Origin: Dastarcus helophoroides
Lineage: Eukaryota > Arthropoda > Insecta > Coleoptera > Bothrideridae
Direction: 5' to 3'
Assembly: GCA_028583605.1 (NCBI GenBank)
Contig: CM053326.1
Span: 50,476,619 to 50,540,618 of the forward strand
Length of the DNA: 64,000 nucleotides
This document shows, in pieces, positions 1 through 64,000 of this stretch. The notes beneath the pieces are model-generated. The model ran no database searches and was not told the DNA's origin. It saw nothing but the letters and a program-made list of their open reading frames with translations. Both the position numbers and the translations under genes were made by a program. How positions within the stretch are numbered: the stretch's first letter is position 1; each line of letters begins with the position of its first letter.

Positions 1-60
1 AGGTATTAAAAAACTATTTTTTTTAATAATGGAGAATCTTAATAATGGAGATTTTTATCA

Positions 61-190
61 ACAAGGTTGGGTGGCTGAATGAATGACCAAGGACACCTCA
101 ATCACGGGGATAGCACAATGGGTCCGGAAAGGGTGGCCTAAGTGCTAAAATTTAGGCAACCCACAACGAATCCAGAATCCAGAATCCAGA
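61..190 (-). repeat. Fragment shared with 20.63-20.76 kb
   Basis: This GC-richer block (landmarks AATGACCAAGGACACCTC and AAAGGGTGGCCTAAGTGC) is the reverse complement of the stretch at about 20626-20755, which adjoins a broken non-LTR retrotransposon. At the right end a short CCAGAAT unit is repeated three times. It is a dispersed repeat, probably retroelement-associated, and no open frame crosses it. Confidence 0.6.
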
Positions 191-2240
191 ATGGAGATTT
201 TTAATAAAAGTTAAAATTTTTAAAAACGGCAATTTTGAGTGGAAATGTTTAAAAGAACAATTCTAAAAATTTATGAAATTGTTCAAATTTTCAACCAAGT
301 CAAAAAAATGTTACGTAAATTTTGAAGTAAAAATTGCCAAAACAGTTAAAATTAAAAAAAAAACTCATTAATAAAAATTCAAATATTTCCAAACTGGGTC
401 TCAGAAATGTTAAATAAAATTAATAAACATAATGTCTCTGACTAACAAGAGTCCACCATGAAAAATAAAATGTCTTCAAATTTTGGAAATTTCCAAAAAA
501 GTCAAATTTTTCTAAAAAGGTCGAAATATTCAAAAAGAGGCAAAGTTTTTAAAACAATAAAAAATTTCAAAGAAACTTTAAATTAAAATTAGCCAAATTC
601 AAACGAAGATATCATTTTTCAAAAAATTGCAATTTGCAAAGAGTGCATTTTAAGAAAGAGCTGAAAATTTCAAATAAATAAAAAAGTCATATTTTTAACA
701 TTTTTTAGAAATTGTGACTATTTTTGAAAATTTCGAATGTTCCGAAAATTTTTAAATTCCAGAAATTCTTTTCCTAAAGATTTTGACTTGTTTGGCAATT
801 TTAACTTTAAAATTAACGAAAAGATTTTTGGACTATCGAAAAGATTTAGGAAAAAAGTAGCTTTCTCAAAATGTTTAAATTTCCAAAAAAAAGGCTAAAT
901 ATTTAATTGCAATTAGCAAAAAATATTTTTCAAGAAAAAGCTGAAATTTTCAAATAAATAGAAAAATCACATTTCTTAACGTTGTCTTGGAAATTGTAAC
1001 TATTTTTGAAAATTTAGATTTTTTAAAAAATTTCTAAATTGCAGAAATTCTGTTTCTTAAAATTTTAACTGGTTTGGCAATTTTTATTTCAGAATTAACG
1101 TAAACATTTTTGGATTTCATCGAAAAGATTTAGAAAAAAGTAGCTTTCTCAAAACGTCTAAATTTCCAAAAAAAAAGTCTAAATATTTTGCGATTTGCAA
1201 AAAGTACATTTCAAGAAAAAACTGAAATTTTTAAATAAATATAAAAAAAGTCGTATTTTTAACTTTGTTTTAGAAGTTGTGACTATTTTTGAAAATTAAG
1301 ATTTTTTTAAAAATTTCTCAATTTTAGAAATTCTGTTTCTAAAAATTTTGACTTGTTTGGCAATTTTTACTTCAAAATTAACGTAAAGATTTTTGGACTT
1401 TATCGAAAAGATTTAGAAAAAAAGTAGCTTTCTCAAAATGTCTGAATTTCCAAAAAAAAATTTCAAGGTATTAAAAGAGGGATGACATTTTCAAATTAAT
1501 CATGTTCAGAATGTGGAAGTCTTTAAAAAAGTAAAATATAAAACATTCAAACTTTAAAGAGTCAAAATTGTAGAAAAGGGGTCGAAATTTCGAAAAAGCT
1601 CGAAATTCAAAAAAAAGGTAGAACGACAGAAAAGTAAAGTGGAAATTTTGAAAAGGGCAAATATTCGAAAATATCGAAATTATGAAGAGTGGGAATTTAA
1701 AAAGAAACTTGAATTTTATACTATTTTAAACGGGTTGAAATATTCAAAAAACTCAAACTTTTCAAAAATCAAAATTTTAAGCAAAAACCAACATTTTCGA
1801 ATTTTCGAAAAATCGAAATTTAGGAAAAGAGTGATAATTTTAAAATCTCGGAATTTTGAAAGAAGTGAAAATTGGAAATAAAAATCAAATTTCAAAAAAG
1901 GTGGAATTTTGAGTAGAGACGTAATTTTAAAGAAAGACATTTTTTAGTGGAACTTGAAATCTAGAAAAGGTCGAAATTTTTAAAATGAGATATTAAAAAA
2001 ATGAGATGGAGTTGAAATTTTGGAAATAAGTTAGTAGCTTTTTCCTAAAAAAAGTGGGATTACAAAAATTTTGATGAGAAAGTAATGAACACTTTATTTC
2101 TTTAAAAGATCGTAGAACGGATTTTGTTTAAAAAAATGATTTTTTTTTTGTGTTTTTGTAAAGTTTAATTAGAACTTTTTAATAAAATACATTTTATCTT
2201 CAAATGCAGTTTTTGTGAAAAAGTGATATAATTTTATTCC
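190..2240. repeat. Degenerate TCGAAATTT-type simple sequence
   Basis: The stretch is A-rich on the plus strand and built from imperfect copies of short motifs such as GTCGAAATTTT and AAAATTTTGAAAAA. Between about 590 and 1450 a longer unit of roughly 300 bp recurs three times, marked by CAAATAAATA then CATATTTTTAAC and GGCAATTTTTACTTC. Small open frames on both strands, rich in K, F, N and S, are by-products of this composition. A half copy of foldback family D lies at about 380-475. Confidence 0.7.
380..475 (+). mobile_element. Half copy of foldback family D
   Basis: One arm only. The landmarks AAACTGGGTCTCAGAAATGT and AACATAATGTCTCTGACTAA match the right arm and flank of the complete foldback at 22565-22760. 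A third member is at 51001-51151. It is non-coding and probably MITE-like. Confidence 0.6.
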
Positions 2241-2730
2241 TATGAAAGCATGACAATTTTAACTAAGTAACCTAGAGACGTTACGAGGTGCAACCGTACA
2301 GAGTACTTTAAAGAGGCTCAAAAATGTCGATAATGTTTTTTTTTTTGTATTCGATAAAAATAATTTAGAGCTGATAACCCAAAAATATTTTGGAGGTTAC
2401 AAGATGTTAATTAAATTTAATTCGTAAAAATACTATTAAATATCACAACTTTTGTATCACTTTTGTTTCTCTTAAATTTAACACCTTTATGGCACTGGAG
2501 TCACCTAAACTCTTTACTAATATTTTTGCATCTGCGCACCCCCTGTCAAAAAGTCACCAGCCGCCACTGTTAATGACAGACAAAACTTTTATTTCGCCGC
2601 CTAATTATTTGTATTTCCATAGACTTGAAACTAATATGAAAATAATTGCACTCATTCTACATTTTTGGCTTTGTTTCGATGTCTTTGTATATACCTGCTC
2701 AAGGATTGTCGGTTGCCCTATTCTATTGAA

Positions 2731-2862
2731 TTGGGAACAAGTAATTTCGTTTTTTTTTCACACAGACAACGTTATTTAAATGTTTTTGAATGAATTCTGT
2801 GGATGATGTTACGTTTTGAAATTTGATATTTCTACAGAATTGATTTTAAAATCCTAAGGCAA
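2731..2862 (+). mobile_element. Mariner 5'-end fragment
   Basis: It begins with a diverged terminal repeat (TTGGGAACAAGTAATTTCG). It then follows the 5' untranslated part of the mariner at 24781-27201: ACAGACAACGTTATTT, then TTTTTGAATGAATTC, then GGATGATGTTACG. Only about 130 bp remain and no transposase frame is left. The other terminus is absent. Confidence 0.7.
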
Positions 2863-3535
2863 ATGAAAATGACCGTTCAGATAATAAAGAATACATACAA
2901 TTTTTATCGAAACTAAGATGAAATTGGTCAAGTCCTATCACTAAAAAATATTTAAATGTTAAAAGTAACGTGTTTGTCTCACCCTTTACCGAATTCGACC
3001 TCAAAGAAGCATCAAAACGTCCGTCTGGATAAAAAGCAAACAGAAAAGTGAAATATTTTAACAGACAGGCCTACTTAAATGATAAAATGAATGTAAGAAT
3101 TTCGTGTTCCGTATTCTGAGGATATATCGCGCTATACAAACAGAAATTTATGGGGTTCCTAGAAGTCTGATCAATATTAACCTTGCTATAAGCCAAGCTC
3201 AGCTGGTAGGGAATGCCATGCAATGGAAAGCGGCTCAACTTGTAGGTATTATCCATTCTGTAGTCGTAAACCCCAATGTTTGTGCACGCCAGTTTACCAT
3301 GTTATTAACCCCCACATTGCGTGATTATTCCCAAAAGGATATATGCCTTCGAATTGAATAAAAATAAACGTTCCACTTGCGTAAGAGTAAATACCACATA
3401 ATTTATGCATCTAATAAGTTTGAATGAGAAGGGTAAAATCATTATCCATTACTAATATTTTATGCCACACATAAAAGCCTGAAATGACAATTTCAGCATT
3501 TAATACTCGAGAGAATTCAGGTCTTTGACATTTAT
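2863..3535. other. Apparently single-copy AT-rich DNA
   Basis: No copy of the window's repeat families is seen. Overlapping open frames of about 60 to 85 codons exist on both strands (3071-3256 minus, 3104-3361 plus). The plus frame has fairly protein-like composition and an AG at 3148-3149, but no clear polypyrimidine tract and no credible donor. I do not call a gene. Confidence 0.4.
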
Positions 3536-3860
3536 GGCCATTCTAATGCACAGACCAGTAGGTTTGAACATTTATTAGATTCGAAGTTTGGAAACCAAAG
3601 ATTGATTTCGATCTTCTTACATTTCGTCAGTTTGGTATATTCAACTTCAATGCTGTCAACTTGAATGGTGACAAATGTTCCAACAAGTACTAAATAATCA
3701 ACGAACGTCAACCGTGTGACTCTCAGACTACCGCCACCTATTGGTCCGTAGAGAAACTATGGCCACCGTCAACAAGGTCGTATGCAAGTAGAATGCAACC
3801 TAAACTGCAAATTCATGCAGCCTCCAAGCGCGTATAGTGACCATATAGCGACCATAGAGA
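3536..3860 (+). repeat. Dispersed repeat C (~385-bp unit), one partial copy
   Basis: The landmarks, in order, are ATTCGAAGTTTGGAAACCAA, ATTCAACTTCAATGCTGTC, CCACCTATTGGTCC, and GAAACTATGGCC. The same order recurs at 10.25-11.19, 12.78-13.56, 40.09-41.27, 43.72-44.44 and 44.75-44.96 kb in either orientation. The unit contains the near-palindrome ATAGAGAAACTATGG. No convincing open frame is conserved across copies. The family is unrecognised. Confidence 0.8.
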
Positions 3861-4684
3861 AAGCATTTTTCTTACATTTCGACTTTATACGCAAAATTGG
3901 ACTTTTAAAATTGACTTTCTTTGAAAAATTTCGAATTTTTTCTAAATTTCGAAGTTTTTCTCAACATTTCGATCACTTTTTTTTTAATTTCTCCTTTTTT
4001 TCAGCATTGGATTTTTTGAAAAGTTCGACATTTTAAAATCTGAATTTTTTACCCGCTTAAGTATTGAATTTCGAAAAATCGTTTCTTAGTGGATGCCAGG
4101 CGTCATGTAAGGAATCCACTTACCAAATTCAATGTTTGTATTATAGTTTCAGAGATTTCATGATTAGTGACTCACCTATCATGAAATCTCTAAAACTATT
4201 ACAGTTGCAATGTCACTTTTGCCTCCAAAAATCGAACTGTAAAGGATCATTACAGTCTGGCATTAATGAAAATTCACGATATATAAGCGATAAGGGCATG
4301 GCAAAAGTGAAGGAAGTTTAATGCAAGAGGTGCTAGCTAATGAAAAGGTAGATAACGTCATAAAAAGCATATGCAGGTGAATGTACTGAGCCAACCCCTT
4401 TTTAATACGGTCTATGAAAGTCTATGAAAGGGCAAACATCTGCAAATCAATTTTAATCAAACTCCTGCTTTAATTCAAAGGCCGAATGAGGTTTGAATGA
4501 GTTTGAAAATACTCCATTTTTGTACTACCTAAGTTTAATTTTGAAGAAATGTCCACAAAAAATTATCCATAATACATGAATGTCGATACACAAAAAATTA
4601 CAATGAAGTGCTAGCCTAGTCCGAAAAATGTAACCAACTATTCGGATTGTCGAGCTGAATTATCAAAAACTGTTCTTCAGAGAA
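3861..4684. other. AT-rich non-coding DNA with one strong hairpin
   Basis: The left part is T-rich simple sequence with TCGAA motifs. A hairpin with 22-base arms occupies 4143-4199 (listed separately). The rest looks single copy, and no gene is supported. Confidence 0.4.
4143..4199. repeat. 22-bp stem hairpin
   Basis: Arms at 4143-4164 and 4178-4199 are reverse complements except for one position. They are separated by a 13-base loop. The arm core is AGAGATTTCATGAT. It could be a tiny foldback element remnant or a hairpin RNA precursor, and the sequence alone cannot decide. Confidence 0.6.
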
Positions 4685-4865
4685 TGGCTATCGTAACGCA
4701 TTAGAGCCAAGCTCTCATCTTCAGAGAGATAACTCTCTGATAGCCAAGCTCTCATCTTCAAAGAAGAAGATGATAGCTTGGCTGTCGAAACGCGTTAGAG
4801 CAACCTTTGTTGCGTTTTTTAATCTTTCTTGGTTTCAGTTTTCAGGTTTCTGTATTTCAATTTTC
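4685..4865. mobile_element. Foldback family A copy, degenerate
   Basis: It contains an inverted pair of the family A tip (ATGATAGCTTGGCTGTCGAA on the plus strand at 4769-4788, and broken antisense versions before it), followed by the T-rich arm GTTGCGTTTTTTAATCTTTC. The ribozyme-like core is damaged: the bases before GAAGA are AA where intact copies have CT. Confidence 0.7.
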
Positions 4866-5149
4866 GGAACTTCGTGTGTTAAAACTCGAATCTGTTTTAC
4901 AACTTTCCAGTTTTAGCCAAAACCAGAACTTCTGTTTGAAATTCCAGGTTGAAATTTGCAATTTTGACGCTCGAAATTCGAGAAACTATACATTTTACGT
5001 TTAATCCTGACATTTCCAGTAAGCTGATTTAAATTAAAATTTAATTTAGTAAAAAATTCCCCAGAATTTCGAATTTGAAATACTGGTTTCAAATTTAAAG
5101 TGAAATTTCAACTTTAAATTCGAAATTTTCACCTTAAATTGTTTGGTGG

Positions 5150-5690
5150 AACGCACTGGTCCTTGGTTATTTTCAAAAATTGAATTACAAATCTTGTCCC
5201 CTAAAACCGAGAAATAGGGGGTTGCTGCTTTAAATAATTCGCTACAAAATTTGGAGCCAGTCCTTGCTAACGTTTCTAGAATTTTTTAAAACAGTTTTTA
5301 AACATTGAAATACAAATCTTGTCCCCCGAAATCAAGAAAGATTAAAAAACACCAAGAAGGTTGCTCTAACGCGTTTCGACAGCCAAGCTATCATCTTCGG
5401 AGAGATACTCAACGCGTTTCGACAGCCAAGATATCATCTTCAGAGAGATACTCAACGCGTTTCGACAACCAAGTTATTATCTTCATAGAGATACCTCTAT
5501 ATCTCTCTGAAGATGATAACTTGGCTGTCAAAACACCTTAGAGCAAGCTTTGTTGTGTTTTTTAATTTTTCTTGGTTTCAGTGGACAAGATTTGTATTTC
5601 AATGTTTAAAAATTCTAGAAACGTTATCAAGGACTGGCTCCAAATTTTGTAGCGGATTATTTAAAGCAGCAACCCCTTATTGGGGGTGAG
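5150..5690. mobile_element. Foldback family A copy with extended arms
   Basis: The left arm (5290-5480) and right arm (5485-5600) are complementary family A arms. The central tip ACGCGTTTCGACAGCCAAG is repeated three times in tandem on the left side, at about 5378, 5414 and 5455. The complementarity continues outward: about 5212-5290 pairs with about 5605-5690 (GTTGCTGCTTTAAATAATTC against its complement). A further partial arm starts at 5153 (GGTGGAACGCACTGGTCC). No protein is encoded. Confidence 0.8.
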
Positions 5691-6350
5691 TATTCTATTG
5701 CTATGCTGTAAAGTTCAGCAGTAAACCCAGTTCATGAATCAATTGAATATTTGGAGATAAGTAAATTAAAAAGGAAACTCAAAATCGCTAAAAACTATTA
5801 AAATTCGGAGTTTACAAAAAAAATTGGGGTTAGAAGAAAAAATTAAAAGCACGAATTTAATGAAAATATTTCAGGCTTTCCAAAAAATAAATGTTTTAAA
5901 AATTTCGAAACAAGTCAACATTTCGACGTTGAAAACAAAATTTTGAAACGTTGGATTTATAGACAGGATCTTGAATAAATAGCTTAAGTTTTTAAGAATT
6001 AAGTCGAGATTATATTCGAAATTAAAAATAAGCTGGAGGTATTTATAAATTCTAAGAATTCTAAGAATTTTGGAATTCTAATTTACAAAGAAACCATAAA
6101 GTAGAAAAAATTGTTCCCGAAATTTCTGGAAATGGTTGACCTTTCGAAATGTACATTAACATTTCGAAAAATAATTATCTAGTTTTCGAGATTCGCTTCT
6201 CACTACAGGGATCAGCATTGGTTAAATTGGGGCAAATTTACACAATTTGACGATAAGAAATATCTCGTTAAAAAATCGAAAATATCTCTTGCTTTTCTTG
6301 AGATTTTTGAAAAAAAGTAAAATTTTAGATTTCCATTTTTATTATTTCCA
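5691..6350. other. AT-rich low-complexity DNA
   Basis: A/T-rich DNA with scattered AAATTTCGAAA motifs and no supported gene. A short run of AGAATTCTAAGAATTCTAAG near 6057 is a local repeat. Confidence 0.4.
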
Positions 6351-6351
6351 G

Positions 6352-9243
6352 CAATCTCTCGACAACCATCTTCAGAGAAATACTAGTATCTAGAGAGAAG
6401 AGAAGAGACGAGAAGGGAAGAGAAGAAAAGAAAAGAAAAGAAAAGAAAAGAAAAGAAAAGAAAAGAAAAGCAAAGAAAAGAAAAGAAAAGAAAAGAAAAG
6501 AGAAGAGAAGAGAAGAGAAGAGAAGAGAAGAGAAGAGAAGAGAAGAGAAGAGAAGAGAAGAGAAGAGAAGAGAAGAGAAGAGAAGAGAAGAGAAGAGAAG
6601 AGAAGAAGAGGAAGAGAAGAGAAGAGAAGAGAAGAGAAGAGAAGAGAAGAGAAGAAAGAGAAAGAGAAGAGAAGAGAAGAGAAGAGAAGAGAAGAGAAGA
6701 GAAGAGAAGAGAAGAGAGAGAAGAGAAGAGAAGAGAAGAGAAGAGAAGAGAAGAGAAGAGAAGAGAAGAGAAGAGAAGAGAAGAGAAGAGAAGAGAAGAG
6801 AAGAGAAGAGAAGAGAAGAGAAGAGAAGAGAAGAGAAGAGAAGAGGAAGAGGAGAGGAGAGGAGAGGAGAGGAGAAGAGAAGGAAGAGGAGAGGAGAGGA
6901 GAGGAGAGGAGAGGAGAGGAGAGGAGAGGAGAGGAGAGGAGAGGAGAGGAGAGGAGAGGAGAGGAGAGGAGAGGAGAGGAGAGGAGAGGAGAGGAGAGGA
7001 GAGGAGAGGAGAGGAGAGGAGAGGAGAGGAGAGGAGAGGAGAGGAGAGGAGAGGAGAGGAGAGGAGAGAGGAGAGGAGAGGAGAGGAGAGGAGAGGAGAG
7101 GAGAGGAGAGGAGAGGAGAGGAGAGGAGAGGAGAGGAGAGGAGAGGAGAGGAGAGGAGAGGAGAGGAGAGGAGAGGAGAGGAGAGGAGAGGAGAGGAGAG
7201 GAGAGGAGAGGAGAGGAGAGGAGAGGAGAGGAGAGGAGAGGAGAGGAGAGAAGAGAAGAGAAGAGAAGAGAAGAGAAGAGAAGAGAAGAGAAGAGAAGAG
7301 AAGAGAAGAGAAGAGAAGAGAAGAGAAGAGAAGAGAAGAGAAGAGAAGAAAAAAAAAGAGAAGAGAAGAGAAGACAAGAGAAGAGAAAAGATGGGAAGAC
7401 AAGAGAAGAGAAAAGATGAGAAGAGAAGAGAAATGAGAAGAAGAGAAGAGAATAGTAGAGAAGAGTAGAGAAGAGTAGAGAAGAGTAGAGAAGAGTAGAA
7501 AAGAAAAGAGAAAAGAAGAGAAGAGAACAGAAAAGAAGAAAAGAGAATAAAAGAGAAAAACAGAGAAAACAAAAGAAAAGAAGAAAAGAGAAAAAAAGAA
7601 GAGAAGATAAGAGAAGAGAAAATAATAAAAGAGAAAAGGCAAGAAGAGAATAGAAGAAAGGGGAAGAAAGAAAGGAAAGAGAAGAGAAGAAAAGAGAAGA
7701 GAGAAGAAGAGAAGAGAAAAGAAGCAAAGAGTATAGAAAAGTAGAGTAAAGAAGAGAAGAGAAGAGTAGAGAAGAGTAGAGAAGAGTAGCGAAGAGTAGA
7801 GAAGAGTAGAGAAGAGTAGAAAAGAGAAAAGAAGAGAAAAGAAGAGCAGAGAAAACAAGAGAAGAAAAGGGAAGAAAAAAGAAGAGAAGAGAAAAGAATT
7901 GAAGAGAAAAGGCAAGAAGAGAAGAAAGGGGAAGGGAAGGGAAGGAAAGGAAAGGGAATGGAAGAGAAGAGAAGAGAAGAGAAGAGAAGAAAAGAGAAGA
8001 GACGAGACGAGAAGAGAATAGAAGAGAAAAGAAAAAAAGAAGAGAAAAGAGAAGAGACGAGAAGAGAAGAGAAGAAAGGGGAAGGGAAGGGAAGGGAAGG
8101 GAAGGAAAGGGAATGGAAGAGAAGAGAAGAGAAGAAAAGAGAAGAGACGAGACAAGAAGAGAATAGAAGAGAAAAGAAAAAAAGAAAAGAAAAGAAGAGA
8201 AGAGACGAGAAGAGAAGAGAAGAAAAGAGCAGAGAAGGGAAGAGTAGAAAAGAGTAGGGAAGAGAAGAGGAGAAGAGAAAAGAAAAGAATAGAAGGAAAG
8301 ACAAGAGAAGAAAAGAGAAAAAGTAGAGTAGAGTAGAGTAGAGTAGAGTAGAGTAGAGTAGAGTAGAGAAGAGAAGAGAAGAGAAGAGAAGAGAAGAGAA
8401 GAGAAGAGAAGAGAAGAGAAGAGAAGAGAAGAGAAGAGAAGAGAAGAGAAGAGAAGAGAAGAGAAGAGAAGAGAAGAGAAGAGAAGAGAAGAGAAGAGAA
8501 GAGAAGAGAAGAGAAGAGAAGAGAAGAGAAGAGAAGAGAAGAGAAGAGAAGAGAGAGAGAGAAGAGTAGAGTAGAGTAGAGTAGAGTAGAGTAGAGTAGA
8601 GTAGAGTAGAGTAGAGTAGAGTAGAGTAGAGTAGAGTAGAGTAGAGTAGAGTAGAGTAGAGTAGAGTAGAGTAGAGTAGAGTAGAGTAGAGTAGAGTAGA
8701 GTAGAGTAGAGTAGAGTAGAGTAGAGTAGAGTAGAGTAGTAGAGTAGAGTAGAGTAGAGTAGAGTAGAGTAGAGTAGAGTAGAGTAAGTAGAGTAGAGTA
8801 GAGTAGAGTAGAGTAGAGTAGAGTAGAGTAGAGTAGAGTAGAGTAGAGTAGAGTAGTAGAGTAGAGTAGAGTAGAGTAGAGTAGAGTAGAGTAGAGTAGA
8901 GTAGAGTAGAGTAGAGTAGAGTAGAGTAGAGTAGAGTAGAGTAGAGTAGAGTAGAGTAGAGTAGAGTAGAGTAGTAGAGTAGAGTAGAGTAGTAGAGTAG
9001 AGTAGAGTAGAGTAGAGTAGAGTAGAGTAGAGTAGAGTAGAGTAGAGTAGAGTAGAGTAGAGTAGAGTAGAGTAGAGTAGAGTAGAATAGTAGGGAAGGA
9101 AAGGGAAGGGAATGGAAGAGAAGAAACGAAAAGAGAAGAAAAGAGAATAAAAGAGAATCTAGTATCTCTCTTAAGATGATAGCTTGGCAATCGAAACCCG
9201 TTAGAGCAACCACTGTTGTGTTTTTTAATCTTTCTTGGTTTCA
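6352..9243. mobile_element. Foldback family A copy split at its apex by a purine array
   Basis: The left remnant (about 6352-6398) reads CGACAACCATCTTCAGAGA then ATACTAGTATCT. The right arm (about 9158-9243) reads CTAGTATCTCTCTTAAGATG, continuing through GGCAATCGAAACCCG to TTAATCTTTCTTGGTTTCAG. CTAGTATCT is present on both sides of the array, so the array sits exactly in the loop of the foldback. The core on the right reads CTTAAGA where intact copies have CTGAAGA. Confidence 0.8.
6399..9157. repeat. 2.8-kb purine pentanucleotide array
   Basis: Blocks in order: AGAAA repeats (~6420-6500), GAGAA (~6500-6845), GGAGA (~6850-7250), GAGAA (~7250-7350), a degenerate mixture with GGGAA (~7350-8325), a short GAGTA run, GAGAA (~8365-8560), and GAGTA (~8565-9085). 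Except for the GAGTA blocks the plus strand is almost pure purine with mirror symmetry, a composition known to favour triplex structures. A 5-base period leaves all three minus frames open for hundreds of codons (Ser/Leu/Phe/Tyr), which is not evidence of a gene. Confidence 0.95.
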
Positions 9244-10254
9244 GGGAACATCACATTTTCGAAAACTTCGAGAATCAAAATTTTGAAAAATTTCAGTTTT
9301 GCAAAACCTAACATTTTTAAAAAACGTAGAAATTTTAAAGTATGAAAATTCTGACAAAGTATTGGCATTTTCAAAAAAATCAAGTAGTTCGAAAAGTCGA
9401 AATAATGAAAATATTTCGATAAGTTGCAGGAACACAAGTTCAAAAAAAATGAAAATTTAAAACAATGACGAATATTAAAAAATAATCAACGAAAATATTA
9501 CCAATTTTAAAAAATGCCTAAAGGTACAAAATATCGAAATTTTCGAGAAGTCGAACTTTTCGAGAAGTCGAAATTTTCAAAAAAAAATCAAATTCGGAAA
9601 AAATGAAGCAAAGGATTGGGAAAAAAGGTAAGTTTTTTAAACAATCGTAAATTTCAAAAAAGTCGAAATTTTGAAAAAAATTCGGCTTTTAAAAACTCGA
9701 TTCGATATTTCCGAAGAAAGTAAGGGACTTTCAAAAAGCCCAAATTTTGAAAATTGTCAACATTTTCAAAATAGTCAATATTTCACAATAGTCAAAAATT
9801 GCAAAAAAGCCTAGGTTTTCGAAAAAATTTAAACTTTTAAGAATTCGAGAAGTCGAAATTTTTGGAGAAGTCGAAATTTTCAAAAAAAATCAAATTCCGA
9901 TAAAATGAAGCAAAGAATTAGGGAAAAGGTTAAGTTTTTTAAAATATCGTTGATATCAAAAAAGTTGAAATTTTGAAAAAAAAATTCAGCGTTTAAGAAC
10001 TCGATTCGATATTTTCGAAGAAAGTAAGGGACTTTCAAAAAGTCGAAATTTTGGAAAATTGCCAATATTTACGAAATAGTCAAGTTTTCACAATAGCCTA
10101 AAATTGCAGAAAAGCCTAAGTTTTCAAAAAAATTTAAACTTTTAAGAGGTCAAAATTTTTAATTGCAATTTACAAAAAAATAAACATTGAAAAAGTCGAC
10201 ATAATAGGAAAAAATACAAAGTTCAAATTTTGACGAGAAGTTAAAATTTTGAAA
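9244..10254. repeat. TCGAAATTT-type simple sequence
   Basis: A-rich plus strand with imperfect repeats of AAAAAGTCGAAATTTT. A ~350-bp internal duplication is visible: ATGAAGCAAAGGATTGGG (9604) returns as ATGAAGCAAAGAATTAGGG (9905), and TTCGAAGAAAGTAAGGGAC-like text follows both. No gene. Confidence 0.7.
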
Positions 10255-11190
10255 AGCATTTATTAGATTCGAAGTTTGGAAACCAAATACCGGTTTTGAT
10301 CTTGTTAGATCTCGTCAGTTTGGTACTAAGTACTAAAGAATTCACGGACGTCAAGCGTGTGATTTCTTAGTATTACAGTCACCTTTGGTCCATAGAGCAA
10401 CTATGGCCACCGTCAATAATGTCGTATGCAACCTTGACTACAAAAATTCGTGCAGACCTCAAGGGGTGTATAGTGGAATCATAAAGGTAGCTGCTAAACT
10501 ACCAACAATTGAAACACTGCCACCTAGCGAAGCGGTTGCTTTCTAGGAAAAAGTTTCCAGAAGACCAGGATTCTAATGCACAAACCAATAGGTTTGAACA
10601 TTTATTAGATTCAAAGTTTGGAAACCAAATACCGGTTTCGATCTCGTTAGATCTCGTCAGTTTGGTATATCCAACTCGAATGCTAACAAATGTTCCGTTG
10701 CATGTTGCATGAATTTGTAGTCTAAGTTGCATTCTTTTTGCATACGACATTGTTGGCGATGGCCATAGTTTCTCTATGGACCAATAGGTGATGGTACTAA
10801 GAGTCACTCGCTTGACGCCTGTGAATGTTTTAGTACTTACTTGTCGGAACATTTGTTAGCATTCGAGTTGGATATACCAAACTGACGAGATCTTACAAGA
10901 TCGAAACCGATATTTGGTTTCCAAACTTCGAATCTAATAAATGTTCACACCTATTTGGTCTGTGCATTAGAATCCTGGTCTTCTGGGAACTTTTTCCTAG
11001 AGAGCAACAGCTTCGCTAGGTGGCAGGGTTTCCAAACTTCGAATCTAATAAATGTTCAAACCTGTTGGTTTGTGCATTATAGAATCCTTGTCTTCTGGGA
11101 ACTCTCCTAGAGAGCAACCGCTTTGCTATACACGCCTGGAGGGCTGCATGAATTTATAGTCTAGGTTGGATTCTTCTTGCATTATTATAA
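10255..11190. repeat. Dispersed repeat C, head-to-head pair
   Basis: About 10255-10730 reads in the plus orientation and about 10735-11190 in the minus orientation, meeting near GTTGCATGTTGCATGAATTT (~10696). The same landmarks (CCTAGCGAAGCGGTTGCTTT, AAACCAAATACCGGTTTCG) appear on both sides as reverse complements. Frames at 10499-10852 and 10509-10712 are by-products; a similar frame recurs at 13035-13238 because the repeat recurs. Confidence 0.85.
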
Positions 11191-11488
11191 ACTGTTGAAA
11201 CGTTCAAGCAAAGCTGAAATTAAAAAGTCGAAATTTTGAAATTTTCAGAAATAATCCGAAGTTTTCGATAGAAAAGCCAAAATTTTTAAATAAATCGAGA
11301 TTATCAAAAAATTTCAATTTTGTAAGTAGTAAGTGACTCATTACATTAAATGTTGTCGATGGTATCAAGTAGCAATTGGGGGTACTGCAGTTCCACAGTG
11401 CTTATCCGTGGGCCGCCACTGTTTCGAAGTAAAATTCAAATTTTGACAACAAATAATTTCAAAAACATGCATCGTATGGCAAAAATAC
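11191..11488. other. Low-complexity DNA with a CACTG-type element end
   Basis: AT-rich simple sequence, then GGGGGTACTGCAGTTCC and GGGCCGCCACTG ending at 11421. This terminus resembles the one at 35629. The matching left end was not found. Confidence 0.45.
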
Positions 11489-11867
11489 TGTAGCGAAATT
11501 TAAATTATAGAATGTAGTACGTAAGAAAATTTTCTAGAAAGATCTGATAAGAGGAAAGCTGCCGCGATAACGAAGCAAACAGCAGATAAGCGTTCCAGAA
11601 ATTTCGGCTAACGATAAGCCTCATCTGCGGGATTTTTCTAGAACCTGGGAGCCAAAACTATATAAGGCGCTCGCCTTTCCTTAGAATCAGTTAGTTGGTT
11701 CCCTCGAGTCAGTTAGAGTCAGTCAGTGTAATTAGTGAGTTAGTAGTTAGAAGGTAAATAAGTGAGTTAATTATTCAGTTTGAGTGCTTCGAGTTTAGTT
11801 TGGTAATAAAGTGGGTATTATTCAATTCATGTGTTATTAATCAATTCGAACTAATAAGCCCGCAACA
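11489..11867 (+). mobile_element. Solo LTR 1 (379 bp)
   Basis: It starts TGTAGCG and ends CGCAACA (TG...CA) and is flanked by ATAC on both sides (11485-11488 and 11868-11871), a 4-bp target duplication typical of Ty3/Gypsy-like integrases. Inside are GATA motifs (TGATAAG, AGATAAG, CGATAAG), a heat-shock-element-like array, a TATA box and an AATAAA (~11806). No internal retrotransposon sequence is next to it. It lies 14 bp from the donor of the minus-strand exon at 11886-12041. Confidence 0.85.
11593..11605 (+). promoter_or_regulatory. Three-unit heat shock element in LTR 1
   Basis: TTC, two bases, GAA, two bases, TTC: three perfectly spaced inverted nGAAn units. They lie about 55 bp upstream of the TATA box (TATATAAGG, 11659-11667). 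Function is inferred from the known HSF site pattern. Confidence 0.55.
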
Positions 11868-11885
11868 ATACTTTTATTCAGTTAC

Positions 11886-12041
11886 CTTGTAAATGATAGG
11901 CCAGTCGTAGTTGCTGGGGTCCCGGTATCAACGTGACACCAGTCCAACTGCTATTGTACAAACCCAAGGCACCCAAAAGGTCGATTGATTGATCTGGTGA
12001 ATTCATTGATGAGAGCAGACCCGTAGGATCTAAGCCAGTAG
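11886..12041 (-). CDS. Internal exon of an unrecognised host gene
   Basis: On the minus strand the acceptor is a T-rich tract ending TTTTATTTTCAG and the donor is AAG followed by GTAACT, both close to consensus. The exon is 156 bp, open throughout in one frame, and both borders are phase 1, so it could be skipped or duplicated without a frameshift. It encodes about 52 residues, including TGLDPTGLLSSMNSPDQS, then IDLLGALGLYNSSWTG and PGPQQLRLAYHLQ. Composition is unlike the surrounding simple sequence. I do not recognise the family. Flanking exons were not found. The downstream intron starts at 11885, only 14 bp from solo LTR 1. Confidence 0.7.
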
Positions 12042-12779
12042 CTGAAAATAAAAACATTTTAAAGAATGTGGTTTTAAATAACATAGAGAAGTTATTTGGG
12101 GAAAATTAGTTATTAATTCCTTTCAAAATGGATTTCCGTGGCTCCCGACCCTTTGCCATTACCAACTCAATTCGAAAAGTTTGCGTGTTAAGAAGCCCTT
12201 TCATTACATCAGGCTAGACGGGTGCATAATGCGCTATTTTTAGAAAAATTGCCTACTCATTGCTTTATAGAATTTAAATGCAAGACACATTAAAAGTATG
12301 CCGCCCTGTCCTGCTTTAATGTGATTCTAAATTCATATAAAGTAGAACAAATAGAGATTAGATAAGGAAATTCCATTTCGGGGTGCTGTTATAAATAAGA
12401 AAGCAACCATGTCATTTTTGAATTTTGATAATTTATTATTGCGGCCGTCTTTTATTCATAGAACTTACTGATACATTATTTAAATTAGTTTGTACTAAAA
12501 TACATCCATGATTTAATGTTCGGTTAGCATTTATTTTAGTATTCAGTGTGTCCCACTGGGAATCGCCGCGATCGATATCTGGCGAAATCTGCAAAATATG
12601 CTGTCTGAAAAATTCTGAAAGTCTGAAAAATTTGTGTCGGATTTGGGACCAATAGAATATTCAAAACATTCTAGTACTCGAGTTATACCTGAAGTTGGCA
12701 TCAACCTCTTTATTACCCTGTATATTTTATCAAGTTTAAATTCTATTTGATACTTTAGGGCCACTTTGAATAACAAACA
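12042..12779. other. Intronic or intergenic single-copy DNA
   Basis: No family of this window matches here. A short open frame on the minus strand (12543-12776) has no splice or start support. GTGTGTCCCACTGGG near 12546 and ACCCTGTATA near 12714 could be diverged ends of a CAGGGTGTCC-type foldback like those at 52-55 kb, but arm complementarity was not established. Confidence 0.35.
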
Positions 12780-13560
12780 GTGTATGCAATGGGAACTTTC
12801 CCAGAGAGCAACCGCTTCGCTAGATGACAGTGTTTCAACTGTTCAGCTAGTTCAGCTACTTATAGAGTTCACTGCTTATGATTCGCCACTATACACGCCT
12901 GGAGGGTTGCATGAATTTGCAGTTTAGGTTGTATTCTACTTGCATACGACATAGTTGGCGATGGCCATAGTTTTCTCTATGGACCAATAGGTGGCGGTAG
13001 TCTGAGAGTCACACGCTTGACGTTCGTTGATTCTTTAGTACTTACTTGTCGGAACGTTTGTTAGCATTCGAGTTGGATATACCAAACTGACGAGATCTAA
13101 CAAGATCAAAAACGGTATTTGGTTTCCAAACTTCGAATCTAATAAATGTTCAAACCTATTGGTCTGTGCATTAGAATCCTTGTCTTCTGGGAACTTTTTC
13201 CTAGAGAGCAACCGCTTCGCTAGGTGGCAGTGTTTCAACTGCTGGTAGAGTTCAGCTACCTATGATTCGCCACTATATACGCCCGGAGGGTTGCATGAAT
13301 TTGCAGTTTAGGTTGTATTCTACTTGCATACGACAAGGCGATGGCCATAGTTTTCTCTATGGACCAATAGGTGGCGCTAATCTAGAGTCACACGCTTGAC
13401 GTTCGTTGATTCTTTAGTACTTGTCGGAACATGTGTAAGCATTCGAGTTGGATATAGCAAACTGACGAGATCTAACAAGATCGAAACCGATCTTTGGTTT
13501 CCAAACTTCGAATCTAATAAATGTTCAAACCTATTAATATGTGCATTAGAAACAGACACT
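12780..13560 (-). repeat. Dispersed repeat C, about two units in tandem
   Basis: Minus orientation. The block ACTTTTTCCTAGAGAGCAACC and the block ACCAAACTGACGAGATCTAA each recur about 350-400 bp apart. The second unit is shortened. Confidence 0.85.
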
Positions 13561-14288
13561 GTCCTAAAATTTATAATTTTTGAGATAACCAGATTTTTAC
13601 AAAAAATTGATTAAGGGTTCCACAATAATCTTGTTATGTTTCTCCAAAAACCAGATATTTGTATCATATTCGGTATGTAAGTGAAACACATCTGAAAGTA
13701 TCTAGCACAACTTTCATAAATCCAAAAACCTTACACCGAGTGTTGAATTCACGACCTGTACATTTTGATAAATTCAAACAATTTTGTTAGCTTAAATGGG
13801 CGCCCAATATTTTTTGGCCTGACTGCAAATTTTGTCAGCAACTAGGGAAAGTTACAAAATATTACACGTCACAAACAGGCAATTAATTTAAGAAAGCAAT
13901 CCTTCTGGAAACGATGTGTAGTCGAAACAACAATTTCGTGAACGTGCTTCTTGTTGAAATTTCGTTCGACTTTCCACAGCAAGTAATTTATTTTGAGAAG
14001 CGAGTAATTTGTCAATATATTGGGGCTGGGCATCTAACATGTACGTAAACTGGCATAAATAAAATTTAATTGTGTCTGCCTTCGAGCATGTATTTTATTG
14101 AACCATCGACCCTTGTGTAGAATATTGACCAAACAAGACAATACCGGCAATTACTTTTTTTTTATTAATATGGCTTGTTGCCACGTTAGTGAACATATAC
14201 ATACTAGTTTGTTGTTTACACAATTTATCGATTTTAATGGCTTTTCAGCTATTCAGAACTGAAATATTCAAATTACTAATATTGGCGT
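13561..14288. other. Apparently single-copy AT-rich DNA
   Basis: No repeat of the window and no gene is seen. It ends at the target duplication of the hAT-like element. Confidence 0.35.
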
Positions 14289-14296
14289 GTTATAAT

Positions 14297-17200
14297 TAGG
14301 GATGCAACATCGTCCAAAAAAGCATCGATGATATTTTTTTCAATGAAACATCGATGTCTTAAACATTGATATTCGGAATCGATACATCGATGCTTTTTCT
14401 GATGTTTTTTCAAAATTTAATCGCGAGTTTAAACAGTCAAAATTAGAAAAGTGTAGAAAACGACATCAATTTAAAAAAAGATTTTTTTAAGTTTCGAATT
14501 TAATTGAAATTTCGACTCAGTTTCTCAAATTTTCGAAATCAAAGTTGAAATTTTGACTCTAATGTCGAAATCTCGACTTTTTTCTAGAAAATACGACTTT
14601 TTTCTCGAAAATACGACTTTTTTCTCGAAAATACGACTTTTTTCTCGAAACTTCGCCTTTAATCTCGAAATTTCGTCCTTTAATCTCGAAATTTCAACTG
14701 TTTTAGAAATTCCGAGATTAAAGCTAAAATTTCGACTTCAATCTCGAACATTCGACCCTAAATATACACGAAAATGGGGTTAGGCATAAAATATTGATAG
14801 ATGACGGTAGGGTGTGTCCAGTTACTTTAATGTTTAAAAACCAAAATTTCGATTTTTTCCCCGAAATTTCGACTTTTCCCCGGAATTTCGACTTTTTTCC
14901 CGAATTTTCCGGGTTGAAGTCGAACTTCGAGATTAAAATCGAAATTTTGCCTTTACTCTGGAAATTTCGTGAAAAAAGTTGATATTTCGGGATTGAAGTC
15001 GAAATTTCGAAAAAAAAAACTCGACAATTCCCTTTAAACTCGAAGTTTCTAACACTTTTTTTTAAATTGGTGGTCTTTTTTCGCCTAATTTCTTTAATTA
15101 TTTCTTATGAAATGACAAAGGAAGCTCAAATTTCGGGACAAAACTAAAATTTATAAAAATAAAATCTGGTTTAACACAAAATTATGGAATTTTGAAAAAT
15201 AAACGAATTTTAAAAATGTCACAATTTCTAAAGTAGCCAGAAATTTTGAAAAAGAACTTAAAATTTTGAGAAACTTTGAAAATTTTAAAAAAAGGCTAAA
15301 TTTGGAACGTTGACATTTTCATAAAAAATTCAGATTTTTCAAAAAAGAGTTGAAATTTCGATAAAACTCTTTTTTAAAACGTCAAGCAAAAATTTGTAAA
15401 AATGTCAAACTTTATAAAAATCCGAATTTAAAAAAAGCTAATTTTTGAGAAAATATCAAATTTTGAAAATTTTTGGAGTCGCATTAATTATTAAAAAAGA
15501 ATTCGAAATTTTCTAAAAAAAGAAATTTTCGAAAAAGGCGGAATTTTAACAAACGAATTTTGATTCAAAATTGTAATAGTCAAAATTTAGAAAAATATCG
15601 ACATTCTCATGAAAAGTCAAAATTTCCAAAAATGTGGAAATTCTGAGAAAATAATAAAAAATTTCAAAACAAAATTTTGAAAGTGAGACGAGAAGACGAG
15701 AAGAGACGAGAAGAGACGAGACGAGACGAGAGGAGAGGAGAGGAGAGGAGAGGAGAGGAGAGGAGAGGAGAGGAGAGGAGAGGAGAGGAGAGGAGAGGAG
15801 AGGAGAGGAGAGGAGAGGAGAGGAGAGAAGAGAAGAGAAGAGAAGAGAAGAGATTAGAAGGGAAGAGAAGAGATTAGAAGGGAAGAGAAGAGAAGAGAAG
15901 AGAAGAGAAGAGAAGAGAAGAGAAGAGAAGAGAAGAGAAGAGAAGAGAAGAGAAGAGAAGAGAAGAGAAGAGAAGAGAAGAGAAGAGAAGAGAAGAGAAG
16001 AGAAGAGAAGAGAAGAGAAGAGAAGAGAAGAGAAGAGAAGAGAAGAGAAGAGAAGAGATTAGAAGAGATTAGAAGAGATTAGAAGAGAAGAGAAGAGAAG
16101 AGAAGAGAAGAGAAGAGAAGAGAAGAGAAGAGAAGAGAAGAGAAGAGAAGAGAAGAGAAGAAAGAGAAAAGAAGAGAAAAGAAGAGAAGAGAAGAGAAGA
16201 GAAGAGAGGAGGGGGACGGAGAAGAGAGGTGAGGAGAGGAGAGGAGAGGACAAGAGAGAAGAGTAGAGTCAAAATTTAAAAAAAATATGGAGATTTTCAT
16301 AAAAAGTCAAAACTTCCAAAAGTGTGGAAATTCTGAAAAAAATAGTAAAAAATTTCAAGACAAAATTTTGAAAGAGATTTGAAAAAATCCATTTTCAAAA
16401 AAAGCGAAATTTTTTAAGTCTTACTAATTTCATTTTAAGATTGTAATTTTGACCAAAATAAAGATTTGTCAAAAATGGTCGAAATTTTGAAAAATAGTAA
16501 AAAATGTCAAGACAAAATTTTGAAAGAGATTTAAAAAATACATTTTCAAAAAAAAAGCGAAATTTTTTAAGTCGTGTTTATTTCGTCTTAAGATAAATTG
16601 TAATTTTGACCAAAGTAAAGATTTTCAAAAAGATCGATATTTTGAAATATGGTTAAAATTTCAAGGACAAAATATTGAAATAATGTAGAAAATTAAAAAC
16701 TTTCGAAATGTTTAAAAAGAAAGTCGTAGTTATCAAGGACACTTGGAAAATTTCAAAAGATGCCTTTCAAGAAAATTCCAAGTTTTTTTGGAAAAAACGA
16801 CATTTTTAAAAAAGCCCAACTTTTTTAAAAGTGGTTCTAATTTAAAATAAAAAAATGTAATTTTGAAAAAGTAAGGATTTAACGAAAAATTCGAAATTTT
16901 GATAAATAGCCAAAAATTTTAAAAATAGGTGAAATTTTGAAAAAATTTTACTTGAAAAAAACTAATTTTCAAAATAGTTGCAATTTTAAAATAAAGTCGA
17001 AATTAAAAAAAACAACAGACAATTTAAAAAACATCGATTTTTTTAAAAATTCGACAGTTTCTGTTAAAAAGTGAAATGTTTAGAAAATTACAAATTTTGG
17101 AATTTTAAAAAATGAAGAGATCTTAAAAATGCCGAAATTTTTTAAAAAGCCACAAGAAATTAACATTTTGAAGATATTAAAAGTTGAAATTTTGAAAAAT

Positions 17201-17390
17201 GTTGAAATTTTCATAAAAAAATCAAATTTGCAAATAAAATTCCAGATTTTCAAAAACAATTCGAAATTTTTAGGTAAACTCGAACTTCAGAGTAGATTTT
17301 ATGAAAACGTCAAACTTAAAAAAAGCGAAGCATCGAGTCTTAGTAATATATCGATGTTTTCAAAACATCGAACTATCGTTTGCATCCCCA
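14297..17390. mobile_element. Non-autonomous hAT-like element (3.1 kb)
   Basis: Terminal repeats: left TAGGGATGCAACATCGTC, right (reverse complement) TGGGGATGCAAACGATAG. An exact 8-bp target duplication GTTATAAT flanks it (14289-14296 and 17391-17398), diagnostic of hAT-type insertion. Subterminal DNA is rich in ATCGATG on both sides. The interior has no transposase. It is TCGAAATTT simple sequence, pyrimidine-biased on the left and purine-biased on the right, with a purine pentanucleotide array at 15679-16270. A landmark at 14776-14815 (GGTTAGGCATAAAATATTGA, then TAGATGACGGTAG) resembles the ATTAGGCAAATGACAGTTG landmark of the 59-64 kb array. Confidence 0.85.
15679..16270. repeat. Second purine pentanucleotide array
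   Basis: Short AGACG units give way to GGAGA (~15730-15825), GAGAA (~15825-16170, with AGATT variants) and a degenerate end. The flanks are near-identical: AAATTTCAAAACAAAATTTT then GAAAGTGAGAC on the left, AAATTTCAAGACAAAATTTT then GAAAGAGATTT on the right. A further copy of the flank is at ~16495. The array therefore sits inside a ~110-bp tandem duplication and may have grown from its GAAAGAGA end. Confidence 0.9.
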
Positions 17391-17398
17391 GTTATAAT

Positions 17399-18000
17399 TT
17401 AAAAATTCTAATGTACACAGGTGCAATAATTTTTATGATCAACATTTTAAAAGTGGTTATTTCAAATAATATTACTAAAAAAAAACACAAAAAAAGTTCC
17501 TGTGACACAACTTCTATTAACTACTGTAATTAATCGAATCGAATGCATCTGAAAAAAAATAGGGCAGTCTCGGAGACTGCCGATAGAAATGAAAACTTAA
17601 AGCTTAAGAAATATGTAGTGTTGCAGTTCACACCCACACTAGTAAGTAATAGTATTGGAAATATTAAAAAAAAATTACTGTCCAACTGATCACCTTTTTA
17701 TATTTATAGTTGGGATGCTTGTATCGTGTGGAAAAGAACCTAAAAATGACTAATAATGAAATACACTTCGATGTGCTCTAATGAATCAATCTAGACGACC
17801 TTTTTTTTACCGTGTGCCAAAGCTCTGCTATCAGTAAGAAGTATTTATTTGTTCCTGAAGAAGCCCCCTATTGGACAACGAAACTTCGAGCAATTTATAT
17901 AACAGAATTGGGGAAAACGTATATATCATATCCTTGATAGGCGACTCAAATAATTAACACATTTCCGTAGAGAAATACAGAATTTATCAATAAAAGTGGT
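17399..18000. other. AT-rich DNA with a decayed hammerhead-like motif
   Basis: Mostly single-copy. At 17850-17892 the string TGTTCCTGAAGAAGCCCCCT and the following GAAAC resemble family B at 34937-34981: stem I (UGUUC with GAGCA, one G-U pair) is kept, but stem II is not. No gene. Confidence 0.4.
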
Positions 18001-18002
18001 TT

Positions 18003-18115
18003 TGGTGGAACGGACTGGTCCTTGGTTATCTTCAAAAATTGAAATATAAATCTTGTCCCCTGAAATCAAGAAAGATTTTCTTTCTTGGTTTCAGGGGACA
18101 AGATTTGTATTTCAA
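18003..18115. mobile_element. Short foldback family A copy
   Basis: Inverted arms meet directly at AAGAAAGATTTTCTTTCTTG (18069-18088). The whole tip with the ribozyme-like core is missing. The left arm starts TGGTGGAACGGACTGGTCC. The right arm is truncated after ATTTGTATTTCAA. Confidence 0.85.
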
Positions 18116-18305
18116 ATTTTAATAGAAGTGGTTCCAGTAAATATGTAACGTAAACGGATCTTCGAAAATGCTCACTAAAGTCTTTCTTTTGTGTAATGCC
18201 CTTTCTGACTTAATGTAACCTTAAATAAAAACTCAACTACACATCTCCTTACGAAACAACCCCCTTTTAAAGCAATGCGCATACAAACAGCATATTACAA
18301 AATAA

Positions 18306-18678
18306 GTGAAAGTACATATCGGCAAGATACAATGTTGCATCAGTTGGAAATTTGACCGAATGAGACGGGAATGGACGCCAGACAATTTGTCAGACGAAGA
18401 TAGAGGCGGCGTCGCCTATAAGGCTGCCATGAGCGCCGCAATAAATTCTGAGACGGACGCCACCAAGACTGGCGTACAATTGTCACAATTTCGGGGCAAA
18501 GGCGCCGACAATTGTCGGTTATATCATATCCAACGAACTTTCGGCAATTCTATTATTACTTTTATTTCCATTACATTCGTCCTGACCCTCCTGTCGCTTC
18601 TTGCAGGAAATGCAAGGGAACGCATCCGAGGATGAGCAATTCCATTATGCCCTTCATGTGAATGCAGGCGCAATTTAA
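18306..18678 (+). CDS. Candidate exon(s) of an unknown gene
   Basis: A CpG-richer island in AT-rich DNA. The frame from 18306 encodes a protein-like stretch (MRREWTPDNLSDEDRGG, then AAMSAAINSETDATKTG, then QFRGKGADNC). A strong acceptor (pyrimidine tract ending CTTCTTGCAG, 18597-18606) is followed by an open 23-codon frame ending at TAA 18676-18678 (MQGNASEDEQFHYALHVNAG). A weak donor at 18518 would give an ~89-bp intron, but joining there changes the reading frame of the second exon, so the pieces may not belong together. The family is unrecognised. Confidence 0.35.
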
Positions 18679-19489
18679 ACGTTTTTGTCATTTAAATTGT
18701 TGAATTGAAAACAAATAATTTGGTTTTCTGTGGGAAGTCACGTTTTTTAAATCTTTAAAAGTGTACTAGTGGGAAAAAGGGCAGGTGCAAATTTTATTTA
18801 GGGTTGTTATTTCCTATAGTCATTCCACGCATGAGGGAGCATGTATATTTTACGTAGAAAATTTACCCACTAAAATTGGTTGTATTCAAACTATTTCGAA
18901 CAATGACTTTCAGATAACACTTTATTAGTGAAACCACCTACGTTGGTTTTCTAGGTGGACCCAATAAAATTATAAATATGTTATAAATTAACAATTTTGA
19001 AAACATTATGCGAAATTAGTAAATGTCTTTCATTACGACTAATTATGTCAAAACAGCTATCATTTCAGTAGACCTAAAAAGGAGAAAAATTAGGAAAGTT
19101 GAAAATGAAGACAAATGGTGACAGTAATGTACTCAAATAAACTGCGAAAACTACTTAGAAAGTATGGATTAAATTTAAAATATCAAATTTCAAGATCGCG
19201 CATTCAATTTTTTTGGAAATCCTTTGGAGCTGAAAGAAAAAATTCAAGAGGTTTTTCAAGAATTCTTAATAACCCGATTATTTATAAAAAATTTATGATT
19301 TTTGGTCAAGATGTTGCAGTCATCTGAATGTATCACGTAGCCCAGACGACTTTGAACGTTCCAATCAAGATGAAAGTATATTGGGGAGTTGTCTGGTCAT
19401 TTACAAAATTTCTCAAAGTGGGGTAACGCGAATATTTGTTTTATAATCACTTTACTTTTCGAAGACAAAAATTCTTTTATTAAGTATCA
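18679..19489. other. AT-rich DNA, nothing recognised
   Basis: No repeat family or convincing gene. A 70-codon frame at 19115-19327 lacks start-context or splice support. Confidence 0.3.
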
Positions 19490-19712
19490 GAAATTGAAAT
19501 ACACATCTTGTTCCCTGAAACCAAAAAAGATTAAAAAAAAACAACATAAGTTGCTCTGAGTATCTCTCTGAAGATGATAGCTTGACTATCGAAACGCGTT
19601 AGAATCAACTTCTGTTGTGTGTTTTAATCTTTCTTGGTTTCAGGGGATAAGATTTGTGTTTCAATTTTTGAAGATAATCAAGGACCAGTCCGTTCCACCA
19701 AAATTTAGTATC
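19490..19712 (+). mobile_element. Foldback family A copy with a nearly intact ribozyme-like tip
   Basis: A shortened left arm (19490-19557) is followed by a full right arm (19558-19712) ending ACCAGTCCGTTCCACCA. The motif at 19564-19604 is described separately. The small frame at 19617-19820 is the usual by-product of the arm's T-rich strand. Confidence 0.85.
19564..19604 (+). ncRNA. Hammerhead-like ribozyme motif (family A)
   Basis: CTCT (stem I, 19564-19567), CTGAAGA (19568-19574), one extra T, stem II GATAG with CTATC (loop TTG), GAAA (19591-19594), minimal stem III CGCGT, T at the cleavage position, then AGA pairing with TCT of stem I. Stem II here is fully Watson-Crick where other copies have a G-U pair, which supports selection on pairing. 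Confidence 0.5.
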
Positions 19713-19795
19713 AGTATCAAAAATTATCTTACTTGTATCATATCAACAAATAATATAATCTTACTTGTATCAGTATCAACAGATAATATAAATAT

Positions 19796-20074
19796 TGTTG
19801 CGCGTTATCGGTTTGAATGATTAACACTTGGTGAATTGTAACCACTTTATTTCAAAACTGAACTCACAACACTACAATCGTAATTCATTAACATTGTTTA
19901 ATTAACTAACTTATTCATTGACTTCTAACTAACTGAGGAAAAGCCAATCGCCTTATATAGGTCCCTCTTCGGGTTTCATAAGGAACAAGCAAGACTTATC
20001 GTTTGCCGACCGCTTCCCCTTATCAAATTTTCTAGAAAATTCCTAACTAAATTTTATAATTACATTTTGTTACA
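19796..20074 (-). mobile_element. Solo LTR 2 (279 bp)
   Basis: On the minus strand it begins TGTAACA and ends CGCGCAACA, with ATAT duplicated on both sides (19792-19795 and 20075-20078). It shares GATAAGGGGAAGCGGTC and CGATAACGCGCAACA with the other LTRs and has a TATATAGG box (~19953-19960, minus strand). The HSE block is deleted. No internal element sequence adjoins it. Confidence 0.85.
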
Positions 20075-20625
20075 ATATTATAAGCCGTATGCAAACCATT
20101 TAGGCTCCTAGCTTTGTTTCCATTTTCTTCATTTTCTCGCCTTTGTCTTCCAGTCTCGGATCTGTTTATTGTTTCGAACCATCGTTTCTTTGGTCTTCCT
20201 CCTTTTTCTCTTGCCTTCGAGCTTGCTTTACGATTCTTTCGTAAGGCATTTTTTCCAAATGACCCAACCATTGAACTCTCCTGATTGAGATGTAGTTTTT
20301 TTTCCCTTTTATTGGGGCCGTTATAGGCCCCATCATCTAGGTTCAAAATCTTTTTAACTTCCACAAATTTGTTCGAGTCTCGATCAAGGTTATATATCCC
20401 GGGTTTTACAGCCAGGCTCAACATCTGACCTACATTCATTCCTTCCTTCTTTAGTGTTTCTTTGCCAATCTGATTATATCTGTATCTGGCAAGGTTGGAC
20501 AAGCGCACACAATGTGTAATCTTGTTTTCAGTCCCACACAGTTGAAATCGGTCACTTTCCGCTAGGTTGAGTTTAATCAGGTGCCATTTAAAGCCCCCGT
20601 GGCCAGTGAGACCTAGTCTAGATTC
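20050..20625 (-). pseudogene. C-terminal fragment of a non-LTR retrotransposon polyprotein
   Basis: The minus frame contains SRLGLTGHGGFKWHLIKLNL and then CGTENKITHCVRL. This matches the TGHG...C...H..C tail seen after the RNase H domain in R1/I/LOA-type non-LTR elements. It continues into a basic tail with GGRPKKRWFETI. The frame is open to 20047, overlapping LTR 2's flank, and there is no upstream RT in frame. Clade is uncertain. Confidence 0.65.
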
Positions 20626-20821
20626 TGGATTGGTTGTGGGTTGCCTAAAGTTTAGGCCAGCACTTAGGCCACCCTTTCCGGGCCCATTGTGCTATTGAGG
20701 TGTCCTTGGTCATTCATTCAGTCACCCAACCTTGTTGAGAAACTGAAGAACGTCCCTTGGATGCGCCTCTCTCAAACTGGCCACACTAGGCGCCAGAAGT
20801 CCCCCACCAAGTGATTATCAA

Positions 20822-20992
20822 GATGAGATCCTAGTGGAAAAAGAAAATATTACGGATGAACTTTCGTTCTTCATTAAAATTTTTACCACCATTAAGATGG
20901 ATCAATTTCTTCGAATGCATGAGATTATGACGACGATGGGCTATTTAGTTCCAAATGAAGTTTCTGATCAGTTTTTAGCGACTTTAGAATAA
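20822..20992 (+). pseudogene. Coding-like fragment, tandem partial repeats follow
   Basis: 56 codons plus TAA with protein-like composition: DEILVEKENITDELSFFIKI, then MDQFLRMHEIMTTMGYLVPN. The first ~25 codons recur, in other frames, at about 21027-21105 (NVIAEKLNITDELSFFVKIL) and 21118-21190 (DEILVEKEDITGELPFFIKI), with a further start at ~21195. Changes between copies are mostly conservative or silent, so the repeats look like former coding DNA. The family is unrecognised. Confidence 0.45.
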
Positions 20993-21224
20993 TCATTTGA
21001 TAACCTAAAACTTAGAAAAATGTTCCATATGAAGACAATGTTATAGCGGAAAAATTAAATATTACTGATGAACTTTCCTTTTTCGTTAAAATTTTGAGCA
21101 CCAAACGATTATTTAGATGAGATTCTAGTGGAAAAAGAAGACATTACTGGGGAACTTCCCTTTTTCATCAAAATTTTGACCACCAAGTAATTAAGATGAG
21201 ATTCTAGTGGGAAAAGAAAACATC

Positions 21225-22145
21225 TCCGATTGATGCTAGTGCCGGGCAGTGACACATCACGTGCTCGACACTCTCATCTTCTTCTAAACACCCTCTGCAG
21301 CTCGGGTCGTTTAGAATTCCCATTCTTGGAGGCGTTTGTTTAATCGACAGTGACCTGTCCATATCTCTACAAATTTCCTGAGATTATTCGTTGAGAGTTG
21401 TAGGCATAGTTTTGCCCATTCCCTGCACGGCATTCTAATGAATGTGTGAGTTTGTCGACATGTTGTTCTTGATCTGTTTATTTAATCGACAGTGACATGT
21501 CCATATCCCCACAAATTTCCTGAGATTATTCGTTGAGAGTTGTAGGCATAGTTTTGCCCATTCCCTGCACGGCATTCTAATGAATGTGTGAGTTTGTCGA
21601 CATGTTGTTCTTGATGTGTTTGTTTAATCGACAGTGACATGTCCATATCCCCACAAGTTTCCTGAGATTATTCCTTGAGAGTTGTAGGCATAGTTTTACC
21701 CATTCCCTGCACGGCATTCTAATGAATGCTTGAGTTTGTCGGCATGTTGTTATTGATGCCCATATGGCTTTGTGTTTACGATAAATTTCTTCGTCAAGTA
21801 GGGATCTTACGGTTGATCTCGCCAGAGGAAGGGTTGGTTCTGGTCCAACGAATTGTCGCTCCGAACTCTTCCTCGCCAGTTTGTCAGCGCGTTCGTTTCC
21901 CTCTTTTCCAGAATGTCCTTTGATCCGTATTAGATCAATTGCATTCTCTTGTGATAGACATACTAAAGCTAGGTGGCAGTTCCATACCAGCACTGAGTTT
22001 GTTTTCACATTCCTCAGGGCCTTAAGGGCTGCCTGGCTGTCCGTCTTTATTGGATGTATTTTCTTGTAATGTTCAGTTGCGTCATTTGTTCGGCGCTATA
22101 TAAAATTCCCAACATCTCCGCTTGAAGAGCAGATCTAGTGATTTG
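21225..22145 (-). pseudogene. Non-LTR retrotransposon RNase H and zinc-knuckle tail, broken
   Basis: Minus strand. ITRSALQAEMLGIL carries the RNase H glutamate. After a frameshift, TDSQAALKAL carries the second aspartate, and IKGHSGKEGNERADKLAR carries the histidine loop and last aspartate. Downstream the tail CRGCLEEDESVEHVMCHCPA keeps the C-x2-C...H...C knuckle. A 141-bp segment encoding the region before the knuckle is triplicated. Family: I/R1/LOA-like non-LTR elements with RNase H. Confidence 0.85.
21338..21735 (-). repeat. 141-bp tandem triplication inside the RNase H gene relic
   Basis: TTTAATCGACAGTGACCTGT starts at 21338, and near-identical starts follow at 21481 and 21622. Each unit runs through GAGTTTGTCGACATGTTGTT. 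141 is divisible by 3, so a duplication here can keep the frame. Copies differ at a few sites, so the event is fairly recent. Confidence 0.85.
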
Positions 22146-22562
22146 CTTAGTCTGCTTTTATTCATTGCCATAAGTACTTCAGCCCTTCTTGATTCCTAAA
22201 CAGCAAGGATTTGTCCATCAGCTTACCTACAGATGGTTATATTCCTCCACCAGTTCAAATGAGCCCATTCGAGGTTAATTAATATGATGTTTTTGCTTAC
22301 AGCATAAGGTTCGCCTACGATCTATTTGGTGGGATCTTCCACAGAGCTCAGTCTTTTAATGTAGTTACTTCTAGTTGTATCGTTATAAAGGTCATATCAT
22401 TCTTCATTTTACCTTCTTTCCCATCTTAGTTCGTTTCCATCAACAATTTTTCTCAATATCTTTCCTACTCGAATTTCTAAAATTTGTTTTGTTTTTTTTG
22501 TCATTATCCATGTCTCACAAGCATTAGCGTTGGTCTCAGTATTGCTTAACACACCCTTAGTT
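22146..22562 (-). pseudogene. RTE-like reverse transcriptase 3' fragment
   Basis: The minus frame at ~22425-22560 reads ANACETWIMTKKTKQILEIR, then VGKILRKIVDGNELRW, matching the tail after the RT of endonuclease/RT elements of the RTE type (typically GSETWT.TKK..). The rest toward 22146 is too decayed to read. Its upstream continuation is at 23815-24110, split off by the Jockey-like and foldback insertions between. Confidence 0.65.
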
Positions 22563-22564
22563 TT

Positions 22565-22760
22565 GTTTAATCATTTTATTTAACATTTCTACGACCCAGT
22601 TTAGAAATATTTAAATTTTTTATTGCTTGTTGACAACATTCTAAAACAGTTTTTGAAATATAACCAAACTGGGTCGTAGAAATGTTAAATAAAATAATTA
22701 AACATAATGTTTCTGCCCAATAAGAGTTCATCATGAAGAATAAACCCTTCGATAATTCTT
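22565..22760. mobile_element. Foldback family D copy
   Basis: Inverted arms (ATTTCTACGACCCAGTTTAG against AAACTGGGTCGTAGAAAT) frame a short loop. The right flank AACATAATGTTTCTGCCC also accompanies the copy at 380-475. It is a MITE-like element without coding capacity. Confidence 0.75.
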
Positions 22761-22774
22761 TAGGTTGTTATCAT

Positions 22775-23812
22775 ATCTATAACTTAGCTATGGAAAAACA
22801 CGGTGAGGCTAGGATTGTTGCATTGAATATCTCAAAGGCCTTCGACAGAGCCTGGCACCGATCTTTGTTCGCCAAATTAACATCTTCCTCCTGAACTCTG
22901 TTGATATCCAATTTTCTCGCTGACAGATCTCTTCAGGTCGTCGTCGATGGCATCTCATCCGAGACATTTGCGAATAATGCAAGGGTGCCTCAGGAGTTTG
23001 TCCTGTCTCCTACCCTGTTTCTGTTACACATAAATGATCTCTTAACTTCAACTTCCAATTCTATATACAGCATTGGATATCTCAAAGGCCTTCCACACAG
23101 TCTGGCATCGATCTCTCCTGGTCAAATTAACATCTTATGGTCTTCCTCCTAGACTCTGTCATTTGCTATCCAATTTTCTTGCTGACCGATCTCTTCAGGT
23201 CGTCGTCGATGGCATCTTATCCGAGTCATTTGTGATTAATGCAAGAATGCCTCAGGAGTTTGTCCTGTCTCCTACTCTGTTACTGTTACACATAAACGAT
23301 CTCTTAGCTTCAACTTCCAATCCTATCTACAGCATTGGATATCTCAAAGGCCTTCGACAGAGTCTGGTATCGATCTCTCCTCGTCAAATTAACATCTCGC
23401 TGACCGATCTCTTTAGGTCGTCGTCGATGGCATCTCATGCGAGACATTTGCGATTAATGCAGGGGTGCCTCAGGGGTATGTCCTGTCTCCTACTCTGTTT
23501 TTGTTAACACATAAACGATCTCTTAGCTTCAACTTCCAATCCTATATACAGCATTGGATATCTCAAAGGCCTTCGACAGAAACTAGCATCGATCTCTCCT
23601 CGTCAAATTAACATCTTATGGTCTTCCTCCTAGACTGTGTCGTTTGATATCCAATTTTCTCGCTGATCGATCTCTTTAGGTCGTCATCGATGGCATCTCA
23701 TCCGAGACATTTGTGATGCCATCTATCCTTGTTGCATCCTACTCGCAGTGCTTTGAAGGCTTAATGGGGTTACCCTTTGCGAGTGGATTAAACTTAGAAA
23801 AAAAAAGGAACC
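22775..23812 (+). pseudogene. Jockey-like RT relic with its palm region repeated four times
   Basis: The first unit reads GEARIVALNISKAFDRAWH. Each unit continues through FLADRSLQVVVDGI and PQEFVLSPTL to INDLL.STSNPIY. These are RT domains A and B of Jockey-type elements. At the point where YADD should follow (as at ~30008) the sequence jumps back to the start of the unit. Units begin at 22822, 23072, 23334 and 23553 (spacing 250, 262, 219). After the fourth the sequence jumps to the element's 3' end (SNP-level match to 30850-30935) and a poly-A tail (~23800). The YADD motif is absent. Confidence 0.85.
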
Positions 23813-23814
23813 TT

Positions 23815-24110
23815 CGTAAACTTCCGACACTTGTTTTTGGTTGCTCTCAATTCTATTTCTTTTTCTTCTTGACATTCGTTATCTATCAAGACTCCTAACT
23901 ACCTAAAAGATTCCACTTCTTGGAATTCTAATTGTTTCTTCTTGCATGGTTGCTTTTGTTCTTGCTTCCGCATTTGTTCTTTAGTTCCATATATTTGCTT
24001 TCTTCCCTATTAGATCTCAGCCCTTCCACCTTTGCAACTTAATCAGTCGTATTGTAACTTTCTCAACTCTTCTATATTCCTTGCGCAGATCATATATTTA
24101 AGTAACAAAA
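23815..24110 (-). pseudogene. RTE-like reverse transcriptase fragment
   Basis: The minus strand shows VEGLRSNREESKYMEL and then LGVLIDNECQEEKEIELRAT, the post-YADD region (K.KYM......YLG..I....EIE.RI) of RTE-type reverse transcriptases. Frameshifts separate the pieces. It resumes at 22562 on the far side of the inserted Jockey-like copy. Confidence 0.7.
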
Positions 24111-24780
24111 GAAAAAGTTCTAAATTGTGCAGCGATTCGTTTACCAATGTACACATTAAACTGAATAAATAGCGTAAAAAAAAACAAAATCAAATTGCAT
24201 TTTGTTTGACAGAAAGTTGGCAATGAACCCGGTGTGAAAGTAGGAGACAAAATGTGACGTTTGTATCCGGCTGGTTGTCAACATATGAGAATCAGGTAGG
24301 CGGTGGACCACCAGACCTTAATATAGCACCTAATCACGGGCACGAGTGCCAGACGATTTATGAAAGGTGCGCGACTATTATATTTGCCAAACTAACACAA
24401 TACTTCAAGGACATATGGTGTTTAAATAGAGTTGTTCCAAGAACACCGCGTTATCAAGACCACCATCGACGACAATTAATTTCACATTTCACCACTTTTA
24501 TTTGTCATCCCCTTTTTGGTGTTGTAAAATTATCGACTGTGCCAACGAAAACATCTCGGTGTGTTTAATCTCGACATGGAGCGTCGAAATTGGCTAGTCA
24601 ACGGTCGACATTGACTGATCACTGTTTAGTTTGTTCTTCGGCTCGAGAGAACCTACTTTTCACCTATATACAAATATATCAATTCTAGTAGTTTGTAATG
24701 CACCACAAAAGGATACATCATATGTTACGAACTTGGCGTGGCTTTGAACTAAAAGATAAAATAAACTCGAATTTGCGAAT
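24111..24780 (+). other. Single-copy DNA with a weak exon candidate
   Basis: TTTTGTTTGACAG (to 24211) resembles an acceptor, followed by the open codons VGNEPGVKVGDKM and a TGA. A second possible frame (TFVSGWLSTYENQ) ends at CAG GTAGGC (~24295), a good donor match, but the two cannot be one frame. I do not call a gene. Confidence 0.25.
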
Positions 24781-24829
24781 TTGGGTTGGCAAGAAAGTAA
24801 TTTCGATTTTTTCACATAGACAGCATTGA

Positions 24830-25245
24830 AATACAAATCTTGTCCCTTTGAATTCATTCAAAAAAATGTAAATAACCCTGTCTATTTTTTTTTGGTGAAA
24901 CGGACTGGTCCTTGGTTATCTTCAAAAATTGAAAAACGTATTTTTTTTTTTGGTGGAACGGACTGGTCCTTGGTTATCTTCAAAAATTGAAAAACGTATT
25001 TTTTTTCGGTGGAACGGACTGGTCCTTGGTTATCTTCAAAAATTGAAAAACAAATCTTGTCCCTTTGAACCAAGAAAAATTAAAAAACACAACAAAGTTT
25101 GCTCTAACGCGTTTCGACAGACAAGCTATCATCTACAGAGAGATACAGTATCTCTCTCAATCTTTGTTGTGTATTTTAATCTTTCTTAGTTCAAAGGGAC
25201 AAGGTTTGTTTTTCAATTTTTGAAGATAACCAAGGACCAGTCCAA
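24830..25245. mobile_element. Foldback family A copy inside the mariner 5' region
   Basis: The outer arm segment GGTGGAACGGACTGGTCCTT is present three times in tandem (~24893, 24952, 25009; ~57 bp apart) before the full arm and tip. The tip on the minus strand reads CTGTAGA where intact copies have CTGAAGA. On its left is an inverted copy (~24850-24888) of the mariner segment that continues normally on its right (25247-25287). Confidence 0.8.
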
Positions 25246-25397
25246 AAAAAATAGACAGTTATTTACATTTTTTTGAATGAATTCGGTGGGTAATGTTCTT
25301 TACGATTTGACATTTGGTATCAGACAGATCAAGGTTCATTTTGAAGCCCAAGGTGAGAGATTTTATTTGTAGCTGGTAGTTGAGGGTCAGTTTTAAC

Positions 25398-26890
25398 ATG
25401 GAGTGCAAAAACGAACATTTTCGGCATATTTTACTTTTTTATTTCCGTCAAGGACGGAAAGTTCATAAAGAAATATGTGAAGTTTATGGTAATGATTGCA
25501 TAACAGAACGCACTTGTCAGTAATGGTTTAAGAAATTCCGTTCTGGAGATTTTTCACTTAAAGATGACTAGCGTTCTGGTCGAACGAGTAAAGTTGATAA
25601 TAATCAAATTAATGCCATTATTAAGAAGGATCGTCATATAACTGTTTAACAGATTTCGGTGAGGTTAAATACACAACCATCGAGAATCATTTAAAATGTC
25701 TTGGAGAAGAGAAGAGAAGAGAAGAGAAGAGAAGAGAAGAGAAGAGAAGAGAAGAGAAGAGAAGAGAAGAGAAGAGAAGAGAAGAGAAGAGAAGAGAAGA
25801 GAAGAGAAGAGAAGAGAAGAGAAGAGAAGAGAAGAGAAGAGAAGAGAAGAGAAGAGAAGATGGAAGAGAAGAGTAAGAGAGAGAAGAGAAGAGAAGAGAA
25901 GAGAAGAGAAGAGAAGAGAAGAGAAGAGAAGAGAAGAGAAGAGAAGAGAAGAGAAGAGAAGAGAAGAGAAGAGAAGAGAAGAAAGAGAAGAGAAGAAAGA
26001 GAAGAGAAGAGAAGAGAAGAGAAGAGAAGAGAAGAGAAGAGAAGAGAAGAGAAGAGAAGAGAAGAGAAGAGAAGAGAAGAGAAGAGAAGAGAAGAGAAGA
26101 GAAGAGAAAGAAGAGAAGAGAAGAGAAGAGAAGAGAAGAGAAGAGAAGAGAAGAGAAGAGAAGAGAAGAGAAGAGAAGAGAAGAGAAGAGAAGAGAAGAG
26201 AAGAGAAGAGAAGAGAAGAGAAGAGAAGAGAAGAGAAGAGAAGAGAAGAGAAGAGAAGAGAAGATGGAAGAGAAGAGTAGAGTAGAGTAGAGAAGAGAAG
26301 AGAAGAGAAGAGACAGAGAAGAGAAAAGAGAAGAGAAGAGAAGAGAAGAGATAGAGAAGAGAAGAGAAGAGAAGAGAAGAGAAAAGAAGAGAAGAGAAGA
26401 GAAAGAGAAGAGAAGAGAAGAGAAGAGAAGAGAAGAGAAGAGAAGAGAAGAGAAGAGAAGAGAAGAGAAGAGAAGAGAAGAGAAGAGAAGAGAAGAGAAG
26501 AGAAGAGAAGAGAAGAGAAGAGAAGAGAAGAGAAGAGAAGAGAAGAGAAGAGAAGAGAAGAGAAGAGAAGAGAAGAGCAACATGAGAACGCTCGTCCTCA
26601 TGTCGCAAAACCTGTCAAAAAGTACTTGGAAACGTTAAAATGGGATGTTTTACCGCACCCGCCGTATTCCCCAGATATTGCCCCGTCCGATTACGATGAC
26701 ACATGGCTTGGCTGACCAGCACTTAACTTCTTACGAGGAAGCGAAAAAATGAATCGATACATGGATCAAAAGACGAACTGTTCTTCTGAGCTGGTATCCG
26801 AAAATTTACAGAAAGATGGGAAAAAGTAGTGGCTGCTAGCGATGGACAATACTTTGAATACTCGATTTGTAACCATTTTTGCTCAATAAA
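25398..26890 (+). pseudogene. Mariner transposase pseudogene
   Basis: From ATG 25398 the frame reads MECKNEHFRHILLFYFRQG, then KEICEVYGNDCITERTCQ and, after a stop, WFKKFRSGDFSLKDD: the helix-turn-helix region, with in-frame stops after TERTCQ, KDD and HITV. Sequence after the array (26578 on) resumes with HENARPHVAKPVKKYLETL and YSPDIAPSDY. The last aspartate of the DD34D triad is present (SDY); the middle one is Glu in HENARPH (usually HDN). There are 34 residues between them. The central ~150 residues, including the first catalytic Asp, are gone. It encodes no functional enzyme. Confidence 0.9.
25697..26577. repeat. Third purine pentanucleotide array
   Basis: Nearly uniform GAGAA repeats, with rare variants (GATGGAAGAG at ~25859 and ~26263, a short GAGTA run at ~26277-26290, some six-base steps). 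It is far more homogeneous than the 6.4-9.2 kb array and so probably younger. The left border is TGTCTTG (mariner coding) and the right border CAACATGAGAACGC. Long frames on both strands are period-5 artefacts. Confidence 0.95.
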
Positions 26891-27367
26891 GCCCCAAATT
26901 TCCATTTTTGCTCAATAAAGCCTCAAATTTCGAAAAAAAAACCTTTAAAACTAATTCCAACTCCTAGTATAACTGGTAAAAATTTCTCAAATGATGATGA
27001 CCCTAAATCACACTTGGTTTAGTTTTTTTCTGAGAAGAATCAGGAATTCCATGAGCGCGCGGAATCATGAAGTTACAAGAAAGATGGCAAAAGATCATTC
27101 AACAAAATGAAAAATGTATAATTGATTGAGGTCCATTCTTTGTATTAAAAAAATGGGTCTTTTTCATACTACAAAACCGAAATTACTTTCTTGCCAACCT
27201 AATATATAAAAGAAGTTTAACTCGTAAAAGTGCTACAATTTTAAACAACTAAGTCAAAAATCCTTCATAAAATTCGACATCAGATTATTTTTAAAAAGGT
27301 GAAATTTCAAATTTTGATATTTCATGCAAAAACTTTGCGGCAAATGTCGAAATTTACCGATTAAAGT

Positions 27368-28620
27368 CAAAATTAGGGGGATACGGAAATTGCAAATTTT
27401 GAGTTAGCATTTTAAAAGAAGGTAATAATTTTACTTTATTTGGGCCAAAACTTTCTACAGATTTTGATAAAATATGTAGGATGATGTTATGAATAAAATA
27501 GGAAAATATGAGAATTTCTAGAGGAACTGTACATCTCAAGGAATTCGAGGCTTCTTTCCACATGTTAGGGAAACATCTTGAAGTATAGCAACATAGCAGC
27601 TTCAGCATCCACTCGTATTGTATCCACGCGTACAGTCTATGCTAAAGATGGAGTAGTGGTGGTTGGAGTTTATGTTTCAAAATTAGGGGGATACGGAAAT
27701 GGCAAATTTTGAGTTAACATTTTAAAAGAAGGTAATAATTTTACTTTATTTGGGCCAAAACTTTCTCCAGATTTTGATAAAATATGTAGGATGATGTTAT
27801 GAATAAAATAGGAAAATATGAGAATTTCTAGAGAAACTTGTACATCTCAAGGAATTCGATGCTTCTTTCCACATGTTAGGGAAACATCTTGAAGTATAGC
27901 AACATAGCAGCTTCAGTATCCACTCGTATTGTATCCACGCGTACAATCTATGCTAAAGATGGCATAGTGGTGGTTGGAGTTTATGTTTCAAAATTAGGGG
28001 AATACGGAAATGGCAAATTTTGAGTTAACATTTTAAAAGAAGGTAATAATTTTACTTTATTTGGGCCAAAACTTTCTACAGATTTTGATAAAATATGTAG
28101 GATGATATTATGAATAAAATGGGAAAATATGAGAATTTCTAGAGGAACTGTACATCTCAAGAAATTTGAGGCTTCTTTCCACATGTCAGGGAAACATCTT
28201 GAAGTATAGCAACATAGCAGCTTCAGCATCCACTCGTATTGTATCCACGCGTACAGTCTATGCTAAAGATGGAGTAGTGGTGGTTGGAGTTTATGTTTCA
28301 AAATTAGGGGGATACGGAAATGGCAAATTTTGAGTTAACATTTTAAAAGAAGGTAATAATTTTACTTTATTGGGGCCAAAACTTTCTACGGATTTGGATA
28401 AAAAAGTAATATACTATGTAGGATGATACTGTGAGTAAAATGGTAAAATAAGGGGATTTATAGAGGTGTTGTACATCTCAAAGAATTCGATGCTTCTTTC
28501 CACATGTTAGGGAAACATCTTGAAGTATAGCAACATAGCAGCTTTAGTATCCACTCGTATTGTATCCAAGCGTACAATCTATGCTAAAGATGGAGTAGTG
28601 GCGGCAGTCTGGTGTTTACG
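27368..28620 (+). repeat. 310-bp tandem repeat, four units
   Basis: Units start CAAAATTAGGGGGATACGG at 27368, 27678, 27989 and 28299. Each contains GGGCCAAAACTTTCTACAG and AGGGAAACATCTTGAAGTAT. Units 1-3 are close to identical; unit 4 is more diverged after ~28380. The minus frames of 82-84 codons are copies of one by-product. Related dispersed sequence is at 51235-51480 and 56270-56640. Confidence 0.9.
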
Positions 28621-29762
28621 TTTGGCCATAATTAAGTGAGATCTAATCTTCTAAATCTTTAAAAATCTAAAAACGTTTTGCTACGAATACTTCCGGTGAA
28701 CTACCTAAACTAGAAAAGAAGTAAGGCACATTCAACAGTATTTATTTGCATATCTATTTCGCATACATATTTTGTTTATGAGTACTGACTGTCATTACTG
28801 TTAGCTGAAACATCTGTCGGATATTTCAGCACTCGCGACTGAAATGGTAATGAATTATTAGAGTAGTGAATTGCCGAATTGTTCAGATTTCTAAAAAAAA
28901 CGTGTCTAAAATTCCATGCCCAAAAACCTAGCTTGAAGATTTTTTTTTGTAGTCTTTTGTATCCACAAATATGTAGAACTGTAACTATCCTGCGATTTGT
29001 CAGTAAACCACAAATTTCACAAAATCTCTTCCTCATGATATTGACCACTATTAAGTAGAGAGGTGGAAAATGAAAATATTTTCTTTGATAAGAAGCACCT
29101 TATTTAACTAACTTAGTTTCTAGAAAATGATTGTTCAAGGAAGTCGAATGCGATAATATTTATATTTGTAACAAATCTTTCCTGGTAATCATTAATCTCG
29201 AATTTGACACGTAAAATATAATATTTATTATTACATTATAATATTTCCTTCAACCTTAATTGATAATGCTCTGAACAGTATTGCAAAGCTTATAAGTTTA
29301 ATCTGAAATGCGCCTTTAATATTTAACAGCAATGAATATAAATGGTATTAATTACATTTAAGAATGCCCTAGGGTGTTTTACACCCTCCATATTTGTACT
29401 AAGAGAAACCCTTGCTATCAAATTGAATTAGAACATAGAACATTAAACATTCCTTTCGACTTGTACTTATTCCTGACTATTCCCATTAATGCTTAATGGA
29501 TTTTTCTAGAAGGAGCACATTTAAGAAGTACCCAACATTATTTTTAATTGGATTGTGTTTGCCATTATGTATTTTAATAAAACCGAATCTCGTCATTCAA
29601 TTATCAATCCCAATAATCTTTCGATTTGCTTGCAAAGTCTCTGGCTGATTTAAATGACCTGCAAACTGTATAAATAAAAGTAATTTTAATAAAGGAAAGC
29701 AATCGAAAGAAATGTGTGCATTGTATTAGCCTCTGATTGTATTCCATAACTCAGTAAGTCGC
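28621..29762. other. Apparently single-copy AT-rich DNA
   Basis: No family of this window is seen. A minus frame of 90 codons (28776-29048) lacks splice or start support. No gene is called. Confidence 0.35.
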
Positions 29763-30943
29763 AAGGGCCTTCGACAGAGTCTGGCATCGACCTCTTCTCA
29801 CTAAATTAATATCTTATGGTCTTCCTCCTGGATTCTGTCATTTGATATCCAATGTTATCGCCGACAGATCTCTTCAGGTTGTCGTCGATGGCATATCATC
29901 CGAGACATTTGCGATTAACGCAGGGGTGCCTCAGGGGTCTGTTCTGTCTCCTACTCTATTTGTTACACGAAAACAATCTCTTAGCTTCAACTTCCAATCC
30001 TATATACAACTACGCAGATGATAGTAACCTTGTGTCATCTTTTTTCTCCGTCAAAGCATTATCTATCGCTGCTTCAGATCGACACTAAGGGAACAGCAGA
30101 TACAGACGATTAATGGGGATCTCGGGATTATTCTGGAATGGGGTAAGAACAATTTGGTCGACTTCAATGCTTCAAAAACTCAGGCCGTGGTTTTCTCTAG
30201 GAGAACATCAAGGGATAATGCAACAAACATACTAATGGACGGTAAAATCCTTCCCATGGGATCTAATCTGTCTATTCTAGGAGTGAATGCGAGCACTAAC
30301 TTCTCTTGGGACAATCATGTGCGCCCCATTGCCAAATCCGCCTTTCAGAATCTAGACTTTCTCTTTGGAGCTAAAAAGTACTTCACATCTCATCAACCAT
30401 TTAGCCTATACAAAGCCCAAGTTATGCCAACACTAGCCAATACTGTTCTCATGTTTGAAGTTCAGCCCCAACACTTTAGCTCTCTTGGATTCAATTCAAA
30501 GAACGATTCGCCTAATTGATGACGAGAGTTTGACCAATTCTCTTGAAACACCAGAGCACAGGCGTATGGTTGGTGACTTGTCTCTTTTCTACAAGTACTA
30601 TCATGGAATATGCTCGCAGGAACTAATAGGATTGATCCCCCCAAGGGCAAGATTCTTGAGGCATACTAAACAGTCGGAGACAGCAAATTTTTGTGCTGTC
30701 CAACTTGACACAGTGAAACAGTGAACAACAGTGAGGACTTCTATCTAGGAAGACTCTTTTTTCGATAGAACTGTCAAGCTATGGAACGCGTTATCGAAAG
30801 GAATTTTTCCCAAAAATTGCAACCTATCCTTGTGTAAGAAGGCGGTTCATCGCTATCTATCCTTGTTTCCGCATCCTACTCGCAATGCTTTGAAGGATAA
30901 TGGGGTTACCCTTTGGGAGTGGATTAAACTTAAAAAAAAAGCC
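29763..30943 (+). pseudogene. 5'-truncated Jockey-like element, copy 1
   Basis: Starts in RT domain A (AFDRVWHRPLL-like). It keeps VPQGSVLSPTLF and YNYADDSNLVSSFFSVK (the catalytic YADD, ~30008), then the thumb (WGKNNLVDFNASKTQAVVFS), MVGDLSLFYKYYHGICSQEL and the C-terminal KLWNALSKGIFP. Several frameshifts break it. It ends directly in an A-tract at ~30932-30941 after GAGTGGATTAAACTT, as expected for target-primed insertion. 5' truncation is typical of the class. Confidence 0.9.
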
Positions 30944-31059
30944 AGGCTTTCTTTTTGGAGCTAAGAATTACTTCACATCTCATCAACTGCTCACTCAAAA
31001 TAAAGCTCAAGTTAAACCAACACTACTACCAGTGGCGGCTCGTAGCCAAAACTAATGGA

Positions 31060-34000
31060 AATGCTGCGACAATGTTTGGCGTTTTAAAATGTTTAAGATT
31101 TCGACTGAAAATTTTGACATTTTCAAAACGTTACTTTTCGAAAATTTTGAAAACTTGACAATGAAAACTTTTGATAATGTCGCGTTTTTTTGAAAGATTG
31201 GATTTATTCCAAATTAAAAATACTGTATTGCAAAATTTAGATTTTTTCTTCTAATCTGGAGCTTATTTTATTTTTAAGTATTGACTTTTCTGAAAAACTG
31301 TGAATAGTCTTAAAAATTTCCGTATTCCATATTTAGACTTTTCGGTGTTCTGTTTTTCTTGTTTGTTTCTGAAAATTATTACAATTTTTTTTAATTTTTA
31401 CCATTTGACCATTTTTTCTGAAAATGTAAATTTTTTCAAAACTGGACTTTTGACTTTTTAAATTTTCGACTTTCTTTTAAATTTCGTCTTTGTAATTTTT
31501 TTTTTAATTATAATTTTTTTATTGAATATTTTGATTCTTAATAATTTCGACTGGTTTTTATTTAAATGTCAACTATTTTTTAAAATTCCGACTATTTTTG
31601 CAAAGCTTCGATTATTTTTTTGATTTTTTTTGTTGAAAATTTCGCTACTTAATTTTTGAAATTCTTTCAAAATTTCGATTTTTTTAAAAATTTTATGAAA
31701 TGTTTGACATTTTTTCAAAATTTTAATTTTTTTGACCTAAAATTTCAACTTTTTAAAGAAATGTTCAACTTTAATTCAAAATTTTAGCTACCAAAAATTT
31801 AAACTTTTTCCAAAATTTTAACTTCTCAATATTTCGACTTTTGAAAACCTCGATCTATCTGATACTTTTTACTTGTTTTCAATAATCCGGTTTCGAAAAA
31901 TTTAGTTTTTATTGAAAAGTTGAAGAATTTCCCAACTACTCAAAATTTATTTATTTTTCTAATTTCGAATTATTTCATAAATTCGATAAAAATTCTCAAA
32001 TCTTTTGCAAATTTTGGTATTTTCTTAATTTCGACTATAAAATTTTGACCTTTTTTTTTGAAAATTTCCTCTTTTACAAAATTTTGACTTCTTTTGGAAA
32101 TTTGAAAGATTTTAAAAAGTTTTGCCTTGTCAACAAATTTCGACTTCTTTATTGCAAATTTTAACCTTTTCTTAAATCTACACTTTTTGAAATTTTCAAC
32201 TTTTTATTTTAATTCTCACTTAAAAATTCTGACCTTTTTCAAATGCTATAATTTTTCAAAATTTTAGTCATTTTCCAAAATAAAAAAGTTTTTGGAAAAC
32301 TGACTTTTCTCAATTTCTACTATTTTTAACATTTTGACTTTTTGTGCAAACTCTCGATTCTCTACTTGAAAATTATAATTATTTTTAAGTTAGACATTTC
32401 TTAAAACCTTTATTTGAAATTTTCAAATAATATTTCGTAACATTTCGACTCCATTTCAAAATTTTGACTTTTCTTTTCCCAATTTCGACCCGTTTTAAAA
32501 ACTTCCACCCGTTTTAAAAACTTCGACCCGTTTTAAAAACTTGACTTTTTTTTGAAAAGCTCGAACTTTTTTAAAAAATTTATTTATACATCTTTTTAAA
32601 CGTTTCCAATTAAATTTTCGACATAAAAGAAAAGATTCTTTTTAAATTTGAACAATTGCAAATTTCAACCTTTTTCAAAATTTTATCTTTTCAAAATTTC
32701 AATTTTTTTGATAATGACGAATTTTTCGATAATTTTGACATTTCCCCAATATTCGCAAAATTTAGCTTCTTTGAAAATTTAATTAAAAATTCTGCAATTT
32801 ATTTTAAATGTCGATATTTTTCCAAAAATTCGTCTTTTATTCACATTCCCAAAATTATTGAAAATATCGACCATTTTAGAAATTGAAAATTTTTTCCAAA
32901 ACCTTATTTTCTTTTGAAAATTTGACTTTCTATGAAAATTTCTAAATTTTTCAGAATTCGACTTTTTTTAAAATTCGACTTTTTGGTAACTTTAGCTTTA
33001 TTTTTTAAAAGTGGTAAAGTTTTTCTTTTTAAATTTACATTTTTTGAGAACATTTTTAAAATAACACTCGAATTAAAATAAATTAATAACAAAATTTTCC
33101 ATTTTTAAAATTGTGCAAAGTTTTGAAACAAATTTCCAAAAAAAACTGGCATTTTATGTACAAATAAATTGAAACACAGAACTTGTCCCCTGAAACCAAG
33201 AAAGATTAAAAAACACAACAAAGGTTGCTCTAAATGGACAAGTTCTGTGTTTCAATTTTTGAAGATAACCAAGGACCAGTCCGTTCCATCAAATACAAAT
33301 AAATTGTCAAAATTTGAATTTTAATCACAAAAACTTCAGGCTGGAATATTTGAAATTTCTCTGGAACTTCAAAATTACTAGAAAAAAATTAAATTAGATC
33401 AGTAAATTGTTTATGAATTTTTTGCAACATTTTGATTAATTTTAATTTCGAAATTTTGAGATTTTTCTAGCAATGTTGACTCTTTTTTCTCAAAAATTTC
33501 AATAATTGCCACTTTAAAAATCGAAAATATAGGAATATTTTTGGCAATTAATTTATTTAAAAAAATTCTTATCTTAATTCTTACCCGAAAATGCTATTCT
33601 TTTTTTGAAAAGTGTTGTTTACAAATAAAAAACTTTTTATAGAAATACGATCTGCTTTCTCTTGAAATTTTGAGCTTAGTCTTTAAATTTCGATTTTTTT
33701 TTATCGAAATTTGAATTTTCAATTCGTACTTGAGAATTTCAAGAAAAAATTTAACATTTCTAGAAAAATTGGAAATTCCGATTCAGAATTTTCTTTGGTC
33801 CTAGAGTAGTAGTAATTTTTTAGAGAAATATCAAATTGTAAAAAGGTTGAAATTTACAAGCGACACTTTTTCTTCAAATTTCAATATTTTTCCCAAAGTT
33901 TTCTTATTTTTATGCAGATCTGAAGTTTATATTTCCTAAATTTTTACTTAATAATTTTCAGTTTCATATCAAAATTACAAAATAAAATGAACCTTAAAAT

Positions 34001-34850
34001 ATTAAAATGTTGTTAAAAAAACTTTTAAATTTCCAAACCAAATTGCAGAGAAATCGAAATTTCTACAAGAAAAAATATTTTAAAGACAAAATCTCCAGAA
34101 ATGGTCGAAATTTCAAAAAAAAAATTTAGTATAAAATGTTTAGGGAAAAACACAAATTGCATAGGAGAAAAGCAAAATTTCTTAGACAAAAAATCGAAAT
34201 TTGAACAAAAATTTGAAATATCTTTACAAAAAAGTCGAAATTTTTTGTTTTTCCCAAAATGTTGAAATTTTTATAGTACTTTCAGGGTTTTTTCCAAACT
34301 TTTTTGTCAAAACTACAAAATAAAATAAATTTTAAATTGTCAGTGTTGTGAAATAACTTGCCATTTTTAAAGTAAATTAGAGGAACATAAAAATCTGGAG
34401 AAGTTGAAATTTCTAGAAGAAATTTTAAGAATAACGCTTTCAGAAAAAAATGAGAAAATTTAATTTTATAGATATTTAGGAACAATTGAAACTTTGCAGA
34501 AAAAATCAATATTTCGTAAAAAAATCGAAATATCTGAAAAAAACTCAACATTTTTATACAAAATGGGATTTGAGGTAAAAATTTGAAGATACCGTATTAA
34601 CTTATTTTTCAGAGAAATAGTAAAATGCGAAATGAGTTTGATTTAGATTTTTTCTTGAAATTCTAATTATTTTCTCAAAATGTTGACATTTTCAAAGAAA
34701 TTTGAGTTTTTTCTAAACATTTTAATTCCTGCTCGAAATATTGATTTCTTCCTTAAAACTTTACCAAAAATTAGTTTTTGAAAATGTGATTTTGATCAAA
34801 ATTAAAAATAAAATAGGTTTTAAATATCGTAATTTCGAGAAAGAAAACTA
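31060..34850. repeat. TCGAAATTT-type simple sequence inside the CAGTGGC element
   Basis: T-rich on the plus strand up to ~33100 (AAAATTTCGACTTTTT), then mixed with an A-rich bias after ~34000. A 19-bp unit CCCGTTTTAAAAACTTCGA is tandem (2-3 copies) at ~32487-32542. Small frames here are by-products. Confidence 0.7.
33170..33293. mobile_element. Foldback family A copy, tip deleted
   Basis: The left arm AACTTGTCCCCTGAAACCAA runs to GGTTGCTCTAA and then jumps to the outer part of the right arm (GGACAAGTTCTGTGTTTCAA). The ribozyme-like tip is missing. The right end is CAGTCCGTTCCATCA. Confidence 0.85.
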
Positions 34851-34852
34851 AA

Positions 34853-34981
34853 TATGATAACGAAGGCTTCCACGGCCAGAGTCAGTACAGGATATACTTC
34901 TTCCGGGATTGAACCGTGTCAAAGAACTACTAAAAGTGTTCGACGTTTCGCCCACCATCGTAGGGGGCTTCTTCAGGAACA
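34853..34981 (-). mobile_element. Family B unit with hammerhead-like 5' end
   Basis: Read on the minus strand, the unit starts with the motif at 34981-34937 and runs ~85 bp further through ACACTTTTAGTAGTTCTTTG, GGTTCAATCCCGGAAG and CTGGCCGTGGAAGCCTTCG to 34853. The same unit occurs as an inverted pair at 58702-58932. The 90-bp tandem repeats begin ~75 bp before the motif (minus sense). Confidence 0.75.
34937..34981 (-). ncRNA. Hammerhead-like ribozyme motif (family B), all helices intact
   Basis: Minus strand 5' to 3': TGTTC (stem I strand), CTGAAGA, one extra A, GCCC (stem II), an 11-base loop, GGGC (stem II), GAAA, then CGTC, then GAACA. GAACA pairs with all five bases of TGTTC. ACGT gives only a two-pair stem III without loop, so a dimeric form would be needed. 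GTC is the preferred hammerhead cleavage triplet. The extra base between CTGAAGA and stem II departs from the canonical core. Confidence 0.55.
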
Positions 34982-35054
34982 AAGAAAGAAAAATAGATGA
35001 AAAGATGAATATGAGGGAATATGCAAAAAAGAAAAAGGCCAATTTCAAAACATC

Positions 35055-35470
35055 AGAGCACGGTAACTCACTATGTCCACCATACCAGAGGCGAAACTCC
35101 TTCTGAATTAAAAATTGGTTCAAAGGATAAGAAAGTTTAGGTAGAAGAGCACGGTAACTCAGTATGTCCACCATACCAGAGGCGAAACTCTTTTGAATTG
35201 AAACTTGGTACAAAGGATAAGAAAGTTTAGACAGAAGAGCACGGTAACTCAGTATGTTCACCATACCAGAGGCGAAACTCTTCTGAATTGAAAATTGGTA
35301 CAAAGGATAAGAAAGGTTAGACAGAAGAGCACGGTAACTGAGTATGTCCGCCATACCAGAGGCGAAACTCTTCTGAATTGAAAATTGGTACAAAGGATAA
35401 GAAAGTTTAGACAGAAAAGCACGGTAACTCAGTATGTCCACTATACCAGAGGCGAAACTCTTCTGAAAAA
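35055..35470 (-). repeat. 90-bp tandem repeat, about five units
   Basis: Units start AGAGCACGGTAACTCA at 35055, 35146, 35236, 35326 and, as AAAGCACGG, at 35416. Each contains CCATACCAGAGGCGAAACTC. Because 90 is a multiple of 3, the minus strand is open for 197 codons (34848-35441) as a 30-residue repeat (LSYRALLSKLSYPLYQ, FSIQKSFASGM). I treat this as a by-product, since it continues into the family B unit, which is non-coding elsewhere. Confidence 0.9.
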
Positions 35471-35969
35471 AAAGAAGACTAAAATTTCTATAAAAAGAAA
35501 TCAGAGAAAATTTAAAATTTCTACAAAAAATTGTGTAATGAAAAGTATTCAGAAAATTTTCAGAAAAAAACTCGTAATCGGAATTGGGGGTGCTGCATTT
35601 CTACAGTGCCTATACGCCAGCTGCCACTGACCACTAGTGTTCTCATGTTTAGCAATTTAGCACTTTGGGATTCAATCCAAAGAAGAGCGATTCGCCTAGA
35701 GTTTGACCGATTCGAAACACTGGAGCACAGGCCAATGGTTTGTGTTCTACACGTAAATCCATGTGTGATGCTCACAGGAACTAATAGGTTTGATTTGCCC
35801 AAGGGCAAGGTTTTTGAAGGATACAAGACAAACGGGGACAAGAGCAAGTGCAGTCCAGTTTGACACGGTGAGGACTTCTATTTACGGAGACTCTTCTTAC
35901 TATAGAGCTTCCAAACTGTGGAATTCGTTATCGAACCGAATTTTTCTTGGAAATTACAAGCTACCCTCA

Positions 35970-36103
35970 GTATCTCTCTGAAGATGATCGAAACGCGTAT
36001 AGCGCAACCTTTGTTGTGTTTTCTAATCTTTCTTGGTTTCACTGGACAAGATTTGTATTTCAATATTTGAAGACAACCAAGGACTAGTTCATTCCACCAG
36101 AAG
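35970..36103 (+). mobile_element. Family A half-element (single arm)
   Basis: Only one arm is present. It starts GTATCTCTCTGAAGATGA (at the tip) and ends AAGGACTAGTTCATTCCACC. Stem II of the ribozyme-like motif is deleted (GATGATCGAAACGCG). It interrupts Jockey-like copy 2. It shows that the single arm, starting at the motif, is the basic unit of the family. Confidence 0.85.
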
Positions 36104-36215
36104 CGATCCTTATTTAAAAAAGCGTTTCATCGCCATCTATCCTTGTTTCCTCATTCTACCCGCAGTGCTTCCAAGGCATAAGAGGGTTGTTTGTAAGTGG
36201 ATTTAAAAAAGAAAT

Positions 36216-37283
36216 CGTGTAATTTAGCTATTGTAGTCAACGAATTCTGGCACCGTGCATTATACTTCAAGAACCAGTGTTTGATAGACATCCTAAAATA
36301 ATGACTTAATTTTGAAATATGACGTTATTGCACTTTGCGAAGACAAAATCGGAGCTAGTTATAAAATACTATTAGTAACATTTCATTTGTAGTGTCATGT
36401 TAAACCTTACAATTGCGTTATTTATTGCAAGATTTTAAACGCGAAGATCAAAGCGTGTTACTTTTGTCGTTTTATCATGTTGAGACATATTTTGTCTTCA
36501 TCAAAGACCACTGCTCCCTAATATATTTTGGGACTAATCTAAGACAATGAAGAAAGAAAAAAAGGAGGGGTAATTTTAGCAAAGGTTGATATAATTATTA
36601 CGAGGGATTACATGTGCAGAGTAAATTTTGCTTTTAATTATGACAACTCACAGTTCCTTGACTGAAACAAGTGATTAAGGAGATGATGTACCACTACAGA
36701 AGTCTCTGAACTTTCCAAAGATAATCAGCAGCTGTTGAAATTACACCAACATGTTCCGTTTTTGTGATGTCATCGGTCTAATTAGTAGGAACTAAATTAC
36801 AAGTACCTGGTTGACACTAGATTTTCAAACGACTGGTCTGATGTGCTGATAATTGATAGTCAAAAACATATGCAAGTGATCTCTAAAGTCTGGCTGGCTT
36901 TAATCCAAATGAATATATAAATATTACAGATAAATGGACAATAACGTCTTACCTAGACTAAACCTGTCGGATGCTAATAAAATATATGTTTTGCTAAGCA
37001 TTTTTTAAAGGTTTTCCTCAAAGGTGCATTTATTGAACTTGTGTTTTAATTTTTATACATATTTCAGAAGTCAATTAAATTTTTCTTGATAACTTATTGT
37101 GAAACTTAAACTTATCCACATAACATTCAAGTATAGGTGGGTAAAGTGGTGTCGTGCTTTCATAAGTTACTTGGACTTTTGAATCTTTTAATTTTTTTTC
37201 ATTTCTATTTTAATTTGCTTTTATATTATGTATCTTCGCTTTATGAAATTAAAAAAATTGGTAACAACATCTTGAATGTTTTT
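36216..37283. other. Apparently single-copy AT-rich DNA
   Basis: Nothing recognised: no repeat copies, splice-bounded frames or RNA genes. The composition is less simple than the TCGAAATTT tracts. Confidence 0.35.
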
Positions 37284-37412
37284 TATGGAAAGGACTGGTC
37301 CTTGGTTATCTTCAAAAATTGAAATACAAATCTTGTCCCTTGAAACCAATAAAAATTAAAAACCACAACAAAGGTTGTTCTGCCAAGCTATCATCTTCAA
37401 AGAGATACTGAA
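37284..37412 (-). mobile_element. Foldback family A, left arm only
   Basis: GGACTGGTCCTTGGTTATCT through AAACCACAACAAAGGTTG to CCAAGCTATCATCTTCAAAG. The GCGTTTCGACAG part of the tip is deleted. Confidence 0.8.
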
Positions 37413-39557
37413 GTCAAATATAGGGTAAACCATATAAAAATGGGAAGTTTAAATAAGAAATTTTCTAACATATCATCGTTTCAAGTTTACCCTCAAAATT
37501 TCGACTTCAATTTCAAGATCCCGGCTTTAAATTGGAATATAAATGTTGTATTTCTGTTGAAATTTTAACCAAAATTCCCAATTTCTAGGAGAAATTAGAA
37601 ATAGCGAGCTTTTATCGCAAATTTTGAGAAAAAAAGCCAAATCCAAGAATTTTTGGAAGTTTTATAAAGTCGAAATCGTAAAAAATCATTAGAATTTGAA
37701 ATTTCAAGAAAAAATTCGCATATTTAAATTAAAGTGAAATTTAAAGGAAAAAATTCAAGAAAACACGAAATTTTTATTAATAACTTCAAAAAATAAATGT
37801 ATCAGATTATAAAAGGGAAAATCCAAGTTTGAGAAAAAACAAACAAATTTTGAGTGTTTGTTCTGAAGAAAATATTGCAACTTTTGTAAAAAATCTAATT
37901 TGCAAATAAAATTGCCACGAAACAGGGCTTCAATGTAAAAGACTCCACTGCTCGAGTCCAAATTTGCACTAGCATATAAAATTTTTAATTTGAACTCGTA
38001 ATTTTAGGAAAAGATAAATATTTTGAGAAAAAGGTCCAAATTTCAAGAGCCGAAACTTTGAAAAGAAAAATTCAAGTTATACAACTTAAAATCCAATTTG
38101 GCTCGAAATCTTGGGAATAAAGTCAACATTTTCCTAGAAAGAGTGGACATTGTAAATTTCTAACCGAGCTTTCAACGTTCTTTAAAGTAATTTTGAGATG
38201 AAATTTGCACGAATTTGTGTAACATTTTGAAAAGGAGATTTTTAAAAAAAATCCCAAGCTTTTAAAGTAAAAATTATTTTAAGAACATACAAATTCAGCG
38301 AAAAATAAACCGTTATTTTTTTGGGTTTTGTTCCGATTTTCGTTCCTGTAAAAATAACGGTTTTCTTTGGTTTCCGATTTTCGGTTCAGTTCCGGTTCGA
38401 AAACCTGATTTTATTATTAAAGTAACGTTGAGGTTAATTTTCGAACTATGCATTTGTTACTTGCGCCATCTATGTGGCTATATGCAAAACTAAAAGGACA
38501 TCCCTCGTGTATGCACGTTTTATATTTGGGGGGATGGGTTCCTAAGCAAAATATCTAAATAGATGCTTTTTTGCTGTTAAATGTCTGCTTATTTTCTGTG
38601 AGAACCTTTCTAGGACCTTGTGACGATTTATAATTTTCTTCGGTTCTTTTTTTAGATTGAAAATAGTGCTAAGTTATTTTGAAACTGCCGCATATTAAAG
38701 TAATATGGATTTGCAATATTTGGGGACAAAAACTCAAACGAAGTCAATTAGAGTATAAAAAAAATGAAACAAAAAATATTTTCTAGGGCCAATAACTTCA
38801 TTGACTGAAACCAGCTTTTTTTATCCAAAGAATATATTCTAAATAGATGTCCCATTATATGCGATATATTAATTATCAAAGATTTTCATTTGATTGATTT
38901 ATGAAGCGGAAACTTATTGATTTAAGACGTAAAAATTGAATTTTAAATATACAAACGTTACACTTTGATTAAATTGGCTATCACTATGTAACACCTTGCA
39001 GCTAAGATCAAAAGAATTATTGGTTTATTTATCACAATGTTCGCCAAGATTTGTAATCTGTTTTATAGTAAGCGATGTAAAAATAACGCGATATTATTAG
39101 AAAACTGAACATATAACTAACCTAGACATTATAAGAAAGATTTTGGGTAAGGCACGCTCAGAAAATGGATCGGGCAATTGTCAAATATTCAATCAGAATT
39201 AAAAGTTAAATCAATTTCTATTTTTATATTTAATTTTTTATGTTAATCCTTGACATCGTCTAGTTAGCAAGTAAAATATAATGTATGTAACTTTAAAAAT
39301 TTTTATATTGAGGCTTGCTTCTTATTATTTTTTAACATTTAATTATATTAGAAATAATAGATATAGAACGTAGTATACTTTTAACTAAATGTGATGATGG
39401 AATTAGTAACATAAAACAAATTACGTAGAAACTGGGGAACTAAAGAATGTATCAAAAATACACAAAGTATACTGGTTGTTTAAGGTTAGAAAAAAAGTAC
39501 ATTGTATCAAAATAAAGTACTATTTTATTATTTACTGCGAATTTTACACTTCTACCA
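37413..39557. other. AT-rich DNA, partly TCGAAATTT-like
   Basis: About 37440-38300 is simple sequence of the TCGAAATTT type. About 38310-38405 is a run of GGTTTTC/CCGATTTTCGG/GGTTC motifs, possibly a diverged hAT-type element end. The remainder looks single copy with no gene. Confidence 0.35.
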
Positions 39558-40095
39558 AAAATTGAACGACAGATCTTGTCCCCTGAAACTAACAACATTC
39601 AACATTCGATATTTAATATTTCTAGAAATTTCGCCTTTTTCCTGTAAATTTAACTTTTTTTTTAAATTTCGACTTTTTTTCTTGAAATAGTCGTTTATTT
39701 TGAGATCTTATTCTCAAAATTTCAACTCTTTGTTTAATTTGACTTTCTCTGAAAAATGTTGAATTTTGTTGTCCATTTCGAGAATTCCTCGAATTGTCGC
39801 TTTTTTTATCAAATTATTCCTCCGAACATATTTGGCTTTTTCTGAAAATTTCGACCGAATCTGATTTTTCAGGAATTTTCATTGGTTTCTCAAAATGTGC
39901 CTTTTTCACCAAATTTTAATTTTCATCTCAATATTCGATATTTAATATTTCTAGAAATTTTGACTGAAACCTTTTCCTCAAAATGCGTCTTTTCTGAAAT
40001 TTCATTTTTATTTTAAAAATCCTACTTTGGGAGCTTTGTTTCAAAATTCCTTTATTTATTTCGAAATTCCGCCATTTTCCTAATATGTGTCTTTG
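39558..40095. repeat. Family A scrap and TCGAAATTT simple sequence
   Basis: A ~35-bp family A scrap (AGATCTTGTCCCCTGAAAC, ~39571) precedes T-rich simple sequence. ATTCGATATTTAATATTTCT (39605) recurs at ~39931 and in diverged form at ~45898 and ~46478, so the simple-sequence blocks share longer units. Confidence 0.6.
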
Positions 40096-41272
40096 TCGAA
40101 TTCTTCTTGCATACGACATTGTTGGCGATGGGCATAGTTTCTCTATGGACCAATAGGTGGTAGTACTAAGAGTCACTCGCTTGACGCCTGTAAATGTTTT
40201 AGTACTTACTTGTCTGAACATTTGTTAGCATTCGAGTTGGATATACCAAACTGAAGAGATCTAAGCAGATCGAAGCCGGTATTTGATTTCCAAACTTCAA
40301 ATCTAATAAATGTTCAAACCTATTAGTCTGTGCATTAGAATCCTTGTCGTCTGGAATCTTTTTCCTAGAGAGCAACCGCTTTGCTAGGTGGTAGTTTCAA
40401 CTGTTGGTAGTTCAGCTACCTATGATTCGCCACTATAATACACGCCTGGAGGAAGGGGTGCATGAATTTGTAGTCTAGGTTGCATTCTACTTGCATACGA
40501 CATTGTTGGCGATGGCCATAGTTTCTTTATGGACCAATAGGTGACGATAGCTACTAAGAAGTCACACGTTGATGTCCGTGAATTCTTTAGTACTTACTTG
40601 TCGGAACATTTGTTAGCATTCGAGTTGGATATACCAAACTGACCAGATCTAACAAGATCGAAACCGGTATTTGGTTTCCAAACTTCGAATCTAATAAATG
40701 TTCAAACCTATTGGTCTGTGCATTATAGAATCCTTATCTTTTGGGAATTCTCCTAGAAAGCAACCGCTTCGCTAGGTGGCAGTGTCGTCTGGGATCTTTT
40801 TCCTAGAGAGCAACCGCTTTGCTAGGTGGTAGTTTCAACTGTTGGTAGTTCAGCTACCTATGATTCACTCACTATTCACGCCGCCTGGAGGGCTGCATGA
40901 ATTTGTAGTCTAGATTGCATTCTACTTGCATACGACATTGTTGGCGATGGCCATAGTTTTCTGTGTGGACTAATAGGTGGCGGTAGTACTAAGAAGTCAC
41001 ACGTTGATGTCCGTGAATTCTTTAGTACTTACTTGTCGGAACATTTGTTAGCATTCGAGTTGGATATACCAAACTGACGAGATCTAACAAGATCGAAACC
41101 GGTATTTGGTTTCCAAACTTCGAATCTAATAAATATTCAAACCTGTTGGTCTGTGCATATTAGAATCCTTGTCTTCTGGGAACTTTCCTAGAAAGCAACC
41201 GCTTCGCTAGGTGGCAGTGTCGTCTGGGATCTTTTTCCTAGAGAGCAACCGCTTTGCTAGGTGGCAGTTTTT
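40096..41272 (-). repeat. Dispersed repeat C, about three tandem units
   Basis: Minus orientation. GCATACGACATTGTTGGCGA occurs at ~40108, 40494 and 40928 (spacing ~386 and ~434). The right end has an extra short duplication of TCTGGGATCTTTTTCCTAGA. It directly adjoins the 200-bp satellite region and mirrors the plus-oriented copies at 43727-44440. Confidence 0.9.
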
Positions 41273-41505
41273 CACAAAAATTATCTTTTCCTTTTAAAAT
41301 TTCGAATTTATAAAATTCGACTTCTTTTATCAAACATAACTTTCACAAAACTTAAAATTTTTATTTGAAAATTCATCTTTTTTTCCGAAAATCTCACCAT
41401 TTCTCAAAATTTGGACCTTTTTCGCCTTTCTCATCTGACTGCTTGCTTATTAAAATTTATCTCGAAATTTGGCCCATCTTCCGATAAAAATGCCAAAATC
41501 TAAAG
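41273..41505. repeat. Simple-sequence spacer
   Basis: T-rich TCGAAATTT-type DNA between repeat C and the 200-bp satellite. No gene. Confidence 0.5.
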
Positions 41506-43725
41506 AAACATATCTATGTAGAATTTGTGAAAAATGTTTTCTTGGAAAATTTTCTATAAGGACAAAAATTACGAGAAAATTTTGTTTGTAAATTTCAACT
41601 CTTTAATCCAAATGGAAGATTCAAGCTTTTTTGTCAAAATTTCAACGTTTATCTCAATATTGGACATACTCTAACTCAGAGTGGGACGTCTGTCTCTCTA
41701 ACTCGAGTAATCAAGTCAGAAATTGTGAAAAATGTTTTTTTTTGGAACATTTTCTATAAGTAGAAAAATTACGAGAAAATTTTCCTAGTAAATTTCAACT
41801 CTTTAATCCAAATGGAAGATTCAAGCTTTTTTGTCAAAATTTCAACGTTTATCTCAATATTGGACATACTCTAACGCAGGGTGGGACGTCTGTCTCTCTA
41901 ACTCGAGTAATCAAGTCAGAAATTGTGAAAAATGTTTTTTTTTGGAAAATTTTCTATAAGTAGAAAAATTACGAGAAAATTTTCCTAGTAAATTTCAACT
42001 CTTTAATCCAAATGGAAGATTCAAGCTTTTTTGTCAAAATTTCAACGTTTATCTCAATATTGGACATACTCTAACTCAGAGTGGGACGTCTGTCTCTCTA
42101 ACTCGAGTAATCAAGTCAGAAATTGTGAAAAATGTTTTTTTTTGGAAAATTTTCTATAAGTAGAAAAATTACGAGAAAATTTTCCTAGTAAATTTCAACT
42201 CTTTAATCCAAATGGAAGATTCAAGCTTTTTTGTCAAAATTTCAACGTTTATCTCAATATTGGACATTCTCTAACGCAGGGTGGGACGTCTGTCTCTCTA
42301 ACTCGAGTAATCAAGTCAGAAATTGTGAAAAATGTTTTTTTTTTGGAACATTTTCTATAAGTAGAAAAATTACGAGAGAATTTTCCTAGTAAATTTCAAC
42401 TCTTTAATCCAAATGGAAGATTCAAGCTTTTTTGTCAAAATTTCAACGTTTATCTCAATATTGGACATTCTCTAACGCAGGGTGGGACGTCTGTCTCTCT
42501 AACTCGAGTAATCAAGTCAGAAATTGTGAAAAATGTTTTTTTTTGGAAAATTTTCTATAAGTAGAAAAATTACGAGAAAATTTTCCTAGTAAATTTCAAC
42601 TCTTTAATCCAAATGGAAGATTCAAGCTTTTTTGTCAAAATTTCAACGTTTATCTCAATATTGGACATACTCTAACTCAAAGTGGGACGTCTGTCTCTCT
42701 AACTCGAGTAATCAAGTCAGAAATTGTGAAAAATGTTTTTTTTGGAACATTTTCTATAAGTAGAAAAATTACGAGAAAATTTTCCTAGTAAATTTCAACT
42801 CTTTAATCCAAATGGAAGATTCAAGCTTTTTTGTCAAAATTTCAACGTTTATCTCAATATTGGACATTCTCTAACGCAGGGTGGGACGTCTGTCTCTCTA
42901 ACTCGAGTAATCAAGTCAGAAATTGTGAAAAATGTTTTTTTTTTGGAAAATTTTCTATAAGTAGAAAAATTACGAGAAAATTTTCCTAGTAAATTTCAAC
43001 TCTTTAATCCAAATGGAAGATTCAAGCTTTTTTGTCAAAATTTCAACGTTTATCTCAATATTGGACATTCTCTAACGAAGGGTGGGACGTCCTGTCTCTC
43101 TAACTCGAGTAATCAAGTCAGAAATTGTGAAAAATGTTTTTTTTTTTGAAAATTTTCTATAAGTAGAAAAATTACGAGAAAATTTTCCTAGTAAATTTCA
43201 ACTCTTTAATCCAAATGGAAGATTCAAGCTTTTCTGTCAAAATTTCAACGTTTATCTTAATATTGGACATTCTCTAACGCAGGGTGGGACGTCTATCTCT
43301 CTAACTCGAGTAATCAAGTCAGAAATTGTGAAAAATGTTTTTTTTTGGAAAATTTTCTATAAGTAGAAAAATTACGAGAAAATTTTCCTAGTAAATTTCA
43401 ACTCTTTAATCCAAATGGAAGATTCAAGCTTTTTTGTCAAAATTTCAACGTTTATCTCAATATTGGACATACTCTAACTCAGAGTGGGGCGTCTGTCTCT
43501 CTAACTCGAGTAATCAAGTCAGAAATTGTGAAAAATGTTTTTTTTTTGGAACATTTTCTATAAGTAGAAAAATTACGAGAAAATTTTCCTAGTAAATTTC
43601 AACTCTTTAATCCAAATAGAAGATTCAACTTGTTTGTCAAATTTTCGACGTTTATCTCAATATTGGACATTCTCTAACGCAGGGTGGGACGTCTGTTTCT
43701 TTAACTCGAGTAATCAAGTCAGAAA
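41506..43725 (+). repeat. 200-bp satellite, about eleven units
   Basis: GTGGGACGTC-type starts occur at 41681, 41881, 42081, 42281, 42482, 42682, 42881, 43082, 43283, ~43483 and 43683. Units contain CTCGAGTAATCAAGTCAGA and TTAATCCAAATGGAAGATTC and differ at few positions. Two junction types alternate irregularly: CTAACTCAGAG and CTAACGCAGGG. A second marker is GGAACATTTT versus GGAAAATTTT. The first unit (41506-41680) is the most diverged. No frame is maintained. Confidence 0.95.
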
Positions 43726-43726
43726 A

Positions 43727-44440
43727 ATTCTAATGCACTAACCAATAAGTTGAACATTTAGTAGATTCGAAGTTTGGAAACCAAACACCGGTTTCGATCC
43801 TGTTAGAAGATCTCGTCAGATTGGCATATCCAACTCGAATGCTAACAAATGTTCCGACAAGTAAGTACTAAAGAATACACAGACGTCTAGCGTGTGACTT
43901 CTTAGTAGCACCATCTATTGGTCCATAGAGAAACTATGGCCATCGCCAACAATTTCGTATGCAAGTAGAATGCAACCTAGAGTACAAATTCATGCGTAGC
44001 CCTCCCCAGGTGTGTTGTATAGCGAATCATAGGTAGCTGCTGACCTACCCAAGAGTTGAAACACTGCCACCTACCGAAGCGGTTGCTCTCCTAGGAAAGT
44101 CCCAAGAAGACAAGGATTCTAATGCACAAACCAATAGGTTTGAATATTTATTAATTAGATTCAAAGTTTGGAAACCAAATACCGGTTTCGATTTTGTTAG
44201 ATCTCGTCAGTTTGGTATATCCAACTCGAATGCTAACAAATGTTCCGACAAGTAAGTACTAAAACATTCACAGACGTGTAGCGTGTGACTTCTTAGTACT
44301 ACCACCTATTGGTCCATAGAGAAACTATGGCCATCGCCAACAATGTCGTATACAAGTAGAATGCAACCTCGACTACAAATTCATACAGCCCTCCAGGCGT
44401 GAATAGTGAATCATAAGTAGCTGAACTACCAACAGTTGAA
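43727..44440 (+). repeat. Dispersed repeat C, nearly two tandem units
   Basis: ATTCTAATGCACTAACCAAT (43727) recurs as ATTCTAATGCACAAACCAAT (~44117). It is in the opposite orientation to the copies at 40096-41272, so the satellite is framed by inverted repeats. The first unit begins abruptly after the satellite's AAGTCAGAAA. Confidence 0.9.
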
Positions 44441-44746
44441 AAATATTCAGCCGGAAAATTTCTACTTTTTCCTTAAAATTTCAATTTTTTCTTTAAATTT
44501 GGATTTTTGCTCAAAATTCACTTTTTTTCGAAATCTCAATAAAATTTTACTCTAGGAAATTTCACCTTTCTCTCAAGATTTACATCTTTTTAGCCAAACT
44601 TCTATTTCCTCGAAATTTCGATCTTTTTCTCCAAATTTCGAATATTGTGCTAAAAATTTGTTTTCCTAAATTTCGCTTTTTACGCCCTTTTCTCAAAATT
44701 TGCGTCTGTTTCGCGAAACTGTTTTTTAGTTTAACCTACTCGGAAA
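44441..44746. repeat. TCGAAATTT simple sequence
   Basis: T-rich simple sequence between two repeat C blocks. No gene. Confidence 0.6.
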
Positions 44747-44965
44747 AAGGATTCTAATGCACAGACCAATAGGTTTGAACATTTATTAGATTCGAAGTTT
44801 GGAAACCAAAGGTCGGTTTCGATCTTGTTAAATCTCGTCAGTATATCCAACTCGAATGCTAACAAATGTTCTGACAAGTAAGTACTAAAGAATTCACAGA
44901 CGTCAAGCGTGTGACTCTTAGTACTACCACCTATTGGTCCATAGAGAAACTATGGCCATCGCAAA
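44747..44965 (+). repeat. Dispersed repeat C, partial copy
   Basis: From ATTCTAATGCACAGACCAAT to GAAACTATGGCCATCGC, then unrelated sequence. A short stretch at ~44995-45035 (TAGTATGCGGAAACAAG, AGATGGCAATGAAC) resembles the reverse of the Jockey-like 3' end. Confidence 0.8.
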
Positions 44966-45039
44966 AGACAACCGCATTTTACCTTCAGAGCACCACGAGT
45001 AGTATGCGGAAACAAGCTTAGATGGCAATGAACTTCTAT

Positions 45040-45435
45040 CATATTCTCGAAATTTCGATTTTTTTTCAAAATTTCAAATTATTTTCTTAGAATTTCGAAC
45101 TCTTTTTTTAGGATTTCGAACTCTTTTCCTAGAATTTCGAATTCTTTTCTTAGAATTTCGAATTCTTTTCTTAGATTTCGAACTCTTTTCCTAGAATTTC
45201 GAATTCTTTTCTTAGAATTTCGAATTCTTTTCTTAGAATTTCGAATTCTTTTCTTAGAATTTCGAATTCTTTTCTTACAATTTCGAAGTTTTCACTAAAC
45301 ATTTCAAATTTTGTCCTAAATATTCATTTTCATTTTTGAACAAATCGTTTTTTCCACGAAATTCGTATTTTTTCGAAATGTTGATATTTTCCACCAAATC
45401 CTCCTTTTTTTTCCAAATTTCGACTTTACCTCAAA
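45040..45435. repeat. 21-bp tandem repeat in simple sequence
   Basis: AATTTCGAATTCTTTTCTTAG is repeated about eight times at 45095-45290 with small changes. It is a local, more regular version of the TCGAAATTT motif. Confidence 0.85.
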
Positions 45436-46069
45436 ATCTGAAAACACAACAGAGGTTGCTCCGCGTTTCGACAGCCAAGCTGTCATCTTCAATCGTGTCG
45501 AAAATTTATTTTAATAATATTACTTACAAACTGGGCTCGGTAAGCTAAAATAAAAATTTGTGAAATTATTCAAAACGAGTAGTCAATAAGATCCAAAAAT
45601 GAAAAAGAATTTCTCTGGAAAATTTCGAATTTTTTGTTCATTTCGAAGTTTTTTCGAAATTTCGTTTTTTTTATTTCAAAATTCCATTATTTTTCTGAAA
45701 ATTTCGTCCTCTTAGGATCTAATTTTTTAGAAGATTGGTTTCTCATAGATGTCTTTTTAAGGAAATTTTGATTTTTATCTCAACCTTCAATATTTAAGAT
45801 TTCTAGAAATTTTCCCCAAAATTCGTTTTTTCTCTCGAAATTTTGATTGATTTCTCAAAATATGCCCTTCTCACAGAATTTTGATTTTTATCTCAACATT
45901 CGATATGTAATATTTTTAGAAATTTTGCCTTCTTCATGTAAAATTTTGACTTTTTTTCTTGAAGTAGTCTTTTATTTTTGTCTAATTCTCGAAATTTTAA
46001 CTTTTTTTTAAATTTGACTTTCTCTGGAAATTGTCCATTTCGAAGTTTCCTCGAATTTTTCCTTTTTTA
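45436..46069. repeat. Family A tip fragment and simple sequence
   Basis: 45438-45505 is an antisense family A tip (GGTTGCTCCGCGTTTCGACA, then GCCAAGCTGTCATCTTCAA) without outer arms. The rest is T-rich TCGAAATTT-type DNA. No gene. Confidence 0.65.
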
Positions 46070-46345
46070 AAGACTGGTTCTTGGTTATCTTCAAAAATTG
46101 AAAAACAAAACAAAACGTGTTTTGACAGCCAAGCTATCATCTTCCGATAGATAGATAGAGATAGATAGCGTTAGAGCAACCTTTGTTGTGTTTTTTAATC
46201 TTTGTTGGTTTCAGGGGACAATCATATTTTAAAAAAAACAGCTATCATCTTCCGAGAGATAGATAGCGTTAGAGCAACCTTTGTTGTGTTTTTTAATCTT
46301 TGTTGGTTTCAGGGGACAAGTTTTGTTTTTCAATTTTCGCTTTTT
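46070..46345. mobile_element. Foldback family A copy with duplicated right arm
   Basis: The left arm is shortened. The right-arm segment GAGCAACCTTTGTTGTGTTT occurs twice (~46173 and ~46272), each after a GATAGATAG run derived from the tip. The ribozyme-like core is lost. Confidence 0.8.
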
Positions 46346-46974
46346 GGTAAATTTCCATTATTCCTCCAAACATATTTGGCTTTTTCCGAAAATTTTGACC
46401 GAATCTGATTTTTCGGAAATTTTAATTGATTTCTCAAAATGTGCCTTTTTCACCAAATTTCAATTTTTATCTCAATATTCGCTATTTAATATTTCTAGAA
46501 ATTTTGACCTAAACTTTTGCCCCAAAATGCGTCTTTTTTTAAATTTCGGTTTTATTTTCAAAATCTTACTTTTGGGAGCTTTGTTTCAAATTTTTTTATT
46601 TATTTCGAAATTCCGCAATTTTCCTAATATTTGTCTAAAAATTTCAACTTTTTTTTCAAAATATTTTGTAGTTCTAAAAATTTCGACTTTTTTCAATAAA
46701 ATTAGATCGAAATGTTGATAAAAATGTTTTTGGGAATCTCTCGAAAAAAAAGATTTCTTGTAAATTCATCGTCTTTACTAAATATTAAATTTTGAGAACA
46801 ATATTTTTGGAAATAGGGATTTTTTTTCAAAATTTCAATTATTTGGACATTTTTCGAGTATTTAAGAAGAGTTAGGTTTATTATTTTGAATATGATTTAC
46901 CAAAAATTGCCACTTTTTCAAAATTCTTTACTCGAAATTTTCGTCTTCTTCGAAATTACTAATTTATTGTAAAC
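46346..46974. repeat. TCGAAATTT simple sequence
   Basis: T-rich simple sequence. The frame at 46281-46718 is F/L/S-rich and comes from the family A arm plus this tract, so it is not a gene. Confidence 0.6.
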
Positions 46975-47205
46975 ATTCCAAAAATTGAAATACAAAACTT
47001 GTGTCCTGAAACCAAGAAAGGTTAAAAAACACAACCAAGGTTGCTCTAACGCGTTTCGACAGCCAAGCTATCATCTTCAGAGAGATACTGGTGATAGCTT
47101 GGCTGTAGCAACCTTTGTTGTGTTTTGTACTTTGTTGGTTTCAAGGGACAAGTTTTGTATTTCGATTTTTAAAGATAACCAAGGACCAGTGCGTTCCACC
47201 ACAAA
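46975..47205. mobile_element. Foldback family A copy with an intact antisense tip
   Basis: Left arm with complete tip (46980-47090), short right tip, and a right arm ending GTGCGTTCCACCA. The motif on the minus strand is described next. Confidence 0.9.
47044..47084 (-). ncRNA. Hammerhead-like ribozyme motif (family A), intact
   Basis: Minus strand 5' to 3': CTCT (stem I), CTGAAGA, extra T, GATAGC, loop TTG, GCTGTC (stem II, one G-U pair), GAAA, CGCGTT, AGAG (pairs with CTCT). Every element of the consensus is present. Stem III (ACG with CGT) has no loop in the monomer. Confidence 0.55.
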
Positions 47206-47349
47206 AAAAAAGAAATTATGGAATTTTGATAGAAGCGAAATTTTCAGAAAACATCCAAATGGACAAAAAATTTAAAATTTTCCAGTTAAAGCTGAGTGTT
47301 GAAATAATCAAAAATACAAATTTTGAAAAAAGTGCCAAAAGACCAAAAT

Positions 47350-47527
47350 AAAAGACACAATAGTTGGTCTAAGGCGTTTCGACAGCCATGCTATCATGTT
47401 CATGTTTCTCTTGTATCTCAGAAGATGATAGCTTGGTTATCGAAACGCGTTAGAGCAATCTCTGTTGTGTTTTTTAATTTTTGTGTTTGAATTTTTGAGA
47501 TAACCAAGGACCAGTCCATTCCGCCAA
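47350..47527. mobile_element. Foldback family A copy
   Basis: An antisense tip (~47365-47400) and sense tip (~47420-47462) face each other. The sense core reads CAGAAGA (U4 changed). The right arm ends CCAGTCCATTCCGCCA. Confidence 0.85.
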
Positions 47528-48650
47528 AATTGTGGAATTTCAAGGTTTGCCACTATAAAACGCTATATTTCATCTTAAATAAGCTGACATGCGTCTCGAG
47601 TGCTTCACAAATAGAGAAAATCTTATAAGGATAAGGGAAAGTACACCGCTTATTTACAAAAGGGAGAGGAAATCGTGAAGTAAAAGCAAACACATTAACA
47701 CATCGTATATTTCGATGAATATATTAGGTTTTCGATCCAACTACTATTTTCGCATTTCAAACGTTTTTGTTAGAGGACTTTTGTTTATAAAATCCCTCAG
47801 TAGTAGTCAATTAAAAAAAAATGTGTTTAATCAAATGTAGTGATTTATAGCTTAGTAGTGAAATTAGTTTACTAATCGAGCACGTAAACATGTTGGTTGA
47901 ATTACAAAAAGCCACAACAAATTATATTTAATCAAATAATCCCTAACTGTGGTATTCTGTTCGACAAAGTGGAAGTAATCAGATTCCCCGCTTCTATCAA
48001 GTTTTGGTGGTAACAAATGAACTGCAAATGAAATATTATACCGAAGTCAATTTAGTAATTGAAATTTACTGAAGAGACTACTTAAAATTTTTAATGAATA
48101 CACAACATTAGGCAGAAAATTTTTCTTGTCCTTGAAACACAATACTACTGATTGCAGAGGATTTAAGGATTATAAATCTTGGTCTTTTCATTACTTTAGA
48201 CGAGTTAGTTAAATTATCAGGGATGCAAGGACAAAGCGATTTTCCTCTCGACGTGAGGTCCCCTTCGCTGTCGATGAACAAGGTTTGATTTTGTAAACAA
48301 CTTGTACTACACTGTTTGTAGTAATTTCTTGGAAACTGACATGTTCAATATCGCGCAAATTGGAATGGTCAAGGAGCACGTCCTTCAAATGACTTGTACA
48401 GCCGCATTTCCACCATTCTGATTAATTATCTTTCGCTCTAGAACCAGATGTCCAACATCTAGGAACATTTTCCAGATAATTAATGAACAATGTCCTGTTT
48501 CAGGATTATCTACTGATTTATCTGTCCCAGATTTGGGAGTGGGAAGTAAGAACTATAATTTCGCATTAATGTTTAAATGTACTTTTGTACTTCAATGAAT
48601 AAACAGATTGGGGAGGGTCGTTAACTTTAATATGTCCTTTATTTTAAAAC
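47528..48650. other. Apparently single-copy DNA
   Basis: No repeats of this window and no splice-bounded frame. Composition is ordinary AT-rich. Confidence 0.35.
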
Positions 48651-48654
48651 ATCT

Positions 48655-48762
48655 TTCTCTCTCTGAAGATGATAGCTTGGCTGCCGAAACGCGTTAGAGC
48701 AAGCTTTGTTGTGTTTTTTAATCTTTCTTGATTTCAGGGGACAATTTTTGTATTTCAATCTC
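48655..48762 (+). mobile_element. Family A half-element (single arm)
   Basis: Starts at the tip (CTCTCTCTGAAGATGATAGC) and ends in the arm at TTTTTGTATTTCAATCTCTC. The ribozyme-like motif is at 48659-48699: stem I CTCT with AGAG, CTGAAGA, GAAA and CGCGTT intact, and one A-C mismatch in stem II. Confidence 0.8.
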
Positions 48763-48859
48763 TCTTGTATTTTTGGTTTAAGACTAACCGTTAATATCAG
48801 TCTATGGTTGCGGTTGTACATATTTTCAATTTTAAGCACGTTTAACTGTTTAATTACAG

Positions 48860-48970
48860 AACATTTAATTGGTCGTTTGTCAAAACTAGATGAAAGTAAA
48901 GTCACGCCGAGGACGTTTGTATCTGTGGATGTTGCGATGCAACCCGTGATACAAGCTTTGCCTCATCTAC
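48860..48970 (+). CDS. Candidate exon of an unknown gene
   Basis: Acceptor AACTGTTTAATTACAG (to 48859). The open frame has protein-like composition: HLIGRLSKLDESKVTPRTF, then VSVDVAMQPVIQALPHLR. A possible donor is CTAC GTGAAC at 48971, giving 111 bp with phase 1 at both ends. Alternatively the frame runs on to a TAA at ~49009. I do not recognise the protein. No partner exon was found. Confidence 0.4.
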
Positions 48971-49011
48971 GTGAACTTTGCAATTGCAGTCTAGTTTTCA
49001 TTAGATTCTAA

Positions 49012-49944
49012 TGAAATTGGATTTCAATTGCATCGTAATAAACTTGTATATATTCGTATATACAAGGCTTATTATCTCAATATTATAGTGTTCATTATAC
49101 TTTTAGAAGTTCCTTTATATTCTTGAAAGTACATTTAATTATCCTAAGGATTGAAGTTCAGATAATTTTTAGTGGTAACGCCTATGTAATAAATACACTC
49201 CCAAGTTCGGAAACTATTGATTAAATAATAAGAAACATGTTAAGAAAAAGAGCTTTAAAGCGTAAAATTGGATTAGAGGGAACGCTTGCCCCAGTTCATA
49301 CTTTCCGTTTTATTTACTTGTAAACTCATTTTGTAAACAATAGAAGCGTTATTTTTTTTTGTAGTCTAAATTAGTCACGATACTTTTATCGGTTTTTTTT
49401 TGGGTTTTTTTCGATTATTTGCTCATTGACACTCAATTTTGACTTCGGATTCGTGTTCAGTGGGAAAAAAAACCCTAGAAAATCATAGTCCGGCCCCCAG
49501 CATAAACCACTATTTTTTTTTGTAGACCTGTGTTATTATTAAATTAAAAAGTCATCAGAAGTTATTTTGTAAACTTGAAAACTGTTTAACACTTTGCCAA
49601 AATTTATTAATTCCCAACAATGAACTTGATTAACATTTACTACCTTTTTATAGCCTATGGACATAGGTAGACTTTCCTTCAAGAGGTGGGGGGTATAACC
49701 ATCATTCATGGGCAAAAAAAAAAACCCGAGGAGATCCAATTTCTAGATTAAAACCGAAATTTCAAAAAGGAGCCAAACTTTAAGAAAAAACCTTTCGGAA
49801 AGGTTCGAGAAATGTCGAAATTTGGCAAAATTCAATTCGCAAAATTCGAAATTTCACAAAATTAAAAATTTTGCGAAATTCGAAATTTTACAACATTCGA
49901 AATTTTGCAAAATTCGAAATTTCGCAATATTGTTGAGGTTGTTT
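49012..49944. other. AT-rich DNA, nothing recognised
   Basis: Mostly single copy. About 49740-49935 is simple sequence built on AAATTTCGCAAAATTCG-like units (~20 bp). Confidence 0.4.
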
Positions 49945-50060
49945 AGAGAGATACTGATGAAGATGCTAGATTGGCTATCGAAACGCGTTAGAGCAACCTC
50001 TGTTGTGTTTTTTAATCTTTCTTGGTTTTAGGGGACAAGATTTGTATTTTAATTTTTGAA
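49945..50060 (+). mobile_element. Family A half-element (single arm)
   Basis: Begins AGAGATACTGATGAAGATG, so the core reads CTGATGA. GGCTATCGAAACGCG follows. The arm ends ATTTGTATTTTAATTTTTG. Stem II is partly scrambled. Confidence 0.8.
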
Positions 50061-51000
50061 ATTCCAAATAAAACCAAAACTGTTATTGCATACATCGAGG
50101 AATGGGACTGTGCAATACCGCAGGAATCAAAGGCTAGTTAGACAATGTAAAAATTTGATATTAAATTAAACGAGCACATTTGCAGATAAAAAAATTTTAA
50201 TTTTCTTTCGTCATCGATAGGTGAACGAATTTTTTTAAATGGGTGACTAAAAAACAAAGCAGGATCAATGGGTCCGAGCAATTTTTTATAAAACATATCT
50301 TCCTTTGTATCTGAAAATTATGTCTTATTTCATAGGCGCACTGTACACATTTAACATTATTATTTTAATTTTTAACGGTATGCAACTTGCACATCACCAA
50401 AGTGATATATCTCAGCTGTAAATTGGTGCAATTTCAAAAGCAATGTCAAGTAAAATGTTATTAAGCTGCATCATCATTGATTGTAGTTTTAGTAATTTTA
50501 AATAAACTGTCATGTCATAATTAAATTTGTTGGAGAAAATATTTTACGAAAATAAAATAATAGGCAAAGTCTTGAGTTTAAAATGAAATCTCTTAACTAT
50601 TGAAGTATTAGTATATAGAAATAGCTGTAGGTACAAATATCATAATATAAACCAAACAATTCGATTAATTCGATAATTAAATGATGTGTCAATTCATTAA
50701 TCATTTTGTGAAAGTTGGCTTTAAAGCTCTATAAAGACAACGCTCTGAAATGCCAAATCATCAAAGTGCAAATTAAATTGCACCTTCTGTTGAATAATTT
50801 AATATTATCTTACTAATTGTTATTTAAATTTAGCATCTAGCCTTAATTAAAGATCTCTAATACGATGAGCACTTGACATTCACTGAACTTCATAATTTAA
50901 ATTACGGCCACCCGCAACCGTTGTTTACTTTTATATTAAAAGTTGATAACATTAAATATTCTTCATGGTAGACCCTTACTGACCGGAAATATTATGTTTT
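50061..51000. other. Apparently single-copy AT-rich DNA
   Basis: Nothing recognised. Confidence 0.35.
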
Positions 51001-51151
51001 TTTCAATTTATTTAACATTTCTTCGGCCCAGTTTGGAAATATTTAAATTTTTATGGTTTGTCGCATTTCAAAAACTGTTTAGAAAATTGTCAACAAACCA
51101 TAAAAATTTAAATATTTCCAAACTGTGCCGAAGAAATGTTAAATAAATTGA
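51001..51151. mobile_element. Foldback family D copy, near-perfect arms
   Basis: Arms 51001-51060 and 51093-51151 are reverse complements with very few mismatches (TTTCAATTTATTTAACATTT against its complement). The loop is ~32 bases. The ATG frame at 50943-51146 is a by-product. Confidence 0.9.
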
Positions 51152-51234
51152 AAGAAACATTAAATATTTTACAAAAACTGTGAAATTTCACCGCCAATAA
51201 ACGTAGAGAATGTTAGATCTCGTATAGTGAGACA

Positions 51235-51480
51235 TAATCGCCAGACTGTCACCACTACCCGATTTTTAGCATAGACGGTACGCGTGGATACAATAATACA
51301 AGTCTCAAAGCAGTTTTGCAGCGATTTTCCGAGCTGGATAACTCTGCATTGCTCATTCGACGGATTTGCGCAACGGAGCTACATAGCTGAAGCCAAAAGC
51401 TTCTAGAGGGAGTGAGGAATCCTCGTATTTTACCATTTTATTTACAATATTGTGTTTTTATCAAAATTAATAGAAAGCTT
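51235..51480 (-). repeat. Dispersed relative of the 310-bp repeat
   Basis: On the minus strand, TATTGTATCCACGCGTACCG, GTCTATGCTAAAAATC and GGGTAGTGGTGACAGTCTGG match the end of the 310-bp unit, and AAATAAAATGGTAAAATACG matches its middle. It carries ~90 bp (around CGGATTTGCGCAACGGAGC) not in the tandem array. Confidence 0.65.
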
Positions 51481-51522
51481 TCACATTTATAATCTACACC
51501 TGACGTTTCACGAACTTATTTT

Positions 51523-51556
51523 ATTCTCTTTACTTATGTTAATAAGTAAAGAGAAT
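51523..51556. repeat. 15-bp perfect hairpin
   Basis: ATTCTCTTTACTTAT and its exact reverse complement, separated by GTTA. There is no T-run and no gene nearby to suggest a terminator. Confidence 0.7.
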
Positions 51557-52061
51557 CAATTTGAGATTTCAGGTCCACTTCAAATGTAATACTGTCTGCA
51601 AGCAATATAATAGGTTATTGGTAATGTCGTCGTTAGTTCCTCATTCATTTTATGGCTTTACTGCAATTCCCTACTAAGATGTCACCCTTTTGATATATAA
51701 TATGTTCGTAATTTTGGATATTCCACTCGATTGCGATGTAGTCGGTGGTCCCTTCAATTCTAAATTACATGGTCATTTTCTTTCGGGGAAAAATTTCCTG
51801 AAAATAATAACCCTCTCTTTTATTGAAAGAGGAAACTCATTCAGTTTAGGTCTTCGTTCATAAATTATAATATAATACAATAAATTCATAAATAAAACAT
51901 TAACAAAATTAACCGTTTATTTATATTTTCCTTTTTTAATAGATCTACTTATTTACTGCCCTACTTGTTTCATTATATACAGGGCGTCTCCATTTTAAAT
52001 GCCTTAAATGAAGCAGGTGATAGAAAAAGTAATTTTAAGGAAAAAGTTTGCTATGAATGTA

Positions 52062-53423
52062 CAGGGTGAACCATAAATAATGGTACACAGAGCAATGGTG
52101 AATTTTTCGAATAAAAATAAGATGATTTAGCTACATTCACCTTATACCAAAAGTTGATATTAACAGAGATGCAGGGTGTCAAATTTGAAAAAAAAATCGA
52201 TTTTTTCGAATAATTATTCAATGAATTGTAATATAGGCACGAAGTTTGGCACTAAGGGGTTTCTTAAATCGACAAACTCTAATTTGCTAACATATCACCA
52301 AAAGCTGATAGGGGGCGCTACTTGCGCTATCCTGCATAATTCTAAATCATCATAATTTTTTGTGTACCCACATATATGAATTTTAAATGGGTTATTTTAT
52401 TTCCCCATATTTTTTACGTAAAAAAGGTGTACTTTCTGAAAGTTGATACGAGCAACCGTTTCCAAGATATTTGCCTTTAAAGCTTGACGTGCCTTGGTTT
52501 TAAATTACTAAGATATTAAATTTTCGAAGTAGTCTTCAAAAAAAAAGTAATCATACGACAGCTTTGAAACTAATTTATGTCAAATATTACTTTGCTAATA
52601 ATATTATTACCTAAATTTTGAAAATTTCAATAAAGAAAATCCAAAAAATTTAAACGTAATTTATTTTCTAACATAGAATGTGAGATATGATCTCTGAGTC
52701 CACACAAGAAAATTTTAATAGTGTGGGGGTCAAAGCAGATATTTGGAGATAAATTTCAATAAAAGACACCCAGATTTTTAATTGTTTACGATCCCTTTAC
52801 ATGAAAAAATATCATTTCCCACATACTTATTTTTGAAAATAAATTTTGTTTTGGTATTTTATTTAAATTTGCTTTAGAAATTTAAAAAATAATGTCAGTA
52901 GAGTAATATTTGATATAAACTACTTTGAAGTCAGTTTTATCACTTTTATTTTGAAACCTATTGCGAAAAATTCAGATTTACATAATTTAATATAAACGTA
53001 CAGCCAACTTTGAAGGCAAATATCTTGAAAACGGTTGCTTGTACCAACATTTAGAAAGTATACCTTTTTTACGTAAAAAATGTAGGTAAATAAAAATATC
53101 TATTTAAAATAAGTGTACACGAGGACACAAAAAAGTTATGATGCTTTAGAATAATACAAGGTAGCGCAGGTGGCGCCCCCTATGAGTTACTGACAATCTG
53201 TTAGCAAATTAGAATTTCTTGACCAAAGAATCCCCCCTATGCCAAATCTCTTGTCTATAATGAAATGTGTTCATCATTTATGTGAAAAAATCACATTTAT
53301 TTTCCAACTTTGACACCCTGTATCTCTGTTAATATCAACTTTTGGTATACGTGGCTAAATCACGTTATTTTTATGCGAAAAATCTACTCTTGCTTTATGT
53401 ACTATTACTTACGGTCCACCCAG
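52062..53423. mobile_element. Inner foldback element (1.36 kb)
   Basis: Ends CAGGGTGAACC and GGTCCACCCAG, with TA on both sides. Arms of several hundred bp pair: CCAAAAGTTGATATTAACAG with its complement at ~53330, CCGTTTCCAAGATATTTGCC with ~53015-53035, and TACGTAAAAAAGG with ~53065. It sits inside the left arm of the outer element, so it is younger. Confidence 0.85.
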
Positions 53424-53772
53424 TATACTCTTAATAAAGAAGATACTAGGCGTTAAAATTTGAATAAAAAAAAAAGTTTTTTTGTTTCACTATCAAGTTT
53501 TCAGAGATATTTAAACTAAATTTTGCACACTTCGTGTGTAGATGAAGGATGATAAAATAAGACAAAATTAAGTTTCTACCTCAACCAGTGGCGGAGTTAC
53601 GGGTAATCTGGGATATTGTTTTGAAAAAAAAAGTATTTCGTCACTAAACTAAATGAAATAAAATACAATTTTTGGATCAAGCATTTAATTTTGAAGAAAA
53701 GTTTCCTCTTGACAATATTTTTGGCATTCATTTCCTTATGTTTTTCCTAGGAACTGTTCGAATACAGTGTAT

Positions 53773-54358
53773 TGTAACGCAATGTAAATAGGTGGAATAG
53801 AATTGTATAATTTAGTAAATAAAAAAGTTTCTAGAAGGATCTGATAAGGGAAAAGCGACCGCGATAACGAGACAAATGGCAGATAAGCGTTCCAGAAACT
53901 TCGGGAACGATAAACCTTATCTGCCGAAAAGTTCTAGAAGCCGGGGGCCAAAACTATAAAAGGCGGTCAGCTTTCCCTCAAGGAAGTTTGAAGGTGGACC
54001 GAGTAGCCTTCTTTAGAGTGACTGCTGTCGATCACGGACGCCTGCCATCGGAGGTGAATTGAGTAGCTTTCGATCGGCGGTCTCCGCAGCTCACAAAATT
54101 ATCAACACAGTAATGTTCACTAAAAGACGGCGGTCAAAGGAACGAAAGTTTCGGAACAGCGTTAAACTACCAAAGAACCATAATGTCCTCAAGGAAGTCA
54201 GTTAGAAGTCAGTGTAGTTAGTAAGTTAGCAATTAGTGAATAAGTAGGGAGTTACTGTTCAGTTGAAGTGTGCCGAGTTAATTTGGTAATAAAGTGAGAC
54301 TGATCTTTAAATAATCAGTGACTAACCCAAAGAGGGGTAAGTTTAAGATGCTACAACA
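53773..54358 (+). mobile_element. Solo LTR 3 (586 bp, with an extra 211 bp)
   Basis: Starts TGTAACG and ends CTACAACA. The flanks GTAT and GTTT differ at one base, so the target duplication is imperfect. A 211-bp step separates two copies of CCTCAAGGAAGT (53976-53987 and 54187-54198), an insertion or duplication absent from the other LTRs. A TATA box (TATAAAAGG, ~53955) and AATAAAGTG (~54288) are kept. Confidence 0.8.
53890..53907 (+). promoter_or_regulatory. Four-unit heat shock element in LTR 3
   Basis: TTC, GAA, TTC and GAA, each separated by exactly two bases, in a larger inverted repeat bounded by GGCAGATAAG and CTTATCTGCC. It lies ~48 bp upstream of the TATA box. Confidence 0.6.
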
Positions 54359-54892
54359 GTTTTGAATAAAGCTGACTCTTAACATTCCTTCATGTGTCGC
54401 TATTGTCACAATCGTGACAGAATTTAAATATTTGGGACTTTCCTTAGTGAAAGTACGAGTGAGAGTGATGTTTTTTCTAAAACCAACAACATGACGCAAC
54501 CAGTGGCAGATGCGGAAAAATGTCAAGAAAAAATTTTTATTCAGATTTAAATCCTTTACCTAAGACAGATATTTTATTTCATTTCCTTTATTGCGGTTTT
54601 TCTACAATAATACCACAGATTTACGCATAACTTCGCCACTGGTTGAGATAGAAACTTAATTTTATTTTATTTTGTGATTCTTCATCCATACACCATGTGT
54701 ACAAAATTTGGTTTAAATATTTGAGAAAAGTTAAAAGTGAAAAAGTAAAAACTTTTTTTTTAATCCAAATTTGAATACTTTGGATCTATTTTATTAAGAG
54801 TTTCCGGATACATGTTCATAGAAAACTTTTTGCTTAAAATTATTTTTTCTATGACCTGTGTCATTTAAGGCACTTAAAACGAGGACACCCTG

Positions 54893-55014
54893 TAGATAAA
54901 ACACAAAATATATTAACAATAAATGAATTTAGTTAATCTTTACTTGCTCGAATAGTTTATATTCATAATTCGGAAACTGTATCAACAAGAATGAAACAAA
55001 ATGACTAATAATAT
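54893..55014. other. Spacer
   Basis: AT-rich. Nothing recognised. Confidence 0.3.
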
Positions 55015-55373
55015 TGATTACGTGCGTTATCGGTTCGAATTGATACACGTGATGGATTATTCCCACTTTATTACTGAACTCAACTTGGATCACCATAATT
55101 GACAATTAACTTATTATTGACTTCTACTAACTCAATAATTACACTGATTCTAACTGACTGACTCGAGGGAAAGCTGACCGCCTTTTATAGTTTTGGCCCC
55201 CGGATTCTAGAACTTTTCGGCAGATAAGGTTTATCGTTCCCGAAATTTCTAGGAGCTTGTTTCGTTATCGCGGTCGCTTTCCCCTTATCAGATCCTTCTA
55301 GAAACTTTTTTTAATTTACTAAATTATAAAATTCTATTCTAAATCCTATTTCATCTATTTACATTGCGTTACA
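55015..55373 (-). mobile_element. Solo LTR 4 (359 bp)
   Basis: On the minus strand it starts TGTAACGCAATGTAAATAG and ends CGTAATCA, with ATAT duplicated on both sides (55011-55014 and 55374-55377). It contains GATAAGGGGAAAGCG, a TATAAAAGG box (~55182-55190) and a three-unit heat shock element at 55237-55249. It is closest to LTR 3 in sequence but in the opposite orientation. Confidence 0.85.
55237..55249 (-). promoter_or_regulatory. Heat shock element in LTR 4
   Basis: Three alternating units with two-base spacing, read on the plus strand as TTCCCGAAATTTC (the inverted pattern is symmetric). It is upstream of the TATA box in the LTR's orientation. Confidence 0.55.
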
Positions 55374-55377
55374 ATAT

Positions 55378-55844
55378 ATTCACCATGTTAGGGTACTTCA
55401 TCAATTACTTTTTATAAATTTTCTTTAAATTTCTGTCAAATGTTACCAATAGTGTTATCCATACACCTACAAAATTAAAAGACCCTTGCCGGTGCCCAAG
55501 CCGAGATTTTCAATGTCAAATTTACGATTTTTAACATAGAAGGCAATGTTTCCCAGCTTTTTATTTTTTGGTAGCGATACACTTTTGATATTGTGTAAAA
55601 AAAGGCGATGCACATTCATGGAATTTTTTAGCAATCAAAAAAAAAATCATCCAAACTACTTCCAAGTTTTGATGACCAAAAACGTTCTCATAATCTAATG
55701 AGCTCCCAATAAATTCTGGTGACTACCAAAAAAAAACAAAAACATTCTTATGACCTCCACAAATAATTTTGACGACTGAGAAAAATTTTTAAAAATGCTG
55801 TTATTATTATTCATTTGTAATTTTTATGATCTCGTATTTTTTTT
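55378..55844. other. AT-rich DNA, nothing recognised
   Basis: No repeat of the window and no supported gene. Confidence 0.3.
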
Positions 55845-56182
55845 GGGTGGAACGGACTGACCTTGGTTATTTTCAAAAATTGAAATACAAATATTGTCCC
55901 CTGAAACCAAGAAAGATTAAAAAACACAACAGAGATTACTGGCTAACGCGTTTCGATAGCCAAACTACCATCTTCTTGGTTATTTTCAAAAATTAAAATA
56001 CAAATCTTGTTCCTTGAAACCAAAAAAGATTAAAAAAACACAACAGAGGTTGCTCTAACGCGTTTCATCTATCATCTTCTTTCTGAAGATGATAATTTGG
56101 CTACCGAAGCGCGTTAGAGCAACCTCTGTTGTGTTTTTTAATCTTTCTTGGTTTCAGGGGACAAGATCTGTATCTCAATCAC
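55845..56182. mobile_element. Foldback family A copy, left arm duplicated
   Basis: Two left arms in tandem (GGTTATTTTCAAAAATTGAA at ~55865 and TTATTTTCAAAAATTAAAAT at ~55980) are followed by one right arm. The sense core is CTGAAGA, but GAAA reads GAAG. Confidence 0.85.
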
Positions 56183-56269
56183 ATATTTTGGCGTCACACC
56201 TAGAAGTTTCCAACGACAATCTGGTGTGGCGTGACACACCCATTGGGAATCAGTGACGTAAAGTACAGG

Positions 56270-56640
56270 GCAGTATTGGTCAAAGAATGTTGTTGGAGAG
56301 ATTTCAAATTATTGCTGCCAAACCTTTCGATAAATTCGGATAAAAAAGTAATATATTATGTAGGATGATATGAATAAAATGGTAAGATTTTAAGAGGTAC
56401 GTAACCGCAATTTGAATTTACAAATTTCGTGGATTCGATGCTTCATTCCGCGCGTTAAGGAAACATCTTGAAGTAATGGCAACATAGTACTTCTACTGCT
56501 CTTAGATGCCTTTGGCTAAAGGTCCGTTGTGTAATTTTTTTCCTTTATAAGCGTGCAGTGTTGTCGGCTCAGAAAAGCTACTGCAAAACGGCTTGGGGAT
56601 TTGTTATGTATCAAGGCGGATACAATAACAATAAAAACTT
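56270..56640 (+). repeat. Dispersed relative of the 310-bp repeat
   Basis: AAAAAAGTAATATATTATGT, GGATGATATGAATAAAATGG and AAGGAAACATCTTGAAGTA match the 310-bp unit. ACTGCAAAACGGCTTGGGGA (~56580) matches the extra segment of the 51235-51480 copy. The long form is therefore the dispersed element, and the 27.4-kb array is an amplified part of it. Confidence 0.65.
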
Positions 56641-56964
56641 TTTACTACGATTACCGCCGGTGAATAATCTTAAGATATCTTGAATTTTCTCACAGGTTTA
56701 ATCAATAGTAGTAGGTATATGATTTGACAAAAATTGTATTTTTTCACATATATTCTGTTTTAGAAAAAAAATAATAAAAACTATAACAAGAAATATAACA
56801 AATAAATTTGAAAATTCCAGCATGTTTGACAATATATTCTGTAATTTTAAAAGAAAGACAAACAATTTTGTTTCAATACTAAAACTATTCAGTTTTGCTT
56901 TGCTTTACATGAAAGCATTGCTGGAAAAAATCTTTACTTAATTTTTTTGTTGATGAAATTGACT
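56641..56964. other. AT-rich DNA, nothing recognised
   Basis: No gene or repeat is seen. Confidence 0.3.
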
Positions 56965-57172
56965 GGTCCTTGGTTATCTTCAAAAATTGAAATACAAATC
57001 TTGTCCCCTGAAACCAAAGAATATTAAAAAACACAACAAAGGTTGCTCTATCGCGTTTCGACAGCCAATCTATCTGAAGATGATAGCTTGGCTGTCGAAA
57101 CGTGTTAGAGCAACCTTTGCTGTGTTTTCTAATTTTTCTTGGTTTCAGGGGACAAGATTTGTATTTCAATTT
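56965..57172. mobile_element. Foldback family A copy
   Basis: Left arm to GACAGCCAATCTAT, then a sense tip: CTGAAGA (57074-57080), GATAGC/GCTGTC, GAAA, CGTGTT, AGAG. The stem I upstream strand is lost (CTAT in place of CTCT). Right arm to ATTTGTATTTCAATTTC. Confidence 0.9.
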
Positions 57173-58042
57173 CTTCACTTACTATAATTAACTGAAGGTT
57201 TAACAGTTATTGTTTTTGTTCAAATTCCCAATGCATTTGACAGTTGACCATTTGAACAAAATAAAATTTCAGGAACGTTGACGCCTAAAGATCGATTTAT
57301 ACTGATAGTCAAGACATTCGTTTTAAAAATCAAATATTTATATTGATTTAGAAACTGCGGTAAAATAACATAGTTATAATTCTCGTAGCCTGTCAATTTC
57401 TGTAAACGCAGAACCATTACCATTTAAAATGTTCGCATGCAAACATACTCTTTTTATGGGGGCATTAGGAAAGTGAAATATCTTCTGAAGGCTATAAATG
57501 CATTCGTAATGAACTTGATAATATCTAAATTTAGTTAAACATGGGGTATATTCGACTTTCAACTCTAAGGAAATCGAGAATCGGTAGACTAACAACATTC
57601 TATATTCAGTTTTTATGGACGGCAATCGTATAAAGAAAATATCAACCAGAAACACGCAAGTTGAGGATAATTTGAAAAGAAAAAAATTAAAGGTATGGGC
57701 ATTGCAAAAAGTCTGATATAGTCAAGTTATTGCATTTTGGATTGAGTATCTTCCACCACTAATGGAAGAAAAAATCGATTTCTCACCAAGGGCTTATATT
57801 CAACGACTTGATTAATTGAATGAGTCAATTTATTGAATAGGTAAATTGTTTCCAAATACCTCTGAGGTATAACTTAAATGTTGAGTTAGTAAATTGCTCT
57901 TTAATAATTTATGGATGATAAAAACACGTAACAAGGTGCTTGACACCTTAGAAAATGAATTATGACTGTTTGAATGTTACAAGTTGACCCTAAAGAACTT
58001 TTTATGAAATTGAAGCTGATATTTTTAAAGTTAGGTAATAAT
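57173..58042. other. Apparently single-copy AT-rich DNA
   Basis: Minus frames at 57220-57423 and 57374-57655 have no start-context or splice support. No gene is called. Confidence 0.35.
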
Positions 58043-58300
58043 TTTGGTGGAACGAACTGGTCCTTGGTTATTTTCAAAAATTGAAATGCAAAACTTGTCC
58101 CCTGAAACCAAGAAAGATTAAAAAACACAACAAAGGTTGCTCTAACGCGTTTCGACAGCCAAGCTATCATAGTATCTCTCTGACGATGATAGCTGGGCTG
58201 TCGAAACGCGTTAGAGCAACCTTTGTTGTGTTTTTTATTCTTTCTTGGTTTCAGGGGACAAGTTCTGTATTTTAATCTTTATATCGGTCTGTCAAGTTTT
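58043..58300. mobile_element. Foldback family A copy, nearly full length
   Basis: Left arm from TGGTGGAACGAACTGGTCC (58043) to the antisense tip (CTGAAGA lost on that side), then an intact sense tip and right arm. It is the best reference copy for the family. Confidence 0.9.
58176..58216 (+). ncRNA. Hammerhead-like ribozyme motif (family A), intact
   Basis: CTCT (58176-58179), CTGACGA (58180-58186; the variable seventh core base is C), extra T, GATAGC (58188-58193), loop TGG, GCTGTC (58197-58202), GAAA (58203-58206), CGCGTT (58207-58212), AGAG (58213-58216, pairs with CTCT). It has stem I of 4 pairs and stem II of 6 including one G-U. Stem III could form between two copies through the palindrome ACGCGT. 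Confidence 0.55.
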
Positions 58301-58700
58301 GTATTTCAATTTTAGGTAACAATAACAAATTAACAAACATCTGATATTATATTGAATAGCTTTTATGTTGCTATGATACACCATTGTAAGCCTTTATAAT
58401 GCCTAATCATAGAAAAATGCTAACAATCATGGAAACGATATGCTTCAACAAGACAAATCAAAAGCTCTGTAATTTTAATTTTCTTCCAAAAAAAAATATT
58501 TTTTTTTAATTGTAACGCTGTAATATTCTTAAAAGTAGACATTATACAAAAATTCAAATCATAATATTTACATTTTAATTATTTATTCCTAATTAAAACG
58601 ATCCGATACATATTATTTTTCTGCCTTGTTTTTCATTGATGTATTTTTGGTTTTTTACGAAGATGTAGAAAGGGCATCCATTTATAAAAATATGTTTAGA
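58301..58700. other. AT-rich DNA, nothing recognised
   Basis: No gene. A short re-duplication of the family A outer arm (AGTTTTGTATTTCAATTTTA) lies at 58293-58312. Confidence 0.3.
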
Positions 58701-58701
58701 A

Positions 58702-58932
58702 CAGGATGTACTTCTTCCGGGATTGGACCGTGTCAAAGAACTACTAAAAGTGTTCGACGTTTCGCCCACCATCGTAGGGGGCTTCTTCAGACTTTCTTGT
58801 TCCTGAAGAAGCCCCCTACGATGGTGGGCGAGACGTCGAACACTTTTAGTAGTTCTTTGACACGGTTCAATCCCCAAAGAAGTATATCCTGTAGTGACTC
58901 TGACCGTGGAAGCTTTCGTTATCATATATTTA
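58702..58932. mobile_element. Family B foldback (inverted pair of units)
   Basis: Arms ~58702-58790 and ~58805-58932 are reverse complements over ~90 bp and meet around TTCAGACTTTCTTGTTCCTG. The plus-sense motif starts TGTTC, CTGAAGAAGCCC, but its GAAA reads GAGA (58830-58833). The minus-sense motif keeps GAAA but has lost the stem I partner. The outer ends match 34853-34981. Confidence 0.85.
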
Positions 58933-58959
58933 AAAGTTTAAACTGGAAATTACGAGATT

Positions 58960-61900
58960 AAAGTGGAAATTTCTACTTTATACTCCAAATTTCGACTTTT
59001 TTTGAGGAAATTTCATAGATAATGTCGAAATTTCAACTTATTTTCCACGAAATTTCGAGATAAGTCGAAATTTCTTATGCTATGGTTAGGTTAGGTAGAT
59101 GACAATTGAGCCTCGCCAACCCTCCCACCCTTAAAATATAAGGCTACATTCTAAGCACCAACCCGTTTACGATGTAATACTGAAACTTAGCAGTAGGGTA
59201 CGTTCAGTAATTTCAATTTTTGTTACCCAAAATTTCGACTTTTTTCTTGAAATTTCAGGGTTAAAGTAGAATGTTCGAGAAAAAAGTCGAAATTTCAAGT
59301 TCACATTTTACAAAAGCGTAGAAAAGCATTCATTAAACATTATTATATTTAGAAATTTCGACATTTTACAAAAGCGTAAAAAGGACATTGATTACAAAAA
59401 ATAGTTTTAGAGATTTCGACTTTTTTCTCAAAATTTCGATTTTGTTTTGAGATTTCGACCTTTTTTCTCAAAATTTCGATTTTAATCTCGAAATTTTGAC
59501 TTTTTTCTCGAAAATTCGACTTTTTTCTTCAAATTTCCACTTTTTTCTTAAAACTCCGAGATTAATGTCGAAATTTCGACTTCAATCTCGGAATTTCGAC
59601 TTTAATATCGAATTTTTTCTCGAAATTTCGAGAATAAGTCGAAATTTCTATACTCTATGGTTCTATTAGGCAGATGACAGTTGCGTCCCACCACTTCTCT
59701 TTCCCAACAAAGAAAAAAGTCGAAATTTGAGAAAAAAAGTCAAAAGTTTGAGTTTAAAGTCGAAATTTTTAGTTCAAAGTCGAAATTTCGAGAAAAAAAG
59801 TGGAAACTTTGAATTCAAAGTCGACATTTTATATAAGCGCAGAAAGGCATTGATTAAAAAAAAATATATTGAGAAATTTCGACATTTTACAAAAGCGTAA
59901 AAACGACATTGATTTAAAAAAATAGTTTTAGAGATTTCGACTTTTTTCTCGAAATTTCGATTTTGTTTCGAGATTTCGACCTTTTTGCTCGAAATTTCGA
60001 TTTCAATCTCGAAATTTCGACTTTACTCTCGACTTTTTTCTCGAAAATTCGACTTTTTTCTTCAAATTTCTATTTTTCGTTAAAATTTCGAATTAATGTC
60101 GAAATTTCGATTTTAATTTCGGAATTTCGACTTTAATATCGAATTTCTTCTCGAAATTTCGAGAATAAGTCGAAACTTCTATACTCTATGGTTATATTAG
60201 GCAAATGACAGTTGCGTCTTACCACTTCTCTTTCCCAACAAAGAAAAATGTCGAATTTTAAGAAAAAAAGTCGAAATTTTGAGTTTAAAGACGAAATTTC
60301 GGAAAAAAATGTCGAAATTTCGATATTAACCTCAAAATTTCGAGAAAAAGGTCTAAATTCAAGAAAAAAAAAACTAAATTTGAGAAGGTCAAAATTTTGA
60401 GAAAAAAAGTCGAAATTTTGAGAAAAAAGTCGACATTTTAGGAAAAAAGACAAAATTTCGAGAAAAAAGTCGAAATAAATTTGCGAAAAAAGTCGAAATT
60501 TCGATATTAAATTTTCGAAAAAAAAAGTCGAAATTTAAGAAAAAAAGTCGAAATTTTGAGTTTAAAGTCAAAGTTTCAAGAAAATGTCGAAATTTCGATA
60601 TGAAAGTCAAAATTTCGAGAAAAGAGTCGAAATTTGAGGAAAAAAAACGAAATTTAGAGAGAAAAGTCGAAATTTCGAGAAAAAAATCTAAATTTGAGGT
60701 CAAAATTTCGAAAAAAAAAGTCAAAATTTTGAGAAAAAAAATCGAAATTTAGAGAAAAAAGTCAAAATTTCGAGCTTAAAATCGAAATTTGAGAAAAAAG
60801 TTAAAGTTTCAGAGAAAAGTCGAAATTTCTAAAAATAACATTTTTCTTAATCGATGTCCTTTCTAGACCTTTGTAACATTTGGTTAAATTTCGGTTTAAA
60901 AATTGAATTTTCAACTTTTTTTCCACTTTTTTTGAAAGTTTGAGTTTAAAGTCGAAATTTCGGGAAAAAAGTCGAAATTTCGATATTAAGAACAAAATTT
61001 CGAGAAAAAATTTGTAATTTGAGAAAAACAAGTCAAAATTTTGAGTTTAAAGCCGAAATTTAGAGAAAAATTTTAAAAAAAAGTCGAAATTTGAGAAAAA
61101 AAAACGAAATTTCGAGAAAAAGGTCGAAATTTCGAGAAAAAAAATCAAAATTTGAGGTCAAAATTTCGAGAAAAAAGTCAAAATTTTGAGAAAAAAATCC
61201 AAATTTAAGAAAAAAGTCTAAATTTCGAGAAAAAAGTCGAAATTTCGAGCTTAAAATCGAAATTTAAAAAAAAACTCTAAATTTCTAAAAATAACATTTT
61301 TTCGTAAACGATGTCCTTTTTACGCCTTTGTAACATTTCGATAAAGTTAAAATTTACAGAAAAAAGTCGAAAATTTTAAAAAAAAGTCGAAATTTCAGAA
61401 AAAAAACGAAATTTCGAGAAAAAGGTCAAAATTTCGCTAAAAAATCGAAATTTGAGAAGATCAAAATTTCAAGAAAAAATCGAAATTTAAAAAGGTCACA
61501 ATTTCGAGAAAAAAGTCGAAATTTTGAGAAAAATAGTCGAATTTAAGAAAAAAGTCTAAATTTCGATAAAAAAAGTCAAAATTTCGAGCTTAAAATCGAA
61601 ATTTAAGAAAATAACTCTAAATTTCTAAAAGTAACATTTTTTTTTAATCAATGTCCTTTCTACGCCTTTGTAACATTCCGAAAAAGTTAAAATTTCCAGA
61701 AAAAAGTCGAAATTTTGAGAAAAAAGTCGAAATTTGAGAAAAAAGTCAAAGTTTCAGAGAAAAGTCGAAATTTCTAAAAATAACATTTTTTTTAATCGAT
61801 GTCCTTTCTATACCTTTGTAACATTTGGTTAAATTTCAATTTAAAACTTGAATAGGCAACTTTCTTTCCACTTTTTTTTTGAAATTTTGAGTTTAAAGTC

Positions 61901-64000
61901 GAAATTTCAAGAAAATAGTCGAAGTAGCGATATTAAGAACATTTCGAGAAAAAAGCAGCAATTTGAGAAAAAAAGTGAAAATTTTGAATTTAAAGGCGAA
62001 ATTTCGAACAAATTGTCGAAAGTTCGACATTAAAGTCAAAATTTCGAGAAAAAAGTCTAAATACGAGGAAAAAAAACGAAATTTCGAGAAAAAGGTCGAA
62101 ATTTCGAGAAAAAATCGAAATTTGAGAAGGTCAAAATTTCGACTTTTTTCTCGAAATTTTGGAAAATGAAAAATGATAAATAGAGTCAAAATTTAAAAAA
62201 AAAGTCCAAATTTAGGGAAAAAATTTGAAATTTTGAGCTTAAAATCGAAATTTGAGAAAAAAACTTGTAATTTCTAAAAATAACATTTTTTTTTAATCGA
62301 TGCCCTTTCTACGCCTTTGTAACATTTCGAAAAAGTTGAAATTTCCAGAAAAAAGTTAAAATTTCCAGAAAAAAGTCGAAATTTTGAGGAAAAAGTCGAA
62401 ATTTGAGAAAAAAGTCGAAGTTTCAGAGAAAAGTCGATATTTCTAAAAGTAACATTTTTTTAAATCTATGTCCTTTCTATACCTTTGTAACGTTTGCTTA
62501 AATTTCGATTTAAAAATTGAATTTTGAACTTTTCTTCCACTTTCTTTTGAAATTTTGAGTTTAAAGTCGAAATTTCGTCAAAAATGTCGAAAATTCGATA
62601 TTAAGGTCCAAATTTCGATAAAAAAGTTGTAATTTGAGAAAAAAAGTGGAAATTTCGAGAAAAAATCGATATTTGAGAAGAAGGTTAAAATTTCCAAAAA
62701 AAGACGAAATTTTGAAAAAAAAAATGTCGAAATTTAAGAAAAAAATCGAAATTTAAAGACAAAAGTGGAAATTTCGAGCTTAAAATCGAAATTTTAGAAA
62801 AAAAACTTGAACTTATTAATGTAACATTTCGAAAAAGTTGAAATTTCCAGAAAAAAGTCGAAATTTTGAGGAAAAAGTCGAAATTTTGAGAAAAAAAGTT
62901 GAAACTTAAAAAAAAAGTCGAAATTTAGAGAAGAAAGTCGAAATTTCGAGCTTAAAATCGAAATTTCGAGAAAAGAAGTGGAAACTTTGAATTCAAAGTC
63001 GACATTTTATATAAGCGCAGAAAGGCATTTATTAAAAAAAAATTATATTGAGAAACATACATTGATTTAAAAAAATAGTTTTAGAGATTTCGACTTTTTT
63101 CTCGAAATTTCGATTTTGTTTTGAAATTTCGACCTTTTTGCTCGAAATTTCGATTTCAATCTCGAAATTTCGACTTTACCCTCGACTTTTTTCTCGAAAA
63201 TTCGACTTTTTTCTTCAAATTTCTATTTTTCGTTAAAATTCCGAATTAATGTCGAAATTTCGCTTTTAATCTCGGAATTTCGACTTTAATATCGAATTTC
63301 TTCACGAAATTTCAAGAATAAGTCGAAACTTCTATACTCTATGGTTATATTAGGCAAATGATAGTTGCGTCTTACCACTTCTCTTTCCCAACAAAGAAAA
63401 ATGTCGAAATTTAAGAAAAAAAGTCGAAATTTTGAGTTTAAAAACGAAATTTCGGAAAAAATGTCGAAATTTCGATATTAACGTCAAAATTTCGAGAAAA
63501 AGGTCTAAATTCAAGAAAAAAAAACTAAATTTGAGAAGGTCAAAATTTTGAGAAAAAAAGTCGAAATTTTGAGAAAAAAAGTCAACATTTTAGGAAAAAA
63601 GTCGAAATTTTGAGAAAAAAAGTCGAATTAAATTTGCGAAAAAAGTCGAAATTTCGATATTAAGGTCAAATTTTCGAGAAAAAAACTCAAAATTTGAGAG
63701 AAAAAGTCGAAATTTTGAGTTTAAAGTCGAAGTTTCGAGAAAAATGTCGAAATTTCGATATTAAGGTCAAAATTTCGAGAAAAAAAAATTAAAACTTGAG
63801 GAAAAAAAACGAAATTTCGACAGAAAGGTCGAAATTTCGAGAAAAAATCTAAATTTGAGGTCAAAATTTCGAGAAAAAAAGTCAAAATTTTGAGAAAAAA
63901 GTCGAAATTTAGGAAAAAAGTCTAGATTTCGAGAAAAAAGTCGAAATGTCGAGCTTAAAATCGAAATTTAAGAAAAAAATTCTAAATGTCTAAAAATAAC
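58960..64000. repeat. TCGAAATTT array in ~3.15-kb higher-order units
   Basis: The basic unit is about 20 bp (GTCGAAATTTCGAGAAAAAA), with the palindromic core TCGAAATTTCGA. A GC-richer landmark, TATTAGGCAAATGACAGTTG and CACTTCTCTTTCCCAACAAA, occurs at ~60195 and ~63349 (3153 bp apart) and, diverged, at ~59672 and ~59093. GTGGAAACTTTGAATTCAAA occurs at 59800 and 62978. AATCGATGTCCTTTCTA-type sequence occurs at ~60849, 61307, 61648, 61794, 62297 and 62465. Strand bias switches at the landmark. The array runs off the window. Frames are by-products. Confidence 0.9.

Follow-up and report, generated by a model that had tools for sequence, protein, structure and literature searches.

The question raised by this locus is to what kind of element two short repeat families, termed A and B, belong, when both carry a motif resembling a hammerhead ribozyme, and whether this motif is able to cleave. 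The earlier note on the window (viz. the whole stretch of 64,000 nucleotides that was analysed) claimed that A and B are unrelated in sequence but share one layout, consisting of a stem I strand, CTGANGA, one extra base, stem II, GAAA, a tiny palindromic stem III, the H17 base and the second stem I strand. All three sequences on which this was based were located at the positions and on the strands given for them, the layout is common to both families, and sequence inspection agrees with the pairing described for stem I (4 of 4 in A; 5 of 5, TGTTC/GAACA, in B). The lack of relationship likewise holds, as the local score between A and B is 15, in comparison to a mean of 15.1 for shuffled sequences, with 165 of 300 shuffles scoring at least as high. 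The A motif at 47044-47084 (minus) reads CTCT-CTGAAGA-T-GATAGC(TTG)GCTGTC-GAA-ACGCGT-T-AGAG, the copy at 58176-58216 differing from it by CTGACGA and one loop change, and the B motif at 34937-34981 (minus) reads TGTTC-CTGAAGA-A-GCCC..GGGC-GAA-ACGT-C-GAACA. The features of the two families in the window are as follows.

5296..5494, minus strand: half of a family A element in which the segment that holds the motif is repeated in tandem (period 43 bp, 5368-5494), from repeat and profile matches.
19486..19705, plus strand: family A element with a short minus half and a long plus half, from profile and end classes; the third A motif copy of the window, with a stem I of 3 bp, lies inside it at 19565-19603.
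34855..34993, minus strand: family B PLE pseudo-LTR with the tail (long) end, from profile; its end sequence is the same as in B pairs with TSDs.
34937..34981, minus strand: hammerhead motif of family B with an ATG in loop II; stem I is TGTTC/GAACA and C17 is predicted to lie at 34942.
35055..35467, minus strand: tandem array of a 90-bp unit on the upstream side of the B pseudo-LTR, the 3' part of a 5'-truncated PLE copy, in the same order as in L050 and at C5:22489010.
46977..47211: family A element of two head-to-head halves, 46977-47090 (minus) being the short end and 47090-47211 (plus) the long or tail end, from profile matches and end classes; it folds as a hairpin of -96.1 kcal/mol, and no TSD of 9 bp or more was found at it.
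47044..47084, minus strand: hammerhead-like motif of family A with its predicted cleavage base T17 at 47048 and the 3' strand of stem I (AGAG) at 47047-47044.
58039..58310: family A element with the 8-bp TSD TTAGGTAA, 58039-58170 (minus) being the long end and 58171-58280 (plus) the other half by profile, with the short-end motif at 58310; its arms of 98 nt are 93% complementary and 9 nt apart, and the fold is -154.3 kcal/mol.
58176..58216, plus strand: family A hammerhead-like motif within the preceding element, predicted T17 at 58212.
58697..58790, minus strand: family B half with the short end, partner of the next feature, from profile matches.
58793..58924, plus strand: family B half with the long or tail end and an altered core (GCGAGACGTC), from profile matches.

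If the resemblance of these motifs to hammerheads were due to chance, then a generic descriptor (core, stem II of at least 3 with 0-1 extra base, stem III of at least 2, stem I of at least 3, position 17 not G) should also find them in shuffled DNA. The descriptor gave 7 matches in the window, viz. three from A, one from B and three from a third family, C, while 60 dinucleotide shuffles of the window gave a mean of 0.083 (5 of 60 with one match and none with more), by which chance resemblance of the motif as such is ruled out. The core features of type I hammerheads, viz. CUGANGA, GAAA, A15.1-U16.1 and H17 (U in A, C in B), are present in both families, which are also abundant in this genome. 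The A pattern has 7453 + 7334 matches genome-wide (about 14,800), the reversed control giving 1 + 0, and the B pattern has 1066 + 1037 (about 2,100) with 0 + 0 in the control. A search of viral contigs gave no match to the A pattern and 6 exact matches to the B pattern, which is by our estimate about the chance level for a 17-base pattern. In both families one base that the canonical core lacks is inserted after A9, ahead of stem II (T in A; A in B), as the earlier note had cautioned. Extra core bases are known from other hammerheads. Natural insertions that follow A6, interrupt GAAA or lie close to C3 are described in PMC3088659, and some of these impair cleavage. The references of PMC6155905 list, by title, a viroid hammerhead with one additional core nucleotide. 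In that viroid hammerhead the additional base reportedly also precedes stem II.

The nature of these elements is clarified by their ends. In B, all 11 strict head-to-head pairs consist of one short and one tail end, and TSDs of at least 8 bp are present in 10 of the 11 (one of low complexity) and of at least 10 bp in 8, none being seen in 200 flank shuffles. For A, a first test, in which 15 of 76 pairs in head-to-head arrangement included an end left unclassed, showed no excess of TSDs (at least 7 bp in 13 of 75 pairs; shuffled mean 8.8, maximum 15). The A tests were repeated with exact end motifs (strict) and with windows reaching 12 bp into the profile match (looser), A copies being sampled from C1:0.16-3.0 Mb and the window. 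In the strict set, 10 of 11 pairs combine a short and a tail end, with a TSD of at least 8 bp in 4 of 11 and none in shuffles. In the looser set, from which 16 of 61 pairs had been removed as tandem duplicates, 34 of 45 pairs are mixed (22.5 expected, p=4e-4) and 11 are not; TSDs of at least 11 bp are found in 9 of the 45 (two of these nine belonging to one tandem array, L025) and are absent in 36, the shuffled mean being 0.23 and the maximum 2. Thus a tail on one end and a TSD occur in A as well, though the TSD excess concerns only a minority of its pairs. The tail is 35 bp in A and 31-36 bp in B, TSDs are often 11-14 bp long, the motif core lies 86-97 nt before the short end, a position typical of Penelope-like elements (PLEs), and stem-loop II includes or adjoins an ATG, which follows C3 by 6 nt in A and by 18 nt in B. 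In PMC3846280, a 31-bp tail on one inverted pLTR, head-to-head junctions and TSDs of 8-10 bp are described, and the one-sided tail on head-to-head halves is reported as a signature unique to PLEs.

A coding parent is present for B. The ORF at L050:1405-2352 has 2465 homologues at E<=1e-3 and is 45% identical, across 314 residues, to P0026, a protein with RVT_1 and GIY-YIG domains; the 316-aa L050 piece itself matched no Pfam family at E<=0.1, and the assignment of an RT and GIY-YIG ORF to B is based on this homology and on the domains of its relatives. In L050, as at C5:22489010, the order is ORF, 90-bp repeats and B pseudo-LTR. Another homologue of this ORF, P0009, has 84 genomic matches, 27 of them without an internal stop, and a B motif lies 300 and 384 bp downstream of two of the open matches (C1:4612731 and C1:4771431). 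No PLE ORF joined to an A terminus was found in the loci examined, 82 of 4578 genomic candidates having been scored. Three PF01541 matches with long alignment (L051, L052 and L053) were rejected as A parents, as their downstream sequences are near-identical and no terminus of A or B belongs to them; the A copies further downstream in L052 were taken to represent a later insertion, since L051 and L053 continue there without A. A further candidate, L054, proved to be B.

Based on these results, the link to PLEs proposed in the earlier note is upheld, as B has a PLE ORF attached and both families show short and tail ends, head-to-head halves and TSDs. A and B are probably the pLTRs of two PLE families, of which B is autonomous (RT and GIY-YIG) and A is short, very numerous and apparently non-autonomous. 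Both would then transpose by PLE chemistry: the A RNA would be reverse-transcribed at a nicked target from either of two start sites, some 35 nt from each other, which would give rise to the short and tail ends. In many cases a second copy would be added head to head, and the insertion would leave a TSD, commonly of 11-14 bp. The motif would be a minimal hammerhead of type I that, if active at all, works as a dimer via its palindromic stem III (ACGCGT, ACGT), possibly in direct-tandem or single-half transcripts, where it could cut multimers or trim 5' ends. With PAc (a Poseidon of Anolis) and Pen2 and Pen3 of Adineta vaga, as described in PMC11167929 and PMC3846280, the families have in common the RT and GIY-YIG ORF (B), the optional 30-40 bp tail, head-to-head pLTRs and TSDs, and with PAc also a pLTR that contains the hammerhead and an ORF start at stem II. 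However, they differ from these elements in that no ORF was found for A, which has some 14,800 motif matches and U at position 17, and in that B has 90-bp repeats between its ORF and pLTR. Minimal type I PLE hammerheads (Cervera and De la Pena 2014; Lunse et al. 2017), as summarised in PMC7761336, have a weak or absent stem III, are dispersed by the thousand across many metazoan genomes and have been proposed to act as dimers. The core and weak stem III are common to A and B, whereas the one extra base before stem II may set A and B apart from the published sets. PLE hammerheads of this minimal kind have already been published by the thousand.

A possible but rather doubtful extension is that A is a SINE-like parasite of PLEs, coding-free and roughly 110-270 bp long, which, while unrelated in sequence to B, has retained or evolved nothing but the cis-features of PLEs (hammerhead, ATG and a pair of RT start sites separated by 35 nt) and would owe its more than ten thousand copies to B-type PLE machinery working in trans. 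In a single genome, which holds many open PLE frames, two sequence-unrelated termini carry the same motif, and its distance from the shared pair of inferred RT start sites is nearly equal in both. This enables a direct test of which terminus features, the hammerhead included, a PLE protein requires in cis, and if B mobilises A, then A would be a natural minimal substrate.

The further proposal of the earlier note, that A and B are small self-cleaving RNA elements, is a putative one. The Rfam hammerhead models, with which the earlier note proposed to check the motif, matched neither A nor B at E<=10, whether the window was scanned as a whole or the copies at 47044 and 34937 were scanned locally. 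The B motif is predicted to fold as a hammerhead. The case for A is weaker, in view of its cleavage base U, extra base, competing pairing and sparse covariation. If A is of the PLE type but its motif is degenerate or coincidental, then the conserved thing would be a hairpin (P2 TGATAGC/GCTATCG closed by CTCTGA/TTAGAG) in a promoter, protein-binding or snap-back structure, without cleavage, a reading to which we give somewhat less than an even chance. Because stem I lies in CTCTCT, the AGAG strand has two possible pairing registers, and the core is lost in one of them; in the A consensus the shifted pairing has a probability of about 0.9 versus 0.05 for stem I, this competing pairing being preferred by 85 of 102 ungapped copies. 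About half of the motif-holding A halves (67 of 135) have an antisense partner at most 60 bp upstream, against which both best window copies fold, and the U at position 17 and the extra base point in the same direction. In folding energy the A consensus motif does not surpass its shuffles (z -0.7); however, minimum-energy folding ignores the tertiary core. Compensatory changes, whose lack of excess in stems I and II the earlier note had named among its grounds for refutation, gave a mixed result: one pair of stem II covaries strongly among 110 A copies (two-sided changes in 27 cells, 25 at that pair, above 500 of 500 shuffles), but stem I shows no excess. The stem II signal argues against mere coincidence, although one old subfamily split may be its source, as do the invariance of T17 in all 110 copies and the presence of core, GAAA, U16.1, H17 and palindromic stem III all at the PLE hammerhead position. 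The mean identity of A copies is 0.936 in the motif core and 0.925 in the following arm, and as the core is no better kept than the arm, the copies decay like neutral DNA. Several of these results speak against efficient cleavage of a monomer, and the predicted A motif may or may not still be able to cut. For PAc, PMC11167929 describes hammerhead mutants without effect on insertion in vitro and no RNA reads ending at the cleavage site, and hence even a real motif may be dispensable for copying. MicroRNA matches overlapping A were below gathering scores and arise from its long hairpins, and a microRNA reading was therefore rejected.

The long near-perfect palindromes, the thousands of short copies and the unrelated DNA between arms would also be expected if A were a foldback or MITE-type DNA transposon with long terminal inverted repeats and no relation to PLEs. 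However, its arms usually end unequally, one of them with a 35-bp extension (34 of 45 pairs; 10 of 11 in the strict set), on which ground this origin was rejected; further, its TSDs are of variable length, resembling those of B, and 68 of the 135 motif-bearing halves have no antisense partner nearby, making such an origin highly improbable. We attach similarly little credence to A and B being animal retrozymes, i.e. tandem non-LTR elements copied via hammerhead-made circular RNA, even though retrozymes and PLEs coexist in the animals analysed in PMC7229834. Metazoan non-LTR retrozymes, as described there, share with A and B a type I hammerhead and, in part, non-autonomy, but they consist of short direct tandem units with canonical type I hammerheads, whereas the motifs of A and B are minimal and often lie in head-to-head halves with PLE tails. 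One short direct tandem array of A was observed, in L025. The retrozyme type is instead fitted by family C of the same window, which has a canonical hammerhead in its 3 descriptor matches, matches Rfam HH9 with 34.4 bits (below the gathering score of 52), and shows a spacing of 342-435 bp, with one of 631.

The hammerhead-like motif that the earlier note had described for two repeat families, viz. family A (window 47044-47084, minus strand, and 58176-58216, plus strand) and family B (34937-34981, minus strand), was found upon inspection of all three sequences at these places and in the layout described (stem I, CTGANGA, one extra base, stem II, GAAA, a tiny palindromic stem III, base 17, stem I). 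A search of the genome (539 Mb in 50 contigs, in which the window is C2:50476619-50540618) gave 7453 + 7334 matches for the A pattern and 1066 + 1037 for the B pattern, with a total of 1 match for A and 0 for B from reversed-pattern controls, and within the window a generic hammerhead descriptor had 7 matches versus 0.083 in shuffles.

Family B is a Penelope-like element (PLE). Its block, as seen in 20 B-pattern loci and other extracted DNA, starts with TTTCTTTGTTCCTGAAG and terminates either at a short end (...GAAGTATATCCTGTA) or, 31 bp further, at a long end (...CTTCGTTATCA). In these loci, which were selected by an intact core and so do not sample B at random, all strict head-to-head pairs (11/11) combine one short with one long end, and 10 of the 11 have target-site duplications (TSDs) of at least 8 bp, that of locus L046 being T-rich. 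Between the two B halves of locus L050 lies a 316-aa open frame, for which a Pfam search with this piece alone found no family; a search at E<=1e-3 gave it 2465 relatives, with RVT_1, PF26215 and, for some of them, GIY-YIG among their precomputed domains, and it aligns at 45% over 314 residues with P0026, a protein with RVT_1 and GIY-YIG. Among those of the 120 listed relatives that have a named organism, insects predominate (bees, ants, beetles and others), besides two from Anolis, one from a lamprey and one E. coli record; for another retroelement, three protein relatives carry an organism name, one being a leaf beetle. The host is thus probably an insect. Further such pieces are present in L034 and L043, and on contig C1 the B motif follows two open PLE frames at distances of 300 and 384 bp. 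At C5:22489010, downstream of a PLE frame interrupted by four stops, come 90-bp repeats, then the B motif and then the tail, which is the order at window 35467-34855. One B pair (L045:1416-1930) is inserted in a family A tail, and its 12-bp TSD, GAACGGACTAGC, is A tail sequence.

A search with a profile of one A arm yielded, at E<=1e-3, 234 matches across the window and 20 ten-kb loci of C1; once the B loci were included, a cut-off of E<=1e-5 gave 241. The A copies mostly begin near AGTATCTCTC and have a short end (..TTTGTATTTCAAT) or, 35 bp later, a long end (..GTCCGTTCCACCA). Among 149 neighbours at most 400 bp apart, the arrangement is head to head for 76, tail to tail for 38 and direct for 35; both ends were classed in 61 of the 76 head-to-head pairs (44 mixed, 9 short/short, 8 long/long). 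After removal of tandem duplicates, mixed ends are seen in 34/45 pairs (22.5 expected, p=4e-4), and a TSD of at least 11 bp in 9/45, two of the nine from the L025 array, versus 0.23 in shuffles; where the ends are exact, 10/11 pairs are mixed and 4/11 have a TSD of at least 8. An optional tail of 30-40 bp, found on one of the inverted pseudo-LTRs (pLTRs), is a published PLE signature (PMC11167929, PMC3846280), and due to its short/tail end pairs and TSDs family A is filed as PLE-type, its coding parent missing. Whole head-to-head A pairs also form tandem arrays at L021:1428-3876 and L028:3865-5458 (periods of ~335 and ~271 bp), and L025:3753-4936 is a retrozyme-like direct array of about seven 170-bp units, each an A half plus a shortened antisense arm.

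Minimal type I hammerheads dispersed in their thousands, and hammerheads of PLE pLTRs for which dimer action was proposed, are already published (PMC7761336), and thus A and B belong to a known kind; a literature search, covering listings and the opening lines of abstracts, found no hammerhead-bearing PLE derivative that is non-autonomous or palindromic, which is weak evidence. In favour of a ribozyme, the same motif architecture is present in two unrelated termini, with core-to-short-end distances of 97 and 86 nt, and an ATG lies 6 or 18 nt after C3; in PAc, a Poseidon element of Anolis, the ORF starts at stem II (PMC11167929). The predicted fold of the B motif consists of hammerhead stems I and II, with stem I pair probabilities of 0.54-0.99. 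The Rfam search that the earlier note had proposed gave, in the window, no match to A or B at E<=10. Of the compensatory changes that it asked for, A shows one candidate pair in stem II (T-A 57, C-G 25, T-G 16, C-A 9; n=109), and stem I has no excess over shuffles. For stem II, percentage paired and two-sided cells lie above 500/500 shuffles, whereas the count of pairs that change on both sides shows no excess (391/500 shuffles reach the observed value), and related copies may exceed shuffles without selection, one old subfamily split being sufficient for this signal. A copies of such age need not be under selection, and weak covariation is therefore compatible with an active source copy.

Against a ribozyme in A, besides the lack of an Rfam match and of an excess in stem I, its motif has U at position 17 and one extra base, the short motif shows no folding advantage over shuffles, and in fold computations a competing CTCTGA/TTAGAG pairing beats stem I in 85/102 copies. 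The 58176 copy lies within a 98-nt arm that is 93% complementary to its partner arm (predicted fold -154 kcal/mol), and for the 47044 copy, pairing of the stem II strand with the antisense arm is predicted. Since 68/135 A halves lack an antisense partner within 60 bp, single-half transcripts can exist. Mutation of the PAc hammerhead left insertion in vitro normal, and the protein helped cleavage (PMC11167929). In our judgement, which is not a computed value, the B motif very probably is, or at least was in an ancestor, a genuine minimal hammerhead; the same estimate makes this somewhat probable for the A motif, and its efficient action as a monomer appears, again by judgement and not computation, unlikely.

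A third repeat in the window, family C, is present in 12 copies, its unit bearing a type I hammerhead of canonical form (ACCAAA-CTGACGA-GATC..GATC-GAAACCGGTA-TTTGGT):

3570-3660, 10258-10326, 10600-10696, 43756-43855, 44150-44246, 44781-44871; minus strand; family C copies
10846-10942, 13051-13147, 13426-13522, 40216-40311, 40603-40699, 41038-41134; plus strand; family C copies

Same-strand neighbours are mostly spaced by 342-435 bp, the strict hammerhead descriptor matches 3/12 copies, and the best copy scores 34.4 bits against Rfam HH9 (E 2.4e-7, below gathering). Family C looks like an animal retrozyme and makes a stronger ribozyme candidate than family A does. A fourth, distinct canonical hammerhead, ACCATG-CTGATGA-GGCC..GGCC-GAAACTAGTC-TATGGT, is present at L013:9160-9202 (plus strand). 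A repeated GIY-YIG protein family was also seen (C12:11090663, C7:2992512 and C10:32337864), with no PLE terminus of its own in the downstream sequence, and may be a mobile element of another kind. Purine-rich simple repeats (AGAGA/GAGAA) form long tracts on one strand at window 6394-9157, 15694-16257 and 25704-26577.
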